Origin: an uncultured Psychroserpens sp.
GTDB lineage: Bacteria > Bacteroidota > Bacteroidia > Flavobacteriales > Flavobacteriaceae
DNA length: 64,000 bases
Assembly: GCA_947488655.1 (NCBI GenBank)
Contig: CANKZZ010000003.1
Location: 248,001-312,000 of the forward strand
Direction of reading: 5' to 3'
Positions 1 to 64,000 of the stretch are shown here, one piece after another; positions within the stretch are counted from its first letter, which is position 1, and every line of letters starts with the position of its first letter. A program made the position numbers and the translations under genes. The notes beneath the pieces were generated by a model that saw only the letters and a list, made by a program, of their open reading frames with translations, ran no database searches and was not told the origin of the DNA.

Positions 1-1658
1 TTTAACCTTAGCGATTCTTCATATTCATGATCTGTAAGATTACCTCCAAATTTTAATTCTTGTTTAGAAATACCTCGAGATTCTAAAATAGCAACAGAAG
101 AATTTTTGTAGGCTATATCATAATCATATTGTCTGTAATGTTTAACTACATCTATTAACTTATCATTATCATATGTTCTAAGAGTATTTAATTCTTCAGA
201 GTTTGAGTCTAATACATTAGTATCAAAAACAAGTGTTTTACTCTTTATACCAAATAGTTTTTTAAGTGGATTTAGTAGTCCGTCAGATTCAAACAACGGT
301 CTGTCTTTTGTAGCTCGTCTCGTTAAGTAAATACTCAAAGGAAACATTATTGCTGTAGATAGCCATGTAGCTAATATGGGATTTAAAGAGTCGTCTAATG
401 AACTGTTCTTAGCGAAAATACCAATGAAATGATATGTTAGAAATAATAGAATTGCTATTACTAAAGGTAAACCTATACCTCCTTTTCTAATCAAAGCACC
501 TAATGGAGCTCCAACAAAAAATAGTATTATGCAGGCAAGTCCTAATACATATTTTTCATGTAAAGAAATAACATGCTTATTTCTCCATTTGGTCTGTGCT
601 GTAAAGTTTTGTTTATTAGAACTAATAATTTGTTTTGTACTGGTAATGGTATTATTTGCTAAACCTAATATTTGAACTTTAGTCTTATCATTAAAGAGTT
701 TTAAAATATCACCATTATATAAACTATCGCTATTTGGAGAGATATTTTTATTCAAAGATGCTATAGAAGTTCTATTATATAAAGTTTTTGAGAAGTCTTT
801 TAAAGCGGAATTTTTTTTCTCGTACAAACTATCTACAGTGTAAATTAAATCGCTCACATTAAGCATGTTGTAACGGTTGTCATAACTTTGATCATCCATG
901 TCAACATCATTAAATCCTTCTATATCAACGTTTATAATGTATTCTTCAAAATAGCTTTTGGCATGTGGCTTCTTTTTATTTTGTTTTGGGTCTCTATTTA
1001 CAATTTCTTCATAATAATTACCTTTGTATAGAATTAACTGCAGTATATTAGAGTTTTCATTACCTTCAAGTAATCCACTTTCAGCAACTATAACAGTTCT
1101 GTTTTTGGCATTTGTAGCTGCTTTTTTGTGTATAACGACATTTTTTAAAAACTCGCCATTTTCTCCGCTTTTATCTTCAACCTTAATATTATAATTACCA
1201 ATATCATTAAATTGACCTTTTGTTATGGCAAGAGCAGGTTTTACTTGAGCAATATTTTTTCTAAGATTATAGACATTTTTATTAGCCCAAGGAATTACAT
1301 TATTAGAGAAAATAAAGGTTACCACACCTAGTAAAACAATAAAAATGCTTAAACTTTTCATGGCACGTTGCAATGATATGCCTGTAGATTTCATTGCAGC
1401 AAACTCGTAATTCTCTGCAAATTGTCCAAATACCATTATTGATACGAGCAATATAGTAAGCGGAAGTATTAAGGGGATAAGCGTAGGAGTTACATAAAGC
1501 AGTAATTTTATTATTACAAAAGAGTCTAAATCTTTTCCTGCTAAATCTCCTATATATAGCCAAATAGCCTGTAAAACAAAAATGAACATGAGTATAATAA
1601 ACACGCTCAAAAATGTTTTTAGGTAGGTCGTAAGTATATACCTATCTAGTATTTTCAT
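1..1658 (-). CDS. LptF/LptG-family lipopolysaccharide export permease, 3' end cut by window
   Basis: Read by translating the minus strand from the ATG at 1658; the frame stays open for 552 codons to the window edge, so the C-terminus is missing. The N-terminus (MKILDRYILTTYLKTF) and the hydrophobic segments at about residues 12-36, 56-84 and 100-120 match the YjgP/YjgQ (LptF/LptG) permease pattern. A periplasmic domain of about 230 residues follows, then a second group of membrane segments at about 360-440 that includes GAPLGALIRKGGIG. In the family these proteins form the inner-membrane part of the LptBFGC machine that extracts LPS. After the last membrane segment there is a tail of more than 100 residues, longer than in the E. 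coli proteins. It lies 17 bp downstream of lolA on the same strand, consistent with an ftsK-lolA-lpt operon. Whether it is F or G cannot be decided from the sequence alone. Confidence 0.88.
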   Translation of the reverse strand, partial: MKILDRYILTTYLKTFLSVFIILMFIFVLQAIWLYIGDLAGKDLDSFVIIKLLLYVTPTLIPLILPLTILLVSIMVFGQFAENYEFAAMKSTGISLQRAMKSLSIFIVLLGVVTFIFSNNVIPWANKNVYNLRKNIAQVKPALAITKGQFNDIGNYNIKVEDKSGENGEFLKNVVIHKKAATNAKNRTVIVAESGLLEGNENSNILQLILYKGNYYEEIVNRDPKQNKKKPHAKSYFEEYIINVDIEGFNDVDMDDQSYDNRYNMLNVSDLIYTVDSLYEKKNSALKDFSKTLYNRTSIASLNKNISPNSDSLYNGDILKLFNDKTKVQILGLANNTITSTKQIISSNKQNFTAQTKWRNKHVISLHEKYVLGLACIILFFVGAPLGALIRKGGIGLPLVIAILLFLTYHFIGIFAKNSSLDDSLNPILATWLSTAIMFPLSIYLTRRATKDRPLFESDGLLNPLKKLFGIKSKTLVFDTNVLDSNSEELNTLRTYDNDKLIDVVKHYRQYDYDIAYKNSSVAILESRGISKQELKFGGNLTDHEYEESLRL

Positions 1659-1675
1659 TTAAAGGTTGGCTTGGC

Positions 1676-2320
1676 CTAGTCTAACTTATTGATGTAATAT
1701 TCTTTGTACTTATTCTCGTCAAAAGTAAATAAGGTTTTCGAAATTGGCTCGTTTGTTTTAAAAGAATTAACAGTCAATGTCGTTTTTGTACCGTTTTTAC
1801 CAACTTCAATTAGTCTATAGATGTGTTTGGTTTTAGCATCTATGCCTAAGAATATTTCTTTAATTTCAGAGTTTGTGTCAATTGGGTTTAGTTTTACAAA
1901 TTGAATTTTTCTTCCTTTGACATCTTGTACAATATCCATTGCATAAGTATAACCGTCTTTATAAAAAGACATCATTTTACTAGGAGTGATACTGTTTTCA
2001 TCTTCAGAATTATCTGATGAAATAGTTACCTCTTCATCCTCAGGACTAATCGAGTATAATTTTTTGCCATCAAATAATCGTGTTACACCAAGAATATTCA
2101 ATAAATATTTATCGCCTTTCATTACAACATCTCCACGAGTTTCTTGCTTAATATTTTCACTTGTATTTTCTAAAACATATTTAAAATCTACCGAAATATT
2201 ATCATAAGCCTGAGCCTTGTTGTATACTTCATTTAATAATGCTTCTGCGTTTTTAGAATCTTGAGAAAATCCTAAACTTCCAATCAATAATGCTGCTACT
2301 ATAATTACTTGTTTCATCAT
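1676..2320 (-). CDS. lolA: LolA-like outer-membrane lipoprotein carrier protein
   Basis: A protein of about 214 residues with a signal peptide (MMKQVIIVAALLIGSLGFSQ) and a LolA-type fold. The phrases ISVDFKYVLENTSENIKQETRGDVVMKGDKYLL and the later LFDGKKLYSISPEDEEV are typical of the periplasmic chaperone that carries lipoproteins to the outer membrane. An upstream in-frame start at 2383 overlaps ftsK and would put 21 polar residues before the signal peptide, so one of the paired ATG codons at 2320 or 2317 was chosen. It sits between ftsK (about 40 bp upstream) and the LptF/G permease (17 bp downstream), an arrangement common in flavobacteria that joins two outer-membrane biogenesis functions. 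Assignment rests on motifs and context. Confidence 0.85.
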   Translation of the reverse strand: MMKQVIIVAALLIGSLGFSQDSKNAEALLNEVYNKAQAYDNISVDFKYVLENTSENIKQETRGDVVMKGDKYLLNILGVTRLFDGKKLYSISPEDEEVTISSDNSEDENSITPSKMMSFYKDGYTYAMDIVQDVKGRKIQFVKLNPIDTNSEIKEIFLGIDAKTKHIYRLIEVGKNGTKTTLTVNSFKTNEPISKTLFTFDENKYKEYYINKLD

Positions 2321-2360
2321 TTTATATATTATTTCTTTAAGAAATGTATCATTTAAATTA

Positions 2361-4763
2361 TTATTCGTTTGCCAATAAAGCATCTAGAGCTACAAAATCT
2401 GGCACTAAAACCTGTCTTGCTTTACTGCCTTCGAAGCCACCAACAATTCCTGCAGCTTCTAGCTGGTCTATTAATCGTCCAGCTCTATTGTAACCTAATT
2501 TTAATTTTCGTTGTAATAAAGAAGCAGATCCTTGTTGTGCAGTTACTATTATTTCTGCAGCTTCTCGAAACAACTTATCTCTTTCTGCAATATTATTATC
2601 AAGACTTGTGCCACTTTCTTCGCCAACATATTCTGGTAGCAAATGTGCATCTGGATATGCCTTTTGTGATCCAATAAATTCGGTAATTCTTTCTACTTCT
2701 GGAGTGTCTACAAATGCACACTGTATACGAGTTATTTCGTTTCCAGAAGTATATAACATATCACCACGACCAATAAGTTGATCTGCTCCACCACCATCTA
2801 ATATAGTACGAGAATCAATTTTAGAGGTTACTCTAAAAGCTATACGAGCTGGGAAATTTGCTTTAATTATACCAGTAATTACATTTACAGATGGACGTTG
2901 TGTTGCAATTATTAAGTGTATACCAATTGCACGTGCTAATTGAGCTAATCGCGCAATTGGAGTTTCTACCTCTTTACCAGCGGTCATAATTAAATCTGCA
3001 AATTCATCTACCACTAATACTATATATGGTAAAAATTGATGACCATCATTAGGATTTAATTTTCGAGCTTTAAACTTAGTGTTGTATTCTTTTATATTAC
3101 GACATAAGGCGTTTTTAAGCATCTCATAGCGATTATCCATCTCTATACACAATGAGTTTAGCGTGTTGATAACCTTCGCATTGTCTGTAATTATGGCATC
3201 TTCACTATCTGGTAATTTTGCTAAATAGTGTCGTTCTATTTTATTAAATAATGTTAGTTCTACTTTTTTAGGATCTACAAGTACAAACTTAACTTCGGCA
3301 GGATGTTTTTTATAAAGTAACGAGGTTAAAACAGCATTTAACCCAACCGATTTACCTTGACCTGTTGCTCCAGCCATTAACATATGAGGCATTCGTGCTA
3401 AATCCACAACAAAGGTTTCGTTACTAATGGTTTTACCAAAAGCAATTGGAAGCTCCATTTCAGATTTTTGAAACTTTTGAGATGCTATAACAGATCTCAT
3501 TGATACTATCGTAGAGTTTTTATTTGGTACTTCTATACCAATAGTACCTTTACCTGGTATAGGTGCTATAATTCTAATTCCTAATGCAGATAATGATAGT
3601 GCAATATCATCTTCAAGATTTTTTATTTTTGAAATTCTAACACCTGCTTCTGGTACAATTTCATATAAAGTTACCGTTGGTCCTATTGTAGCCTTTATAC
3701 TAGCAATACCAATTTTGTAGTTGTTTAATGTTTCGACAATTCGGTTTTTATTATCTTCTAATTCTTCTTGGTTAATTGTAATACCTTCTGTATCATACTT
3801 TTTAAGCAAATCTAATGGTGGAAATTTAAATTTACTTAAATCTAATGTTGGATCAAATTGTCCATAATCTTCAACAAGTTTGTTAGATAGATTATCGGTT
3901 TCTGAAATTTCTTCTTCAACAGTTTCTATTTCAATACTTAAATCGGTATCAATTTTTTTATCCTCTTGTTTTGTTATCGGTTTAAGTTCTGGTTCTAATG
4001 TTTTGCTTAAAACAGGTGCGGATTTTTTAATTGTTTCTTCTGTTTTAGGTTCTTCAACTTTAAGGTCAAAGGCAGATTTAATATTTTCAGCTTCGGCAGT
4101 TAAATCATTATCTATTGGAAAGGATGAATCTTCATCTTCTGTTTTAACTTCACTTTTAAGATCGCTTTTTGCTTTGTTAAACAGTTTAACAAATGTTTCT
4201 CCATTAATACCAAATCTTATGGCTAAATAGGTGATTAATACAAAAACGAGTAGGAGTATAGTACCTATTTTACCTATGTAATCTTGAAAGAATGAGTTCA
4301 TCTCAAACCCAATAGTACCACCAAGAGTATCGTATTTATGTGAAAAGAATCCAAAAAAGATGGATAGCCAAATGGCGATAAGCGTACCCCAAATCCAATG
4401 ACGACGAAGTCTAGCTTTATTAATGTCTAGTGTAATATATATTCCAGAAAGAAATAAGAGACCAGAAAATATAAATGACGCAACACCAAAACCTCTATTT
4501 ATAAAAAAATCACTGGTCCATGCACCTAATTTGTTTAGCCAATTTTCTGCTTTAACATCTCTTGATGCTATTTCAGAGAGCGTGCTTTGGTCTGCTTGAC
4601 CCGTAAAGAAAAACGAAAGGAAAGCAACAAACATCAAAATGCCAAGTATAATAAGTAAGCTACCAAAAATCAGTTTTTGCTGACTTGATAGTTTTATACT
4701 CGGTTTTTTAAATTTTGGAGTGGTTTTAGCTTTGCTTTTAGTCTTGGTTTTCTTCTTTGCCAT
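2361..4763 (-). CDS. ftsK: DNA translocase FtsK/SpoIIIE
   Basis: 800 residues. FtsK pumps double-stranded DNA at the division septum to finish chromosome segregation. The N-terminal domain has four predicted membrane segments (about residues 30-55, 90-115, 125-142 and 165-185), followed by an acidic linker rich in E and T. The RecA-like motor carries Walker A GATGQGKS at 465-472 and Walker B IVLVVDEFADLIM near 580-592. A winged-helix gamma domain ends the protein (ASLLQRKLKLGYNRAGRLIDQLE). The ATG at 4763 is preferred over an upstream in-frame codon at 4829 because MAKKKTKTKSK is a typical start and AAGGAAAG lies just upstream. It leads the ftsK-lolA-lptF/G run and follows dgkA by about 140 bp. 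Confidence 0.95.
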   Translation of the reverse strand: MAKKKTKTKSKAKTTPKFKKPSIKLSSQQKLIFGSLLIILGILMFVAFLSFFFTGQADQSTLSEIASRDVKAENWLNKLGAWTSDFFINRGFGVASFIFSGLLFLSGIYITLDINKARLRRHWIWGTLIAIWLSIFFGFFSHKYDTLGGTIGFEMNSFFQDYIGKIGTILLLVFVLITYLAIRFGINGETFVKLFNKAKSDLKSEVKTEDEDSSFPIDNDLTAEAENIKSAFDLKVEEPKTEETIKKSAPVLSKTLEPELKPITKQEDKKIDTDLSIEIETVEEEISETDNLSNKLVEDYGQFDPTLDLSKFKFPPLDLLKKYDTEGITINQEELEDNKNRIVETLNNYKIGIASIKATIGPTVTLYEIVPEAGVRISKIKNLEDDIALSLSALGIRIIAPIPGKGTIGIEVPNKNSTIVSMRSVIASQKFQKSEMELPIAFGKTISNETFVVDLARMPHMLMAGATGQGKSVGLNAVLTSLLYKKHPAEVKFVLVDPKKVELTLFNKIERHYLAKLPDSEDAIITDNAKVINTLNSLCIEMDNRYEMLKNALCRNIKEYNTKFKARKLNPNDGHQFLPYIVLVVDEFADLIMTAGKEVETPIARLAQLARAIGIHLIIATQRPSVNVITGIIKANFPARIAFRVTSKIDSRTILDGGGADQLIGRGDMLYTSGNEITRIQCAFVDTPEVERITEFIGSQKAYPDAHLLPEYVGEESGTSLDNNIAERDKLFREAAEIIVTAQQGSASLLQRKLKLGYNRAGRLIDQLEAAGIVGGFEGSKARQVLVPDFVALDALLANE

Positions 4764-4902
4764 GTTCACTTTCCTTGACAACGGAAACGGTTTAAGTATT
4801 AAATTTGAGTTACTAATGCATCTTAACAAAAATACAAATTACTAACGTTTATCCTAACTTAAAAGTATTTAAACATCCTAAAGTTATTAAACGCTATAAT
4901 GC

Positions 4903-5271
4903 TTAAAATATCTTTGGTATATAAATTACTAAAGCTGCAATTGCAGCGCCTATAGCTGCAATAAAAACAGCACCTGCTGCTATGTCTTTTATTTTGCCAA
5001 TAGCATCATGCTTTTCTGGGTGTATAAAATCTGCAATGCTTTCTATTGCTGTATTAACGCCTTCTAAGCTCATCACTAACGCTATAAAAGCAATTTGAAA
5101 GAGCCACTCGGTTTTAGAAATTTCAAAATAAAATCCTGCTATTGTAATCGCTATAGCGCAAAACACTTGAATTTTTATGCTTGCTTCTGTTTTTATTAAA
5201 AATACAGCACCTTTATAGGCATAGCCAACACTTTTAAGTCTATTTACAAGAAAAGAATCTTTTTTTGACAT
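4903..5271 (-). CDS. dgkA: Diacylglycerol/undecaprenol kinase family protein
   Basis: A 122-residue integral membrane protein of the prokaryotic DgkA family, which phosphorylates diacylglycerol or undecaprenol with ATP to recycle lipid intermediates. It shows the expected three membrane helices (about residues 33-50, 55-75 and 95-118), the conserved ALVMSLEGVNTAIESIAD segment with the catalytic and metal-binding glutamates, and KDIAAGAVFIAAIGAA. The length matches the family (about 120 residues). It is 17 bp downstream of tpx and points toward ftsK. Gram-positive-like members use undecaprenol, so the lipid substrate is open. Confidence 0.9.
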   Translation of the reverse strand: MSKKDSFLVNRLKSVGYAYKGAVFLIKTEASIKIQVFCAIAITIAGFYFEISKTEWLFQIAFIALVMSLEGVNTAIESIADFIHPEKHDAIGKIKDIAAGAVFIAAIGAAIAALVIYIPKIF

Positions 5272-5288
5272 TATTTTGAGACGCTAGA

Positions 5289-5792
5289 TTAAGATTTTAA
5301 AGCGTTCAAAGCAGCCTCGTAGTTTGGCTCGTCTGCGATTTCTTGTACTTGTTCTGTATAAATAACTTTACCTTCTGTATCTACAACAATTACACATCTA
5401 GATAGCAATGATTCAAATGCACCATCTGTAAATTCCAATCCGTAAGATTTTCCGAAGTTACCATCTTTAAAATCTGATAAACTCTCTACGTTATCTAAAC
5501 CTTCTGCTCCACAAAAACGTGCCATAGCAAATGGTAAATCTCTAGAGATACATAGCACCTTAGTGTTATTTAGGGTACTGGCTGCTTTATTAAATTCTCT
5601 TATTGATGTAGCGCATGTTCCTGTATCTACACTAGGAAAAATATTTAACACTAAATTTTGACCTTTAAAGTCACTCAAAGATTTAGATGCTAAATCTGTA
5701 GTTGTTAGTTTAAACTCTGGTGTTTTTGAACCAGTTGTTGGTAATGACCCTGAAGTATGTACTGTGTCTCCTCCTAATGTTACTGTTGCCAT
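5289..5792 (-). CDS. tpx: Thiol peroxidase Tpx
   Basis: A 167-residue atypical 2-Cys peroxiredoxin. The peroxidatic cysteine C60 lies in PSVDTGTCATSIREFN, the family signature. The resolving cysteine C94 lies in ARFCGAEGLDN, matching the E. coli Tpx C61/C95 pair in position. It reduces hydrogen and lipid peroxides at the expense of thioredoxin. No signal peptide was seen, so it is probably cytoplasmic here, although E. coli Tpx was once called periplasmic. It is first in the run leading to dgkA and ftsK. One copy of the CTTCGGAA word lies inside it (5450-5457). Confidence 0.95.
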   Translation of the reverse strand: MATVTLGGDTVHTSGSLPTTGSKTPEFKLTTTDLASKSLSDFKGQNLVLNIFPSVDTGTCATSIREFNKAASTLNNTKVLCISRDLPFAMARFCGAEGLDNVESLSDFKDGNFGKSYGLEFTDGAFESLLSRCVIVVDTEGKVIYTEQVQEIADEPNYEAALNALKS

Positions 5793-5907
5793 GATATCTT
5801 AATTTTTGTGAATGTTAAAATTAAGGATTATTTGTGTGCCAAAAGCAAGGTCTGGATATTATTTTGCAATAGTTTAACAGATTACAAAAGTGATTAAAAC
5901 CTGGTAG

Positions 5908-6759
5908 TTAGAAAGTGCCTACAATACCTATTTGATTGCTGCTAAATCGTAAATTCCAAGAAATTAATTTTTTCTTTCTAGGATAATCATACGCTTCTTC
6001 TTTAAATAGATAATTGTCAATACAATCTACAACTATAATACTTAAGGCAGTACTAAAAGCAATATCTGTAATCCAATGTGCATCATCAATTATTCTAGAG
6101 ATTGGAGGTAAGGCACCTACAGTATAAATGCCAACTTTTACCCATGTGTTATCAAACTGTTTAGCAATAGAATGCGCCATAGTCATAGATAATATGGTAT
6201 GTCCAGAAGGGAATGATCGAAAGGTAGCTTCTCCAGAAAAAGGATTAAATGTAAAATTATCATAGCCAGAACCTGGACGTGCTCGTCCTACTGCAGCTTT
6301 TGTAAATGATTGTATTAAACCTGTTGTAACAGATGATGAAATTATAAGGATACTTGTTTTTCTAACTTTTTCGTTTTTGGTTAACAAACCAAAGGTGTAT
6401 AGTCCAGCATTGGCAGCAAAGTAGTTTTGCGGACTACCAAAATACCAGCCAAAGTCTCTTAGTACTTTTGGAAAATCGTTTCTATTTTGTTGCGTCCAAT
6501 CTCTAATTGGCTCATCTGCCAAACTCAGTGTTGCGGTACCAGCAAGTAGAATACCAAATTTTGTATAATCTTTCCCTTTCCATTGTACTGGTCTTGTCAA
6601 AGAATGTGCTACACTTTTTACCGTATATTTTGCATCATGCTTCATTAAATCCCAAACCGATGATGTGTCTTTAACTTTTGGGTTATCTAGAGTTTGCGCA
6701 ACAATAGATGTTGTTAAACTAAATAGAAAAAATGCTAATAAAAGGACTTTAGTTTTCAA
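5908..6759 (-). CDS. PAP2-family phosphatase, secreted or membrane-bound, TTG start
   Basis: 283 residues with an N-terminal signal peptide (MKTKVLLLAFFLFSLTTSIVAQ). The three phosphatidic-acid-phosphatase type 2 motifs are present: KAAVGRARPG (KxxxxxxRP), FPSGHT (PSGH) and SRIIDDAHWITD (SRxxxxxHxxxD). Such enzymes dephosphorylate lipid phosphates such as undecaprenyl pyrophosphate or phosphatidate at the periplasmic face. The start codon is TTG at 6759. It is in the same frame as pheT and follows the pheT TAA (6766-6768) after only two codons, so it is likely co-transcribed and translationally coupled to pheT. The physiological lipid is unknown. Confidence 0.85.
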   Translation of the reverse strand: MKTKVLLLAFFLFSLTTSIVAQTLDNPKVKDTSSVWDLMKHDAKYTVKSVAHSLTRPVQWKGKDYTKFGILLAGTATLSLADEPIRDWTQQNRNDFPKVLRDFGWYFGSPQNYFAANAGLYTFGLLTKNEKVRKTSILIISSSVTTGLIQSFTKAAVGRARPGSGYDNFTFNPFSGEATFRSFPSGHTILSMTMAHSIAKQFDNTWVKVGIYTVGALPPISRIIDDAHWITDIAFSTALSIIVVDCIDNYLFKEEAYDYPRKKKLISWNLRFSSNQIGIVGTF

Positions 6760-6765
6760 TATATT

Positions 6766-9195
6766 TTATCTTAATTCTGCTCCAAGTTGTTTTTCAAAAT
6801 TGGTTTGAAGTTTATTCATAATTTTATCAATTTGCTTATCTGTAAGTGTTTTATGTTCATCTTGAATCATAAAACTTACTGCATAACTTTTCTTTCCCTT
6901 CGGAAGATTATTACCTTGATAAACATCAAACAGGTCTACATCTTTAAGAAGATGCTTTTCAGTCTGCATTGCAATTTTATCTATGTCTTCAAAAGTAACA
7001 CTATGATCTAAAAGTAAAGCAAAATCGCGACGAACTTCGGGATATTTTGGAATATCTTTATATTTAATCTTGTTATAAGCAGCCATTTCTATGACGTTAT
7101 CCCAATTAAAATCGGCATAAAGTACTTCTTGAGAAATGCCAAAGTGTTTTAAAATCTTTTTATTTATTATACCAAAATCAACTAGTTTTTTCTTCCCAAT
7201 TGATAAACTGATTCCTTCATTAAAGACGTCATTTTTAATAGGAGAAACTTTAGATTTAGATAAGCCTAAACGATCTAATGTACTATTAACAACTCCTTTT
7301 AAATAAAAGAAACCACTTTTTTGAACAGGAGAATTCCATCTTAAATTAGATTTGTTACCTGTTAGTAGCATAGAAAGATGTTTATGCTCTTCTCGACCAT
7401 CAGGAAAACTATGATACGTTTTACCAAACTCATAAAGTTTTAAATCATCACGCTTTCTATTAATGTTATGACTTACCGCTTCTAAGCCCGAAAAAAGTAA
7501 ACTTTGGCGCATTACACTTAAATCGTTACTTAAAGGGTTTAGCATTTCTACATTATGCTCTTCTTTTAAGTGTTCACTTAGACTTATATATTTAGGAGTT
7601 GTAAGTGAGTTAGAGAGAATTTCGAAAAAACCTAAAGATGATAGCTGGTTACCAATAACGTTTTGAAGCTTGTAATCCTCAAATTTAGATGTGTTAGAGA
7701 TAGAAGCATTTAACTTCTCGGTTGTTTTTATATTGTTGTAGCCATATACACGCAAAATCTCTTCTATAACATCTGCTTCTCGTTGCACGTCATTACGATA
7801 TGCAGGAACAGTTAAGCCTAAACCAGCTTCTGTTACATTATTAACTTTAATATCTAATGAAGATAGTATACGCTTAATAGTTTCTTTAGGTATTTCTTCA
7901 CCAATTAATTTCGTGGTATTATCAAAACTTAGTCGTACCTGAAAATCTTCTATTTTTTTAGGATAAAAATCCATTACGTCACTAGAAATCTCTCCACCTG
8001 CAATTTCTACAATTAATAAAGCAGCACGTTTTAAAGCATAATCTGTAATGTTTGGATCAATACCTCTTTCAAACCTAAATGATGCATCTGTATTTAAAGC
8101 ATGACGCTTTGCAGTTTTTCTAATGCTTATAGGATTAAAATAAGCGCTCTCTAAAAAAATACTTGTTGTTGTTTGGGTAACTCCCGAATGAGCACCTCCA
8201 AAAACACCAGCAATACACATTGGCTTCTCTTCATCGCAAATCATAAGATCATCTGCGCTAAGCTCACGTTCTATATCATCTAAAGTTGTAAATTTTGTAC
8301 CTTCTGGTAGCGTTTTAACCACAACTTTATTACCCGAAATTTTAGCAGCATCAAAAGCGTGTAGTGGTTGCCCTAACTCATGTAAAACATAATTTGTAAC
8401 ATCAACAATATTGTTTTTTGGAGTTAAACCAATGGCTTTTAATCTATTTTGCAACCAACTAGGAGAATCTGCAACTTTAAGACCTGTTATTGTTAAACCG
8501 CAGTAACGAGGTGCTAAATTATAGTCTTCTACATCGATTCCTATTTTTAAAGAACGATTGTCTACATGAAAAGAACTAACCGATGGTGTAATTAATTCTG
8601 TATTAATATCGTCAACTTGTAGCAATCCAGCTTTTAAATCTCTCGCAACTCCCAAATGACTCATGGCATCTGCTCGGTTAGGTGTTAGGCCAATTTCAAA
8701 AACATCATCATTTTCTATATCAAAAATATCTGCAGCTAGAGTGCCTACTTCTATAGCCTCATCAAGTATCATAATCCCGTCGTGAGAGTTGCCAAGACCT
8801 AATTCGTCTTCAGCACAAATCATACCATGGCTTTCTTCGCCTCTAATTTTACCTTTCTTAATTTTCCAAGCTTCGCCAGTTTCGGTATAAAGTGTCGTTC
8901 CAATGGTTGCAACTGGCACTTTTTGTCCTGCAGCTACATTTGGTGCTCCACACACAATTTGTAACGCTTGGTCACCACCTATATTTACGGTTGTAATTTT
9001 TAATCGATCTGCATTTGGGTGCTGGATACAGGTTAAAACCTCACCAACAACAATACCTTCTAATCCGCCTTTTACAGATTGGTAGCTTTCTATGCCTTCA
9101 ATTTCTAAACCTAAATCGGTTAATAATTCTCCAGTTTTTTCAGCAGGCCAATCGGTTTTTAAAAATTGTTTTAGCCAGTTATATGATATTTTCAT
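6766..9195 (-). CDS. pheT: Phenylalanyl-tRNA synthetase beta subunit
   Basis: 809 residues, the usual length for the bacterial PheT chain. Domains in order: tRNA-binding OB fold (about 40-150, VGEVLTCIQHPNADRLKI), B3/B4 editing domain (about 210-390, with GLTPKNNIVDVTNYVLHELGQPLHAFD), B5 domain (about 400-475), a degenerate synthetase core, and the C-terminal FDX-ACB anticodon-binding domain (about 715-809, KYPEVRRDFALLLD). With PheS it charges tRNA-Phe and hydrolyses mischarged Tyr-tRNA-Phe. PheS is not in the window. The ATG at 9195 starts MKISYNWLKQFL, the classic PheT N-terminus. One CTTCGGAA copy lies at 6898-6905. Confidence 0.97.
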   Translation of the reverse strand: MKISYNWLKQFLKTDWPAEKTGELLTDLGLEIEGIESYQSVKGGLEGIVVGEVLTCIQHPNADRLKITTVNIGGDQALQIVCGAPNVAAGQKVPVATIGTTLYTETGEAWKIKKGKIRGEESHGMICAEDELGLGNSHDGIMILDEAIEVGTLAADIFDIENDDVFEIGLTPNRADAMSHLGVARDLKAGLLQVDDINTELITPSVSSFHVDNRSLKIGIDVEDYNLAPRYCGLTITGLKVADSPSWLQNRLKAIGLTPKNNIVDVTNYVLHELGQPLHAFDAAKISGNKVVVKTLPEGTKFTTLDDIERELSADDLMICDEEKPMCIAGVFGGAHSGVTQTTTSIFLESAYFNPISIRKTAKRHALNTDASFRFERGIDPNITDYALKRAALLIVEIAGGEISSDVMDFYPKKIEDFQVRLSFDNTTKLIGEEIPKETIKRILSSLDIKVNNVTEAGLGLTVPAYRNDVQREADVIEEILRVYGYNNIKTTEKLNASISNTSKFEDYKLQNVIGNQLSSLGFFEILSNSLTTPKYISLSEHLKEEHNVEMLNPLSNDLSVMRQSLLFSGLEAVSHNINRKRDDLKLYEFGKTYHSFPDGREEHKHLSMLLTGNKSNLRWNSPVQKSGFFYLKGVVNSTLDRLGLSKSKVSPIKNDVFNEGISLSIGKKKLVDFGIINKKILKHFGISQEVLYADFNWDNVIEMAAYNKIKYKDIPKYPEVRRDFALLLDHSVTFEDIDKIAMQTEKHLLKDVDLFDVYQGNNLPKGKKSYAVSFMIQDEHKTLTDKQIDKIMNKLQTNFEKQLGAELR

Positions 9196-9356
9196 TGTAT
9201 TATTTTGTAAGACGCCAAAGATAATAATACTAATAGTTTCGAGGTGATTTTTTGTTAAAAAATAGATAGAATGTTCTATTTTTTTAACTGAAATATTAAT
9301 TATCGAAAAATCAATCTTATAATAAAATCTTCATTAGGCTGTATTTGTAAGAAGTT

Positions 9357-9364
9357 TATCTTTG
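9357..9364 (+). promoter_or_regulatory. Candidate -7 element TATCTTTG
   Basis: TATCTTTG matches the Bacteroidota -7 consensus TAnnTTTG exactly and lies 33 bp before the ATG of the TlpA-like lipoprotein gene (9398). No TTG at the usual -33 spacing was found, so this is only a candidate. Confidence 0.35.
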
Positions 9365-9397
9365 TAGAGACTATAAGTTTTAAATATAAAAATCATT

Positions 9398-10612
9398 ATG
9401 CGAAAATTACTTGTTTTACCGCTTTTAGTATTAATTGTAGGTTGTAATCTCAATAGACCAGATGCTTTACAAGAAGGCGTTTGGAGAGCAGAGTTGCAAT
9501 TAACAGAGACTGAGGTATTACCTTTTAACTTTGAGGTTACTTCTCGAGATGCACTCAAAATTTTTAATGCAGACGAAGTTATAATGGTAACAGACATTAC
9601 TTATTCTAATGATACAGTTGTAATTAAAACACCTGTTTTTGAGGGTTATATTGAAGCAATTGTAAAAGATGGTACTTTAAATGGTAATTTTATAAAAGAG
9701 AGTTTAGATCGCATAGTTCCTTTTACTGCGGAAATAGGAAACACGTCTCGTTTTGATGTTGCTTCAACATCATCGACTCAAAATGTTACTGGTAATTGGG
9801 AAACTGTGTTTAGTCCAAATTCCGAAGAAGATAAATATATAGCTAAAGGTATTTTTGAACAGAATGGAAATATTGTAACAGGTACGTTTAGAACAACTAC
9901 TGGAGATTATCGATATTTAGAAGGTGTGATGGATGGTGATACGATGAAATTATCAACCTTTGATGGTGCACACGCCTTTTTGTTTACAGCACAAGTTAAT
10001 GATAGTACAATGAGTGGTAAATTTTACTCTGGCAATCATTGGGAAGAACCATTTACAGCTAAAAGAAACGAAAACTATGAGCTACCAAGTGCTAATGATT
10101 TAACTTTTTTAAATGAAGGTTATGATGCTTTAGAATTTACTTTTCCTGATGCCAATGGTAAACAAGTGTCTTTATCTGATAATCGTTTTAAAAATAAAGT
10201 TGTTATAGTGCAAATTATGGGAACATGGTGTCCAAATTGTTTAGATGAAAGTAAATATTACTCAGAGTTTTATAATAGCAATGCCGAAAAAGATATAGAG
10301 TTTGTGGCTTTAGCATTTGAGTATGCTAAAACAGAGGATAAGGCATTTAAAAGTATAAAGCGATTAAAAGATGATATTGGTATACAATATCCAATTTTGT
10401 TAGCTCAGTTTGGTACATCAAGTAAATCTAAGGCTCAAGAAAAATTACCAATGCTTAATCATGTGTTGTCTTATCCAACCTCAATATTTATTGACAAAAA
10501 AGGTAAGGTTAGAAAAATTCATACTGGATTTAACGGTCCAGCAACAGGAGAGAAGTTTATAGAATTCAAAGAAGAGTTCACAGGTTTTGTAAATCAACTA
10601 CTTGAGGAGTAA
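9398..10612 (+). CDS. TlpA/ResA-like thioredoxin-fold lipoprotein
   Basis: 404 residues. A lipoprotein signal peptide ends in LIVGC (lipidated C16). The first 240 residues form beta-rich domains without a recognised catalytic motif. From about residue 245 a thioredoxin-like domain of the AhpC/TSA-TlpA type begins, with the redox motif WCPNC at 277-281 (C278, C281) and the cis-proline region LSYPTSIFIDKKGKV. Family members are membrane-tethered periplasmic thiol-disulfide reductases, for example in cytochrome c maturation or disulfide repair. The partner is not identifiable here. It is transcribed divergently from pheT and ends convergently with another thioredoxin gene across a shared terminator. 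Confidence 0.85.
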   Translation: MRKLLVLPLLVLIVGCNLNRPDALQEGVWRAELQLTETEVLPFNFEVTSRDALKIFNADEVIMVTDITYSNDTVVIKTPVFEGYIEAIVKDGTLNGNFIKESLDRIVPFTAEIGNTSRFDVASTSSTQNVTGNWETVFSPNSEEDKYIAKGIFEQNGNIVTGTFRTTTGDYRYLEGVMDGDTMKLSTFDGAHAFLFTAQVNDSTMSGKFYSGNHWEEPFTAKRNENYELPSANDLTFLNEGYDALEFTFPDANGKQVSLSDNRFKNKVVIVQIMGTWCPNCLDESKYYSEFYNSNAEKDIEFVALAFEYAKTEDKAFKSIKRLKDDIGIQYPILLAQFGTSSKSKAQEKLPMLNHVLSYPTSIFIDKKGKVRKIHTGFNGPATGEKFIEFKEEFTGFVNQLLEE

Positions 10613-10655
10613 AAAAAATGCTTAATCAAGTTTAAACTTGGTTAAGCATTTTGTT
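10613..10655. terminator. Bidirectional intrinsic terminator
   Basis: The inverted repeat aatgcttaatcaag / cttggttaagcatt surrounds the loop tttaaa, with an A-run before it and a T-rich stretch after it. It lies between two convergent genes (ending at 10612 and 10675), so it probably serves both. Confidence 0.8.
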
Positions 10656-10674
10656 TATATATTAAAGAGATATG

Positions 10675-11436
10675 TTATAACTCTTCAATTATCTTTTGTA
10701 TCAATTCTGTTGTAGAAGCGTAATTTAAATCGTCTCTCTTTGCTGCATCTATAGCTTCTTTAGCTTTTTTTAGGGCAGTCGTATAATTTCCTGTTTTGTA
10801 TAATAAAGCAGCATGCGTATCTAGATTATAATAGTTAGCCTCTAACTCTATAGATCGTTCAACAATTTTAATGGCTTTTAATAAAGATTTTACATCTTCA
10901 TGCTCTTCATATGTGTGCCATGCTAACGAATTTAGATTAGATGAGTTATTCCAAATGTTATCTAGATTGTTTTGATTGTATTCATCATTGTTTCCATGAT
11001 TTTCTAAAGCACTGTATGAATTATAAGATTCGTAAACGGTTTCACTAATTTCATTATCTCTACCAGTCAAATGTTTGTAGATAAGTGCATTCATATCATT
11101 TTTACTCATAGCGCCTTCAATTTGTTCTAAATTGGTGCTGTTTTTTATAAATAAGTAAGTTGGCATTGCTGTTATGCCTAAGGCGTCATCAATCTTATTT
11201 TTGTCTACATCAATTTTATAAAAGTCTACTTCGCCATCATATTCTCTTTCTAATTCTGCTATAATAGGATCCATACGTTTGCAAGGACCACACCATGTTG
11301 CGTAAAAATCTAAAACAATTAAGCGGTCGTTATTAGTAAGTAATTTTTCTTCAGCATTACTGTCTGTTAATTCAGTTTGAGCGTGTCCTGATAATGTAAT
11401 AAGGCACAATAAAAGTAGGTTAATTAGGTTTTTCAT
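10675..11436 (-). CDS. Secreted thioredoxin-family protein with C-terminal TPR-like region
   Basis: 253 residues. A signal peptide (MKNLINLLLLCLITLSGHAQ) is followed by a thioredoxin domain at about 25-130 with the canonical active site WCGPC (C49, C52) and the GITAMPTYLFIKN cis-proline segment. A helical C-terminal half (about 160-253) contains TPR-like stretches, including SIELEANYYNLDTHAALLYKTGNY. It probably acts as a periplasmic thiol-disulfide oxidoreductase on protein substrates. It has a complete promoter upstream (11453-11483) and a perfect palindrome at the -33 position, so its expression is probably regulated. Confidence 0.88.
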   Translation of the reverse strand: MKNLINLLLLCLITLSGHAQTELTDSNAEEKLLTNNDRLIVLDFYATWCGPCKRMDPIIAELEREYDGEVDFYKIDVDKNKIDDALGITAMPTYLFIKNSTNLEQIEGAMSKNDMNALIYKHLTGRDNEISETVYESYNSYSALENHGNNDEYNQNNLDNIWNNSSNLNSLAWHTYEEHEDVKSLLKAIKIVERSIELEANYYNLDTHAALLYKTGNYTTALKKAKEAIDAAKRDDLNYASTTELIQKIIEEL

Positions 11437-11452
11437 CTTATTAGGTTTTAAG

Positions 11453-11483
11453 CAAATTTAGATTTTGAATTATTGATTATCAA
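11453..11483 (-). promoter_or_regulatory. Promoter TTG-N20-TAAATTTG of the secreted thioredoxin gene
   Basis: On the minus strand TTG (11481-11483) is followed after exactly 20 bases by TAAATTTG (11453-11460). This matches the Bacteroidota -33/-7 promoter form TTG-N17-23-TAnnTTTG. The -7 box is 16 bp from the ATG at 11436, so the 5' leader would be very short. Confidence 0.6.
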
Positions 11484-11509
11484 TACCTAATATTAGGTAT
11501 ATTGATTAT
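11472..11509. promoter_or_regulatory. 18-bp perfect palindrome with flanking direct repeats, likely operator
   Basis: ATACCTAATATTAGGTAT (11483-11500) is a perfect palindrome. It is flanked by two identical 9-mers, ATTGATTAT at 11472-11480 and 11501-11509. Its edge overlaps the TTG -33 box of the thioredoxin promoter, where a dimeric repressor or activator would bind. The regulator is unknown. The rest of 11437-11802 is AT-rich with no other feature seen. Confidence 0.5.
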
Positions 11510-11802
11510 ATATCTCATAAAATATTGGATAAAATACGTGTTTCTTCTTTGTATTAAACTTTTATAATGATTTGGTTTTCAGGTTTTAATTTTTGGTTAG
11601 CTGCTTTTTAAATGAGGTTCATGTTTAAATATTATCATTTGTGCGCAAATTAAACCTGATTGCAAATATTCTATGTAGAACAATTTTGCTATTTAAAATT
11701 TAAATAATAATGTTTAGCAATTGCTACCAATAGCAGGTCTACTAACAAGTATTAGAATATTAGAGGGTCTTAGTTGGGTATTTTAATACATGTGTTATAC
11801 TG

Positions 11803-12390
11803 TTATCCATGTATAGATCCAGATTTTCCGTAGCTTTTAATGACTTCTCCTTCAAACTCAATAAGTTCTTGCCAACGTTTATCAACATCAATGTCTTTAC
11901 CATATTTTCTGGCAAAGGTGATAAAGGTGGTGTAGTGTCCTGCCTCACTAACCATTAAATCATAATAAAACTTTGATAGCTCTTCATCCTTAATACGTTG
12001 TGATAATAATTTAAAGCGTTCGCAACTACGTGCTTCTATCATTGCAGAAAATAAAAGACGATCTACCATACTTTGTAGTCTGCTTCCGCCTTTATTCATA
12101 AACTTATAAAGTTCATTTACGTAGCTGTCTTTGCGTTCTCGACCTAAAGTGTAACCTCTTTTTTTAATAATTTCATGCACCATTTGAAAATGCTCTAACT
12201 CCTCTTTGGCAAGTTCTAATAAATCGGTAACTAAATCAGGATATTCAGAATTATGCGTAATAATTGTAATGGCATTGGTGCATGCTTTCTGTTCACACCA
12301 CGCATGATCGGTAAGGATTTCTTCAATATTATCTTCTGCGAGTTTAGCCCAACGCGGATCGGTTTCTAATTTGAGGTGAAGCATGCTCAT
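11803..12390 (-). CDS. miaE: tRNA-(ms2io6A)-hydroxylase MiaE
   Basis: 195 residues, a ferritin-like diiron enzyme that hydroxylates the isopentenyl group of ms2i6A at tRNA position 37 using O2. The diiron ligand pattern is visible: an E in the first helix pair, then AKEELEHFQMVHEI (ExxH), EARSCERFKLLSQ and SEAGHYTTFITFA (ExxH). The length and the start MLHLKLETDPRWAKLAE match the family. ATG codons at 12390 and 12384 are both possible. It lies 60 bp downstream of recG on the same strand. It acts in the cytoplasm after MiaA and MiaB, neither of which is in the window. Confidence 0.92.
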   Translation of the reverse strand: MSMLHLKLETDPRWAKLAEDNIEEILTDHAWCEQKACTNAITIITHNSEYPDLVTDLLELAKEELEHFQMVHEIIKKRGYTLGRERKDSYVNELYKFMNKGGSRLQSMVDRLLFSAMIEARSCERFKLLSQRIKDEELSKFYYDLMVSEAGHYTTFITFARKYGKDIDVDKRWQELIEFEGEVIKSYGKSGSIHG

Positions 12391-12452
12391 TTTTTCTAAA
12401 TTTTAGGTTTGTAAAGATAGAAAAATATGTATTCTAAGATTCAAATGATTTT

Positions 12453-14591
12453 TTAGCTAATATAATTCCAAATATTCTTGTATTTACCAATCTCGCGGTA
12501 AGCATTTAAAATTGTTTTATGCTCGGGTAATACTAAAGAAGGGTCGCTGCTAAGTATTTTTTTTGCATAAAAACGAGCACTTTGCAAAATGTCTTTATCT
12601 TTTATAACATCTGCTATTTTTAAATTTAAAACACCGCTTTGTTGGGTTCCCATGATATCTCCAGGACCTCTTAATTTTAAATCTACTTCAGCAATTTCAA
12701 AGCCATCACTCGTTTTTGTCATGGTTTCTAAGCGTATCTTGCTATCTTGACTTAATTTGTGACTTGTCATTAAAATACAAAAACTTTGCTCTGCACCACG
12801 ACCAACACGACCTCGCAATTGATGTAATTGTGATAAGCCAAAACGCTCTGCACTTTCAATAATCATTACAGATGCGTTTGGTACATTAACGCCAACTTCT
12901 ATAACAGTAGTAGCTACCATAATATTTGTCTCGCCTTTGACAAAACGTTGCATTTCAAAATCTTTATCTGCTGGTTTCATTTTACCATGTACAATCGAGA
13001 TTTGATATTTAGGCTGCGGAAATTCTCTTACTATACTTTCATAGCCATCCATTAAATCTTTATAATCCATGTGCTCACTTTCTTGTATTAACGGATAGAC
13101 GATATAAACCTGTCTACCTTTTTCAATTTCATCTCGCATAAACCTCATAACTTTTAAGCGATTTGAATCGTATCTGTGAACCGTTTTTATGGCTTGTCTT
13201 CCTGGTGGTAATTCATCAATAATTGAGATGTCTAAATCACCATAAACCGACATAGCTAAAGTACGCGGAATTGGCGTTGCAGTCATGACCAAAACATGTG
13301 GCGGAATTATCTTAATTTCGGTCTCATCTGGTAGGGTAGAAGTAGGACCTTTTTTCCATAATTTTGATCGTTGAGCAACTCCAAATCTGTGTTGCTCATC
13401 TATAATAGCAAGCCCTAAATTTTTGAATTTCACCTTATCTTCCAGTAGTGCGTGAGTGCCAATTAAGATTTGTAAATTACCATTTTCTAAAGATTCGTGT
13501 ATATCTCGACGTTGTGAAGTGTTACTTGAACCTGTTAATAGTTTTATACTGATATTCAATTTATTAGCTAACTCGCTTAATCCTTGATAGTGTTGTACTG
13601 ACAAAATTTCAGTAGGAGCCATTAAGCACGCTTGAAAACCGTTGTCAAGTGCCATGAGCATTGACATGAACGCTACTATGGTCTTGCCTGAGCCTACATC
13701 ACCTTGTAGTAATCTGTTCATTTGTGCATTACTACCCAAATCGTATCTAATTTCTTTGAGAACTCGCTTTTGAGCATTGGTTAATTCAAACGGTAAATGC
13801 TCGTTGTAGAACGAATTAAAATATGTGCCAACTTGGGTGAAAGGGACACCTTTAATTTTTGATTTTTGGATAAGATTTTTCAAAATTAATTGAATCTGAA
13901 TATAGAATAATTCTTCAAATTTTAACCTAAATTGAGCTCGTGCTAAAAGCTCATTGTTTTTAGGAAAATGTACATTAAAAAGTGCTTCGCTTTTTGATAA
14001 TAATTTAAGCTCAGAAATTAGTGATGTTGGAAGCGTTTCAACAAAGCGTCCGTTTGTTTCTAAAAACAAACTTTGCATTATAGTATTCATTACTTTATTT
14101 GTAATGCCTTTATTAGATAATTTTTCGGTTGATGGGTAAACAGCTTGCATGGTCGACCGTAAATTCTGTTCATGCGATTTTAAAGGTTCAAATTCTGGAT
14201 GTGGCATTGAAAAGACACCATTAAACCAGTTTACTTTTCCGAAGATAACATAAGGTATATTGGGCTTTAGACTTTCTTTAATCCATTTTTGACCTCTAAA
14301 CCAAACCAGTTCCATGCGACCAGTATCATCTAGAAATGTCGCAACCAATCGCTTACCTCTTTTTTGAGCTACTTCTTTAAAACCTGTTATTTTACCTATG
14401 ATTTGAACCTCTGCGCTATTGCGTTGTAATTGATTGATTTTGTAATATTTAGTGCGATCGAGATAGCGGTTTGGGAATAGGTTAATCAAATCCTGATAGG
14501 TGTGAATGCCTAACTCGCTTCGCAGTAAATCTGCGCGATTAGGACCAACACCTTTGAGGTAATCTATAGGAGTTTGAAGTTTAGAACTCAT
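12453..14591 (-). CDS. recG: ATP-dependent DNA helicase RecG
   Basis: 712 residues, close to the usual length. An N-terminal wedge/OB domain (FPNRYLDRTKYYKI, then AEVQIIGKITGF) precedes the superfamily-2 motor. Motor motifs are Walker A GDVGSGKT, the DEQH box IIDEQHRFGVAQR, MTATPIPRTLAM, and the motif VI region QLRGRVGRG. RecG remodels stalled replication forks and Holliday junctions, driving fork reversal. It starts at ATG 14591 (MSSKLQTPIDYLKGVGPNRA) and points toward miaE. One CTTCGGAA copy lies within it (14237-14244). Confidence 0.97.
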   Translation of the reverse strand: MSSKLQTPIDYLKGVGPNRADLLRSELGIHTYQDLINLFPNRYLDRTKYYKINQLQRNSAEVQIIGKITGFKEVAQKRGKRLVATFLDDTGRMELVWFRGQKWIKESLKPNIPYVIFGKVNWFNGVFSMPHPEFEPLKSHEQNLRSTMQAVYPSTEKLSNKGITNKVMNTIMQSLFLETNGRFVETLPTSLISELKLLSKSEALFNVHFPKNNELLARAQFRLKFEELFYIQIQLILKNLIQKSKIKGVPFTQVGTYFNSFYNEHLPFELTNAQKRVLKEIRYDLGSNAQMNRLLQGDVGSGKTIVAFMSMLMALDNGFQACLMAPTEILSVQHYQGLSELANKLNISIKLLTGSSNTSQRRDIHESLENGNLQILIGTHALLEDKVKFKNLGLAIIDEQHRFGVAQRSKLWKKGPTSTLPDETEIKIIPPHVLVMTATPIPRTLAMSVYGDLDISIIDELPPGRQAIKTVHRYDSNRLKVMRFMRDEIEKGRQVYIVYPLIQESEHMDYKDLMDGYESIVREFPQPKYQISIVHGKMKPADKDFEMQRFVKGETNIMVATTVIEVGVNVPNASVMIIESAERFGLSQLHQLRGRVGRGAEQSFCILMTSHKLSQDSKIRLETMTKTSDGFEIAEVDLKLRGPGDIMGTQQSGVLNLKIADVIKDKDILQSARFYAKKILSSDPSLVLPEHKTILNAYREIGKYKNIWNYIS

Positions 14592-14603
14592 AGTTGCGAA
14601 TTT

Positions 14604-14637
14604 ACCAAATTCCCACGAAAGTGGGAATCCCTTTGGT
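14604..14637. repeat. REP-like imperfect hairpin
   Basis: ATTCCCAC (14609-14616), loop GAAA, GTGGGAAT (14621-14628) form an 8-bp perfect stem. An outer pair, ACCAAA (14604-14609) and TTTGGT (14632-14637), extends it around a small bulge. No T-run follows on either strand, so it resembles a repetitive extragenic palindrome more than a terminator. It lies in the divergent gap between recG and the M1 aminopeptidase. Confidence 0.55.
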
Positions 14638-14689
14638 GATTGAAATACAGATTAAATTAAGAAGTAATAATAGTTGTTTCTTGTTAAGT

Positions 14690-14725
14690 GAGAATCTCAT
14701 CGAGAGCGAAGCGAAGAATCTCATC
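14690..14725. repeat. Direct repeat GAATCTCATC around a GAGCGAAGCGAAG core
   Basis: GAATCTCATC occurs at 14692-14701 and 14716-14725, separated by gagagcgaagcgaa. Together with the REP-like hairpin 60 bp upstream this looks like a composite intergenic repeat inserted in the recG/aminopeptidase gap. Copy number elsewhere in the genome cannot be seen here. Confidence 0.45.
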
Positions 14726-14789
14726 ATTTTCTACTTTATTAATGTTTACAAAAACCGTATTTTGGTCTCATCTTTGATAAAATCTACAC

Positions 14790-16817
14790 ATGAAACAGTT
14801 AGTACAATTTATTATATTTTTATTTTTCTTCGGAAATGTAACTGCACAACAAACCAATTATGTGGATTTTAAGAGAATCGAAGCTAATTTGAATTTATCA
14901 TTAGAAATGCAGCGCGTTGAGGGTATATATTTTGTTGAATTTGAGGTTTTAAAAGATATCGACTCTATTTTTTTAGATGCAAAGCATATACAACTAAAAT
15001 CTGAAGTTTGGGAAGATTCTGGAATTGAAAATGACTTCAATAATTCTCTTACTGAAAGAACTATAAAGTCTAAAGCCAAGGATGGTAAAATGTGGTTTTA
15101 TGATAATTTTAAAGTAGGTAAGGTGGTAAGATTAGGTTTAAGGTATGAGGCTTCTCCAAAAAAAGCACTCTATTTTGTCGATAAACAAATCTGGACACAA
15201 GGTCAAGGGAAATACACAAGCAATTGGTTACCAAGTATAGATGATGTTAATGATAAAATTGAGTTTGATTTATCGATCACCTATAAAAACGGTTATGAAG
15301 TTTTAGCAAATGGAAAGCTTATAGATAAAGAAGTTGGAGAAGAATTTACTAAATGGCATTACGACATGCAAAAACCAATGTCGAGCTACTTAGTCGCTCT
15401 CGCAATAGGTAAATACAATAAACAAACGGAAACTTCAAATAGCGGAATCTCTTTAGAATACTACTATTATCCAGATGATTCCTTAAAAGTTGAGCCAACC
15501 TATCGTTACTCTAAACAAATGTTTGACTTCTTAGAAGAAGAAATCGGTTTCCCATATCCTTGGCAAAATTACAAGCAAGTGCCTGTAAAAGACTTTTTGT
15601 ATTCTGGGATGGAAAATACAAGCTTGACTATTTTCTCAGATAGTTTTGTAGTCGATTCCATTGGGTTTAACGATAAAAATTATATCACTGTAAATGCTCA
15701 CGAGTTAGCGCATCAATGGTTTGGTGATTTGGTAACAGCGACTTCTGGTGAGCATCACTGGCTTCAAGAAGGGTTTGCGACGTATTATGCCTTACTGGCT
15801 GAGCGCAATGTTTTTGGTGATGACCATTATTACTGGCAGTTGTTTGAAAACGCTCAAGAACTTATTGCTCAAGAGGAAGCGAGTCAAAGTACATCGCTTT
15901 TAAATCCAAAATCTAGTAGTACGACCTTTTATAAAAAAGGTGCTTGGGCATTGCATATTTTGAGAGAGCGAGTAGGTGATAGTGCATTTAATGGCGCTGT
16001 GAAAACATATTTAAATACCCATCAATTCGGAAATGTAACAACTACCGATTTTATTTCAGAAGTTGAAAAAACGAGCCAACAAGACTTATCTGATTTTGTT
16101 GATGAATGGTTGACTAAAATAACGCTTCCGGAAGATGCGATGGTAAAAAGTCTTAAAAAATCTAGCTTTATGCGAGAGTATTTAGAAATAAACTGTAACG
16201 ATTATTCTCAAAAATGCAAGGATTATTTGGTTTCTAATCTTTCCGATAAGGCAAAAATAAAAGTGGTGAGTCAAATTTCAGAATATATTGAGGCAGAAGC
16301 ATTTAATAATAGTTTAGAGGTGCGACAAGCTATTGCTCAGTATGTTAGTGAAATTCCGAACGAATTAAAAACAGAGTACGAATCTCTTTTGGATGATAAA
16401 TCATACATAACGATTGAGGTTGCTTTATATAATTTATGGGTTAATTTCCCAGAGGAGCGCGTCAAATATTTGCATAAAACCAAAAATATTAAAGGTTTTA
16501 ACGATTATAATGTGAGATTGCTTTGGTTAGTACTACATTTAAACACTATTGAGTTTCAGCCAGATAAAAAACAAGCTGTTTTAAATGAGTTAATAAGTTT
16601 TAGTTTGCCTGAGCATCATTTTGAATTACGAATGAAAGCCTTTAGTTATCTAAAACTCATTGGAGGTTTTGAGACTGAATCTGTAAAAAGTTTGCTTGAA
16701 GCTACAAAACATCATAATTGGCGATTTTCTAAATATGCCAAAAATGTAATTGAAGAGTTGGAAAAAGAAGATATGTACAAGCAATTGATAGAACAACTTA
16801 AAAACGCGCAGGAGTGA
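14790..16817 (+). CDS. M1-family metallo-aminopeptidase, secreted
   Basis: 675 residues with a signal peptide (MKQLVQFIIFLFFFGNVTAQ). The gluzincin zinc site HELAH lies at 304-308 with the third ligand E327 in WLQEGFA, the exact HExxH-18-E spacing. The substrate-binding GMEN motif is at 273-276. The catalytic domain is followed by a helical HEAT-like C-terminal domain with PEERVKYLHKTKNI and SFSLPEHHFELRMKAFSYL. It probably trims peptides in the periplasm or at the surface. Its stop overlaps the GTG start of the patatin gene (GTGA), indicating translational coupling. A CTTCGGAA copy lies inside the signal-peptide codons (14828-14835). Confidence 0.93.
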   Translation: MKQLVQFIIFLFFFGNVTAQQTNYVDFKRIEANLNLSLEMQRVEGIYFVEFEVLKDIDSIFLDAKHIQLKSEVWEDSGIENDFNNSLTERTIKSKAKDGKMWFYDNFKVGKVVRLGLRYEASPKKALYFVDKQIWTQGQGKYTSNWLPSIDDVNDKIEFDLSITYKNGYEVLANGKLIDKEVGEEFTKWHYDMQKPMSSYLVALAIGKYNKQTETSNSGISLEYYYYPDDSLKVEPTYRYSKQMFDFLEEEIGFPYPWQNYKQVPVKDFLYSGMENTSLTIFSDSFVVDSIGFNDKNYITVNAHELAHQWFGDLVTATSGEHHWLQEGFATYYALLAERNVFGDDHYYWQLFENAQELIAQEEASQSTSLLNPKSSSTTFYKKGAWALHILRERVGDSAFNGAVKTYLNTHQFGNVTTTDFISEVEKTSQQDLSDFVDEWLTKITLPEDAMVKSLKKSSFMREYLEINCNDYSQKCKDYLVSNLSDKAKIKVVSQISEYIEAEAFNNSLEVRQAIAQYVSEIPNELKTEYESLLDDKSYITIEVALYNLWVNFPEERVKYLHKTKNIKGFNDYNVRLLWLVLHLNTIEFQPDKKQAVLNELISFSLPEHHFELRMKAFSYLKLIGGFETESVKSLLEATKHHNWRFSKYAKNVIEELEKEDMYKQLIEQLKNAQE

Positions 16818-17710
16818 GGGCATTAGTAATATCTGGTGGTGGAAGTAAAGGAGCGTTTGCAGGAGGTGTTGCGCAATATTTGATGGAAGGTCAAGGCAGA
16901 GAGTATGATATGTTTTTAGGGACGTCTACTGGTAGTTTATTGATTAATCATTTAGCGTTAGGAGATATTGGTAAATTATATGATGTATTTACTAACGTGC
17001 AACAACATGATATTTTTAGTGTAAGCCCATTTGTACAGCGAAAAAAAGGAGATAGAGAATATGTGTCTATAGACTTTGTAAATTCTCTCTGGCAATTTAT
17101 ACGTCGTAAACGTACGTTTGGAGAGAGTAAAGCGCTGAGGCGACACATTAAGCGGAATTTCACAAAAGAAGAGTATAATAGAATTAGGGAAACTAAAGAA
17201 GATGTCGTTGTCACGGTTTCTAATTTATCTATGAATCGTGTAGAGTATAAGTCTATTAAGGACTGTACTTATGAGGAATATTGTAATTGGATATGGATAT
17301 CTTGTAACTACATACCTTTTATGTCTTTGGCTAAGGTTAATGGTTATGAATATGCAGATGGTGGATTGGGATGTGTAATACCTATTAGAGAAGCCATCTT
17401 GCGTGGTGCTACAGAAATTGATGCTATAGTTTTAGAAGCAGAGCAAATGGAGCGTACTAAAGTATTGGGTAAAAATCCGTTTTCGTTAATGCTTAATTTA
17501 TTTGGACACCTATTAGATCAGGTTGAAAAAAACGACATAGTCATTGGTAAACTTGCTGCAAAAAACAGAGGAGTTAAGCTTAATCTCTATTATACACCAG
17601 TGAGTTTAACAGAAAACTCGTTAATCTTTAGTAAACGGTTAATGACGAAATGGTGGGAGCAAGGGTATGAGTACGCAAAGGGTAAACATGATGACGCTCC
17701 ATTATTATAA
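16814..17710 (+). CDS. Patatin-like phospholipase family protein, GTG start
   Basis: 298 residues. The serine lipase motifs of the patatin family are complete: oxyanion loop SGGGSKGAF (7-15), nucleophile GTSTG (36-40, S38) and catalytic aspartate in ADGG (D182). No signal peptide is present, so it is probably cytoplasmic or membrane-associated and hydrolyses acyl ester bonds in lipids. The start must be the GTG at 16814, because the glycine-rich loop begins only six residues later and no upstream start is available. The GTGA overlap with the aminopeptidase stop shows coupling. Substrate unknown. Confidence 0.9.
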   Translation: MRALVISGGGSKGAFAGGVAQYLMEGQGREYDMFLGTSTGSLLINHLALGDIGKLYDVFTNVQQHDIFSVSPFVQRKKGDREYVSIDFVNSLWQFIRRKRTFGESKALRRHIKRNFTKEEYNRIRETKEDVVVTVSNLSMNRVEYKSIKDCTYEEYCNWIWISCNYIPFMSLAKVNGYEYADGGLGCVIPIREAILRGATEIDAIVLEAEQMERTKVLGKNPFSLMLNLFGHLLDQVEKNDIVIGKLAAKNRGVKLNLYYTPVSLTENSLIFSKRLMTKWWEQGYEYAKGKHDDAPLL

Positions 17711-17839
17711 TTTACAATAGTCGCTTTATTAAACAGGGTTAGATGGTGTAAGCTCTATACTTCTACTTTAGTTTATCTACAAATTTATACGAGATAAAAT
17801 TTTCAATTAAATAGTAATACGTGTTGGTTGTTATGATAT

Positions 17840-18358
17840 TTACCAAATATTAGAAACTTCTTCTTTGATAAAAGAAAGTGCTGCATCGCTAGGCGATCTT
17901 TTTTCTACCATGTCTGTTAAAATTGTTTCTCTTAGTTTATCTGCACTATCAACCTTGTCAGACAAAGCTGCTTTTCTAATCATTTGAATTGTGGCATTTT
18001 TAGCTGTAGATGCGATGCTCCAACATTGGTCTGTAACATAGATTTGCTGCGCTAAATTATGATCGTATTCTTGTTCTATGTTTGCTATAAGTAAAGATTC
18101 GTAATCTGCTTTATTTGAAGATGTTGGGTTTACTCTTAAAAGTAGTTTTGATGGTTTAATTCTTTCTAAATAAAGCGAGAGTCTTTCATAGGCTTGGAGA
18201 CGTACAGGTAAGCTGTCTTTTTGCAACTCTTTTTGTATCATAAACTCTCTTCGGTTGTTTTCATTTTCTATATGTTCTTTAAAAAATAAAAAGGCAATTG
18301 CTCCGGTTACGAGTGCAGGAATACAGTAAAGTAAAAGTCCTAAAATATCTAAATCCAT
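17840..18358 (-). CDS. Conserved single-pass membrane protein of unknown function
   Basis: 172 residues. One N-terminal membrane helix (about residues 4-26, ILGLLLYCIPALVTGAIAFLFF) is followed by a charged, mostly helical cytoplasmic region (ENNRREFMIQKELQKDSLPVRLQAYERLSLYLERIKPS). No catalytic motif was recognised. Similar proteins are common in flavobacteria beside glutamate-synthase-like genes, but no function can be claimed. It is 14 bp downstream of the FMN glutamate synthase gene and is probably in its operon. It could serve as a small partner or scaffold. Confidence 0.75.
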   Translation of the reverse strand: MDLDILGLLLYCIPALVTGAIAFLFFKEHIENENNRREFMIQKELQKDSLPVRLQAYERLSLYLERIKPSKLLLRVNPTSSNKADYESLLIANIEQEYDHNLAQQIYVTDQCWSIASTAKNATIQMIRKAALSDKVDSADKLRETILTDMVEKRSPSDAALSFIKEEVSNIW

Positions 18359-18372
18359 AATTGGGTTTTGTT

Positions 18373-19974
18373 TTAATTTGTTAATGTGTTTGTTTCTTCG
18401 CTAGTTTCTGCTTCAAGTTTTTTACCCTTTCCGCCTAAATATTGGCAATCTTTCAATGCCTGCATATTTGTAAAAGGTACTCGGGTTTTATTGTATTGAT
18501 ATGTGCTACTCAATTCTTTTGATAAATTGTGATCATCAACATTAACTTCAATATCGTCCATTGTAAATTGACAAGGATGCTCGTATCCAGCTGCATGAGT
18601 TATTTCTATAAATTCTTTTCTAAACGTTTTGAAATATTGAGCAAGACGTTCAGATTTTAATGGAATATTTATTCCATTTTGCAACCATTTACTTTGAGTA
18701 GCTACACCACTTGGACAGCGGTTTGTATGGCAAATCTGAGCTTGGATACAACCAATACTCATCATAGCTTCACGCGCTACGTTTATAACATCTACTCCCA
18801 TAGCAAATGCCATTGCAGCTTTTCCGGGAAAGCCTAATTTACCACTCCCTATAAAAACAATCTGTTCAGATAAACCTTTCTCCTTAAATAATTTATATAA
18901 ATCTCCAAAACCGTAAACCCAAGGTAGTGATACATGATCAGCAAAACTTGGAGGTGCAGCTCCAGTGCCACCTTCACCACCATCAACGGTAATAAAATCT
19001 GGGCCTTTTCCAGTTGCTTTCATGATATCAGCAAGTTCTTCCCATTGTTCTAATTTACCTATGGCAGCCTTAATGCCAACAGGTAAGCCAGTAGCCTCTG
19101 CAATTTTTTCGATAAAATCTACCAATTCTGGTACATTACTAAATGCTTTATGATTTGGAGGAGAGAGTACGTCTTTGCCAACCTCAACACCTCTAATTGC
19201 AGCTATTTCACTCGTTATTTTGGCGCCTGGTAAAACACCACCTTTTCCTGGTTTAGCACCTTGTGAAAGCTTAACTTCAATGGCACGTATAAATGGGTTG
19301 TCTTCAACAAGTTTAATCATTTTCTCCATTGAAAATCCGCCATCATTTGCACGCACACCAAAATATCCAGTGCCAAAATGAAACATTACATCACCACCAT
19401 GGCTATGGTAAGGTGATAAACCACCTTCTCCAGTGTTATGATAGGCTCCAGCAAGTTTTACTCCTTTATTAAGTGATTCTATTGCTTTTGCTGATAATGA
19501 TCCAAAACTCATTGCAGAGACATTAATAATTGATGCAGGACGATAGGGTTTTTTACGTTTGTTATGAGCTCCCATCACTTTTGCGCAAGGCAAAAAAGTT
19601 TTATCAATAGTATTTGGGTGGTTTTCACCAATTTGAAAAGGCATCATAGCATTATTGATAAATATATGTTGATGTGCATAAATATCTCTATCAGTACCAA
19701 AACCCTCGTAATTATTTTCGTGTTTAGCAGAGGCGTAAATCCAACTGCGCTCTATGCGATTAAAAGGAAGTTCTTCTCTATTGTTAGCTACAAAATATTG
19801 ACGTATTTCTGGGCCAATACTCTCAAATAAATATCTTATGTGACCAGCTAAAGGGAAGTTATGTTGTATTGTGTGTTTTCTTTGGAGAACGTCGCGTATC
19901 GCGATTATAACTAATATAATAAGAATCCACATCCACCAAGATATTGATGTGATAACGTTAACAATTGTATCCAT
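18373..19974 (-). CDS. FMN-binding glutamate synthase-family protein
   Basis: 533 residues. An N-terminal membrane anchor (SWWMWILIILVIIAI, about 12-26) precedes a GltB-type FMN-binding TIM barrel. Clear motifs are NTGEGGLSPYH, KLSQGAKPGKGGVLPG, DFITVDGGEGGTGAAP and the cysteine-rich CHTNRCPSGVATQ, which in the glutamate synthase large subunit helps hold the Fe-S cluster. It lacks the N-terminal glutaminase and the C-terminal beta-helix of a full GltB, so it is a stand-alone synthase-domain homologue. Its reaction in vivo is not established from sequence. It is transcribed divergently from the AsmA-like gene. Confidence 0.9.
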   Translation of the reverse strand: MDTIVNVITSISWWMWILIILVIIAIRDVLQRKHTIQHNFPLAGHIRYLFESIGPEIRQYFVANNREELPFNRIERSWIYASAKHENNYEGFGTDRDIYAHQHIFINNAMMPFQIGENHPNTIDKTFLPCAKVMGAHNKRKKPYRPASIINVSAMSFGSLSAKAIESLNKGVKLAGAYHNTGEGGLSPYHSHGGDVMFHFGTGYFGVRANDGGFSMEKMIKLVEDNPFIRAIEVKLSQGAKPGKGGVLPGAKITSEIAAIRGVEVGKDVLSPPNHKAFSNVPELVDFIEKIAEATGLPVGIKAAIGKLEQWEELADIMKATGKGPDFITVDGGEGGTGAAPPSFADHVSLPWVYGFGDLYKLFKEKGLSEQIVFIGSGKLGFPGKAAMAFAMGVDVINVAREAMMSIGCIQAQICHTNRCPSGVATQSKWLQNGINIPLKSERLAQYFKTFRKEFIEITHAAGYEHPCQFTMDDIEVNVDDHNLSKELSSTYQYNKTRVPFTNMQALKDCQYLGGKGKKLEAETSEETNTLTN

Positions 19975-20046
19975 TACGATTAAATAGGTGTTTAAAGTTC
20001 TTTAAATTTCAACGATATAAAAGTAATGAATCTTTATCTTTATAAA

Positions 20047-21615
20047 ATGACATCTAAAAGAAAAAAAATTGGTTTAATCTTTATAATTGTATTTGGTCTT
20101 GCGCTTGCAGGATTTTTTTATGCTAAGCATGTAGTACATACAAAATTCGATACATTTGTTGAGAATCTACCTAAGCACATTGATTTACAATACGATAGTA
20201 AAGAGGTTGATATTCTCTTCGGAAATTTAAAAATAATAAAACCACTATTAACTATTAGAGGAAAAGTAACCAATGAGATTAATGCTCAAATAAAGCTGGA
20301 AACTTTTGAAATTAATGATATAAGTTATTGGGAGTTATATAATAATGATGCCATTGATATAGAATCTGTAATTATAAGCCAACCCAATATTATCTACTAT
20401 CATAATAAGCAAGTAGAAGGACAAAGTTATAATGATATTTTTAAAGATGGTGCTAAAAAAACTTTTAGAATAGGCAACTTAGAGATTAATGAAGCTAATG
20501 TGGAGGTGTTAAATGTAGAAAATGATTCTCTCATTTTTTCTTCGGAAAATTTAAACATTCAATTATCGTCTGTAGCTTCATCAGAACCATCAAACTCAAA
20601 TCTTCCATTTGTGGTTGAGGATTTTTTGCTAAACTCAAGTAATCTCAAATATCAAGTAAGTGCCTACGAGAATTTATTTATAAATCAAATTGATATTGAT
20701 ACAGATAATTCTAAGTTTTCTGAAGTCTCTTTACAGACAAAATACTCTAAAGAAGAACTTTCAAAATTAATAGAAGTAGAACGAGATCATTTTGATTTAA
20801 GTGTGGTTTCCGTAGAAATTAAAAATCAAGCGTTAGTTACAAAAAAAGAATCACCAATAGGATTTAAAGCAAGTGATGTGATTTTTAATACGTTAAACCT
20901 AAATATCTATCGAGACAAATTAGTTGTAGATGATTTTAATCATAAATCATTGTATAGCAAAATGTTAAGGGAGCTTAATTTTAGTTTAGATTTAAGTAAT
21001 GTATTTATTAATAATGGATTAATTGTATATGAGGAAAAGGTAAAAGCAGATAATAATGCAGGTAAATTAGAATTCTCAAATTTAGATGCCAAAATTAATA
21101 ATGTGTCTAATACTTATAAAATTGGCAACAAAACAACTATAGATATAACTGCTAACTTTATGGAGAATACGCCTTTAAAAGTAGATTGGAATTTTGATGT
21201 TAATGATGTTAATGACACCTTTATATTTAAAGCAGATTTAGGCAATTTAAAAGCAGATCATCTTAACCAATTTATGCAACCTAACTTAAATATAAAACTT
21301 GAAGGCGAATTACTAAAAACCTATTTTACTGTAGGTGGTAATGCAAATACATCTACAGTTAATTTAAAGACAGATTACGATCAATTTGATGTCGTTATAC
21401 TCAAAGAAGACGGAAAAGAAAAAAATAAATTTCTATCTGGTTTGGTAAATTTATTTATATCAAAAGATAGTAAAGATGACTCTAATGATTTTAGAGAAAG
21501 TGATACCGAAACTGTAGAGCGAGACAAAACCAAATCGGTATTTAACTTTGTATGGAAAAACGCTAGAGCAGGACTACTATCTGCTATGGTTGGTGATGGT
21601 GAAAAAGACGATTAA
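20047..21615 (+). CDS. AsmA/DUF748-like membrane-anchored periplasmic protein
   Basis: About 522 residues (529 if the ATG at 20026 is used). One N-terminal membrane anchor (KIGLIFIIVFGLALAGFFYAKH) leads into a long beta-rich periplasmic region with repeated patterns such as DIESVIISQPNIIYYHN, IGNLEINEANVEVLNVEN and FSLDLSNVFINNGLIVYEEK. These resemble the AsmA-like/DUF748 proteins thought to bridge the envelope and move or organise lipids. Assignment is by pattern only. The ATG at 20047 puts basic residues before the anchor and is preferred. Its stop overlaps the stop of the convergent M20 gene by 4 bp. It carries two CTTCGGAA copies. Confidence 0.6.
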   Translation: MTSKRKKIGLIFIIVFGLALAGFFYAKHVVHTKFDTFVENLPKHIDLQYDSKEVDILFGNLKIIKPLLTIRGKVTNEINAQIKLETFEINDISYWELYNNDAIDIESVIISQPNIIYYHNKQVEGQSYNDIFKDGAKKTFRIGNLEINEANVEVLNVENDSLIFSSENLNIQLSSVASSEPSNSNLPFVVEDFLLNSSNLKYQVSAYENLFINQIDIDTDNSKFSEVSLQTKYSKEELSKLIEVERDHFDLSVVSVEIKNQALVTKKESPIGFKASDVIFNTLNLNIYRDKLVVDDFNHKSLYSKMLRELNFSLDLSNVFINNGLIVYEEKVKADNNAGKLEFSNLDAKINNVSNTYKIGNKTTIDITANFMENTPLKVDWNFDVNDVNDTFIFKADLGNLKADHLNQFMQPNLNIKLEGELLKTYFTVGGNANTSTVNLKTDYDQFDVVILKEDGKEKNKFLSGLVNLFISKDSKDDSNDFRESDTETVERDKTKSVFNFVWKNARAGLLSAMVGDGEKDD

Positions 21616-22889
21616 TTATTTAAATAATCTAAAGTGAGCTGTGTAAATGCTTTTACGCCTAATAACATACCACTTTCATCAATCATAAAATCTGGAGTAT
21701 GATGCGGAAAAGCACCTTTAGATTCTTCATCAAGACTCATGCCACCTAAAAAGAAATAGATACCAGGTACAACTTCTTGAAAATATGAAAAATCTTCACC
21801 ACCTGTAGTAGCCTTCATTAGTTGTACATTTTGCGTACCAGCAACTTTTTGTAATGAAGGGAGCATTTGGTCAACCAAGTCTGCATCATTGTAGGTAATA
21901 GATGTTTGATTTCTAAAAGTAATAGTAGCTTCGCCACCATAGGCTTTTGCTATGGTTTCTGTCATTTCTTTCATTCGTCGTTCTATCATTTCGCGCATAT
22001 CTGGATCAAGAGTTCTTACTGTGCCAATAAGTTCTGCAGTTTCAGGAATAATATTAAAACGTGTTCCTGCTGTTATTTTACCAACAGTAATTACTGCTGC
22101 CTCGTCGGTTAACTTGGCTTCTCTACTTATTATGGTTTGCAAACCGTCAATAATTTTTGCTGAAATTAAAATAGGATCAACGCCACTCCAAGGTTGCGAA
22201 CCGTGTGTTTGTTTTCCTTTCACATTAATGACAAAACGCTCTACAGAGGCCATAATACCACCTTTTTTATATTTTAAAACACCAACAGGAGTTCCTGCGT
22301 TAATGTGTAAACCAAAAATAACATCTACCTTAGGGTTGTTTAATACACCTTCTTTAATCATAAGTTTTGCACCACCTTCTTCACCTGGTGGTGGACCTTC
22401 TTCTGCAGGTTGAAAAATAAATTTTACAGTTCCTTTAATTTTGTCTTTATGTTTTGATAGTACCTCTGCAACTCCCATTAAAATTGCAGTATGTGTATCA
22501 TGACCACAAGCATGCATGACACCAGTTTTTGTTCCTAAAAATTCGGTTTCTACAGTACTTTTAAAAGGTAAGTCATTACGTTCTGTCACCGGAAGCGCAT
22601 CAATATCTGCTCTTAAAGCCACCACTTTTCCTGGCTGATCTCCTTTTAAGATGCCTACAACTCCTGTAATAGCAACACCTGTTTCTACCTCTAAACCTAA
22701 TGCTTTTAAATGTGCAGCAATTTTTTCGGCAGTTTTAAACTCTTGATTAGATAATTCTGGATTTTCATGAAAATGTCGACGCCAATCTATCACTTTAGAT
22801 TCAATATCTATAATATCTTGTTCGAGATCATTTTGAGAGAAAACGGTTAAACTTCCGAAGAAAATAAAAAACAACAACAGGTAACGCAT
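21612..22889 (-). CDS. M20-family metallo-amidohydrolase, secreted
   Basis: 425 residues with a signal peptide (MRYLLLFFIFFGSLTVFSQ). The M20D (IAA-amino-acid hydrolase/hippurate hydrolase) pattern is clear: DWRRHFHENPELSNQEF, the metal site MHACGHDTHTAILMG, FQPAEEGPPPGEEGGA with its glutamate pair, and the late metal ligand region TTGGEDFSYF. It hydrolyses N-acyl amino acids or short peptides, probably in the periplasm. The substrate is unknown. It is monocistronic as far as can be seen. The signal-peptide FFGS codons contain a CTTCGGAA copy (22853-22860 on this strand). Confidence 0.92.
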   Translation of the reverse strand: MRYLLLFFIFFGSLTVFSQNDLEQDIIDIESKVIDWRRHFHENPELSNQEFKTAEKIAAHLKALGLEVETGVAITGVVGILKGDQPGKVVALRADIDALPVTERNDLPFKSTVETEFLGTKTGVMHACGHDTHTAILMGVAEVLSKHKDKIKGTVKFIFQPAEEGPPPGEEGGAKLMIKEGVLNNPKVDVIFGLHINAGTPVGVLKYKKGGIMASVERFVINVKGKQTHGSQPWSGVDPILISAKIIDGLQTIISREAKLTDEAAVITVGKITAGTRFNIIPETAELIGTVRTLDPDMREMIERRMKEMTETIAKAYGGEATITFRNQTSITYNDADLVDQMLPSLQKVAGTQNVQLMKATTGGEDFSYFQEVVPGIYFFLGGMSLDEESKGAFPHHTPDFMIDESGMLLGVKAFTQLTLDYLNN

Positions 22890-23033
22890 CTTTTAGATTT
22901 TAAGATTATGCTTAAAGGTATTCAAAAAAACGTTAAGTTGGTTTAGAGGTGTAATTGTTTATAATTATTTATAAAAACGTTTAATAAAAACTGGGCTTTT
23001 GGTTAATTTCACGCTTACTAAAAAATGTAAAAT

Positions 23034-25355
23034 TTGGAGAAGTATTTAAGTCAGTTAAACGAAGCGCAATATGAGCCAACCGTCCAAGTAGATGGACCAA
23101 TGATTATTATTGCTGGTGCAGGATCTGGTAAAACGAGAGTGTTAACTTATCGTATTGCATACCTGATGAGTAAGGGTGTAGACTCGTTTAATATTTTGGC
23201 GTTGACATTTACAAACAAAGCTGCCAAAGAGATGAAAGGTAGAATTGCAGATATTGTTGGCGATGGTGAAGCAAAAAATTTGTGGATGGGAACATTTCAC
23301 TCAGTTTTTGCAAAAATATTGAGGTTTGAAGGACATCATTTAGGTTTTCCAAGTAATTTTACGATTTACGATACCCAAGATTCTCAAAAACTGTTAGGCT
23401 CTATTATTAAAGAAATGGGCTTAGATAAAGATATTTATAAAACAAAGCAGGTTTATAGTCGTATCTCATCGTATAAAAATAATCTTATAACTGTAAAGGC
23501 ATATTTTAAAAATCCTGAGTTAATTGAAGCAGATACTGCTGCAAGGCGACCTAGAATGGGTGAAATCTATAAAAATTATGTAGACCGTTGCTTTAAAGCA
23601 GGAGCTATGGATTTTGATGATTTATTACTGCGTACTAATGAGTTACTTACACGTTTTCCTAATGTTTTAGCGCAGTACCAAGATAAGTTTAGGTATATAT
23701 TGGTTGATGAGTACCAAGATACAAATCACTCGCAATATTTAATCGTTAGAGCTTTATCTGATCGTTTTCAAAATATTTGCGTTGTTGGTGATGATGCGCA
23801 GAGTATTTATGCCTTTCGTGGTGCAAATATTAATAACATCTTGAATTTTCAAAAAGATTATGATGATGTAAAAGTCTATAGGTTAGAACAAAATTATCGT
23901 TCAACCAAAAACATTGTAGGTGCAGCAAACTCTGTAATAGAACATAATAAAACCAAACTAGATAAAGTCGTTTGGACAGCAAATGTAGAAGGAGAAAAAG
24001 TTAAAGTACATAGGTCACTTACAGATGGTGACGAAGGTCGATACGTTGCAAGTACCATTTGGGAAAACAAAATGAATCATCAACTGCCAAATAGTGATTT
24101 TGCAGTTTTATATAGAACTAATGCGCAATCTAGAGCTATTGAAGATGCTCTGAGAAAACGAGATATACCATACCGTATTTATGGAGGTTTATCGTTTTAC
24201 CAACGTAAAGAAATTAAAGATGTAACCGCTTATTTGAGACTTATTCTCAATCCTGCAGATGAAGAAGCGCTCAAACGAGTTATTAATTATCCTGCAAGAG
24301 GTATTGGTCAAACAACTGTTGACCGTTTAATAGTTGCTGCAAATGGTTTTGGCAAAACAATTTTTGAAGTCCTGCAACACATTGACCAAATTGATATTAA
24401 TATTAATAAAGGCACTAAAAACAAATTAAAAGATTTTGTCACACTTATAGAGAGTTTTCAAGTGATGAATCAAAACGCAAATGCATTTGAATTAACTGCA
24501 CACGTTACAAAAGCCACAGGCTTAATTAGAGAAGTAAATAAAGATGGTACTCCAGAAGGACAAGTAAGACTAGAAAACGTAGAAGAGCTTTTAAATGGTA
24601 TTAAAGATTTTGTAGAAGGTCAAATAGAAATAGCAGATGCAGGAGATTCTTTGGCAGAGTTTTTAGAGGATGTTGCTCTCGCGACAGATTTAGATGGTGA
24701 TAAAGGAGATCCTAATCATGTGGCAATGATGACAATTCACCTTGCAAAAGGACTAGAGTTTCCTTATGTTTTTATAGTTGGTATGGAAGAAGATTTATTT
24801 CCTAGTGCCATGAGTATGAATACTAGAAGTGAACTAGAGGAGGAGCGACGATTATTTTATGTTGCATTAACACGAGCCGAAAAACAAGCTTATTTAACAT
24901 ACACCTTGTCTCGCTATCGCTGGGGAAAATTAATTGACGCAGAACCAAGTAGGTTTATACAAGAGATAGACGATCAATTTGTAGATATTATTACACCAAT
25001 TAATGATCCTCGACAAAACCCAATGTTGAGTGCAGATATTTTTGGAGATGTAGAGCCTAACCAAATAAGATTTAAGAAACCTGTGATAAGACGAAAGTCT
25101 GATGCTAAAAAACCACCAAAATTTGTTGCGCCTAAAAACTTAAAACCTGTCTCTAAATCTAGCGCACCAGATAAAGCTAATCTTTTTGATGGTAATTTGG
25201 TTGTTGGCAATTTTGTTGAGCATGGTCGTTTTGGTAAGGGAGAAGTTTTAAAGATAGAAGGCAAAGGCGCAGATACTAAAGCCGAAATTAATTTTGAAAT
25301 TGGTGGTGTTAAAAAGTTGTTGCTTAGGTTTGCTAAACTTGATGTGCTTGGGTAA
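23034..25355 (+). CDS. UvrD/PcrA-family ATP-dependent DNA helicase, TTG start
   Basis: 773 residues, superfamily-1A helicase. Q-motif LNEAQYEP, Walker A AGAGSGKT (27-34), motif II VDEYQDT near 223, GDDAQSIYAFRGA and QNYRSTKNIV are all present, as are the C-terminal motifs MTIHLAKGLEF and VALTRAEKQ. A C-terminal SH3/Tudor-like tail (GNFVEHGRFGKGEVLKIEGKG) is typical of PcrA/UvrD and contacts RNA polymerase in known members. It unwinds DNA in excision repair and replication-fork clearing. The start is forced to the TTG at 23034, since an in-frame TAA sits two codons upstream (23028-23030). It ends 10 bp before a CTTCGGAA copy. Confidence 0.95.
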   Translation: MEKYLSQLNEAQYEPTVQVDGPMIIIAGAGSGKTRVLTYRIAYLMSKGVDSFNILALTFTNKAAKEMKGRIADIVGDGEAKNLWMGTFHSVFAKILRFEGHHLGFPSNFTIYDTQDSQKLLGSIIKEMGLDKDIYKTKQVYSRISSYKNNLITVKAYFKNPELIEADTAARRPRMGEIYKNYVDRCFKAGAMDFDDLLLRTNELLTRFPNVLAQYQDKFRYILVDEYQDTNHSQYLIVRALSDRFQNICVVGDDAQSIYAFRGANINNILNFQKDYDDVKVYRLEQNYRSTKNIVGAANSVIEHNKTKLDKVVWTANVEGEKVKVHRSLTDGDEGRYVASTIWENKMNHQLPNSDFAVLYRTNAQSRAIEDALRKRDIPYRIYGGLSFYQRKEIKDVTAYLRLILNPADEEALKRVINYPARGIGQTTVDRLIVAANGFGKTIFEVLQHIDQIDININKGTKNKLKDFVTLIESFQVMNQNANAFELTAHVTKATGLIREVNKDGTPEGQVRLENVEELLNGIKDFVEGQIEIADAGDSLAEFLEDVALATDLDGDKGDPNHVAMMTIHLAKGLEFPYVFIVGMEEDLFPSAMSMNTRSELEEERRLFYVALTRAEKQAYLTYTLSRYRWGKLIDAEPSRFIQEIDDQFVDIITPINDPRQNPMLSADIFGDVEPNQIRFKKPVIRRKSDAKKPPKFVAPKNLKPVSKSSAPDKANLFDGNLVVGNFVEHGRFGKGEVLKIEGKGADTKAEINFEIGGVKKLLLRFAKLDVLG

Positions 25356-25413
25356 ATTTTTTTTTCTTCGGAAATTTTAGTTTGTAAAGCTTGGATAGTG
25401 AAAGAAAACCAAA

Positions 25414-26382
25414 TTACTTTACCATAAAAACCGAATTAATATTCCCTTTCCCGTCATATTCTTTAATAGGATTATCAGGATCTAGTATCCAATTTCCGTC
25501 GATAATAAATTTGTAGTAATGCTTGCCAGCAGGTAACGGTAAACGAAGTTTCCAATAATTGTTATCAGCTTTCTGCATTTCAATATCATGTTCATTCCAT
25601 CCATTAAAAGAGCCAGCTAAAATGACACGATTAGCATTCGTGTATCCTTTTAATAAAAAGGTCACATACTTACCAACATTTATTACCGAGTTATAATGTC
25701 CAAACTCATTTAATACCTTTGATGGATTAGATGGGTCAATCATCCAGTGACCATCTACTATGAATTTATACTCGTATTCACCAGCTTTAATATCTAATTT
25801 TAATTCCCAACCATTGTCTGTTTTATACATTTCTAAATCATGTTCATCCCATCTGTTAAATGATCCTGCAACAATAACTTTTTTGGCATTTTCATGACCC
25901 TTTAGTCTAAAACTCACATTTCCTTTACGATTAGGAATTGCTGCTTTAGTATCCATCTTTAAATTATAAACATCTAGATTGCTCTTTTTTATTTGGGCTA
26001 ATTTAGCGTTGGCATCGGTTTTTGAAGGTTCTGCCCAGTATTGATTATTAATGATAAACTTAAACTCCCAGACATACTCATCTTTAAAATCATTTATATG
26101 TTTTCTTAACTCATAAGTAATGTCATTAACTTTTTTCATTTTCCAGTCATATTTAGACCAGTTGTTAAATTCTCCTGCTACAACTACATTATTAATTGTT
26201 AAGTCTTCAAATTTTATATAGTTATCTGTATTATCTTCAGTAAACTCTTCATAATCATACTTACTAAATGTAAAAATTACATAATTGCCTTCAAACCTAT
26301 ATCCTTTTTTTGTTTGAGCATAAGTTGACCAGGTTGCAAATGCAATTATTAAAATAATGATATGTTTAATTACTGTTTTCAC
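25414..26382 (-). CDS. Secreted protein with three tandem glycogen-binding (CBM48/E-set) modules, GTG start
   Basis: 322 residues with a signal peptide (MKTVIKHIIILIIAFATWSTYAQ). Three AMPK/CBM48-like modules follow. Each has the VxxAGxFNxW...D...M strand pattern and a YxFKFIxxxxWxxDP strand: VVAGEFNNWSKYD (about residue 70), VIVAGSFNRWDEHD (about 167) and VILAGSFNGWNEHD (about 252). These modules bind alpha-glucans in known enzymes, but no catalytic domain is attached. It is coupled to the upstream protease gene by a GTGA overlap. Whether it binds polysaccharide at the cell surface is an inference. The first module is the most diverged. Confidence 0.8.
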   Translation of the reverse strand: MKTVIKHIIILIIAFATWSTYAQTKKGYRFEGNYVIFTFSKYDYEEFTEDNTDNYIKFEDLTINNVVVAGEFNNWSKYDWKMKKVNDITYELRKHINDFKDEYVWEFKFIINNQYWAEPSKTDANAKLAQIKKSNLDVYNLKMDTKAAIPNRKGNVSFRLKGHENAKKVIVAGSFNRWDEHDLEMYKTDNGWELKLDIKAGEYEYKFIVDGHWMIDPSNPSKVLNEFGHYNSVINVGKYVTFLLKGYTNANRVILAGSFNGWNEHDIEMQKADNNYWKLRLPLPAGKHYYKFIIDGNWILDPDNPIKEYDGKGNINSVFMVK

Positions 26383-27341
26383 TGTTTAATTAACGGGAAT
26401 TTTACAAAGTAAAGCTTTTCTTTTTTATAATTAATAATCGTACGCTGTTGCCTAAAAAACTCGTATCCCAAAATACCGTCTAATGATGTGCCAAAGGCGT
26501 CATTCATTTGATTAAGGTTGGTGAGCATTGTATGCATTGGTGCAAAATAAATTTTATCGCTTAGCTTAACACGATACAATTTTCCTGCCATAACTTCTAT
26601 TTTTCTGCCACTTGCACCAATAAGCATTAAACGTTTTGATGGGTAAAAGTATTCTAATATTTTCTTGCTGGTATTTTTATTAAGTTGGTTATACTCTGCA
26701 CCTGTGTCTAGGCCAAATTTTAATTTATGATTGTTTACTGTTGCCTCTAAAACAATGGTGTGATTTTTTAATTTAAAATCTACCGTATCAATAATTTTTT
26801 CTAAATATTCTCTAGGGTCTAATTTTTTTCCTTCGGAATTTACTCGAGATAAGGTTATTTGATTTAAATACATATCTATAAAGACCTCATAATCTTTTAA
26901 GATATCAAAACCAATAATACCTAAAAGGTGAATTTTTTTGCTAGTCTCTATATGCGATAAATCTATCACATCAGAGTTTTTATCTTCTATTGTAATATCT
27001 TTTATAATAAACTCTCTTAAACGTTTTTCTAAAGGGTTATCAATAACATCAATTACGCCTGAAGTTTCTTTGTTAGTACCAAAATGAGGTTTGTAAGACT
27101 TAAAATGAACTTTATTTAGAATTAATGACTCAGATCCTGTATCGATAATAAAATTTCCCTTTTGGTCTAAAAGCTCAGCTTCAATTACAATGAGATTGTC
27201 TATAAGTTTAAATGGAATTCTCGTTGTGTGCTCACTTAAAATTTCGGCTTTAGGATACGTAATAGGAGTGGGATAATCTATAGACAACCCATGCGAGGAC
27301 ATGATTAAGAATAAAAAGTATAGCGTTATATAATGTCGCAT
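26379..27341 (-). CDS. Retropepsin-like aspartyl protease family protein, tandem domains
   Basis: 320 residues with an N-terminal hydrophobic signal (MRHYITLYFLFLIMSSHG). Two retropepsin-type active-site motifs appear, IIDTGSESLIL near residue 80 and FGLDTGAEYNQL near 210, each followed by a hydrophobic-hydrophobic-glycine segment (LLGIIGFDIL and LDGILGYEFF). This clan AA layout has the two half-sites in one chain, as in pepsins. It is probably a periplasmic or surface protease or a peptidase-like binding protein. It is first in a two-gene operon with the glycogen-binding-module protein and overlaps it by 4 bp. Substrate unknown. Confidence 0.8.
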   Translation of the reverse strand: MRHYITLYFLFLIMSSHGLSIDYPTPITYPKAEILSEHTTRIPFKLIDNLIVIEAELLDQKGNFIIDTGSESLILNKVHFKSYKPHFGTNKETSGVIDVIDNPLEKRLREFIIKDITIEDKNSDVIDLSHIETSKKIHLLGIIGFDILKDYEVFIDMYLNQITLSRVNSEGKKLDPREYLEKIIDTVDFKLKNHTIVLEATVNNHKLKFGLDTGAEYNQLNKNTSKKILEYFYPSKRLMLIGASGRKIEVMAGKLYRVKLSDKIYFAPMHTMLTNLNQMNDAFGTSLDGILGYEFFRQQRTIINYKKEKLYFVKFPLIKQ

Positions 27342-27381
27342 ACTTAATAGACTATAAAAGTTTAAGAGTGTTACACTTTTA

Positions 27382-28248
27382 TTACTCTAAATGTGTTTGT
27401 GTAAATGCTTTTAATTTTGTCCAAGTATCTAATAACTCTAACCCAACCCATCCATGACCAGCATTTGGATATAATGTAAATTGATGCGTAACGCCAAGTG
27501 TTGTTAATCTGGTGTCCATGTCTACACCTTGACTTGTAGGTATTAGTGGATCTTGCCCACCATAAAATAAAATTGTTGGAGGAGACGATGATGTCGCTTG
27601 ATGGTAAGGACTTATTTCTTCTAAATACGCAGTTGAGGTGTCTATTCCAAAAGTGTTTATAATTTCCTGCAGTAAAGGGTCTTCGTTATTTAAATAAGCT
27701 GGATCTGTAAAATTAGTTGGGCCTACAACGCTTGCAACCATTTTTACATCATTTTGAGTGTCAAAAGCATAGCTCCATAGCATAGATAGATGTGCTCCAG
27801 CACTTGTGCCTAAAAAACCAATATCACTAGAAATTACATAATCGTTTTGGTTAGCTTTAAGCAGGTTAACAATTGTTGTAATGTCATTTATTTGCATTGG
27901 GTAAGGTTGGTTATCTGCATCTGCAAGTCTATAATTTATATTTACAATTGCAATATCTGGTAGCTCTTCTAACATGATATCTTTAAAAGGATTCATATCT
28001 GCTTTATCGCCAGAAGTCCATCCACCACCATGAACTAATATCATAACTTTAGTTTCTGTGGTTCTATTTGCTGGTAAATAAATGTCAAAAACTTGATCGC
28101 TATCAGTACCATACGATACATTTAATTCTTGCCTAAATTCTAAAGGTAATGTATCTTGTTGTTCATTTATTATTGTGTCATCGTCTGAGCAAGAGTAATT
28201 TCCGAAGGAAATAAAAAGTAATAGTAATGCGAGTTTTAGAGTTTTCAT
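27382..28248 (-). CDS. Alpha/beta-hydrolase esterase, lipoprotein
   Basis: 288 residues. A lipoprotein signal ends in FGNYSC (C20) and is followed by SDDD, a typical Bacteroidota start. The BD-FAE/carboxylesterase pattern is complete: oxyanion loop VHGGGWTSGDK, nucleophile elbow FLGTSAGAHLSM, aspartate in YGGQDPLIP and histidine in NAGHGWVGLE. It likely hydrolyses small esters at the cell envelope. It lies 40 bp upstream of the retropepsin gene on the same strand and may share its transcript. A CTTCGGAA copy overlaps the signal peptide on the coding strand. Confidence 0.88.
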   Translation of the reverse strand: MKTLKLALLLLFISFGNYSCSDDDTIINEQQDTLPLEFRQELNVSYGTDSDQVFDIYLPANRTTETKVMILVHGGGWTSGDKADMNPFKDIMLEELPDIAIVNINYRLADADNQPYPMQINDITTIVNLLKANQNDYVISSDIGFLGTSAGAHLSMLWSYAFDTQNDVKMVASVVGPTNFTDPAYLNNEDPLLQEIINTFGIDTSTAYLEEISPYHQATSSSPPTILFYGGQDPLIPTSQGVDMDTRLTTLGVTHQFTLYPNAGHGWVGLELLDTWTKLKAFTQTHLE

Positions 28249-28380
28249 GAGTTGGCTTATTATTTTAAAAGGTCATTATGTCTATTTTTGAGGCTTTAAT
28301 GGTTAATAAAGTTTTATAACATACATATGTTGTAATAAAATAATTAATTACTTTGTAACGTATTTGTAAGGTACAATATT

Positions 28381-29001
28381 ATGGCACAATTGATAAAAAT
28401 TTACGAAGAAAATCCTAACCCTAAGGAGATTAAGAAAGTTGTAGACGTTTTAAAACGAGGCGGATTAGTAATTTATCCAACAGATACGGTTTATGGTTTA
28501 GGTTGTGATATAACCAATATTAAAGCATTAGAGAAAATTGCCAGAATAAAAGGGGTAAAGTTAGAGAAGTCTAATTTTTCATTTATTTGTGAAGATCTAA
28601 GTAATTTAAGCGATTACGTTAAACAAATAGATACTGCTACATTTAAAATTTTAAAAAGAGCGTTACCAGGACCTTATACTTTTATACTTCCTGGTTCTAA
28701 AAGTTTGCCTCATCCCTTTAAAAAACGTAAAACAGTTGGTATTCGTGTGCCAGATAATGCTATTACTATAGAGATTGTTAAGCAACTTGGTAACCCATTA
28801 GTATCAACATCTATTCGTGATGAAGATGTTGTAGTAGAATATACTACAGATCCAGAACTCATTCTCGAAAAATGGGATAATCTCGTTGATATTGTAATTG
28901 ATGCTGGTTATGGTGGTAACGAAGCCTCAACGGTAATTGATTTATCTGAGGATGAACCTGTGGTTATTAGAGAAGGTAAGGGTAGTTTAGAGATATTTTA
29001 A
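28381..29001 (+). CDS. YciO/Sua5/YrdC-family L-threonylcarbamoyladenylate synthase-like protein
   Basis: 206 residues. The YrdC-fold nucleotide-binding motif GGLVIYPTDTVYGLGCD is present, with KGVKLEKSNFSFICEDL and GPYTFILPGSK further on. The family makes threonylcarbamoyl-AMP for the t6A37 modification of tRNA. The phrase KGxKxEKSNFSFIC resembles the YciO branch, whose activity in t6A synthesis is weak or uncertain, so the paralogue assignment is not settled. Divergent from the esterase and convergent with the OmpA lipoprotein across a terminator. Confidence 0.88.
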   Translation: MAQLIKIYEENPNPKEIKKVVDVLKRGGLVIYPTDTVYGLGCDITNIKALEKIARIKGVKLEKSNFSFICEDLSNLSDYVKQIDTATFKILKRALPGPYTFILPGSKSLPHPFKKRKTVGIRVPDNAITIEIVKQLGNPLVSTSIRDEDVVVEYTTDPELILEKWDNLVDIVIDAGYGGNEASTVIDLSEDEPVVIREGKGSLEIF

Positions 29002-29035
29002 TTCGCTATTGACTCTTATCATTAGGATATAAAAA

Positions 29036-29066
29036 AAAGCTCAATCGTTAGATTGAGCTTTTTAAT
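29036..29066. terminator. Bidirectional intrinsic terminator
   Basis: AAAGCTCAATC, loop gtta, GATTGAGCTTT, with A-runs before and T-runs after, between convergent genes ending at 29001 and 29087. Confidence 0.85.
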
Positions 29067-29086
29067 TTTATAAGATTTCTTAAGGA

Positions 29087-29944
29087 TTATTTTCCTTCAG
29101 ATAAAGCTTTCATTTCAGTTTCAACCATTTCATAAAATTGGTCAATCTTAGGAAGCACTACAATACGAGTACGTCTATTTTTTGCTTTATTATCTGCAGT
29201 ATCATTTTCTACTAATGGTACGTGGTAACTACGACCAGCAGCAATTAATTGTTGTGGGTTAACTTCAAGTTCTTCTAAAACTCTTACAACAGATGTTGCA
29301 CGTTTAACACTTAAATCCCAGTTATCAACTAAAACACCTTTAGAGTAAGGTACATTATCTGTATGAGACTCTACCATAGCTTCAAAGTTTGGTTTGCTAT
29401 TAATTACTTTAGCAACTTTAGCTAAAACTTCTTTTGCTCTACTCGTTACATTGTAGCTACCAGATTGAAATAATAATTTATCTGCAATAGAAATAAATAC
29501 CACACCTTTTTCTACGTTAACTTCAATATCTGGATCGCTAATACCAACTGCCTTCTTTAAGCTAGATACAATTGCTAATGTTACACTATCCTTTTTTGTT
29601 AACGCATCTTGTAATCTTGTAATTTTTAAATCTCTTTCTTTTAAGCTTTCTAGAGATTTTTCTAAGTTCTCAGCACCTTTTTGCGTTAAAGTTGTTAAGT
29701 TACCTTTTGTATCAATTAAATCTTGATTGGTTTTACGTAAATCAGCCAATTGATCTTTCATAGTTTCAACACGTGCCATTGCTGCAGCTTTATCAGATAG
29801 ACAGCTGTTTAATTTTACGGTTGCAGAGTTTAATAAATCTTGTGTTTCCTTCTGTTTAGTCTCTAGTGCCATAAATTCTTTCTTAGACACGCATGAGGTC
29901 AATATCAACATTCCAGCAACACTTAATAGCATTAATTTTTTCAT
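29087..29944 (-). CDS. OmpA-family peptidoglycan-binding lipoprotein
   Basis: 285 residues. The lipoprotein signal ends in LTSC (C18). A long coiled-coil region (about 25-125, heptad-like, rich in K, E and L) is followed by the OmpA/MotB domain. That domain carries VESHTDNVPYSKG, NWDLSVKRATSVVRVL and NRRTRIVVLPK, the residues that contact peptidoglycan diaminopimelate in the family. It probably links the outer membrane to the cell wall. It has a TAnnTTTG -7 match upstream (30001-30008). Confidence 0.92.
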   Translation of the reverse strand: MKKLMLLSVAGMLILTSCVSKKEFMALETKQKETQDLLNSATVKLNSCLSDKAAAMARVETMKDQLADLRKTNQDLIDTKGNLTTLTQKGAENLEKSLESLKERDLKITRLQDALTKKDSVTLAIVSSLKKAVGISDPDIEVNVEKGVVFISIADKLLFQSGSYNVTSRAKEVLAKVAKVINSKPNFEAMVESHTDNVPYSKGVLVDNWDLSVKRATSVVRVLEELEVNPQQLIAAGRSYHVPLVENDTADNKAKNRRTRIVVLPKIDQFYEMVETEMKALSEGK

Positions 29945-30000
29945 AATTGTTTTTAAAAAATTAGTTATAAATTTTTATTTGTTCATTTCTAAGAACACAT

Positions 30001-30008
30001 CAAAATTA
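30001..30008 (-). promoter_or_regulatory. Candidate -7 element TAATTTTG
   Basis: Reads TAATTTTG on the minus strand, 57 bp upstream of the OmpA lipoprotein start. No matching TTG at -33 was seen. Confidence 0.3.
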
Positions 30009-30067
30009 GAGAAAACTCTAGTTCCTTTTAATCTATTTAACTAAAATTTTAACACATTTACTAACAA

Positions 30068-31048
30068 TTAGTAGATACGACGGTTCTTAATAAAATATGA
30101 CCACACAATAGAAGTGGTTTGATAATAGTTTTTTTTCTTCGGAAGTTGCTTACGCTCAGTAATAAGCCTTGGTAATTGTCCGTAAAAGCTAAAGTGCGCT
30201 CTTAAAACTGCAAGAAAATGAGCAAATTTAAGGGTGAATAAAAATTTTAAACCAGCAATCCCATCAAGTACAAGCCTAACAAAGATGATGCTAAAAAGTA
30301 AACCGCTCGTGTTTTTTGTAATTGTAAATAGGCTATTTCTAAAATTTAGATAAGTTTTTTTTGGATTAATTGCACTTAACGTAGCACCTCCAACATGGTA
30401 AACTGTTGATGCGCCAACGTATACAGTTTTAAAACCAGCATTGAAAGCGCGCCAGCATAAATCAATTTCTTCAAAGTGGGCAAAATACGTTTCATCAAAA
30501 CCCTGTAAAGTATTGAAGGCTGATTTTCTAATAAAAAAGCACGCTCCCGAAGCCCAAAAAATTGAAGTGGTGTCATTATATTGACCTTCATCTTTTTCTA
30601 AAGTATCAAAAATGCGACCTCTACAATAGGCATAACCATATTTATCGATAAAACCACCAGCAGCTCCAGCATATTCAAAGTAAGCTTTATTTTTATAGTC
30701 TAATATTTTAGGCTGTATAATCGTTGTACTGCTTTGCGTTTCAAACTCATTAATAATAGGTGTGAGCCAATTGAGAGTAACTTCTACATCGCTATTTAAT
30801 AAACAAAATATATCTGCATCTATATGTTTTAAGGCATCATTATATCCTTTAGCGTAGCCTCCATTTGTTGAATTTTTAATAATTTTTACCTCCGGAAATT
30901 GGCTCTGCACAATAGCTATAGAATTATCTGTAGAGGCATTGTCTGCCACATAGATATCTGCACCTTGAGAATGTTGTGTAACCGATGGTAAGAATTTTTG
31001 CAATAATTCTTGTCCGTTCCAGTTTAGTATAACGATTGCAGTTTTCAG
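30068..31048 (-). CDS. Family 2 glycosyltransferase, probably starting at a CTG codon
   Basis: 326 residues from the CTG at 31048 (311 from the TTG at 31003). GT2 motifs are the nucleotide-binding strand TAIVILNWNG, VADNASTDNS and the metal-binding region DIFCLLNSDVEV. Acceptor-side motifs FWASGACFFIRKSAF and ETYFAHFEEIDLCWRAF, and C-terminal membrane-associated helices, are also present. Such enzymes add sugars to polysaccharide or lipid carriers. Starting at TTG 31003 would remove the first beta strand and the LNWNG motif. The 15 codons upstream of it encode exactly these, with only CTG available after the in-frame TAA. A lost ATG or a sequencing error is the alternative. Confidence 0.85.
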   Translation of the reverse strand: MKTAIVILNWNGQELLQKFLPSVTQHSQGADIYVADNASTDNSIAIVQSQFPEVKIIKNSTNGGYAKGYNDALKHIDADIFCLLNSDVEVTLNWLTPIINEFETQSSTTIIQPKILDYKNKAYFEYAGAAGGFIDKYGYAYCRGRIFDTLEKDEGQYNDTTSIFWASGACFFIRKSAFNTLQGFDETYFAHFEEIDLCWRAFNAGFKTVYVGASTVYHVGGATLSAINPKKTYLNFRNSLFTITKNTSGLLFSIIFVRLVLDGIAGLKFLFTLKFAHFLAVLRAHFSFYGQLPRLITERKQLPKKKNYYQTTSIVWSYFIKNRRIY

Positions 31049-31122
31049 AAATGTGGTTTTTTAATCTATTTTAAGTTTGTCAAATTTATGTTGAAATTTT
31101 TTAATTTCACTCTTTTATCCAC

Positions 31123-31145
31123 TTAACTCAACCATCGTGAGTTAA
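31123..31145. repeat. 8-bp inverted repeat in the gap before the GT2 gene
   Basis: TTAACTCA, loop accatcg, TGAGTTAA. No T-run follows on either strand, so it is not a convincing terminator. It could be a protein-binding site upstream of the glycosyltransferase. Confidence 0.3.
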
Positions 31146-31235
31146 ATTTAATTAGTGCTATGTTTTTTGAATTGGTATTAAACTATGTAGAATTTCTATG
31201 TTGATGTAGTAATACTATAGTATGCACTACTTTAT

Positions 31236-31853
31236 TTATTTAGTTAGCCAAGACTCAATAGTATTAAAATCTACTTTTATTTCCTCAAAGTCTTTATAAA
31301 GGTTTTCAGCAATATCTAATAATTCTTTTTTTAAGTACTCATCTGTTATTTGAATATCATTATTATGTATTAAATCAATAATACATTTAGAATGAGACTC
31401 TAGAGGTTTAGGTGTCTTTTTTAGAATATCATAATATATTTTACCATTGTATTTGCTCAATACTAGAGAATCTGCGATGTATTGTTGGGTTCTGTCAATC
31501 AGTAATTTATCGGTAATAGTATGGATGTTTTTATATTTATAGTAGGCTTTAAGTTTTAATTTCACACTGTTAAATGAAGCTTCACTTAAGTTGGCTAAAT
31601 TTTCTAGATAAGCATATCTAAGCACGTTATCGATAAGATCATCAAAAATTAAATTTGCGTTTATTTTAATGGCGATTTGCCTATCACTTAAATCTATTAT
31701 GTTGTTTTGTTTTTTATAATAATCAATTATTGATTTAGGGTAATCGTCTGCCTCAAATTCGTAAGAATAACTTTTATAAGATATTGTAACATTGCTCTGT
31801 GACGTACAGATGTTAACATATAAAAAGGTTATAATTAAAAATATCTTATTCAT
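31236..31853 (-). CDS. Secreted protein of unknown function
   Basis: 205 residues with a signal peptide (MNKIFLIITFLYVNICTSQ). The mature part is alpha-helical and rich in K, D, Y and I, with no motif recognised (YYKKQNNIIDLSDRQIAIKINANL, YADSLVLSKYNGKIYYDILKK). The base composition is even lower in G+C than its neighbours. It stands alone, with gaps of about 130-190 bp on each side. No function is proposed. Confidence 0.6.
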   Translation of the reverse strand: MNKIFLIITFLYVNICTSQSNVTISYKSYSYEFEADDYPKSIIDYYKKQNNIIDLSDRQIAIKINANLIFDDLIDNVLRYAYLENLANLSEASFNSVKLKLKAYYKYKNIHTITDKLLIDRTQQYIADSLVLSKYNGKIYYDILKKTPKPLESHSKCIIDLIHNNDIQITDEYLKKELLDIAENLYKDFEEIKVDFNTIESWLTK

Positions 31854-31987
31854 ATAAATCGTTTGGGTCTATTAATTTTGAGGATTAAACTTATATCAAA
31901 TAACCAATAATCTAAAATTAACATCATTAAAATATGTATGTTACCAGTAGATAAAAGATGTAATTAAATAAATAAAAGTGATATCGT

Positions 31988-32680
31988 TTATTTGTAAGTT
32001 ATTAAAATATCTGCTATGTTTTTTAAGTTAGGTTCTGCTATTTCGGTATTAGGAGCTAACGGAAAAAGTTGTTGACCAGGTCTACTCACAAAAGCAGCTC
32101 TCCAACCAGCCCAAAGGGCACCTGCAACATCCCAACCATGAGCAGCAATTAGCATACACTCCTCGGGTTTTACATTTAATTTATTGGCTGCCCAGTTATA
32201 AGTATCGGTAAAAGGTTTAAACTTACCTACGTCTTCTATACTTAATATTTGGTCAAAAAGTTGAGTTAATCCAGCGTTTTTAAATTGCGTGTTAACACCT
32301 TCGTTAGATGAATTTGTAAGCGAGACTAATGTATAACCAGCTTGTTTTAGCTGTTTTAAAGCGTCTTTTACTTCTGGATGCGTTGGTAAATCTCGTAACC
32401 CACTAATGACAATACTACGAGCTTTTCCTTCGGAAATATGAATATTATGATTAGCTGCAACCATTTGAAGAGCAGCTGCTCCAATATGACCAAAAGGTTC
32501 ATAACGTTGACTTGCCGAAACTACTAATGAGTATTGTAACATTGTAGTAAACCACAAGGGTAGTAAATCTTTGTTACCGTCTAAAGCAACTTCAACTTGT
32601 GATTTTATCGTTGTAAGATCTAAAAGCGTTTCATTAACATCAAAAAATAATACTTTGGGTCTAATTTTTGGTTCCATCAT
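31988..32680 (-). CDS. Haloacid dehalogenase type II family hydrolase
   Basis: 230 residues. The HAD nucleophile motif appears as LFFDVNETLLDL near residue 12, followed by the cap region SQRYEPFGHIGAAALQ. Motif II is LVSLTNSS, and later motifs are EDVGKFKPFTDTYNWAA and MLIAAHGWDVAGALWAGWRAAFVSR. The latter is characteristic of L-2-haloacid dehalogenases, which replace the halogen of 2-haloalkanoates by hydroxyl. Many family members act on other small substrates. The ATG at 32680 follows a TTG at 32683 and was preferred. It overlaps the upstream esterase gene by 20 bp. A CTTCGGAA copy lies at 32428-32435. Confidence 0.87.
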   Translation of the reverse strand: MMEPKIRPKVLFFDVNETLLDLTTIKSQVEVALDGNKDLLPLWFTTMLQYSLVVSASQRYEPFGHIGAAALQMVAANHNIHISEGKARSIVISGLRDLPTHPEVKDALKQLKQAGYTLVSLTNSSNEGVNTQFKNAGLTQLFDQILSIEDVGKFKPFTDTYNWAANKLNVKPEECMLIAAHGWDVAGALWAGWRAAFVSRPGQQLFPLAPNTEIAEPNLKNIADILITYK

Positions 32681-33530
32681 CAAATATCATAGTAATAATT
32701 TCATTAAATTCTTTTTTCCAAAACTTGTCGTTATGTTTACCTTCAAATTCTTTCACTTCTATTTTTGAATTTGACGCTAAGTACTTAGATGTTAAAAACT
32801 CAACATCTTCTTTAAGAAAGAACTCTTCAGTAGCATATCTATAATATAAGTTTGGGTATTGTTTGTCTAATTTCCAAATAGTTTTAGATGTAATATCACC
32901 ACCAAATGGCGAAAAGCAAATATAAGTTCCTATTAAGTCAGGTTTAATATTTAATAAGCTTAATCCAAATCCAGCACCATTAGATACTCCATAAAAATAC
33001 CTATCATTTCGAGTTGGTGTTTGGTTAAGTTTTTTTTCTACATGTTGAATTAATTCTTCACTAAAATACGTTAAATGACTTTTAAAGGTATTCTCTAGGT
33101 GTGGATACATGTTATCATCTGGGAAGTCTTGATTTACATATTCAAAATATCTATAAGTTAGATTATGTGGTTCTCCATTACCAATGGTCATGCTTGTGCT
33201 ATCTGCCACTTTGCCATTTGCAAAACTGGCAACTAAAATTAAAGGTTTAATTATTTTATGGTCTATTAAAGAATCTAATACGATTTTTTTATGAGTTAAA
33301 TCGCTATTTCCGTCGGTAGCATAAATAATAGGATAGTTGTTTTGAGTCGTAAATCCTTTTGGTAAATACACGTTGTGCTTTCTGTATTGGCCTAAACTAG
33401 TACTGTAGAGAGAATCTGTTAGAAACATAGATTTGGAAAGCGGAGTTGACTTTTTAGTATCGCATGAGTGTATTGATAATCCTAAAATTCCAAATAAAAA
33501 AAATATAATTATAATTCGCATTCTATACAT
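32661..33530 (-). CDS. Esterase-D/PF00756-like alpha/beta hydrolase, lipoprotein
   Basis: 289 residues. The N-terminus MYRMRIIIIFFLFGILGLSIHSC gives a lipoprotein signal with the lipidated cysteine in SIHSC. The catalytic pattern of putative esterases is visible as YFYGVSNGAGFGLSLL (GxSxG) and a late histidine in EFEGKHNDKFWKKE, with IIYATDGNSDLTHKK at the oxyanion side. It is probably an envelope esterase of the family that includes enterochelin esterase. The native substrate is unknown. It overlaps the downstream HAD gene, so the two are likely co-expressed. Confidence 0.8.
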   Translation of the reverse strand: MYRMRIIIIFFLFGILGLSIHSCDTKKSTPLSKSMFLTDSLYSTSLGQYRKHNVYLPKGFTTQNNYPIIYATDGNSDLTHKKIVLDSLIDHKIIKPLILVASFANGKVADSTSMTIGNGEPHNLTYRYFEYVNQDFPDDNMYPHLENTFKSHLTYFSEELIQHVEKKLNQTPTRNDRYFYGVSNGAGFGLSLLNIKPDLIGTYICFSPFGGDITSKTIWKLDKQYPNLYYRYATEEFFLKEDVEFLTSKYLASNSKIEVKEFEGKHNDKFWKKEFNEIITMIFDDGTKN

Positions 33531-33685
33531 TTTAAGTATTACCTAAAGTACTTGGTTTAAATCTATAAAATAAAAATTGTAATCTATTTCTTCAAACCAA
33601 AAGTTTTGTTTTCTTCTCGGTTTTACAATTTACATTAATAAGCCAAAATCTCGTAACTATATAAGATTTATCTCAGGTAGATTTA

Positions 33686-34309
33686 TTAATCATTAATATC
33701 ATCTAACAATTTTTTAATGGTAATAATATATTTTCCGTAGAGATTATTAGTCCACCAATTGGTAACATAAACAATGAGAATAGCAATAATTAAATAGCTA
33801 ATTATATATATTATCAAACTTGTAGAACTCATACTAAACGTAAGGAAATTATAAAGTAAAGAATTGTTGAAACTATCTTTTCCCGTATACGCAATGAATG
33901 CTAAAAGTGGTAATAATAAGCTTCCTGAAACTATTGCAGTTTTGTAAACCTCTAAAGTTAAATTGAGCTCATATATCGTATTTAAAAGATACTCTTTAGA
34001 GCTTGTATCTATATCTAACGTGCGTTTAAGAAACGTATACATTTTTAATAAGTAGACGATAGTTATTAACGTAATGATAAACAATATCACAAAATATAGC
34101 CCTTTGGCAATGTCATTCATTTTATAAATACTAGGGAATAAAAAGAAAAATAAGAATATAATGACTTGTGTTAAAATTTCAGTTTTTAAGTTTCGTCTAA
34201 CTTTTTGTAATGGTAATTGTGTTGTTTTTAAATCTTTAATATGCTGCGGAATTATTTGATCATTCATAATCTCATTATCCATCTTGTTTTTTATATCATC
34301 AAAATTCAT
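33686..34309 (-). CDS. Multi-pass membrane protein, possible partner of the ECF sigma factor
   Basis: 207 residues. A charged cytoplasmic N-terminus of about 45 residues (MNFDDIKNKMDNEIMNDQIIPQ) is followed by about four membrane helices near 47-63, 72-90, 122-142 and 158-180. No enzyme motif. Its start overlaps the sigma-factor stop by 11 bp, a sign of coupled translation. In Bacteroidota, small membrane proteins encoded directly after an ECF sigma gene are often anti-sigma factors or co-regulators, so that role is a reasonable inference. No zinc-binding anti-sigma motif is visible. Confidence 0.7.
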   Translation of the reverse strand: MNFDDIKNKMDNEIMNDQIIPQHIKDLKTTQLPLQKVRRNLKTEILTQVIIFLFFFLFPSIYKMNDIAKGLYFVILFIITLITIVYLLKMYTFLKRTLDIDTSSKEYLLNTIYELNLTLEVYKTAIVSGSLLLPLLAFIAYTGKDSFNNSLLYNFLTFSMSSTSLIIYIISYLIIAILIVYVTNWWTNNLYGKYIITIKKLLDDIND

Positions 34310-34802
34310 AACCTTGCTTTTTTATAATGTCTTGTAATTTAATTTTCGTTCTATTTACTTTAACACGAACGTTAGCCTCAGTAAGACCTAGATTAATAGC
34401 TATTTCTTTACCTGTAAAACCTTCTATGTATTGAAGGATAAGCGCTTTTTCGATTTTATTTAATTGCTTTACCGCTTTATAAAAATGAGCTAACTGTTGG
34501 TCTTTTTCATTATTATAACCTTCACATGCAGTGGGCTCAATCTTTATGGAAGCATATTTATCTGGTTTGCGTTTTTCTTTTTTAAAAAAAACAATTGCAG
34601 TATTTAATGCGACTCTATACATCCAAGAAGTAAACTCACTATCTCCTTTAAAAGAATTTAAAGATTTCCATAGTTGAAATATAATTTCTTGAAACAAATC
34701 CTGTTGGTCTTCAAGTTTGTCAAAATACATTCTAGAAACTTTGTATAAAATACCTTTATGCTGATTGATTTTTTCTAAAAACTGCTGTTCAGTTATTTTC
34801 AT
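34299..34802 (-). CDS. ECF-type RNA polymerase sigma factor
   Basis: 167 residues. Region 2 reads DQQDLFQEIIFQLWKSLNSFKGDSEFTSWMYRVALNTAI, and region 4 is a helix-turn-helix in FTGKEIAINLGLTEANVRVKVNRTKIKLQ, the standard layout for extracytoplasmic-function sigma factors. No region 1 or 3, and the length matches. The ATG at 34802 was preferred over the preceding TTG. It lies between a TraB/GumN-like protein (8 bp upstream) and a four-helix membrane protein (overlapping), forming a compact operon. Its regulon cannot be told from the window. Confidence 0.92.
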   Translation of the reverse strand: MKITEQQFLEKINQHKGILYKVSRMYFDKLEDQQDLFQEIIFQLWKSLNSFKGDSEFTSWMYRVALNTAIVFFKKEKRKPDKYASIKIEPTACEGYNNEKDQQLAHFYKAVKQLNKIEKALILQYIEGFTGKEIAINLGLTEANVRVKVNRTKIKLQDIIKKQGYEF

Positions 34803-34810
34803 CAATTGTG

Positions 34811-35677
34811 TTATTTGATAACAGGTGTTACTTTAAATCCTTTTTGTCTTAATAAATGGATTAGACCATACTCTTTTACTAAATGTCCAGCGCCTACAGC
34901 AAATAAATTACTTCTATTTGTCATCATGGTTGGGATTTGTTCAACCCAATTGGCATTTCTATCTATCTGCATTAATTGTGTTGCATTCTCATTCATATAT
35001 AACTCTTTTGTAATTAAGTTCACTGCTTTATCAATATCTTCATTATTATAAGCAATAATAGCTTCGTTAAAATCCTTTTTATAAGATTCAAAGAGCATAA
35101 TTTGTTTTAGGGCAAACTCTGTTGGATAAGCATTTTCTAATGTTTTAATTTGTTCTGCTGCTTTCTCTAACGCAAATATCGGTTTTTCGTACCTAGCTGC
35201 TATTAAGGTAATTTCATTTTCTAGATATTTAAGATTAGTGCATGGTAACATTTTAGCAGCCATAATTGAATTTAAAATAGATAAACCGTAAGCATCATAG
35301 TTGATTAACTTAACTCCAGTAACCTTAGTAACTAAACTATCTAATTTTTTAAATTCAATATCAGATAATTCATCTGATATTTTTTTTGGGTTACTCATTG
35401 CCTTTTGCAGTTCTTGCATTTCGTTAGGGTCTGATAGGTTTATTTCTAAAACCAAAGCATCAACACGTTGAAGTACTTCTTTTACTTTTTTAGGTATACT
35501 AAAGTCTTCTTCGCACATAATGTGCAATGTTCCAAATAAATATGATGGTTCTTTAATATCTGCATGTTCTATCTTCCATAAAACAGAATTATCTAGTTTT
35601 ACTTCTTGTTGAGCATGTAAAGAATTAATAGATATGGCTAATGTAACGACTACGATGATAAATTTTAAATATCTCAT
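34811..35677 (-). CDS. TraB/GumN-family protein, secreted
   Basis: 288 residues with a signal peptide (MRYLKFIIVVVTLAISINSLHAQ). The family signature is complete: SYLFGTLHIMCEED near residue 45, EINLSDP near 75, and the C-terminal AVGAGHLVKEYGLIHLLRQKGF with its GxxH. These residues correspond to the conserved GTxH and GxxH of the TraB/PrgY/GumN family, in which some members are metalloproteases. It is the first gene of an operon with the ECF sigma factor. That placement suggests that it is a periplasmic sensor, effector or inhibitor in the same pathway, which is an inference. Confidence 0.85.
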   Translation of the reverse strand: MRYLKFIIVVVTLAISINSLHAQQEVKLDNSVLWKIEHADIKEPSYLFGTLHIMCEEDFSIPKKVKEVLQRVDALVLEINLSDPNEMQELQKAMSNPKKISDELSDIEFKKLDSLVTKVTGVKLINYDAYGLSILNSIMAAKMLPCTNLKYLENEITLIAARYEKPIFALEKAAEQIKTLENAYPTEFALKQIMLFESYKKDFNEAIIAYNNEDIDKAVNLITKELYMNENATQLMQIDRNANWVEQIPTMMTNRSNLFAVGAGHLVKEYGLIHLLRQKGFKVTPVIK

Positions 35678-35912
35678 TTTAATGTTTTTTAGAATTCGCT
35701 CGGTAAGTATGGGAATCTAAAATTTGTTACAAAAAAAAATAAAAATATTTTTTAAATGCAGAAATATAGGGAAGCGAAGCATTGTTTTAACTCATCACTT
35801 TAGTTATAACGAGTTTTAAAAAGTTGAAGAACTAGAGAGATTTAAAAGAGTAATTTACGAAAATTAGAGCTAGGGAAAAGTAAATTATTGGCAATTAGTT
35901 GTTTTAGTAATT

Positions 35913-36698
35913 TTAATTAATAGATGCATTTATGAGCTCAATGATTTCATTTATTCTTTTAACTAATGCGTCAGATTGTAGATTGGCAGATGTATTGTAG
36001 GTAATTGCGCTAGAAGCCATTGATTCTAGATTTTTATTAGAAAGTATTTCTTCTATAGGCGAGCTTAGTTGTGATTTTCCAATTTCTTTTTTGTAATCCT
36101 GTTGGCTTTTGTCTAAAAGCCAATTATGGTTAAGATCATTCATAAAACTATTAACAATATCTCTACCTAGTCCTAAATCCATAATAGCTTCTTCTAATCT
36201 ATGATTTGCTATATCAGACCAAACAATCTCTATCTCTCTTAAAGCTACTACATCAGACGACCAATTAGAGAGTATACGTTTTAATTTTCCATCTTTAATT
36301 AATCTTAAATTTCCAGAGTTTATCAAATCATTTTCAACAGGATCAAATGTAGGGTCATTTCCTATTTGTGCAATGTCTTTAATAATACTATCAAAAACTG
36401 CATTTTTGGGCTCATCAAACGCTTTTAATATTTGAAATCCAGAATTGATGACATTAGTCCTGGTTAACATTTTTTCTTCTAATTGGCTCAAGTTAGATAG
36501 GTAATCTTCTTTTAATTGGATTAGTACAAGTTGTTCTTTGATACCGTTTTTTCTGTTCTCGTTCCAGTTATTAATTTGTAATGCTATTAAGATACCTATA
36601 ACGACGAGAAAAATTTCACCAATGGCGTATTTAATATACTTTCTAGTCTTACCTTCTATAAGTAAGTTTTGTCTAATTTTTCTATAAAATTTTATCAT
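35913..36698 (-). CDS. DUF6090-family membrane protein
   Basis: 261 residues. The N-terminus MIKFYRKIRQNLLIEGKT and the following KYAIGEIFLVVIGILIALQINNWNENRK (one membrane helix) are the hallmark of the flavobacterial DUF6090 family. The rest is a helical, probably coiled-coil periplasmic region. The function is unknown in the literature I can recall. It is monocistronic. Gaps of about 235-240 bp on both sides hold no gene. Confidence 0.75.
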   Translation of the reverse strand: MIKFYRKIRQNLLIEGKTRKYIKYAIGEIFLVVIGILIALQINNWNENRKNGIKEQLVLIQLKEDYLSNLSQLEEKMLTRTNVINSGFQILKAFDEPKNAVFDSIIKDIAQIGNDPTFDPVENDLINSGNLRLIKDGKLKRILSNWSSDVVALREIEIVWSDIANHRLEEAIMDLGLGRDIVNSFMNDLNHNWLLDKSQQDYKKEIGKSQLSSPIEEILSNKNLESMASSAITYNTSANLQSDALVKRINEIIELINASIN

Positions 36699-36939
36699 TG
36701 GTTAGCTATAATGTGTATTAATATATTTGATTACAGTTAGTTATATAGTTAAACAACTAATTTAGTAAAAGAAAATTTATCAGAAGTATATCTTTAGAAC
36801 TTTACAATTAAACTAGAACCTTACTATTAATAATACACGTTACTATTTAAAAGGCTATCTCAAAAAATATGAGTCTCAGTATTAAATCGAAAATTCTCAA
36901 TATAGTATAGCGTAATAATGAAACTATATTTTGACAGAA

Positions 36940-37446
36940 TTATTTAGGCTCAACATCTCTCAAAATTATATCTTGTACTTCATTAATCTCTGCACTGTGA
37001 AGTATTGAAATATCACCTGTACTTTCAAATATTACTGCCTGAACCTCTGATAGTTTATGTACGTTAGCTTCTCTCAATTTAGCCATCAAATCGCTTACTC
37101 CAACATTACATTTTTTCAAGTTATCATAAAAGATTTCACCATCTTTCATTAAAAACTGTGGTTTGTTAGTAAAAAGCTTTTTAAACAAATCATTTTTTCT
37201 AACTAGAAACGAAAATAAGGTTTGAAAACCTATAACGCAAAATAGCGCTAATGTACCTTTTAAAATTCCTTGGTCTTTGTTTATAACTATTGACGCTAAT
37301 ATTGAGCCAACTGCAATAGTTGAAGCAAAATCAAAGCTTGACATTTTTGCAAATGTTCTTAACCCAAATATTCTGGTGATAACCATAATGGCAGAAAAAA
37401 TACCAAGGACTGAAATAATTACTAAAATGGCAGTTTCTAGATTCAT
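36940..37446 (-). CDS. DUF421 (YetF-like) membrane protein
   Basis: 168 residues. Three N-terminal membrane helices (about 5-24, 38-58 and 64-84) are followed by a cytoplasmic domain containing FLMKDGEIFYDNLKKCNVGVSDLMAKLREANVHKLSEVQAVIFESTGDISIL, the DUF421/YetF pattern. The family function is not established. The ATG at 37446 starts the first helix. It stands alone on this strand. Confidence 0.88.
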   Translation of the reverse strand: MNLETAILVIISVLGIFSAIMVITRIFGLRTFAKMSSFDFASTIAVGSILASIVINKDQGILKGTLALFCVIGFQTLFSFLVRKNDLFKKLFTNKPQFLMKDGEIFYDNLKKCNVGVSDLMAKLREANVHKLSEVQAVIFESTGDISILHSAEINEVQDIILRDVEPK

Positions 37447-37688
37447 AATTTTTATTTTAAATTTTAGTAAAGTTACATGTTTAAAAACCTTATTATAGTT
37501 TTTTTAGTCTTGAAGATTGCACAAGAGTATCATCAATTATAATTTTGTGCGCATATTTAAAATTAGTAATTATTACTTATATAATAGTTAGCGCTCTGCT
37601 TTAACAATTAAACTAAGTGGTTTTTTTAAGTAATTTTTGTTATAAATCTATTTTGTAAATTTTTAATAGAAATTGTCAGGTTTGGCCA

Positions 37689-37705
37689 ATTTCGCTTTGC
37701 GAAAT
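37689..37705. repeat. Small hairpin ATTTCGCTTTGCGAAAT
   Basis: A 7-bp stem ATTTCGC / GCGAAAT around the loop TTT, 18 bp beyond the stop of the HsdR_N-like gene (37723). It may be a weak terminator for that minus-strand gene, but no T-run follows it. Confidence 0.4.
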
Positions 37706-37722
37706 ATAATACGCTCTACATT

Positions 37723-38166
37723 TCATGAATAGCTTGGTATATCTTTTAAAAACTCATAACGTTCTTGTTTAAAATCCATCATGCAGTAATAATGATTAAT
37801 GCCATTGGTAACCATTAGGTATGTTGCATTTAAAGCTAAATTGTAACGTGCAATTTGATCAAAAGTAGTTTGGTCTATCTTTATTTTATGCGATTTACAT
37901 TCTACAATTAAATGGATGCTGCCATCTATATTAAATACTACAATATCATAACGCTTTGATAACCCATTAACTTTGAGCTCTTTTTCTACATTTATTAAGG
38001 ATTGTGGGTAATTTTTATATTCTATTAAATACTGTACACAATGTTGACGCACCCATTCTTCGGGTTGTAAAACAATGAATTTTTTACGTATAGCGTCAAA
38101 AATAGAAACTTTATTTTCGTTACTTTTGAAACGGAATTTAAACTTAGGAAAATTTAATTCTTGCAT
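37723..38166 (-). CDS. HsdR N-terminal-like PD-(D/E)XK nuclease-domain protein
   Basis: 147 residues. The PD-(D/E)XK core is visible as RYDIVVFNIDGSIHLIVECKS (the D, then E-x-K) within a fold like the N-terminal domain of type I restriction HsdR subunits. No helicase, methylase or specificity subunit lies nearby, so it is not a restriction system here. The ATG at 38166 (MQELNFPKFKF) was preferred over 38217, which would add 17 residues. It is divergent from holA, with about 100 bp between them. This pairing is known to me from other flavobacteria, from memory only. A role in DNA processing is inferred. Confidence 0.75.
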   Translation of the reverse strand: MQELNFPKFKFRFKSNENKVSIFDAIRKKFIVLQPEEWVRQHCVQYLIEYKNYPQSLINVEKELKVNGLSKRYDIVVFNIDGSIHLIVECKSHKIKIDQTTFDQIARYNLALNATYLMVTNGINHYYCMMDFKQERYEFLKDIPSYS

Positions 38167-38269
38167 AGATGCAATCTTGTATTTTTTCAAAGTTAACTCA
38201 CAAAAAACAAATACCAAATCTCAATACTTATTTTTGAGATAAGTGTTTATAAAATCTCTATTGTAAAAG

Positions 38270-39280
38270 TTGGACGACGTAAAGCAAATCGTTGCAGATA
38301 TTAAGAAAGGTAATATTAAACCCATTTATTTTTTAATGGGAGAAGAGCCTTATTATATAGATGCAATTTCAGACTATATAGAAAAAAATGTTCTTGCCGA
38401 AGAAGAGAAAGGCTTTAACCAAATGTTATTATATGGTCGAGATGTAACTATAGATGATATTGCTGGTAATGCTAAGCGTTACCCAATGATGGCTGAACGC
38501 CAAGTTGTTATTGTTAAAGAGGCTCAAGATTTGTCTCGTACTATTGAGAAATTATCAGAATATGCCTCAAACCCTCAACCATCTACGGTTTTGGTTATTA
38601 ATTACAAGTATAAAAAAATAGATAAGCGTAAAGCGTTATATAAAGCTATTAAAAAGACAGGTGGTGTTGTTTTTGAGAGTAAGAAATTATATGAAAACAA
38701 AGTTGCCGATTGGATAAGACGTGTTTTAGCTGGTCAAAATTATACGATTTCGCCTAAAGCAGCGCAAATGCTTGTTGAGTTCTTAGGAACCGATTTGAGT
38801 AAAATTGTTAATGAGCTTAACAAATTAAAGATTATGCTGCCAGAGGGTACTCAAATTTCTGCAGAAGACATTGAGGAGCATATTGGTATAAGTAAAGATT
38901 ATAATAATTTTGAGTTACGAAAAGCCATAGGAGCAGGAGATACCGTAAAGGCATTTAAGATTGTAAAATATTTTGCAGATAATCCTAAGGATAACCCAAT
39001 GATATTAACTGTATCGCTATTGTTTGGTTTCTTCTCTCAGCTATTGCATTATCATGGGCTTAATGATAAAAACCCTAGAAATGTTGTTGCTGCATTGAGA
39101 ATCAACCCTTATTTTGTAGATGAGTATATATCTGCAGCTCGCAACTACCCAATGAAAAAAGTGAGTATGGTTATTTCTATATTAAGAGAGTTTGATGTTA
39201 GAAATAAAGGTGTTAATTCTAATAGTGTACCACAAGGCGATTTATTAAAAGAATTGTTGGTAAGGATTTTTACTGCTTAA
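38270..39280 (+). CDS. holA: DNA polymerase III delta subunit HolA, TTG start
   Basis: 336 residues. The clamp-loader delta pattern is clear: IYFLMGEEPYYIDAISDYIE near the N-terminus, NAKRYPMMAERQVVIVKEAQDL, the AAA-like RRVLAGQNYTISPKAAQMLVEFLGTDLSKIVNELNKL, and C-terminal SQLLHYHGLNDKNPRNVVAALRINPYFVDEY. Delta opens the beta sliding clamp during loading. The start is the TTG at 38270 because an in-frame TAA lies two codons upstream (38264-38266). It is the only clamp-loader gene in the window. Confidence 0.93.
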   Translation: MDDVKQIVADIKKGNIKPIYFLMGEEPYYIDAISDYIEKNVLAEEEKGFNQMLLYGRDVTIDDIAGNAKRYPMMAERQVVIVKEAQDLSRTIEKLSEYASNPQPSTVLVINYKYKKIDKRKALYKAIKKTGGVVFESKKLYENKVADWIRRVLAGQNYTISPKAAQMLVEFLGTDLSKIVNELNKLKIMLPEGTQISAEDIEEHIGISKDYNNFELRKAIGAGDTVKAFKIVKYFADNPKDNPMILTVSLLFGFFSQLLHYHGLNDKNPRNVVAALRINPYFVDEYISAARNYPMKKVSMVISILREFDVRNKGVNSNSVPQGDLLKELLVRIFTA

Positions 39281-39409
39281 GAAAAAAGGTATTTCTAAGG
39301 AGATATATAGTTATAAAAACTTGGACTTATTGACTCATATCATATAATTATTTTCACTTTAAGACTCTTTAACATAAACTATTAAACCTTCGTTAAACCC
39401 TTGTAAATA

Positions 39410-39441
39410 TTGGTGTTTGGTGTAAATGAGTGTTATATTTG
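39410..39441 (+). promoter_or_regulatory. Promoter TTG-N21-TATATTTG before the PfpI-like gene
   Basis: TTG (39410-39412), 21 bases, then TATATTTG (39434-39441), 35 bp before the ATG at 39477. The spacing fits the Bacteroidota -33/-7 pattern. Confidence 0.55.
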
Positions 39442-39476
39442 AGTAATCAAAATATTAACAATTAAAACCAAACATA

Positions 39477-40037
39477 ATGGAAAACTTAAATAGAAAGACC
39501 GTTGCAATTTTAGCAACTAATGGATTTGAAGAAAGTGAATTAAGAGAACCAATGAATGCTTTAAAAGAGGCAGGAGCAGATGTACATATTATATCTGAAA
39601 ATTCTGGAACTATTAAATCTTGGGCAGATGGTAATTGGAGTAAAGAATATAATGTAGATAAAACATTAGACCAAGTAACTCATGCAGATTATAACGCACT
39701 TGTGTTACCTGGAGGAGTTATTAATCCTGATACCTTAAGACGAAATGATAAGGCAGTAAGCTTTACAAAATCGTTTTTTGAAAATCATAAACCTGTAGCA
39801 GCTATTTGTCACGCACCATGGTTATTAGCCGAAGCTGATGTTTTAAAAGATAGAAAAGTAACATCATACAGCTCTATCAAAAAAGATATCATTAATGCTG
39901 GAGCGAACTGGGTTGATGAGGAAGTTGTAGTAGATAGTGGATTAGTTACTAGTAGAAATCCAGATGATTTACCAGCATTTTGCTCTAAATTAGTAGAAGA
40001 AGTTTACGAAGGTAAGCATGAAATGCAAACTTCATAA
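39477..40037 (+). CDS. DJ-1/PfpI-family protein (type 1 glutamine amidotransferase-like)
   Basis: 186 residues. The nucleophile elbow AAICHAPWLLAEA holds C111 and H112, and GFEESELREP near residue 16 supplies the conserved acidic residue. This is the PfpI/YhbO pattern, general stress proteins with glyoxalase or deglycase activity reported for relatives. It is cytoplasmic, single-gene, has its own promoter upstream and a strong terminator downstream. Regulation by stress is inferred from the family. Confidence 0.9.
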   Translation: MENLNRKTVAILATNGFEESELREPMNALKEAGADVHIISENSGTIKSWADGNWSKEYNVDKTLDQVTHADYNALVLPGGVINPDTLRRNDKAVSFTKSFFENHKPVAAICHAPWLLAEADVLKDRKVTSYSSIKKDIINAGANWVDEEVVVDSGLVTSRNPDDLPAFCSKLVEEVYEGKHEMQTS

Positions 40038-40086
40038 TTCTTGTGTAAATTAATGTAATAGATAATAATATGTCTGTTATATGATG

Positions 40087-40124
40087 AAAGCGCAATATCA
40101 ATGTATTGATATTGCGCTTTTTTT
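40087..40124. terminator. Strong intrinsic terminator
   Basis: AAAGCGCAATATCAAT, loop gt, ATTGATATTGCGCTTT, then T-run. The 16-bp perfect stem lies between convergent genes ending at 40037 and 40135. Confidence 0.9.
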
Positions 40125-40134
40125 ATGACCTTTT

Positions 40135-40608
40135 TTAAAAGTAACTCTTTAAAAAATTAAGTTTATCAATTTTCATAGGTGTAATGGGATGACCATAAAA
40201 ATCAGTTTTTAGTCCTGTAATTTCTCCACCCATTTTTAAAACCATATTAACCGTAATATCTCTGGCATCAATAATGACATGCTCTGCACTAGTTTTAAAA
40301 ATTTCCTCTAATGAAAATAAAGCTATTTTTTTTCCAAAACCAAGTCCACGTAATTTTTTATGAATTGCTAATCGTCCCCAATGCCACTCACCGTTTTGGG
40401 TCCAGGCAGCAACAATACCCAATACTTCATTATTAGTTCTTATGCACCACCATTTTTGAGTGGTACTAGTTAAAGGAATTAATTCTTTTGGTATATGCTG
40501 TTCTTCATTAAAAACCGTCTCAATAAATAATAAAGCCATAGCATAGTGTTTTTTATCTAGTGGCTCTATTTTATATCTATTTGGGTGCATTGAATGTTTC
40601 AATTTCAC
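40135..40608 (-). CDS. GNAT-family N-acetyltransferase
   Basis: 157 residues from GTG at 40608 (151 from the ATG at 40590). The acetyl-CoA-binding loop is visible as RLAIHKKLRGLGFGKKIALFSL (R-x-x-G-x-G), with the following strand VIIDARDITVNMVLKMGGEI. The substrate cannot be told. Its 3' end is convergent with the PfpI-like gene across a terminator. Confidence 0.82.
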   Translation of the reverse strand: MKLKHSMHPNRYKIEPLDKKHYAMALLFIETVFNEEQHIPKELIPLTSTTQKWWCIRTNNEVLGIVAAWTQNGEWHWGRLAIHKKLRGLGFGKKIALFSLEEIFKTSAEHVIIDARDITVNMVLKMGGEITGLKTDFYGHPITPMKIDKLNFLKSYF

Positions 40609-40646
40609 AACTGTATTACGTGAGTTTTGTAAGCTAATGACGTATA

Positions 40647-41123
40647 TTAAAAATCTCTTTGTTTAATAAGCTTTTTAATAAGTATAATTTGTCCGAGATG
40701 ATAATAGCAATGTTCACTCATTACGGTTAGATTTCTTAAATAATTTCCGTATTCTTTTTTTACAAAGTTTTTTTCTAATTCTTTATTAGATAGTTTTTTT
40801 ACTGCTGTAATAAAACGGGTAGAATTATTACAAAATTGGGTTATTAATAACTCCCATTCTCGCTGCGAAGTAATTGGTTCATAATCAAAACTGTACTTAT
40901 CTCTTATAGTTAACTCTCCACCATTTAGCACGTTTAAAACACCTACCAAATAATAATTTATATGAAATGTTAAATCTGCAATAGAGTTAAGTTCATGAAT
41001 TTTTAATGTGGCTATCTGCCAGTCTAGATCTACGATTTCATTCTTAAAATTAGTTCCTGTAACCCATTGACCGTTAAGTAACACTTCGTTTAAGCTATCG
41101 GCTAAATTTTTTGCAATATCCAT
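40647..41123 (-). CDS. DinB-family protein
   Basis: 158 residues from the ATG at 41123 (MDIAKNLADSLNEVL). The DinB four-helix-bundle pattern has a metal-binding histidine in DLTFHINYYLVG and the C-terminal HxxxH-like pair in MSEHCYYHLGQIILI. Members include thiol-dependent transferases and damage-induced proteins. No reaction is assigned. An earlier in-frame TTG at 41147 would add 8 residues and was not chosen. It forms part of a minus-strand set of small enzymes. Confidence 0.8.
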   Translation of the reverse strand: MDIAKNLADSLNEVLLNGQWVTGTNFKNEIVDLDWQIATLKIHELNSIADLTFHINYYLVGVLNVLNGGELTIRDKYSFDYEPITSQREWELLITQFCNNSTRFITAVKKLSNKELEKNFVKKEYGNYLRNLTVMSEHCYYHLGQIILIKKLIKQRDF

Positions 41124-41226
41124 TATGCGCGAATTATAAATTACCAATTATTTTTTAACTCCATCTGTAATATGATATGAACTAATTTAATAAAAAGAAA
41201 ACAAAACTTATATAAGTATACTTCTA

Positions 41227-41610
41227 TTAAACAGCGTTATTGACTTCTATCCAATACCCATTAGGATCCTTAAAATAGACTTGATTAATACCGTCTTTTC
41301 TAACGTAATTTTTAGTAGGCGTATCTTTCCAGTCTGAGTATTCAATATGTAAAGTATCCAAATGCGCTATAAATAATTGAATATTTGATATAGATAGCGC
41401 AAAATGTACAGCCTTATTAATTTTAATCTCATGATTAGGACGTGGTATGAGATGTAGTTGTTTGTCTACACCCAGAGCCAGCCATCGTGTTTTTGAGTTA
41501 GAAGCTGTATTTTCAATCTCTTTAAGTTTAAGCACCTTTTGATAAAACCCCATAGACTCATTTACATCTATAACCGAAAGTGCGATATGATCAAAAGTAA
41601 AATTAAACAT
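41227..41610 (-). CDS. VOC-family (glyoxalase-like) protein
   Basis: 127 residues. The vicinal-oxygen-chelate pattern is present: FDHIALSVIDVNESMGFYQKVL at the start, AVHFALSISNIQLFIAHL in the middle, and YFKDPNGYWIEV at the end, with metal ligands in the FDHIA, AVHFA and WIEV strands. Family members include glyoxalases and dioxygenases. The substrate is unknown. Confidence 0.85.
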   Translation of the reverse strand: MFNFTFDHIALSVIDVNESMGFYQKVLKLKEIENTASNSKTRWLALGVDKQLHLIPRPNHEIKINKAVHFALSISNIQLFIAHLDTLHIEYSDWKDTPTKNYVRKDGINQVYFKDPNGYWIEVNNAV

Positions 41611-41745
41611 AGTTAAAATAGTTTATTAATAAGTGTTTAGATGGTTAATTATATTTCAATATTAAAAAATGCAGTGAACCAGTCGCATAGATTTTACTAA
41701 AAATTAATTTTATCATAGCATTCAAAAGTTAAAAGCGTTGATATC

Positions 41746-42219
41746 TTATGACATATTCTCCAATTCCTCATTATAATCATATTGTAAATCTTCATGTAAG
41801 TTTAAAATCTTTTTAGTGATGGCTTCTATATTTCGGTCATATAAATTTCTCAAAGTCGTATTACGATTAATAGAAGGAGACATGTGTTTTAATTTTTTGC
41901 AAAAATAGAGGAGTAGTTCAACTTCGGTTTCTTTATTAAGTGAGTACCTAATGTATTTTTTTGTGTTTCTTAAAATTTTACGCACACTTTTTTTAATATA
42001 AAAATAACTGTTGGTATTAATGCTCTCAAACTGTTCATCTATTTCAGCTTTTACAGTTTCTATATAACCCTCTTCGCTATCTGCTTCAAATAGTAGATAC
42101 GTTAGTAGCTCCTTATTTTCTTTTTTAAATCGAGAAAGTCGTAAACACAACTCTGCCAATTCTTGATTAGATTTATGTTTAAGTTCTTTTCTAATAGTCA
42201 CTACCGAAACTGCTTTCAT
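41746..42219 (-). CDS. Conserved hypothetical helical protein
   Basis: 157 residues, highly charged and predicted all-helical (SNQELAELCLRLSRFKKENKELLTYLLFEADSEEGYIETVKAEIDEQFESI). No signal peptide, membrane segment or known motif. It is transcribed divergently from an alpha/beta hydrolase, with a 16-bp palindrome between them. No function is proposed. Confidence 0.65.
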   Translation of the reverse strand: MKAVSVVTIRKELKHKSNQELAELCLRLSRFKKENKELLTYLLFEADSEEGYIETVKAEIDEQFESINTNSYFYIKKSVRKILRNTKKYIRYSLNKETEVELLLYFCKKLKHMSPSINRNTTLRNLYDRNIEAITKKILNLHEDLQYDYNEELENMS

Positions 42220-42266
42220 AAGTATTACGTGGTATTGTATTTGAGCAAATTATTTTTCTAAATCCG

Positions 42267-42282
42267 TTAAAGCATGCTTTAA
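42267..42282. promoter_or_regulatory. 16-bp perfect palindrome, likely operator
   Basis: TTAAAGCATGCTTTAA is its own reverse complement. It lies in the 102-bp divergent gap between the hypothetical gene (start 42219) and the alpha/beta hydrolase (start 42322), 39-47 bp from each start. It could be bound by a dimeric regulator that controls both genes. Confidence 0.5.
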
Positions 42283-42321
42283 AATCAAGGTATCTTGAAA
42301 TGAATTTAAAATTAAACTTTT

Positions 42322-43152
42322 ATGCCATTTATAACAAACAAAACACAAGAAGAAAACGTAGATATATTTTATGAAGATTATGGATCTGGGCAACCGGTAA
42401 TATTAATTCATGGTTGGCCATTAAGTAGAAAATCTTGGGAACACCAAGTTTGGAAACTTGTCGAAGCAGGTTACAGATGTATTTCTTATGACCGTCGTGG
42501 CTTTGGGATTTCTTCATCACCTTGGAACAATTATGATTATTCGTCACTTACAAGCGATTTAAATCAACTCATAAAGCAATTAGAACTTAAAGATGCAGTC
42601 CTCGTAGGATTCTCAATGGGTGGAGGAGAAGTAGTACGTTATTTTACCGACTTCGGAAATGAGAACATTTCAAAAGCTGTCTTAATAAGTAGTATTATAC
42701 CTCTAGTAAAGAAAAAAGATGACAACCCTAAAGGTGTGCCAGAAAATGATTTAGACGGTATCAAAGACGCGTTAGAAAACGATCGTGTTGGTTTCTTAAA
42801 AGAGTTCTCTAAGGGCTTTTATAATTATGAAGATAATAAGGATAAAGTGAGTATGGCTCAATTAGATTACGATTTTATTGTAGCTTCTCATGCATCGCCT
42901 AGAGCAACTATAGAAACAGCAAAGGCTTGGATGCATACAGATTTTAGACCAGAGTTAAAAAATGTAAACGTGCCAACATTAATAGTTCATGGAGATGCAG
43001 ATGGTACTGTACCAATTGAAACCTCTGCTGAGCAAGCAGCCAAAGGTATTAAAGACAATACTTTTGAAATTATAAAAAATGCACCACACGGTTTAAATGT
43101 AACGCATAAAGAAGAATTGAATAGTTTATTGATAGATTTCTTAAAGAAATAA
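42322..43152 (+). CDS. Alpha/beta hydrolase of the chloroperoxidase-like family
   Basis: 276 residues. The catalytic layout is complete: oxyanion loop IHGWPLSRKSWEHQ, nucleophile elbow GFSMGGGEVVRY, acid in VHGDADGTVPIE and histidine in NAPHGLNVTHKEE. This is the pattern of cofactor-free haloperoxidase or perhydrolase-like esterases. Real activity is probably esterase or perhydrolase. No signal peptide is present. It ends in a strong terminator. Confidence 0.9.
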   Translation: MPFITNKTQEENVDIFYEDYGSGQPVILIHGWPLSRKSWEHQVWKLVEAGYRCISYDRRGFGISSSPWNNYDYSSLTSDLNQLIKQLELKDAVLVGFSMGGGEVVRYFTDFGNENISKAVLISSIIPLVKKKDDNPKGVPENDLDGIKDALENDRVGFLKEFSKGFYNYEDNKDKVSMAQLDYDFIVASHASPRATIETAKAWMHTDFRPELKNVNVPTLIVHGDADGTVPIETSAEQAAKGIKDNTFEIIKNAPHGLNVTHKEELNSLLIDFLKK

Positions 43153-43173
43153 AATAATCTCAATTCTATAAAT

Positions 43174-43212
43174 TAAAAAAAGCTAGTAAGATTTATCTCA
43201 CTAGCTTTTTTG
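43174..43212. terminator. Bidirectional intrinsic terminator
   Basis: AAAAAAAGCTAGT and ACTAGCTTTTTT flank a partly paired loop, between convergent genes ending at 43152 and 43232. Confidence 0.8.
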
Positions 43213-43231
43213 TTTTATAATTAGTATTAGT

Positions 43232-44680
43232 CTACCAAGTCATTTTATTAAACCAATAACGATCTCTATATTGTGTAATGTAATATACCATTGCATAATC
43301 TTTAACTTCTCTAATCGTATGAGGTAAAATATTAGGAACGGTTGATGTACCATTATCAAAAGGGATAACAGTTGGTCTATGAAAGGTCTCTCTTTGATCT
43401 ACAAAAAACGAGTTAAATGAAATGTGGTTATCGTTATTTGAGAATACGCGTAATCCGTTTTCTAAATATAAAGTAGATATAGAACCTCTTTCTTTTTCTT
43501 CATTTTTATATTTTCTAGATGAGTATAAAGGTGTAAATCCCTTTAAAGTACCTTTGCTATCAAAATTTACAATAATACTTGAGCCATACGTGTAAAAGTA
43601 GTCGAGGTCTGTACTCATTGTATTTCCTGTTTTTCTAAATTCGCTGTCATAGAGATGTTTTTCGCCAATCATGTAAATATCATCACCTTTTACAGTAACA
43701 TCTACAACCTCCAAACTCTTCAAATCTGATGCGTCTAAATTATCACTCCAATCATGAATTCCTATTAAGGTTTTAGTACCCAAATCATATAAGAACGCAC
43801 CATCATTATCATTTCCTTCCTTACTATTTATTTTTATAACAGTTTTCTTTCCGTTCCAGAAAAAACCTGTGAGCATCGGTAAGCCATTTACATCAATAAG
43901 TTGCATATTCATGGGCATGAATCCTTCCGAAGAAAAATCAAAAGTCTCAATTCCTTTACCGTTAAATGTTAATAGTTTGGTAGATCTGCTTTTTTTATAA
44001 GCATCTATAGTTTTACTCATAATTACAACACCAGAGTTTTGTACAAAGATATCTTCGTCATAAGCTCTATCGCTCTCATAAGCTAAGGTTTCACTTTGTT
44101 CCCAAAGTAAATTTAGCTGCATATCGTAGACCCATACCATTACTTTTTCTTGTGTTTTTTTCTCAAATGGCATATTTGCAACTATAGCAAACTTTGTGTT
44201 ATCTGGAGATATTGCAATCTCATAAAAACCAGATTTTGAGTACTTTTCTATTGGAAAGGAAGCCAAAATTGTATTCTCACTCACACTATTGTTAGTATTA
44301 CTATAAACTTGTGCATTGAGATTGTGTTTAGCAGACTTTTTATCCATAACCGTAGATAGAAAAACCAAATTATCATCAATTTCTATAACCTCTTGCAAAT
44401 CTGAGGCACGTAAACCAAGTTTTGGCAAATTAAAAGTAAAGGTTTCACCAGCCTTCATGTCTTGATCGTATTTAGTCAAAACCATAGCTTTAAGATTATC
44501 CATCATTACATTATCTAAATGATGTAAAGTTGTAAAACCGTAAGCCGAAGGGAAGTGAATATTATAAATATCCTTATCACTTTCTTTGGTAAAGTGTGCA
44601 CTATGCACAGTTTTAAATTCTTGCGCATAACTAAAAGTAATGGCAATGCAAGTAATTAAGGTAACTAGTATTTTTTTCAT
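43232..44680 (-). CDS. Secreted protein of unknown function, probable beta-propeller-like
   Basis: 482 residues with a signal peptide (MKKILVTLITCIAITFSYAQ). The mature protein is beta-rich, with repeated strands like GFYEIAISPDNTKFAIVANM and QLIDVNGLPMLTGFFWNG, compatible with a propeller fold. No catalytic motif was recognised. It lies 5 bp downstream of another secreted unknown in the same operon, so the two probably work together. Confidence 0.7.
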   Translation of the reverse strand: MKKILVTLITCIAITFSYAQEFKTVHSAHFTKESDKDIYNIHFPSAYGFTTLHHLDNVMMDNLKAMVLTKYDQDMKAGETFTFNLPKLGLRASDLQEVIEIDDNLVFLSTVMDKKSAKHNLNAQVYSNTNNSVSENTILASFPIEKYSKSGFYEIAISPDNTKFAIVANMPFEKKTQEKVMVWVYDMQLNLLWEQSETLAYESDRAYDEDIFVQNSGVVIMSKTIDAYKKSRSTKLLTFNGKGIETFDFSSEGFMPMNMQLIDVNGLPMLTGFFWNGKKTVIKINSKEGNDNDGAFLYDLGTKTLIGIHDWSDNLDASDLKSLEVVDVTVKGDDIYMIGEKHLYDSEFRKTGNTMSTDLDYFYTYGSSIIVNFDSKGTLKGFTPLYSSRKYKNEEKERGSISTLYLENGLRVFSNNDNHISFNSFFVDQRETFHRPTVIPFDNGTSTVPNILPHTIREVKDYAMVYYITQYRDRYWFNKMTW

Positions 44681-44685
44681 AGGTT

Positions 44686-45876
44686 TTATAATTTATAAAC
44701 TTGCTCTTCTAGCTTAGTAAATGCATTTTTTTCGTCGTAACTTAAATCTAAGTTAATGCGTTGATCTTGAAATGCTGCAAGAGTTTCTTCGGCTTGAGTT
44801 TTGTCCTTAAGGCTAATATCTACTTGTAATAGATTATAAAATATCATGATAGCTACATCCTTATTCATTAGAGCTTTTTTATCATTATAATCTACTTTTG
44901 CTAACTCAGCTTTCCAAATATCTCTAACTGCTATGAGCTCATCGATAGCACGTTGTCTTGTCTCTCCTGAGGCATCTTTTTTCATTTTACGAAATGCCGA
45001 AATAGCTTTTATTTTAGCATTTTCTAAAACATCATACTCTCTTTTTTTGTTCTTCGGAAATTCTATCGTAACAGAAGATGCTACAGGAATAAATCCAAAT
45101 TCTTCATTTAGGTAAGTACTTATGTTAGTCATTATTTTTTTAACATTGTTTTTCTCATAACGATCTAAGTTTATAGTGTTACTATTAGACGATGTTAAAA
45201 ACTGAAACTCATTATCAAATGTTTTTTCATCAATAATGTCTGCACCTTTCATAACTTTTAGGTTTGTTGGTTGCATGTAAAAAGTTTGTCCGCCATTATC
45301 TTGAAAAGCCATTTTTGTAATATTAATTACAATTAATAGATCATTACCTTTTTCATAACCTAAAAGCTCAACATTATCTGCTAACACTTGGTTATCAAAT
45401 ATAAGATGGTCATCTAAATTAGGTTGTACATAAACAGGCTCTCTTGGAGCTACATATCTAGGTTTTGCAGGTACAGTTAATTTTGGCTTTTTACCTTGAT
45501 CTGTTAATGCAAGACGCTCTAATAAAGATAAGTCTTTAAAATCTTTCATCTCTTTATCATAGCGAGCTTCAGCTTTTTTTACTTCATCATCATGACCAGC
45601 TAAACGCTCTTCAAATTCTACTTCACTTTCTTTTAAAACAGTAGCGTAATTTGCCTTTTCTACTTCAAAGTCTGCAAGAGATTGTGCATTGAGCTCTTCT
45701 ACAGTAAGTGTATAAGGAGTTTCTACAATAACTCTATAACTGTTGATAGATTCTTCTAAGGGATTGTTAGGTGTTCTAAGATTGAAGTAGCTAATTTTTT
45801 CAGACATTGCTCGTTGTCCAAAACTAGCAGTAATAGTCACTAAACAAGCGACTATTATGAGGTAACTTTTTTTCAT
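44686..45876 (-). CDS. Secreted protein of unknown function
   Basis: 396 residues with a signal peptide (MKKSYLIIVACLVTITASFGQ). It contains a helical region rich in E and K (VEFEERLAGHDDEVKKAEARYDKEMKDFKDL), then a proline-rich stretch (KPKLTVPAKPRYVAPREPVYVQP), and a mixed C-terminal part. No motif recognised. It is the first gene of a two-gene operon, with 5 bp to the next. A CTTCGGAA copy lies at 45052-45059. Confidence 0.7.
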   Translation of the reverse strand: MKKSYLIIVACLVTITASFGQRAMSEKISYFNLRTPNNPLEESINSYRVIVETPYTLTVEELNAQSLADFEVEKANYATVLKESEVEFEERLAGHDDEVKKAEARYDKEMKDFKDLSLLERLALTDQGKKPKLTVPAKPRYVAPREPVYVQPNLDDHLIFDNQVLADNVELLGYEKGNDLLIVINITKMAFQDNGGQTFYMQPTNLKVMKGADIIDEKTFDNEFQFLTSSNSNTINLDRYEKNNVKKIMTNISTYLNEEFGFIPVASSVTIEFPKNKKREYDVLENAKIKAISAFRKMKKDASGETRQRAIDELIAVRDIWKAELAKVDYNDKKALMNKDVAIMIFYNLLQVDISLKDKTQAEETLAAFQDQRINLDLSYDEKNAFTKLEEQVYKL

Positions 45877-45990
45877 TTTGTAAAAATTTATAATAAATTA
45901 GGTTCTATATGCTTAAAAGCAAACAGCGTGCGAAAATACAATAATTAAGCCACATTTGTTTTTAAGGCTCATTTCCAAAGAAAAAAGTAA

Positions 45991-46362
45991 TTATATTTTA
46001 TCAAATGATAATTTTCCTGGTCCAGCTAAAAAGATGACAATAAAGGCTATCGCATAGAGTAATGCATGTTCTTTGGTTGCCAAATCATCTTGTGCATGAA
46101 CTACAAATGCAGCAACTAGCATTGTAATTGTTGCTGGTATTGCTGCCCACTTTGTTTTAAAGCCAATGATGATTAAAATAGGAGCTAAGACCTCACCAAT
46201 GAGACATAAAATTAATGACGGTAAACCACCAATACCCAATGGGTCTGGAAATTCTGAGGCGTTTGAAAGTTTGTTTAATTTTGGGATTCCGTGGGTTAAC
46301 ATAAATCCGCCAAACCCTAACCTAAGGAGTAATAGAGCTAAATCTGTAAAGTTTTTTTTCAT
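45991..46362 (-). CDS. DoxX-family membrane protein
   Basis: 123 residues with four hydrophobic segments. LLLLRLGFGGFMLTHGIPKL at the start is the DoxX signature. Members are quinone-related membrane proteins of uncertain role, some linked to redox or detoxification. It follows the methyltransferase gene by 19 bp on the same strand. Confidence 0.88.
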   Translation of the reverse strand: MKKNFTDLALLLLRLGFGGFMLTHGIPKLNKLSNASEFPDPLGIGGLPSLILCLIGEVLAPILIIIGFKTKWAAIPATITMLVAAFVVHAQDDLATKEHALLYAIAFIVIFLAGPGKLSFDKI

Positions 46363-46381
46363 AAGATAGTGTGTTAGTTAA

Positions 46382-47986
46382 TTAGGTACCTTTTAATAAA
46401 TTAACACTCACAGTTGCTAATTCATTATCAGGAAATTTAGAAAAATAATTTTTATCTGGATGTAAACCAGCTTCGCTAGCAATAGTATTAAAGACGTCTA
46501 CTTCTAATATGTATTGATCGCTATAGCCATGGGTCGCATCATAAGCTGTTGCAGCAGTTTTACCAATGTTTTGAGCAACAAGACTAGGTTTAACAGTGTG
46601 TAACTCTATCATTAATAAACCAAAGCGCTCAACGTAAGGTTTCCATTTTGTGAGGTGCTCTAAGAGTGAATCTTCAACAGTGTTATTAGATAAACGAGCG
46701 CCAAGACTTGCATATGCACCAGAAGATGAACTGGCTCTTTGCGTTATTTTATTTGGTTTTTCCCAAATACGATTGTGATCTAAAAACGTGCGTACGTTGA
46801 GTAAATCTCCTAAGTCTATATTGTAGTCTTCTTTTAAGTCTTGTGCTAAAATATCTGGTCTACCAATATCTCCCCAAATTACTTTAGCCCAAATATCTGC
46901 TTTAATTAAATTGGCTCGCGTTACTTTTAAAGCAGCTTGGTTAAAATCTGCACCAACAAGTAGTAATGGATGTTCATCTAATTGTCTACCTCGAAGTGTT
47001 TGATGCTCTATTACATCAAAAATATGCTGTATAAATGCACCATTACCACAACCCATATCTAAAATACCTTTTGGTTGCTCATCTATTGGTTTATTAAATA
47101 ATTTAATGATTACCTGATCTATAACTTTAAAATAGGTAGAATGGGCTCCACCACTTCCCCAAACATTCATTTCTCTATGTACATGCTTTTCGGTATCTTC
47201 TGGAGAGTCAGTTTTTAGAATTTCTGCATTACCAAAAATTAAATCGTCTAGATGCACAAAGGTTGGCAAGTAAGATACTGTTACACCATAGGCACTGGCT
47301 CGCTTGGCAAAAAACAGACCTTCGTCTGTAAATTGATATGTGTTTTTTTTCTTTTTAAACCATCCAAGGTGCGAAAAGAAATCAAGAATTTTTTTAAAGC
47401 TTTCTGGATCTTTATGATACTCTTCTGCAGTAAAAGAGGCTTCCATGAAGTATTTATGAAATAAACCATTAACACCTAAAAGTACAATTATTGGTGCAAC
47501 GATGACACCCTCAATATGTTTGAGTATTTGATGCTCTAATGAATCTTTGGTGGTGACCTCTATCCCAAATTTTTGTTCATAGCTTTTAAATACTTTTTCT
47601 AAAGCACTAAATGCATCTGGACCAATACGCTCTTCTGGAAATCTTACTGCATACGTTAATAGATTAACAGCTTGCTCATAATGAGGCACGAGCTCAAAAG
47701 CACGCTTGCTTTTAGAATTAATACTGTATGAGATTTTGTTGGTTCTATTATTTATATCTTGTGTTAACCAATCTTGTGAACATAATACTCGTAAAGCCAC
47801 GTTAAGATAACCTTCATTAGCGTTAAAAGTTTTGGTTAATGTATTTATTGCTGCTGTTTCGTGCTCTAATAGATAATTTAAAACGCCTTGTTTATATAAG
47901 GAATAGGCAGAAGTTGCAGTTGCAATACCATCTAAATGTCTAAAAATTGTGCCTCTTAATTGTTCTTTATCTTGTTTTGAAAGCAT
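46382..47986 (-). CDS. Class I SAM methyltransferase, AprA/MT1-like
   Basis: 534 residues. An N-terminal winged-helix-like region (residues about 1-240, LDGIATATSAYSLYKQGVLNYLL) precedes a SAM-binding domain with GILDMGCGNGAFIQHIF near 309-317. A C-terminal segment includes MIELHTVKPSLVAQNIG and AYDATHGYSDQYILE near 485. That last segment resembles, from memory, the metal-dependent C-methyltransferases of the AprA/BryX type found in polyketide pathways. No polyketide synthase lies nearby, so the substrate is open. The gene sits between the E1 dehydrogenase and DoxX. Confidence 0.7.
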   Translation of the reverse strand: MLSKQDKEQLRGTIFRHLDGIATATSAYSLYKQGVLNYLLEHETAAINTLTKTFNANEGYLNVALRVLCSQDWLTQDINNRTNKISYSINSKSKRAFELVPHYEQAVNLLTYAVRFPEERIGPDAFSALEKVFKSYEQKFGIEVTTKDSLEHQILKHIEGVIVAPIIVLLGVNGLFHKYFMEASFTAEEYHKDPESFKKILDFFSHLGWFKKKKNTYQFTDEGLFFAKRASAYGVTVSYLPTFVHLDDLIFGNAEILKTDSPEDTEKHVHREMNVWGSGGAHSTYFKVIDQVIIKLFNKPIDEQPKGILDMGCGNGAFIQHIFDVIEHQTLRGRQLDEHPLLLVGADFNQAALKVTRANLIKADIWAKVIWGDIGRPDILAQDLKEDYNIDLGDLLNVRTFLDHNRIWEKPNKITQRASSSSGAYASLGARLSNNTVEDSLLEHLTKWKPYVERFGLLMIELHTVKPSLVAQNIGKTAATAYDATHGYSDQYILEVDVFNTIASEAGLHPDKNYFSKFPDNELATVSVNLLKGT

Positions 47987-48011
47987 GGGCTGATTGGTTT
48001 CCCATAAAGAT

Positions 48012-48039
48012 AAAAAAATCTGCCATTTTGGTGACAGAT
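48012..48039 (-). terminator. Intrinsic terminator of the E1 gene
   Basis: On the minus strand ATCTG and CAGAT flank a partly paired loop and are followed by a run of seven T. It lies 25 bp beyond the E1 stop (48064). Confidence 0.75.
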
Positions 48040-48063
48040 TGTTTTTTTATGTTTTAATGTTAA

Positions 48064-50475
48064 CTATCGTAATTTAGGATAATCGCCAGGACTTACTTCG
48101 TGCATCACATCATAAACTGCTTCAAAAATATCTTCGGAAGATGGTTTAGAGAAATAATCACCATCTGTACCATAAGCAGGACGATGCGCTTTTGCAGTTA
48201 GCGTCTTTGGCTGACTGTCTAAATACTGAAAACAATTTTGAGTATTTAAAATTTCGTTTAAAATATATGCCGAAGCGCCTCCAGGGACATCTTCATCAAT
48301 AACCATTAAACGATTTGTTTTTGCAACACTATTTGCAATATCATGATTAAGATCAAAAGGCAATAATGATTGTGCATCAATTACCTCTGCATCTATACCA
48401 ACCTCTAAAAGTTCTTTAGCTGTTTGAGCAACAATTCTCAATGTAGAGCCATATGATACTAAAGTAATGTCTTTACCTTCTTTAACGGTTTCTATAACGC
48501 CAATTGGTGTTTTAAACTCACCAATATTATCTGGCATTTTCTCTTTTAAACGATATCCATTTAAACATTCTATAATTACTGCAGGTTCATCACTATCTAG
48601 AAGCGTGTTATAAAAACCTGCTGCTTTAGTCATATTTCTTGGTACCAATACATGTATACCTCTAACCAAATTTATAATACCACCAAGTTGAGAGCCTGAG
48701 TGCCATATACCTTCTAGTCTATGACCTCTTGTTCTAATAATTAATGGTGCTTTTTGTTTGCCTTTGGTTCTATATTGTAATGTTGCCAGATCATCACTCA
48801 TAATTTGCAATGCATAGAGTATGTAATCTAAATATTGAATTTCGGCAATAGGTCGTAAGCCACGCATTGCCATACCAATTCCTTGACCTAAAATTGTTGC
48901 TTCTCTAATACCAACATCTGCTACACGAAGTTCTCCATATTTTTCTTGAAGACCTTCTAGTCCTTGGTTTACGTCACCAATGTTTCCGGAGTCTTCACCA
49001 AAAATTAAAGCATCAGGATTATTTCCGAAGATATAATCAAAGTTATCTCTAATAATTAATCGTGCATCTACCAATTCGGCATTATCACTATACGTAGGTT
49101 TAATTTCCTTTGTATGTAATGCAGACCATTGCGAAGTACTGTGCAAATGAGAGCTGTATTTTGGTTGCACCTCACTTATATACGTGTTAATCCAATTTTG
49201 CAAGGCTGTTTTTTCATTAAAATCCTCTCCAACTAAATAACGCAACGTCTTTCGGCAGGCAGAAACCACATCCTTTCTACCAGGCTCTTGTATTTCTTTT
49301 AAATCATTAATAAGTTTTGTAATAAAAACTTTATTTGCGCTTTTTTGAGCAGCAGCAGTTAATAACGCTATTGCTTCTGCTTTTTCATTTAAGATTGGCT
49401 CTAAAAATGCATTCCAAGCAGCCTTCTTACCTTGTCTAACGTCTTTTTTTATGTTTTTATGTATGGTATCTAATTCTTCATCTGTCGCTATATTATTAGC
49501 AATCATCCAAAGTTTCATTTGTGCAATACAATCATACTCTTTTTCCCAATCTAATCGTTCTTTGCTTTTGTAACGCTCATGACTACCAGATGTAGAGTGC
49601 CCTTGAGGTTGCGTTAGTTCTATAACATGAATTATTACTGGTACATGCTCTTCTCTAGCAATACGTTCGGCCTTTTGATAGGTTTCTATTAAAGCTGTGT
49701 AATCCCAACCTTTAACCTTTAAAATCTCATAACCATTGTTATGTTCATCTCTTTGGAAACCTTTTAGTATTTCTGAAATATTCTCCTTTGTAGTTTGGTG
49801 CTTTGCATGAACAGATATACCATATTCATCATCCCAAACACTTATTACCATTGGTACTTGTAAAACTCCAGCTGCGTTTATGGTTTCAAAAAATAAACCT
49901 TCGCTTGTACTAGCGTTACCAATTGTTCCCCAAGCTATTTCATTACCATCTACCGAAAACTTTGTAGTATCAATACCTTTGACGTGTCTGTAAATTTTTG
50001 ATGCTTGAGCTAAACCTAATAATCTAGGCATTTGCCCAGCGGTAGGAGAGATGTCTGCACTAGAATTTTTTTGTTCGGTAAGGTTTTTCCAATCGCCATT
50101 ATCGTCTAAACTATGCGTTCCAAAATGTCCTCCCATTTGTCGTCCAGCACTCATTGGGTCTGCCTCAATTGAAGTGTGAGCGTATAAACCAGCAAAAAAT
50201 TGCTGAATAGATAGTTTGCCAATAGACATCATTAAAGTTTGATCTCTATAGTAGCCAGATCTAAAATCTCCGTTTTTAAACACTTTTGCCCAAGCTAATT
50301 GCGGGACTTCTTTACCATCGCCAAAAATACCAAATTTGGCTTTTCCGGTAAGAACTTCCCTACGACCTAATAAACTACATTCTCTACTGGTTACAGCAGT
50401 TATATAATCATTCAAAATTTCATCTTTAAAATCTTGAAAAGTTAGCTCTGAAGTTGCTTTTGTTTGTGTTGGCAT
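48064..50475 (-). CDS. 2-oxoacid dehydrogenase E1 component, fused alpha and beta subunits
   Basis: 803 residues. The N-terminal half is the E1 alpha part, with the TPP-binding region EIAWGTIGNASTSEGLFFETINAAG in place of the usual GDGA motif. The C-terminal half, from about residue 470, is the E1 beta part: DALIFGEDSGNIGDVNQGL and VADVGIREATILGQGIGMAMRGLRPIAEIQYLDYI, then VITLVSYGSTLRIVAQTAKEL-like strands. Such fusions serve branched-chain 2-oxoacid or pyruvate dehydrogenase complexes in Bacteroidota. E2 and E3 are not in the window. It has a clear promoter (50495-50525) and a terminator. Two CTTCGGAA copies lie inside. Confidence 0.93.
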   Translation of the reverse strand: MPTQTKATSELTFQDFKDEILNDYITAVTSRECSLLGRREVLTGKAKFGIFGDGKEVPQLAWAKVFKNGDFRSGYYRDQTLMMSIGKLSIQQFFAGLYAHTSIEADPMSAGRQMGGHFGTHSLDDNGDWKNLTEQKNSSADISPTAGQMPRLLGLAQASKIYRHVKGIDTTKFSVDGNEIAWGTIGNASTSEGLFFETINAAGVLQVPMVISVWDDEYGISVHAKHQTTKENISEILKGFQRDEHNNGYEILKVKGWDYTALIETYQKAERIAREEHVPVIIHVIELTQPQGHSTSGSHERYKSKERLDWEKEYDCIAQMKLWMIANNIATDEELDTIHKNIKKDVRQGKKAAWNAFLEPILNEKAEAIALLTAAAQKSANKVFITKLINDLKEIQEPGRKDVVSACRKTLRYLVGEDFNEKTALQNWINTYISEVQPKYSSHLHSTSQWSALHTKEIKPTYSDNAELVDARLIIRDNFDYIFGNNPDALIFGEDSGNIGDVNQGLEGLQEKYGELRVADVGIREATILGQGIGMAMRGLRPIAEIQYLDYILYALQIMSDDLATLQYRTKGKQKAPLIIRTRGHRLEGIWHSGSQLGGIINLVRGIHVLVPRNMTKAAGFYNTLLDSDEPAVIIECLNGYRLKEKMPDNIGEFKTPIGVIETVKEGKDITLVSYGSTLRIVAQTAKELLEVGIDAEVIDAQSLLPFDLNHDIANSVAKTNRLMVIDEDVPGGASAYILNEILNTQNCFQYLDSQPKTLTAKAHRPAYGTDGDYFSKPSSEDIFEAVYDVMHEVSPGDYPKLR

Positions 50476-50494
50476 AAGTGTGAATTATTAACTG

Positions 50495-50525
50495 CAAATT
50501 TAACTAAAATTTGCTAATGTTACAA
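50495..50525 (-). promoter_or_regulatory. Promoter TTG-N20-TAAATTTG of the E1 gene
   Basis: TTG (50523-50525) and TAAATTTG (50495-50502) with exactly 20 bases between them on the minus strand, 20 bp from the ATG at 50475. Spacing is identical to the thioredoxin promoter at 11453-11483. Confidence 0.6.
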
Positions 50526-50627
50526 CGTTGAATATTGTTATAATATTGAGAATATGATAAAAAATAGCCACATTTTAAGGGTAATTGTTAATTATCTTTA
50601 AAATTTAACACTTCTGTTAAGAATTTT

Positions 50628-53465
50628 TTAATACCATTTTCTTCTAAATAGACCTAGCAAGACCTGAGGGTCTACAGTAAATTTAATTCTGATTTTTTGG
50701 TCGTAATTTGGTTGGCCAATCTCCCAGCCTAAATTAGAATAAATAGGGAAGTAGAGCTCAAAATAATCTGTAACAAGGTCTAGTTTAATACCAGAGTCAT
50801 ATACGAATGCAGGATTTAAACCTTTATTTTTTACAAATCCTAAATCTCCATAGGCTTCAATATATCTCCAAATTGTTGTACTTACATTGGCTGTAGTCAT
50901 CCATTGATTAGCAAAAGGAGTCTCTAATTTTGATTTAAATCCACCTTCGGCAATTATAATTTGCTGACTAAAGATACCTGATGCTTCTGAGCGACCTAAA
51001 TAGTTATAGTCAAACAAATAATCTGTAGGTCTATCTAAAGCAAAGCTAAAATAATCTGAATTTGGTCCTGTGTTATTATATAAAAATGTACCAGCAAACA
51101 AGCGTAAATTTAACTGTCTATTGCTTTCAGAAAGTTTTCTGTATTCATAATTAACTGCAACCTTTCCGAATTTTTGAGCAAATTGAACATCGTAATACCA
51201 TTTACTGTAATTTACTAATCCAGGATTTGAATTAACATATCTAAGATTAAATACATTGTAATCTGGCTCTAACAAATCTTCAATAATAGCATTTTCTCCA
51301 ACTTCTCTAGAAATACTTACATAACGTAGATTTAAGTATTTTGATTTATCTGATCTAAAATTGCTATCGTCTCTAAAATTAAAAGATACGCTAGGTGTAA
51401 ATATGGTTACAAATGAGTCTTCTGCAAAAGAGTTGTATTTGAGAGTCATACCATAACTAACGTTAAACAAATCCATATCTTCAATGAGATGAGTATAAAA
51501 TACAGATCCTCCTCCTGTAAACGACTTAGATTTTGTTGCATACTGTGGTGAGAAGCGATAGTTTAAACGTTTTCTTAAGACGGTCTTATTATAAAACTTA
51601 GCTCCCAAAGTTAGACCGTCATAAATATTATTAAACTCAACTAGAGGCATTAAGAATATTTGATTGTAGTAAGGGTCTTCTACATCTTTTATAAGTCTAA
51701 ATTGAAAAGGCTTATTATTAAATAAAAAACCTTTTAAAGATTTGTAGTTGTCTCGTAAATTAAACTCTGGTATAGTATTATCATAATTTAAAGCCAGCTT
51801 CTCAGTACTATTTTTTGGTAATGTTAAGGTTTTATCTCTATCTATATTTTCAATCCATAATTTTGAGGTTATAGAATCATTACTCAAGGTAAATAATGAA
51901 ATAGGCATACTATTATCTCTCTTATTTCTAATCGTAAACCTTATAGAGTCTTCAAACTTCTCTACATTTTTAATTTTAAAATCAATCTTTTTTCTCGTAT
52001 CTATATAGTCTGTGAAAAACCAATTCACATCTTTAGAAGTTTTAGATTTAATTAAATTTTCAAAATCTGTTGAGCTTGTAAGTTTTAGTTGATTCTCACT
52101 TAAATATTGTGTTATTGTTTGCTCTACCGTATTCTCATTAACAAAATCGTCTAAATAACGTAAGCCAAGACCAGCTTTATATTTACCAGCTATATTGGCA
52201 TTAAATTTTAATAAAGAATCTTTAGACGTTGTTAAAGGTTGGTCTCTATTTGTTCTAGCCATTTGCATAAAAAACAAATTAAATTGATCATTATATGCCA
52301 AGTCTGCTGCATGAAAAGAACGAACACCCCAAAAATTAGCTAAGGTTCCTAAAAGTTTTGTATCTGGATAATAGGTTTCTACATATTTCATTAAGAAATA
52401 GATTTGAATACCATCTCTCAACCAGTAATCTTTTCTAGGATTTATTAATAGTGTATTTTCTAAATAATTGTTAAGTGCAGTTTTTAATAACTTTAGTTCG
52501 TATTGAAAGTTATCAGGAAACGGACGAATAAAATTTGGCAATTGATTTAATCCATACAGAGGATCCTTTTTATAATCGTTTTTCGTGATAAGAAGACGTT
52601 GATGAGGATAATCTCCAAGATTTTCGGTAATAAAACGTGTTATTTTATCTGTAATAAGTGCTTTTTCTTCGGAAGGTATGCCTTCACTAGATAAATCAGA
52701 ATAAATCGTAAAATCGTCTGTTTGCACAAATTTAAACTCTGAAAACTTGGTGAGTATAAAAAGTGAGTTAACACGATCTTTTCCGTGTAAAAAGTATGTT
52801 TGTTTATCTAGCGTTTGCTTAATATCTAAAGTGTTTAATTCAGAAATTAATTGATAATTTAAAGGAAAATCTATTTGTAATGTAATATCTGCTTTTGGTA
52901 CATATAAATCATCTAAATTTTTATTACTGTAATACTGCCATTTGCCATTATAAACACTAGGAGTAAGGTACCAGTTTTTTAGATTAAAATCTTTATTTGG
53001 GCTTATACCATAACCCGTAAATTTATCATCTGGCAATATAATATCATAAGCGAGAGAGATATTATAAGTTTGGTTTGGTAATAGTGGTGTTTGAAGTGTA
53101 ACAGAAACCACATCTGGTAATTCTTTTAAATTCTCATAATTTAATGAATTACCATTATTATCTTTTATATCTGTAATGATGGTATAACCTCTTTGTTCGC
53201 TTTTAGCAAAATGAAATTTATCATTAAACTCTTCTGTAAATCTATTGGCTAAAGGTGTAGTTTTAGTAGAGTACGCGTTATTCCAGTCATTTAGGTAAAT
53301 AGTAGATAGCGTATCGTTACTTTGATTTTGATAAACTATTTGCTGTTTTATATTTATAGTTTTGGTATCAACATTAATTGATGCTGCTATGTCAATTTTA
53401 TTTTGACTAATAGCAATGCAACTCCAAAATAAGATGGTTATAAATAAAACAGATTTTAGTCTCAA
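50628..53465 (-). CDS. Degenerate M1-peptidase-like domain fused to an outer-membrane beta-barrel, TTG start
   Basis: 945 residues. A signal peptide (MRLKSVLFITILFWSCIAISQ) leads to an M1-aminopeptidase-like N-terminal beta domain. At the place of the zinc site the chain reads LKTALNNYLENTL (about 328) then WLRDGIQIYFLM (about 350). The HExxH is lost and the WLxEG glutamate is replaced by aspartate, so peptidase activity is unlikely. From about residue 560 to the end the sequence is alternating beta strands ending in RRKWY, with a terminal aromatic residue, typical of an outer-membrane barrel. It begins at TTG 53465, overlapping the nuclease stop (TTGA). Function unknown. It may bind rather than cut peptides. 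Confidence 0.75.
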   Translation of the reverse strand: MRLKSVLFITILFWSCIAISQNKIDIAASINVDTKTINIKQQIVYQNQSNDTLSTIYLNDWNNAYSTKTTPLANRFTEEFNDKFHFAKSEQRGYTIITDIKDNNGNSLNYENLKELPDVVSVTLQTPLLPNQTYNISLAYDIILPDDKFTGYGISPNKDFNLKNWYLTPSVYNGKWQYYSNKNLDDLYVPKADITLQIDFPLNYQLISELNTLDIKQTLDKQTYFLHGKDRVNSLFILTKFSEFKFVQTDDFTIYSDLSSEGIPSEEKALITDKITRFITENLGDYPHQRLLITKNDYKKDPLYGLNQLPNFIRPFPDNFQYELKLLKTALNNYLENTLLINPRKDYWLRDGIQIYFLMKYVETYYPDTKLLGTLANFWGVRSFHAADLAYNDQFNLFFMQMARTNRDQPLTTSKDSLLKFNANIAGKYKAGLGLRYLDDFVNENTVEQTITQYLSENQLKLTSSTDFENLIKSKTSKDVNWFFTDYIDTRKKIDFKIKNVEKFEDSIRFTIRNKRDNSMPISLFTLSNDSITSKLWIENIDRDKTLTLPKNSTEKLALNYDNTIPEFNLRDNYKSLKGFLFNNKPFQFRLIKDVEDPYYNQIFLMPLVEFNNIYDGLTLGAKFYNKTVLRKRLNYRFSPQYATKSKSFTGGGSVFYTHLIEDMDLFNVSYGMTLKYNSFAEDSFVTIFTPSVSFNFRDDSNFRSDKSKYLNLRYVSISREVGENAIIEDLLEPDYNVFNLRYVNSNPGLVNYSKWYYDVQFAQKFGKVAVNYEYRKLSESNRQLNLRLFAGTFLYNNTGPNSDYFSFALDRPTDYLFDYNYLGRSEASGIFSQQIIIAEGGFKSKLETPFANQWMTTANVSTTIWRYIEAYGDLGFVKNKGLNPAFVYDSGIKLDLVTDYFELYFPIYSNLGWEIGQPNYDQKIRIKFTVDPQVLLGLFRRKWY

Positions 53466-54724
53466 TGGTTAACTACAAATTTTAAGGGTTTAAATTGAAA
53501 TTTTGAATTAGTAATATAATAGATGCCATTACTAATTTGCGTTGCATCTATAGATATTAACGTATTATTGGCATCAACAGTTTTTACCACTTGGCCTAGA
53601 CTATTAAAAATGTACAGTTCTAATTGGTTTTGTAAACTCAAATCTACACTTAAGGTTAAAGTATTGTCAATAATATTAGACCCAAGAATTGTAATCATAT
53701 TAGTAATGTTAAACTCTGGGATGCTTAATGATTGATTGGTTTGTAGTTGTAATGTAACGGGAAGATGGTCACTAAAATTGTGTAGCGCATCTCTAATTGC
53801 GAATGAAAAATCTGTGCCATCACAATCATTAGAATTTATGGCTTGATTATAGCAATTTGAATTTTCATTATTACCGTAGACGTCATAACTACCTGCTACA
53901 AATGATAAATTAGGATTTGCTATCATGTTTTCCGAAGTCATAATAAAATCAAATCTATCGTCAAAACCACCAGTTGTACCACCAAAACCCGTTTGTGTTC
54001 TTGTAGATTGTGTCATAACATCTACAAAATTTGAGTTGTTGTGCCAACTCCCAATACGATTTGCTGGATCAGTAAAAATAATAGTGTTGCCAGTATCTAT
54101 AAGTCTTTGAAAAGCAGGTTCAGAGTCTGTATAAACATTAAAATCTCCTGCCAATACAATATTACTGTCTACAGGAAAATCATCTAAATAAATGACCAAG
54201 TCTTCTACCATTTGCAATCTAGATTGTTGGTTGTTTGTACCGCTAGATGCTTTCAAGTGACAAACTATAAAATCTAAAATTAACGGTGTTGTAACTTGCT
54301 CTACAGAGTTTATTTTTAATCTGTAATGGTTAAAATCTCTAAAAATAGTTGTGACAATATCTTGACTTTCTAAAATAAATTTAGAACTATCAAAATAGAG
54401 TAATTGTTGCAAATCATTTTGATTACCAATGTTATCATCTGAGGTGTTAAGCTCAAAAGTGGCACTTTGATAATTAGGATTTATAAGCTGTAAAGCATCT
54501 AAAATTGTATTTGCTCCAGACTCATTATTAAGTTCACAAACCATAAAAACATCTGGTCTGTAATCATTTAAAATAAAAGATAAATCATTTATTCTATTAG
54601 GTACAGCATCTTCCAACGGAAAATTAAGTACGTTATAAAACATGAGTTTAAAATCTGTTTGAGCACAAAGTGTCGAGACAGATGCAACACATAGAGAAAC
54701 AAATAAAATTAATTTCTTAATCAT
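53462..54724 (-). CDS. Endonuclease/exonuclease/phosphatase-family protein with T9SS sorting domain
   Basis: 420 residues with a signal peptide (MIKKLILFVSLCVASVSTLCAQ). The EEP fold shows FKLMFYNVLNFP, the metal-binding MVCELNNESG, VLAGDFNVYTD and the final SDHLPV. A C-terminal type A sorting domain (about 350-420, QLELYIFNSLGQVVKTVD and ISNGIYYI near the end) directs it through the type IX secretion system to the surface or outside. It probably cleaves nucleic acid or phosphoesters outside the cell. It is coupled to the M1-like/barrel gene by a 4-bp overlap. Confidence 0.9.
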   Translation of the reverse strand: MIKKLILFVSLCVASVSTLCAQTDFKLMFYNVLNFPLEDAVPNRINDLSFILNDYRPDVFMVCELNNESGANTILDALQLINPNYQSATFELNTSDDNIGNQNDLQQLLYFDSSKFILESQDIVTTIFRDFNHYRLKINSVEQVTTPLILDFIVCHLKASSGTNNQQSRLQMVEDLVIYLDDFPVDSNIVLAGDFNVYTDSEPAFQRLIDTGNTIIFTDPANRIGSWHNNSNFVDVMTQSTRTQTGFGGTTGGFDDRFDFIMTSENMIANPNLSFVAGSYDVYGNNENSNCYNQAINSNDCDGTDFSFAIRDALHNFSDHLPVTLQLQTNQSLSIPEFNITNMITILGSNIIDNTLTLSVDLSLQNQLELYIFNSLGQVVKTVDANNTLISIDATQISNGIYYITNSKFQFKPLKFVVNH

Positions 54725-54761
54725 AGCAGTAATCGTGAAATTTTGTTTGAGTATGTGGTTT

Positions 54762-55448
54762 TTAGAAATTCGGGCTTAAACCATATTCCTTATAAAATTG
54801 ATCTAATATAGTGATGACCTCATCTGTAGTATCAACTAAGTGAATTAAATCTAAATCTTTAGCACTAATATTACCTTCATTAATTAAGGTAGATTTAACC
54901 CATTCTATTAATCCGCCCCAAAATTCTACTCCAAAAAGTATAATTGGGAATTTTTCAATCTTATTGGTTTGTATAAGTGTAATCGCTTCAAAAAGTTCAT
55001 CTAAAGTTCCAAAACCTCCTGGCATTACCACAAAACCTTGAGAGTATTTTACAAACATTACTTTACGCACAAAGAAATAATCAAAGTCTAAGCTTTTATC
55101 ATTGTCTATGTAAGGGTTATTATGTTGCTCAAAAGGTAAATCTATATTTAATCCTACAGATGTTCCTCCAGCAATATGAGCACCTTTGTTACCAGCTTCC
55201 ATAATACCTGGTCCACCACCTGTAATTACTCCATAACCATGTTCTACAATTTTAGAAGCCATTTCTTCTGCTAATTTGTAGTATTTATGATCTGGTTTAG
55301 TTCTTGCAGAGCCAAAAATAGAAACACAAGGACCTATTTTACTTAGTTTTTCATATCCATTAACAAATTCTCCCATGATTTTAAAAATCGCCCAAGAATC
55401 ATTTGTTTTAATCTCATTCCAACCTTTGTGGTTTTGTTCTTTTCTCAT
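54762..55448 (-). CDS. LOG-family (TIGR00730) Rossmann-fold protein
   Basis: 228 residues. The family motif PGGFGTLDELFEAITLIQT is present with GGGPGIMEAGNKGAHIAGG upstream. Relatives release free cytokinin base from riboside 5'-monophosphates or act as related nucleotide hydrolases. Many bacterial members are housekeeping nucleosidases. It has a TAnnTTTG -7 match upstream (55482-55489). Confidence 0.88.
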   Translation of the reverse strand: MRKEQNHKGWNEIKTNDSWAIFKIMGEFVNGYEKLSKIGPCVSIFGSARTKPDHKYYKLAEEMASKIVEHGYGVITGGGPGIMEAGNKGAHIAGGTSVGLNIDLPFEQHNNPYIDNDKSLDFDYFFVRKVMFVKYSQGFVVMPGGFGTLDELFEAITLIQTNKIEKFPIILFGVEFWGGLIEWVKSTLINEGNISAKDLDLIHLVDTTDEVITILDQFYKEYGLSPNF

Positions 55449-55481
55449 ATATAATTAATATTTAAAATCTTGTCAAAGTCA

Positions 55482-55489
55482 CAAATTTA
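55482..55489 (-). promoter_or_regulatory. Candidate -7 element TAAATTTG
   Basis: Reads TAAATTTG on the minus strand, 34 bp upstream of the LOG-family start. No clear TTG at -33. Confidence 0.35.
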
Positions 55490-55547
55490 AGTCAAATAGA
55501 GATATAAATGGTAATATATTGTAGTTTAAGTTTACCTATTTATAAAC

Positions 55548-55583
55548 AAAAAAAGCAACCCAAATCATTGAGTTGCTTTTTTT
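55548..55583 (-). terminator. Terminator of the 55-aa membrane gene
   Basis: AAAAAGCAAC and GTTGCTTTTT flank the loop, and a T-run follows on the minus strand. It lies 18 bp beyond the small gene that ends at 55601. Confidence 0.75.
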
Positions 55584-55600
55584 AATTTATATCGTTTTTC

Positions 55601-55780
<180 letters not shown>

Positions 55781-55804
55781 TTAATGTTATACTCGAATAT
55801 ACAT

Positions 55805-55812
55805 CAAAGTTA
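55805..55812 (-). promoter_or_regulatory. Candidate -7 element TAACTTTG of the small membrane gene
   Basis: Reads TAACTTTG on the minus strand, 37 bp upstream of ATG 55768, an exact match to TAnnTTTG. No TTG at the usual -33 spacing. Confidence 0.4.
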
Positions 55813-55898
55813 AAAACATAAAAAATTATGACTGCGATAGAATTAAGATCTTAATTGATAAAGGACGTTTTAGCCTTTTTCTTCGGAAATGAGCCTGA

Positions 55899-58727
55899 TT
55901 ACAACTCTTTTTTAAGAAATTTGGCAGTATAGCTTTTCTTATCTTTCACAATTTGCTCAGGTGTTCCCTTAGCAACAACTTCGCCACCTCCTTGGCCACC
56001 TTCATAACCGATATCTATTATATAATCACACATTTTAACCACATCTAAGTTGTGTTCTATAATAAGTATAGTATTTCCTTTATCTACTAATTTATTAAGA
56101 ACAACCATAAGTACTCTAATATCTTCAAAATGCAAACCAGTAGTTGGTTCATCTAAAATATAAAAAGTATTACCTGTATCTCGCTTACTTAATTCTGTAG
56201 CTAATTTAATACGTTGTGCTTCTCCACCAGACAGAGTGGTACTTTGTTGACCAAGTGTAATATACCCTAAACCAACATCAACTATTGTTTCTAATTTTTT
56301 ATGAATTTTAGGGATATGCTCAAAAAAGCTTACCGCTTCTGTCATAGTCATATCTAAAACATCACTAATAGATTTTCCTTTGTATCTAATTTCTAAAGTT
56401 TCTCTATTAAAGCGTTTACCTTGGCAAGTTTCGCACTCTACGTAAACATCTGGAAGGAAATTCATTTCTATAACTCTTAATCCTCCACCTTGACAAGTTT
56501 CACAACGACCACCTTTAACATTAAAACTAAATCGTCCTGGTTTATAGCCTCTAATCATTGCCTCAGGAATCTTAGCAAACAAGCTACGAATTTCATCAAA
56601 GGTTTTAGTATACGTTGCAGGATTACTCCTTGGCGTTCTTCCAATAGGAGATTGATTAATATCTATAACCTTATCACAATGCTCTAAACCTTTAATGCTT
56701 TTATAAGGCATAGGTTTTTTAACGCCATTAAAGTAATAGGCATTCATTATAGGATATAAGGTTTCATTTATAAGTGTAGATTTACCACTACCAGAAACTC
56801 CAGTAACTCCTATCATTTGTCCTAAAGGAATATTAATAGAAACATTTTTTAAATTATTTCCCGTACAGCCTTTAAGTTGTATTTTTTTACCGTTTCCTTT
56901 TCTTCTACTTTTTGGAACAGGAATTTCTTTTTTTCCGTTAAGATAATCGGCAGTTAAGGTATCGTGGGTAAGTAACTCTGCAGGAGTACCAATACTAATA
57001 ATTTCGCCTCCATATTTTCCTGCTTTTGGTCCAATATCAATAACATAATCTGCTCGTTCAATCATATCTTTATCATGCTCAACCACAATAACAGAGTTAC
57101 CAATATCTCGCAGAGCAACTAAAGAATTTATTAATTTTTCATTATCGCGCTGGTGTAAACCAATACTAGGCTCATCTAAAATATAGAGTACACCAACTAA
57201 TTGCGAACCAATTTGTGTGGCTAAGCGTATACGTTGAGCTTCTCCACCAGATAATGATTTAGAGCTTCTATTTAACGAGAGGTAATCTAAACCTACATCG
57301 AGTAAAAAGTTTAATCTTGCTTTAATTTCTTTAACAACCTCTTCGCCAATTTTTAATTGGGTAGCGCTCAATTTCTCATTTAATGTAGCGAACCATGTTG
57401 CTAAATCAACAATATCCATATTGGCTAATTCTGCAATATTTAGTCCGTTAACCTTAAAATATAGCGATTCTTTCCTAAGTCGAGATCCTTCACAAGTAGG
57501 ACATTCTACCTTATCCATATAATCTTTTGCCCAACGTTTTAATGACGTAGTTTCGGCATTTGTATATTGGCTTTCTATAAAATTAGCTACACCTTCAAAA
57601 TCGATCTTATAATCTCTAGTTACACCTAGAGTTTTACTTTCTACAGAAAACTTATCGTTGCCACCATACATTATCATTTGTTTAGCTTCCGAAGGTATAT
57701 TTTTATAAGGGTCATTTAAAGTAAAGTCAAACCGTTGAGCAATGGTTTCAAATTGTTTAAAAATCCAACTATTTTTTTGAGGACCATGTGGTGCTAAAGC
57801 TCCTGCTTTAATAGATAGCGTATCATCAGGTACAATTTTGTTTTCATTGACTTGATAAAGCGTGCCTATACCATTACAGGTTTGGCAAGCACCTTTTGGA
57901 GAATTAAACGAAAAATTATTTGGCTCAGGATTTGGATACGAAATACCAGATGATGGACACATTAAATTTCTACTAAAATAACGAGCTTCGTTTGTCTCAT
58001 GATCAAGAACCATAAGTACATCGTCACCATGATACATGGCTGTATTTATGGTTTCGGCGAGACGTTTATCATTATCATCGGTATCGTCAATTTTCAATCT
58101 ATCAATGACGATTTCAATATCATGCATTTTGTAACGATCCAGCTTCATACCTTTTACCAAATCTCTTACTTCACCATCTGCTCTTACTTTTACAAAGCCT
58201 TGTTTTGCGATTTGCTCAAACAACTCGCGATAATGACCTTTACGAGATCGAATAACAGGAGAGAGGATGTTGATTTTTTTTCCTTTATAACTCTCCTTTA
58301 TTAGGTCTTTAATTTGTTCATCATTATAACTTACCATTTTCTCTCCAGTATTATAACTGTATGCATCACTTGCACGAGCGTATAATAATCTTAGAAAATC
58401 ATAAATTTCGGTAATAGTTCCAACAGTAGAACGTGGTGATTTACTTGTTGTTTTTTGCTCAATGGCTATAACTGGTGAGAGTCCGTCAATTTTATCCACA
58501 TCAGGACGTTCTAATCCGCCAAGAAACTGTCTTGCATATGCAGAGAATGTTTCGATATATCGACGCTGACCTTCAGCATAAATCGTATCAAATGCTAATG
58601 ATGATTTTCCACTACCAGACAAACCTGTAATTACTACAAGTTTTTCTCGTGGTATTGTAACATCAATATTTTTTAGGTTGTGAACTCTCGCTCCTTGAAC
58701 TTCAATTGCATCATCAAATTTGGTCAT
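55899..58727 (-). CDS. uvrA: Excinuclease ABC subunit A
   Basis: 942 residues, the normal length. Two ABC ATPase halves have Walker [10 protein letters not shown] near residue 34 and GVSGSGKST near 640, each with its LSGGEAQRI signature and a D-E-P Walker B. Zinc-finger cysteines appear in [24 protein letters not shown] and CETCQGK. UvrA finds DNA damage and loads UvrB in nucleotide excision repair. The start at ATG 58727 gives the usual N-terminus with [25 protein letters not shown] copy lies within it (57687-57694) and one 10 bp past its stop (55881-55888). Confidence 0.97.
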
Positions 58728-58763
58728 AAATGTATTGTAATGTGTGTTTTAATAGCAAAAGTG

Positions 58764-58771
58764 CAAAGGTA
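58764..58771 (-). promoter_or_regulatory. Candidate -7 element TACCTTTG before uvrA
   Basis: Reads TACCTTTG on the minus strand, 37 bp upstream of the uvrA ATG. No clear TTG at -33. Confidence 0.4.
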
Positions 58772-58848
58772 TAGATTTTGTGATTAATTTCTTAGATAGA
58801 ACCAGTCTTTGATTTTGTAATAAATTTTTTAATAAAAGGGTTAAAAAA

Positions 58849-58882
58849 TAAAAAATGTGTCGCGTTAACGACACATTTTTAC
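58849..58882 (-). terminator. Intrinsic terminator
   Basis: AAAAATGTGTCG and CGACACATTTTT form a 12-bp stem around cgttaa, with a T-run on the minus strand, 19 bp beyond the stop of the 116-aa secreted gene. Confidence 0.85.
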
Positions 58883-58900
58883 CATTAAGTTTTTATAAAA

Positions 58901-59251
58901 TTATTTGGCTAAGGATAATTCTCCAGCGTCTATTGATTTAGCGTAGTTAGCTTTAACATCAGTTAGATAGCCAAAAAATTTGCTGTTGTCCTTTTTCTTC
59001 AAAATCACATATGTATCACCATCTTTATTGGTGTTAACTTCTGTTATAACAACAGTATCTCCATAAACACTTTTATATCCCGAAATTTTGCCTCGCTTTT
59101 TTAAAATGTTCGTTTTAGGAAAAAATACATAATTGAATGTTTGCGCATAAGGTTCATTTATTTTTAAGACATCACCAACTTTAGGTAAATCTTGTGAAAA
59201 AGACAGACTAAAGAATCCTAAAAAAAAGAATGTAAAGATTAGTTTTTTCAT
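58901..59251 (-). CDS. Small secreted protein of unknown function
   Basis: 116 residues with a signal peptide (MKKLIFTFFFLGFFSLSFSQ). The mature part is beta-rich (VGDVLKINEPYAQTF, GDTVVITEVNTNKDGDTYVILKKKDN). It has no motif I recognise. Divergent from the Tudor-like gene at 59445, with its own terminator. No function is proposed. Confidence 0.7.
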   Translation of the reverse strand: MKKLIFTFFFLGFFSLSFSQDLPKVGDVLKINEPYAQTFNYVFFPKTNILKKRGKISGYKSVYGDTVVITEVNTNKDGDTYVILKKKDNSKFFGYLTDVKANYAKSIDAGELSLAK

Positions 59252-59444
59252 AATTTAAGTTGTTATAATTGATAATACTTCAAAATAAATAAAATTTTTA
59301 TGTTTTGATATGCTTTTTATAAATAATTAACACAAAAAGGTTAAGATTTTTAATGAGTGTATTGAACAATAATTACTCAAGGTTTTCAAGTTGATTTCTA
59401 AATTTATGATTATTTTAGTTTTCAAAATAAACTAGCATAGAACA

Positions 59445-59972
59445 ATGGATATATTAGGAATAGGATCAAGAATAAACCACAGTGAATTTGGTAAAGGTGT
59501 CGTCACAAACGTCACGTCAAAACATTATTGGGTCACTTTTATGGATAACGGATTAGAAACCATAGAAATTGATAGTGATTTTGAAGTTATTGAAGCCTGC
59601 GAAGATGAAGTAGATACAATTAGTTTTGCAGAAGTAGAAAGCAGCCTAGTGCATATCTTAAAAAAATGGAGTGATACTTCGGAAATCGTCAATATTGCAG
59701 ATAAATGGAAAGGTGGAAAACTAATTTTAGAACCTAAGGATACGAGTTTACAAGGTAAAGAGTTACCAATTGATAGCTTTTTCCATAAAATAACCATGGT
59801 TAGAGATCGACTGCGAGTAATGGAACAAAAGATTAACTCTAGTAAAAATCTTGATGAACAAGAGAAAATAGATTTACAGCAATACATTACCCGTAGTTAT
59901 GGTAGTTTAACGAGTTTTAATGTGTTGTTTAAAATGAAGTCACAGCAGTTTGTTGGGCAGAAGAGTAAGTAG
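59445..59972 (+). CDS. Conserved protein with N-terminal SH3/Tudor-like domain
   Basis: 175 residues. The first 50 residues (IGSRINHSEFGKGVVTNVTSKHYWVTFMDNGLETI) resemble the SH3/Tudor-like tail of the UvrD helicase at 23034-25355 (GNFVEHGRFGKGEVLKIEG). The remainder is helical (SLVHILKKWSD, MVRDRLRVMEQKINSSKNLDEQEKIDLQQYI). No catalytic motif. A nucleic-acid or RNA-polymerase contact by analogy with that tail is an inference. Confidence 0.7.
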   Translation: MDILGIGSRINHSEFGKGVVTNVTSKHYWVTFMDNGLETIEIDSDFEVIEACEDEVDTISFAEVESSLVHILKKWSDTSEIVNIADKWKGGKLILEPKDTSLQGKELPIDSFFHKITMVRDRLRVMEQKINSSKNLDEQEKIDLQQYITRSYGSLTSFNVLFKMKSQQFVGQKSK

Positions 59973-59976
59973 TTTT

Positions 59977-60021
59977 CAGTCGCAGTCTCAGTCTCAGTCA
60001 CAGTCATAGTCTCAGTCACAG
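59977..60021 (+). repeat. Hexamer tandem array CAGTCN, 7.5 units
   Basis: Seven hexamers in register (cagtcg, cagtct twice, cagtca twice, tagtct, cagtca) plus a half unit, bounded on each side by GTTTTCAG (59972-59979 and 60021-60028). It starts 4 bp after the stop of the Tudor-like gene. The rest of 59973-60325 has a REP-like hairpin and AT-rich sequence, with no gene seen. Confidence 0.7.
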
Positions 60022-60255
60022 TTTTCAGAGGTCAAACTCCATATTATGCGATTTAAAATCATTTATGTTTTTCTTAGGAAGAGTAATCACAGCAGAGTGG
60101 TCAACCGTTTTCAGAAATAGTGAGCAATTTAATAGTTTTAAAAAGCTAGGTTTAGGGAATTATTAGATAATTGTATATGATTATAGAAATTAAAGTAAAA
60201 ATAAAGCGAACGTTCCTTTTTAGGAATTTCCTAATAAACGGTTTTGATTTTTTTG

Positions 60256-60285
60256 GTTCTTTTTTTTATCAAGAAAAAAATGAAC
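60256..60285. repeat. GTTC...GAAC hairpin with A/T-rich stem
   Basis: GTTC and GAAC flank an eight-base T tract and a seven-base A tract around the loop atcaag, between convergent genes. No T-run follows outside, so it may be a REP-like element or a weak terminator. Confidence 0.4.
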
Positions 60286-60325
60286 ACATACAATTTTAAA
60301 AGCCAAGTTTTAAACATAGAACATT

Positions 60326-60700
60326 TTAGTATGACTTAGAAAAATAAACTTTTCTAATCAAAACCACATAAACAATCAAAGGAATCAACAAACAAATAAC
60401 TACAGAAGCCACAGTGTAACTCATACCAACAGTATTAAAACTTCTTAGGAATTCTGCAGACTTATCAAACAACGTATTAGAGAACTCTGAAAAATCTTTA
60501 ATGAAAAGCAATATAAGAAATACTATTGCCGAAAACCCAATTTTAAGATAGTGCTTTCCTCTAATTTTCTCAATAAGAAGACACCATGACATTGGGATGA
60601 TGATGAACCAAATAATAATATTAATTTCTTTGTAACTAAATCCTGTGAGTCTTGAGAGAAACATGAGGAACTCGTAAGTAAGTTCAAAAATCTTTTTCAT
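60326..60700 (-). CDS. Small multi-pass membrane protein
   Basis: 124 residues with about three membrane helices (near 24-44, 52-68 and 95-117). No motif recognised and no homologue known to me. It follows the 247-aa gene by 72 bp on the same strand. Confidence 0.6.
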   Translation of the reverse strand: MKKIFELTYEFLMFLSRLTGFSYKEINIIIWFIIIPMSWCLLIEKIRGKHYLKIGFSAIVFLILLFIKDFSEFSNTLFDKSAEFLRSFNTVGMSYTVASVVICLLIPLIVYVVLIRKVYFSKSY

Positions 60701-60772
60701 TAAATTTAATTCTAAATCTCAAATTTATATGAGAAACTCTGTGCTACTTAGTGTATCTCTTAGTTACAATTT

Positions 60773-61516
60773 TTATTGAAAACTGTCACCTGATGACTGC
60801 TCACTGGTTTTCAAACCCTCAATCTCCAAACCAAAAGCCAACAACTTATGAAATGTTGGTAATTGTGCTCCAGTATCAGTCGTTGTCCAATCGCTCCAAG
60901 ACGCTTCTAATCCATCAATAGGTATAATATCAACCCACATTTGATAGCTTGTAGGTTTTCCACTTTTATCTAAGTGCCATAAGTATGAATCTCCAGGAGT
61001 AGAGCCACCATTAGTATAAGTGACCAATAAGGCATCTTTATTGTCTTCACTTTTTACAAGACTTCGCTCTACACCATCGTCAAAAACTTTGTAAGGTGCA
61101 ACCAGCCAAAATGTATCGTTATTGAAATAGTCAACCGCGTTTTGGATATAGTCTTTTTTGTCTTCTCCTGTATATTTTTCTTCGGAAATGTAAACTATAG
61201 ACTCGCTATTGTCTATTAAATCTAAATCGACCTTAATATTTTTCCAATAGACCTCACAAGTGTTTTCTGTCTTATACCATTTATAATGGTGCCTTTTTTT
61301 GAATGTAAATTCTATATAATCTGTAGCCTTGTAGGCATCATGATTTAATGCATTCAACATTCTTGTTGCAAGTTGATCTGCAGCTTGACCTTGCTTGCCA
61401 GTAGGTAACTCTTCATTATATTTAAAATACATGAAAGCAAAAAATAGGAGAGTTGGTAAAGTAAAGAAGATGATAATACCACCTATTATTTTAATAATCT
61501 TTTTTGGTTTAAGCAC
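60773..61516 (-). CDS. Membrane-anchored protein of unknown function, GTG start
   Basis: 247 residues from GTG 61516, the only usable start near a basic N-terminus (MLKPKKIIKIIGG). One membrane helix at about 11-30 (IIFFTLPTLLFFAFMYFKY) precedes a beta-rich periplasmic domain (DYIEFTFKKRHHYKWYKTENTCEVYWKNIKVDL). No catalytic motif. One CTTCGGAA copy at 61180-61187. Confidence 0.65.
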   Translation of the reverse strand: MLKPKKIIKIIGGIIIFFTLPTLLFFAFMYFKYNEELPTGKQGQAADQLATRMLNALNHDAYKATDYIEFTFKKRHHYKWYKTENTCEVYWKNIKVDLDLIDNSESIVYISEEKYTGEDKKDYIQNAVDYFNNDTFWLVAPYKVFDDGVERSLVKSEDNKDALLVTYTNGGSTPGDSYLWHLDKSGKPTSYQMWVDIIPIDGLEASWSDWTTTDTGAQLPTFHKLLAFGLEIEGLKTSEQSSGDSFQ

Positions 61517-61597
61517 TTTAAAGTTTTTTTTAAAGGTATTAAATATTCAAAGGTGAATCTCGTGAGTTTTTAAAACAATTTTAGAATGACGATAAGT

Positions 61598-62494
61598 TTA
61601 ACTCAGCATCTTTCTAACACCATTTGCTAAAGCTAAAGCAGCATTTTTATGACGTCTAAACCAAAGTTCTGGCTCAATAAGTTCTAACTCTGATAATGCT
61701 ATATCACCTCCATTATCTTCAAATATATCTACTCTTGCGTAAATAGGTAATTCTGAGCAGGCACTGACAGTAGTTTCTGCAAATAAAATTTCTTCCTTTG
61801 TAGGTGAGTAATCTTCTATGGTGCCACCAAAATCATCTTGTACTCTAAAATCACCAGCTTTGGCTTTTTTAAGGATAGCATGAGAATAAACACCATTAAA
61901 AACCATCATTGATATTTCTCCTTTTTTAACAATATTATGTTGAAAGGGTTGTAGCATTAAACTTTCCGAAGTAATTAAATCTTGAAAAATTTTTTCGTGA
62001 TCATTTATGGTTTCTAAAGATAACTTATAGGTATGACGAGCAGCTCCAGAAACACAAGGTTTTAAAACCGTTTCGCTCCAATTTAAGATGTCATGCAATT
62101 GTGCTAAGGTAACTTTTGAGCCTTTTTCTATAAAATGACTTTTGGCAATATGAATACCTTTAATTTGTAAATCTAAAAGGTAATGTTTATCAATATTCCA
62201 TCTAATTAACTTTTCAGAATTTAGAAGTAACGTTTCCGAAGACACAGATTCTAACCAATTTGAAAATTCATCAAACCTATCAAAATAATCCCAAGTACTA
62301 CGAAACAAAATGGCCTTTGTTGTTGACCAATCAAAAAATTGATCGTCCCATGCAAGACGTAACGTTTTAAGTCCTATTTGCTCTAAGGCGTGATACACCA
62401 AACGGTCTTCGTAATACACATTGTGTTTGTAGTTATTAGTTTTAGAATCATTGAGGTAGCGACTATCTGTTAAAATGACAACGTCGTATAGCAT
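61598..62494 (-). CDS. ATP-grasp-fold protein
   Basis: 298 residues. The ATP-grasp pattern is visible: ILFRSTWDYFDRFDEF early, VLKPCVSGAARHTYKL for nucleotide binding, LQPFQHNIVKKGEISMMVFNGVYSHAILKKAKAGDFRVQDDFGG in the middle, and a metal-binding ELELIEPELWF at the end. Members ligate amino acids or peptides to acceptors (RimK, D-Ala-D-Ala ligase and related). The substrate is unknown. It follows the S41 protease gene by 18 bp on the same strand and may share its transcript. Confidence 0.8.
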   Translation of the reverse strand: MLYDVVILTDSRYLNDSKTNNYKHNVYYEDRLVYHALEQIGLKTLRLAWDDQFFDWSTTKAILFRSTWDYFDRFDEFSNWLESVSSETLLLNSEKLIRWNIDKHYLLDLQIKGIHIAKSHFIEKGSKVTLAQLHDILNWSETVLKPCVSGAARHTYKLSLETINDHEKIFQDLITSESLMLQPFQHNIVKKGEISMMVFNGVYSHAILKKAKAGDFRVQDDFGGTIEDYSPTKEEILFAETTVSACSELPIYARVDIFEDNGGDIALSELELIEPELWFRRHKNAALALANGVRKMLS

Positions 62495-62512
62495 TTAGCA
62501 AGTCTTTATTAA

Positions 62513-64000
62513 TTAATTGTCTTTTTCATAACCATCTGGACGCATTGATCTATTAGGCGCATCAGGCTCTGGCATTAATTTAAACTCGTTATTTTCTAAT
62601 TGTTTCATAGCTTCTTTAACTGCTCGTTCTAATTGAGGATCTTGACCTTGACTTACTAATTTAGGGTGTTGTATGACTTCAATGTCTGGAGCAACACCTT
62701 CACCTTCTACAGCCCAATTACCATCAACATCATAAAAACCACCACGAGGAGCTACCATACGACCACCATCTATAAAAGGAGGAGTATCCCAAGTACCAAC
62801 AAGTCCTCCCCAAGTTCTTGTACCAACTAAAGTGCCTAATTTTGCTTCTTTAAACATATACGGTAGTAAATCACCACCAGATCCTGCACGTTCATTAATT
62901 ATCATAACTTTTGGTCCCCAAATACCTGCCATTGGTGTTGTCCAGGGACGATTAGTTTTTGTTTTACTATTAAAGTATCCAAAAAGTTTACGATTCATAA
63001 TATCAATCATGTAATCTGCAGCAGAACCTCCACCATTGTTTCGCTCATCTATAATAGCTCCTTTTTTGTCTTGTTGTGAGAAGTAATAACGATTAAAAGA
63101 TGTGAAACCGCCTCCTCCAGTATTGGGTACATAAACATAAGCCAATTTACCATTAGAGAGTTCATCAACTTTACGACGATTTCCTTCTACCCAATCTAAA
63201 TATCTTAAGTTACGCTCGCTAGATACTGGTTTTATTAAAATTGTTTGTGCGCCAGTTAATGAGGGTTTGCTGTTTACCGTTATATTAATTTCTCGACCTG
63301 CTGTTTGTTCTAGTAATTCATATGGGTTAACTGTAGAAGATAGGTTTTTACCGTTAATTGCCAGTATATAATCGCCTTCATTTATTTTAACTCCAGGTTG
63401 TGCCAGAGGAGCAATTGTTTCAGGATTCCAGCGCTCTCCATTGTAGATTTTTTTAATTTGATAGGCTCCTTCGTTAAGTATAATATCTGCACCTAATAAA
63501 CCAACTGGTACATAATTTACATTTGGTAAATCGCCTCCAGACACATAAGAATGACCAATAGCAACCTCACCACTCATAATATCTACAACATAGTTTAAAT
63601 CTGTTCTATGACGTACATCTTCTATCCAAGGAGAATACCATGCGTACACATCATCCCATGGAGCGCCATGAACATTATCTACATATAAAAAGTCGCGCAT
63701 GTAACGCCAACCTTCTTTAAAAATCTGCTTATATTCTTTTTTAGGGTCTATTTTAATTTTAAGATTTGTATCAATTTTCCCATCAGAGAAATTAGCTTTT
63801 CCTTTGGTACTTACGATAGCCCATTGACCATTTTTATTAAGAAGTGTAGAATTTCTATCTTCGGAAATGAGCATACTTTGTACACCGTCGTCAAATGCAG
63901 AAGCTTTGTCTTTTTCGGCATCAAAATCATGAATTTTAATTCCGTTACCATTCTCTATAGCTTCAGCAACAAAAACATGATTTTTAGGAGCTTTAACCAA
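62513..64000 (-). CDS. Tricorn-like S41 peptidase, N-terminus outside the window
   Basis: 495 residues seen; the gene continues past 64000. A PDZ-like domain (about 200-260, INEGDYILAINGKNLSS) precedes the S41 core, with GAIIDERNNGGGSAADYMID and the nucleophile serine in MIINERAGSGGDLLPYMFK near 373. The ending RPDGYEKDN is likely the true C-terminus. Such tricorn-type proteases degrade oligopeptides, and the missing N-terminus is expected to be a beta-propeller region. Confidence 0.9.
   Translation of the reverse strand: MVKAPKNHVFVAEAIENGNGIKIHDFDAEKDKASAFDDGVQSMLISEDRNSTLLNKNGQWAIVSTKGKANFSDGKIDTNLKIKIDPKKEYKQIFKEGWRYMRDFLYVDNVHGAPWDDVYAWYSPWIEDVRHRTDLNYVVDIMSGEVAIGHSYVSGGDLPNVNYVPVGLLGADIILNEGAYQIKKIYNGERWNPETIAPLAQPGVKINEGDYILAINGKNLSSTVNPYELLEQTAGREINITVNSKPSLTGAQTILIKPVSSERNLRYLDWVEGNRRKVDELSNGKLAYVYVPNTGGGGFTSFNRYYFSQQDKKGAIIDERNNGGGSAADYMIDIMNRKLFGYFNSKTKTNRPWTTPMAGIWGPKVMIINERAGSGGDLLPYMFKEAKLGTLVGTRTWGGLVGTWDTPPFIDGGRMVAPRGGFYDVDGNWAVEGEGVAPDIEVIQHPKLVSQGQDPQLERAVKEAMKQLENNEFKLMPEPDAPNRSMRPDGYEKDN

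Follow-up and report, generated by a model that had tools for sequence, protein, structure and literature searches.

A highly repeated, asymmetric octamer as a candidate DNA uptake sequence in a Psychroserpens-group flavobacterium

The octamer CTTCGGAA occurs 1,194 times (614 plus, 580 minus) in the 3.6-Mb Psychroserpens-group genome, or about once per 3 kb, compared with 119 copies of the reversed word (62 plus, 57 minus). The full motif is longer, TTTT-CTTCGGAA-A, and its sequence features suggest, with roughly an even chance of being right, that it is a DNA uptake sequence of this flavobacterium. An earlier note had drawn attention to the word in the window (the whole 64-kb stretch of DNA that was analysed) and had called for a genome-wide count, which shows that enrichment is not confined to that stretch.

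Abundance of the octamer

An uptake sequence is expected to be a short, non-palindromic word in excess across the genome, both in and between genes, and beyond what codon usage explains. This is the pattern observed for CTTCGGAA, the reverse complement of which is TTCCGAAG. All 27 copies that had been counted by eye in the window are present, 16 on the plus and 11 on the minus strand, with the first at 5450 and the last at 63859-63866. They are given below with the relatives in which the word is kept or replaced, or as entries of the window word count.

5450-5457, minus: kept in A. luteus, P. burtonensis, SPM9
6898-6905, plus, in pheT: kept in A. luteus, P. burtonensis; TTTTGGAA in Meridianimaribacter, N2Y086
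9820-9827, minus: kept in A. luteus, P. burtonensis
14237-14244, minus, in recG: kept in A. luteus, P. burtonensis, N2Y086, SPM9, P. algicola
14828-14835, plus, close to gene start: kept in A. luteus, P. burtonensis, N2Y086
20217-20224, plus: window word count
20540-20547, plus: window word count
22853-22860, minus, close to gene start: kept in P. burtonensis, SPM9, P. algicola
25366-25373, plus, intergenic: window word count
26831-26838, plus: window word count
28200-28207, minus, close to gene start: kept in P. burtonensis
30137-30144, plus: kept in P. burtonensis, N2Y086
32428-32435, plus: window word count
42651-42658, plus: kept in P. burtonensis
43925-43932, minus: window word count
45052-45059, plus: window word count
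48132-48139, plus: CTTCAGAA in P. burtonensis
49023-49030, minus: kept in 0 of 3 relatives aligned there
52667-52674, plus: kept in N2Y086
53930-53937, minus: CTTCAGAA in P. burtonensis
55881-55888, plus, intergenic, 10 bases past the stop codon of a minus-strand gene: window word count
57687-57694, minus: CTACGGAA in P. burtonensis
59677-59684, plus: kept in 0 of 3 relatives aligned there
61180-61187, plus: kept in 0 of 3 relatives aligned there
61964-61971, minus: window word count
62234-62241, minus: window word count
63859-63866, plus: kept in P. burtonensis, N2Y086, SPM9

The strong over-representation described in the earlier note is borne out, since 100 dinucleotide shuffles of the window gave a mean of 0.96 copies and a maximum of 3. 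The word is the top 8-mer of the window under an order-2 Markov model (27 observed, 0.43 expected) and ranks first under an order-3 model in a 464-kb sample consisting of C1:1-400000 plus the window (169 observed, 8.0 expected). The order-6 model that the note had proposed predicts 156 copies in this sample, formally near the 169 observed, yet that test is circular: the sample has 171 copies of CTTCGGA and 169 of the full word. A codon-aware null (20 synonymous-codon shuffles over 416 kb of coding sequence) yields 5.8 copies where 142 are found, which rules out codon or dipeptide usage as the cause of the excess. Copies within genes are translated as SE, PK, FGN/FGK and others, in agreement with the note's claims that it is independent of reading frame and that protein selection does not suffice. 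CTTCGGAA is maintained by a force acting on DNA, not on proteins. Two of the note's estimates needed correction: the G+C content of the window is 31.7% rather than near 34%, and CTTCGG occurs 40 times on the two strands, 13 copies (not about 9) being without the AA.

Extended motif and variants

Copies of CTTCGGAA are flanked by a T-tract at positions -6 to -1 and by an A at +8. These flanks are sharper at the 33 sites outside called genes, where T is present at -4 to -1 in 91, 91, 85 and 79% of cases and A at +8 in 82%. The longer word TTTTCTTCGGAAA occurs 270 times and its reversed form once. The A/T flank is one-sided, with no A-tract complementary to the T-tract at CTTCGGAA sites. Words one substitution away from the octamer are over-represented only for certain positions. 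Two of them, CTACGGAA and CTGCGGAA, have a partial T-tract (3.2 and 2.6 T in the six bases, compared with 4.1 for CTTCGGAA) and may be tolerated variants. CTTCGGCA and CTTCGGTA exceed the order-2 expectation, but the T-tract is absent (1.8 T of 6) and they were therefore left out of the counts. A related word, CTTCAGAA, is enriched alongside CTTCGGAA in some genera.

Placement in the genome

Uptake sequences are expected to show no strand preference. None was observed in the genome as a whole (614 and 580), within genes (73 sense, 71 antisense) or relative to replication direction, a comparison that the earlier note had suggested (leading/lagging copies 53/54 in G101 and 54/60 in the window's genome, with the leading strand inferred from weak GC skew). 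Density is higher outside genes (0.489/kb) than inside (0.340/kb), and a 25.5-kb stretch free of the word covers an integrase-bearing element (p about 0.014). The word is thus rarer in constrained coding sequence and newly acquired DNA, but this is weak when DNA is split by alignment to P. burtonensis, the aligned part (65 sites in 167.7 kb) being only slightly above the remainder (18 in 56.3 kb). Spacing is no better than random, with a coefficient of variation of 1.08 in C1 and 0.88 in the window. Inverted close pairs are common, not universal, for USS and DUS; here no excess of close pairs was seen, with 6 of any orientation among 142 sites and about 5 expected by arithmetic.

Origin, conservation and distribution

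Sites arise by point substitution within aligned sequence. A mobile or inserted repeat was rejected as a source, as the flanks align with relatives and the sites differ by substitutions, often at 2–4 positions between orthologs. The word is kept between species above chance, in 32 of 65 cases compared with 122 of 1,060 control words, and in 31 of 56 compared with 124 of 1,327. Codons under words that lack a counterpart in the ortholog show 55–70% amino-acid identity, versus 82–86% for changed control words. In a survey that included 264 genomes from outside the window's family, densities above 125 per Mb were found only within the family. In 25 of these 264 the word is more than three times as frequent as its reversed form, mostly because the reversed word is itself rare there; it is a poor control outside the family, and densities were therefore compared instead.

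Uptake machinery

In the line of the Flavobacteriaceae, natural competence is documented in print only for Riemerella, a distant relative with partly novel machinery (PMC8459023), the outer parts of which were found genetically and resemble no known uptake system. R. columbina shows a preference for its own DNA; as putative uptake words, the authors of that study gave nothing but k-mers rich in A/T (PMC7965970). The window's genome encodes ComEC and, as neighbours of each other, a CarboxypepD_reg outer-membrane protein and a DUF5689 lipoprotein. This recalls the R. anatipestifer system (RS04915/RS04920, ComEC, DprA and others), the likeness to RS04915/RS04920 being one of domain and gene order, not of sequence comparison. 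No solved structure matched the DUF5689 lipoprotein or its outer-membrane partner by sequence.

The uptake families searched for are present in all 30 genomes of a non-random panel (17 with CTTCGGAA at more than three times the control, and 13 hand-picked from the low end), whether rich or poor in the word. Among 14 unrelated control genomes, ComEC was found in 10, HHH_3 in 11 and DUF5689 in 2. The history of a receptor is expected, though not by definition, to follow that of its word, as seen with deviations for ComP and DUS. Changes of word state numbered 7 on the DUF5689 tree (built without G058, a wrong protein, and G122, which was short) and 6 on the outer-membrane protein tree, versus 4 on the PheT tree (without G058, which had no PheT match). 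Neither surface protein therefore emerges from these trees as the reader of CTTCGGAA, and a role of either as specificity factor is unsupported; another receptor may read the word.

Comparison with known uptake sequences

If the motif is an uptake sequence, the species would be competent, and the DNA-binding part of an outer-membrane uptake system would preferentially bind the double-stranded motif. Fragments bearing it would be taken up and recombined more often than others. Chance point mutations would create the word and recombination would then spread the copies, which would accumulate to about one per 3 kb wherever proteins tolerate it.

Uptake words have been described for Pasteurellaceae and Neisseriaceae, and are portrayed as having AT-rich flanks, being scarcer in new segments and constrained coding sequence, and being explained by molecular drive (PMC7811141). 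CTTCGGAA resembles the H. influenzae/Pasteurellaceae USS so described in its more than 1,000 copies, short core, AT-rich flanks and scarcity both in new segments and where coding sequence is constrained (PMC7811141). It differs in that its sequence is unrelated, the phylum is another, and the T-tract lies ahead of the core. The H. influenzae USS works with a type-IV-pilus system. Like the DUS of Neisseriaceae, the word is asymmetric and lineage-structured, and CTTCAGAA beside it may be compared with the DUS dialects (PMC3630211). Unlike for DUS, neither candidate surface protein tracks the word and close pairs are not in excess.

Alternative explanations

The earlier note had named several possible roles, of which DNA uptake fits best. 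A Chi-like site would alter AddAB activity during double-strand-break repair and begin RecA loading, with copies kept by repair selection. The genome carries two PDDEXK_1 matches (C1:385778 and C1:391346) in long frames (934 and 1071 aa) separated by about 5 kb, which we take to be AddB and AddA, the labels being our own. Like Chi (RecBCD/AddAB), the word is an octamer, conserved across species and absent from the integrated element, at about one per 3 kb versus one per 5 kb for Chi in E. coli. Chi is commoner in the core genome, and polarity served as a criterion for it (PMC8022716). Unlike Chi, CTTCGGAA is not polarised on the leading strand, the replication halves being assigned from a weak GC skew, and a Chi role is therefore disfavoured. 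Moreover, the conserved A/T flank suggests a double-stranded reading of the DNA, and PDDEXK_1 occurs in 30 of 30 panel genomes (at least two matches in 26), whether or not these carry the word; we regard this explanation as unlikely. A binding site for a chromosome-organising, segregation or self-marking protein, with each copy selected, is less probable again: abundance, extended asymmetric motif and conservation fit any double-stranded-DNA-binding protein, but strong replichore polarity, expected of KOPS-like sites, is lacking in the same inferred halves, spacing is random, and the coincidence of the word with amino-acid changes would carry a cost if some 1,200 copies were each selected individually.

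A methyltransferase combined with methyl-directed repair bias could also create and maintain a HIP1-like word that itself has no role, and the gross pattern of patchy, frame-independent abundance is similar. HIP1 of cyanobacteria is likewise an octamer repeated many times over, with a patchy distribution in its group and extended flanks on some copies, and HIP words accompany matching methyltransferases (PMC4390886). HIPs are palindromic, however, whereas CTTCGGAA is asymmetric with a one-sided T-tract, and the 2–4 differences at orthologous sites exceed what single-mismatch repair in a methylated core readily explains; we consider this reading more doubtful still. Very improbable is an RNA element for transcript processing or termination. 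The earlier note had pointed out a T-tract tetraloop hairpin at many copies: C(UUCG)G forms a stable tetraloop, and T at -3 to -1 with A at +8 permits a 4-bp stem. As a small correction to the note, the hairpin form TTTCTTCGGAAA accounts for 5 of the 27 window copies; it occurs in 43 of 142 copies in C1:1-400000. The stem shows no compensatory pairing (-3/+8 pairs 101, 103.6 expected; -4/+9 pairs 47, 55.3 expected), which, with a T-tract lacking its matching A-tract, causes the hairpin idea to fail, and the absence of sense bias in genes also contradicts it.

Implications

The earlier note knew of no published assignment for the word, and in the open-licence literature we likewise found none, nor a report of such a signal for this large bacterial group. 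That this is the first uptake word of the phylum Bacteroidota, with TTTT-CTTCGGAA-A as a self-label, kindred words in further genera of its family and a Riemerella-type surface machinery as reader, is a tentative proposal to which we give slightly less than even credence. A Chi or methylation-driven origin would still make the word an unassigned genome-shaping signal of about 1,200 copies. The defined motif of about 13 bases is testable with simple fragments in culturable marine species, and could give a handle for transforming marine flavobacterial species; if the uptake reading is true, CTTCGGAA would be usable as bait for its receptor. In that case, DNA uptake directed by sequence would have arisen yet another time on different machinery, which would show convergent evolution of DNA self-recognition.

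Abundance of the word

The earlier note had counted 27 copies of the eight-base word CTTCGGAA in the window, and this count is reproduced (16 on the plus strand and 11 on the minus strand; shuffle mean 0.96), with the word ranking first among window 8-mers. The excess extends to the 3.6-Mb draft genome (G000), in which CTTCGGAA occurs 1,194 times (614/580 by strand) and the reversed word, used as control, 119 times. In a sample comprising C1:1-400000 and the window, it is again first among 8-mers, with 169 copies versus 8.0 expected under an order-3 Markov model. The proposed order-6 model was also run but is uninformative (156 expected), since CTTCGGA (171 copies) and other 7-base subwords occur almost solely inside CTTCGGAA. 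When synonymous codons were shuffled (20 runs, 416 kb of CDS), the word remained at rank 1 (142 vs 5.8, z 56). Two further words, GCTCTGCA (30 vs 5.8) and TGCCGAAA (42 vs 8.9), also exceeded codon-shuffle expectation in G000 (C1:1-400000, L242 and the window). No published assignment of CTTCGGAA was found, by letters or by concept, among the matches listed for open-licence papers.

Extended motif, strand and rival explanations

Flank information at CTTCGGAA is one-sided: across 175 sites, T is found at 62-81% from -6 to -1 and A at 70% at +8. At the 33 sites not wholly within called genes, these values are 91, 91, 85 and 79% T at -4 to -1 and 82% A at +8. G000 carries 270 copies of the extended word TTTTCTTCGGAAA against a single copy of its reverse; the runners-up in a 199-genome draw are G063 (106 vs 5), G076 (80 vs 2) and G039 (60 vs 2). 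Within CTTCGGAA, the third base can also be A (30 vs 4.6) or G (28 vs 3.1), variants that retain part of the T-tract, and no variant substituted at the first C or last A exceeds expectation.

The stable tetraloop hairpin suggested earlier would require an A-tract and covariation, and neither is present at CTTCGGAA sites; this reading was rejected. A Chi-like recombination site is disfavoured. No strand bias relative to replication was observed, either in G101 (20 places on a 3.1-Mb contig; 53 copies leading and 54 lagging, with halves set by a weak skew of -0.027 and +0.016) or in G000 stretches with GC skew beyond 0.04 (54 leading, 60 lagging). PDDEXK_1 matches are as widespread in the 30-genome panel as the uptake families, so the case against Chi rests chiefly on this absent polarity.

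Placement along genes and gaps

Within genes, 73 copies are sense and 71 antisense, and just 2 of these 144 use the frame requiring CGG or CGA codons. Nineteen of the 144 lie within 75 nt of a gene start, a zone holding ~7% of bases. Density is 0.489/kb outside genes (42 sites) versus 0.340/kb inside (183; 225 sites in 624 kb). Spacing is random, and close pairs show no excess (6 among 142 sites, ~5 expected by arithmetic).

The largest gap (G000 C1:306.7-332.2 kb) has p ~0.014, allowing for the number of gaps. It spans an integrated element (C1:306743-332218; L046, L047) that encodes a DUF3987 protein and large AAA proteins along with a tyrosine integrase and has zero copies. The 10-kb window gap (32.4-42.7 kb) carries ordinary genes, including holA and those for a TraB-family protein and a sigma factor; therefore, some gaps are not foreign DNA. 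In G114, the 35-kb contig C1 (L062, L063), possibly a plasmid or mobile contig, holds 2 of the 1,167 copies found in 3.0 Mb. Elsewhere in the window, a methyltransferase (46382-47986) contains all three AprA-type domains (AprA_N, WH_AprA, AprA MT2-like), a type known from polyketide loading modules.

Conservation and origin of sites

C3:248001-472000 was aligned to P. burtonensis (80% identity). Of its 83 sites, 65 fall in aligned sequence, and the word is kept at 32 of these versus 122/1,060 permuted control words (Fisher p 9e-13). With P. burtonensis as reference, 56/69 sites align and 31 are kept (controls 124/1,327; p 1e-16). Isolate N2Y086 keeps 11/38 (controls 43/580; p 2e-4), or 11/30 versus 43/742 in reverse. 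All five aligning sites are kept in Arcticiflavibacter luteus, whose PheT is the nearest named to that of G000 (92%). Synonymous codons are mostly better kept inside words in P. burtonensis (TCG 6/8 vs 35/159; TCC 13/20 vs 13/45; TCC in reverse 10/11 vs 16/143); N2Y086 sets are small and variable (AAG 1/4 vs 93/256).

Sites arise through substitution. At site 6898, for example, relatives carry TTTTGGAA (Meridianimaribacter and N2Y086), TTTCGGAA (P. algicola) or TTTAGGAA (isolate SPM9). In word-less orthologs, the amino acid is unchanged at 71/102 (P. burtonensis), 52/88 (N2Y086) and 26/47 (SPM9) of the codons that the word touches; for control words that had changed, the shares are 86, 82 and 83% (p ~1e-5, approximate as codons within one site are not independent). 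Words thus occupy positions under relaxed protein constraint, or override that constraint.

Distribution across genomes

In a draw of 199 Flavobacteriaceae genomes from 198 genera, the word is more than three times as frequent as the reversed control in 17, at 131-683 copies per Mb (G000, 332). Most others have fewer copies than control; some, such as G096 (736 vs 389) and G074 (620 vs 420), are intermediate. In a phylum draw of 296 genomes, 264 are non-family, the densest of which, G376, has ~120 per Mb. Of these 264, 25 also pass the threefold threshold, with 102-424 copies, owing to the rarity of the reversed word there, a pattern that may include weak enrichment. One distant family shows 92-424 copies with controls of 8-121, either a composition effect or weak enrichment. 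These phylum-wide control counts weaken the claim of family restriction, not the within-genome evidence.

In a count of 22 genomes, the word is above control in 8/8 Psychroserpens (337-1,060 vs 173-301), Algibacter miyuki (847 vs 256), A. lectus (494 vs 238), Winogradskyella tangerina (471 vs 262) and MAG G493 (471 vs 261), and below it in the other 10, including Meridianimaribacter, Ichthyenterobacterium and two Hanstruepera. Word state changes four times along a PheT tree covering 29 genomes, with 11 word-rich genera in one group.

By codon shuffle, CTTCGGAA is first in G063, G012, G039, G007, G076 and pooled A. luteus and P. burtonensis loci, and second to TTCAGAAA in G101 (L059-L061, L204-L223). 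It is raised (15 vs 3.5), though outside the top words, in pooled loci of six other Psychroserpens (L066-L071), whose CDS also contain the palindrome AGCATGCT (14 vs 2.0). Pooled Winogradskyella- and Algibacter-group loci have no comparably outstanding word. A different word, CGGACTCA, reaches 9 times expectation in G012 (16 vs 1.8; L051-L053, L236, L237). CTTCAGAA is enriched 3.4-5.1x alongside CTTCGGAA in G101, G063, G039 and G007, a pairing reminiscent of dialects; TTCAGAAA and CTTCAGAA, each 4-5x enriched in G101 and also in G063 and G039, are either a dialect or a second signal. DUS dialects track phylogeny, according to one study (PMC3630211).

Candidate uptake machinery

Competence in Riemerella anatipestifer requires ComEC, DprA, ComF and RecA, and also four proteins that known systems lack; these include two encoded in a single operon, one an outer-membrane protein and the other a DUF5689 protein (PMC8459023). 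ComEC is found in G000, which, like R. anatipestifer, has such an adjacent pair:

C1:465061-469421, CarboxypepD_reg protein (957 aa) and DUF5689 lipoprotein (476 aa), side by side

DUF5689, ComEC, the outer-membrane protein and HHH_3 have matches in 30/30 panel genomes, although the DUF5689 match of G058 is a different protein and the outer-membrane match of G119 is weak. Trees of DUF5689 and the outer-membrane protein do not track CTTCGGAA. Many panel genomes contain a second, diverged homolog of the outer-membrane protein (~21-31% identity), often within 10 kb (around L286-L315). In R. columbina, own DNA competes with donor DNA at 1 ug, and 10 ug is needed for competition by DNA of R. anatipestifer or E. 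coli; the k-mers tabulated in that study are A/T-rich runs (PMC7965970). Save for receptor history and close pairs, the anatomy and evolution of the candidate CTTCGGAA match, on the points tested, those of a DNA uptake sequence.
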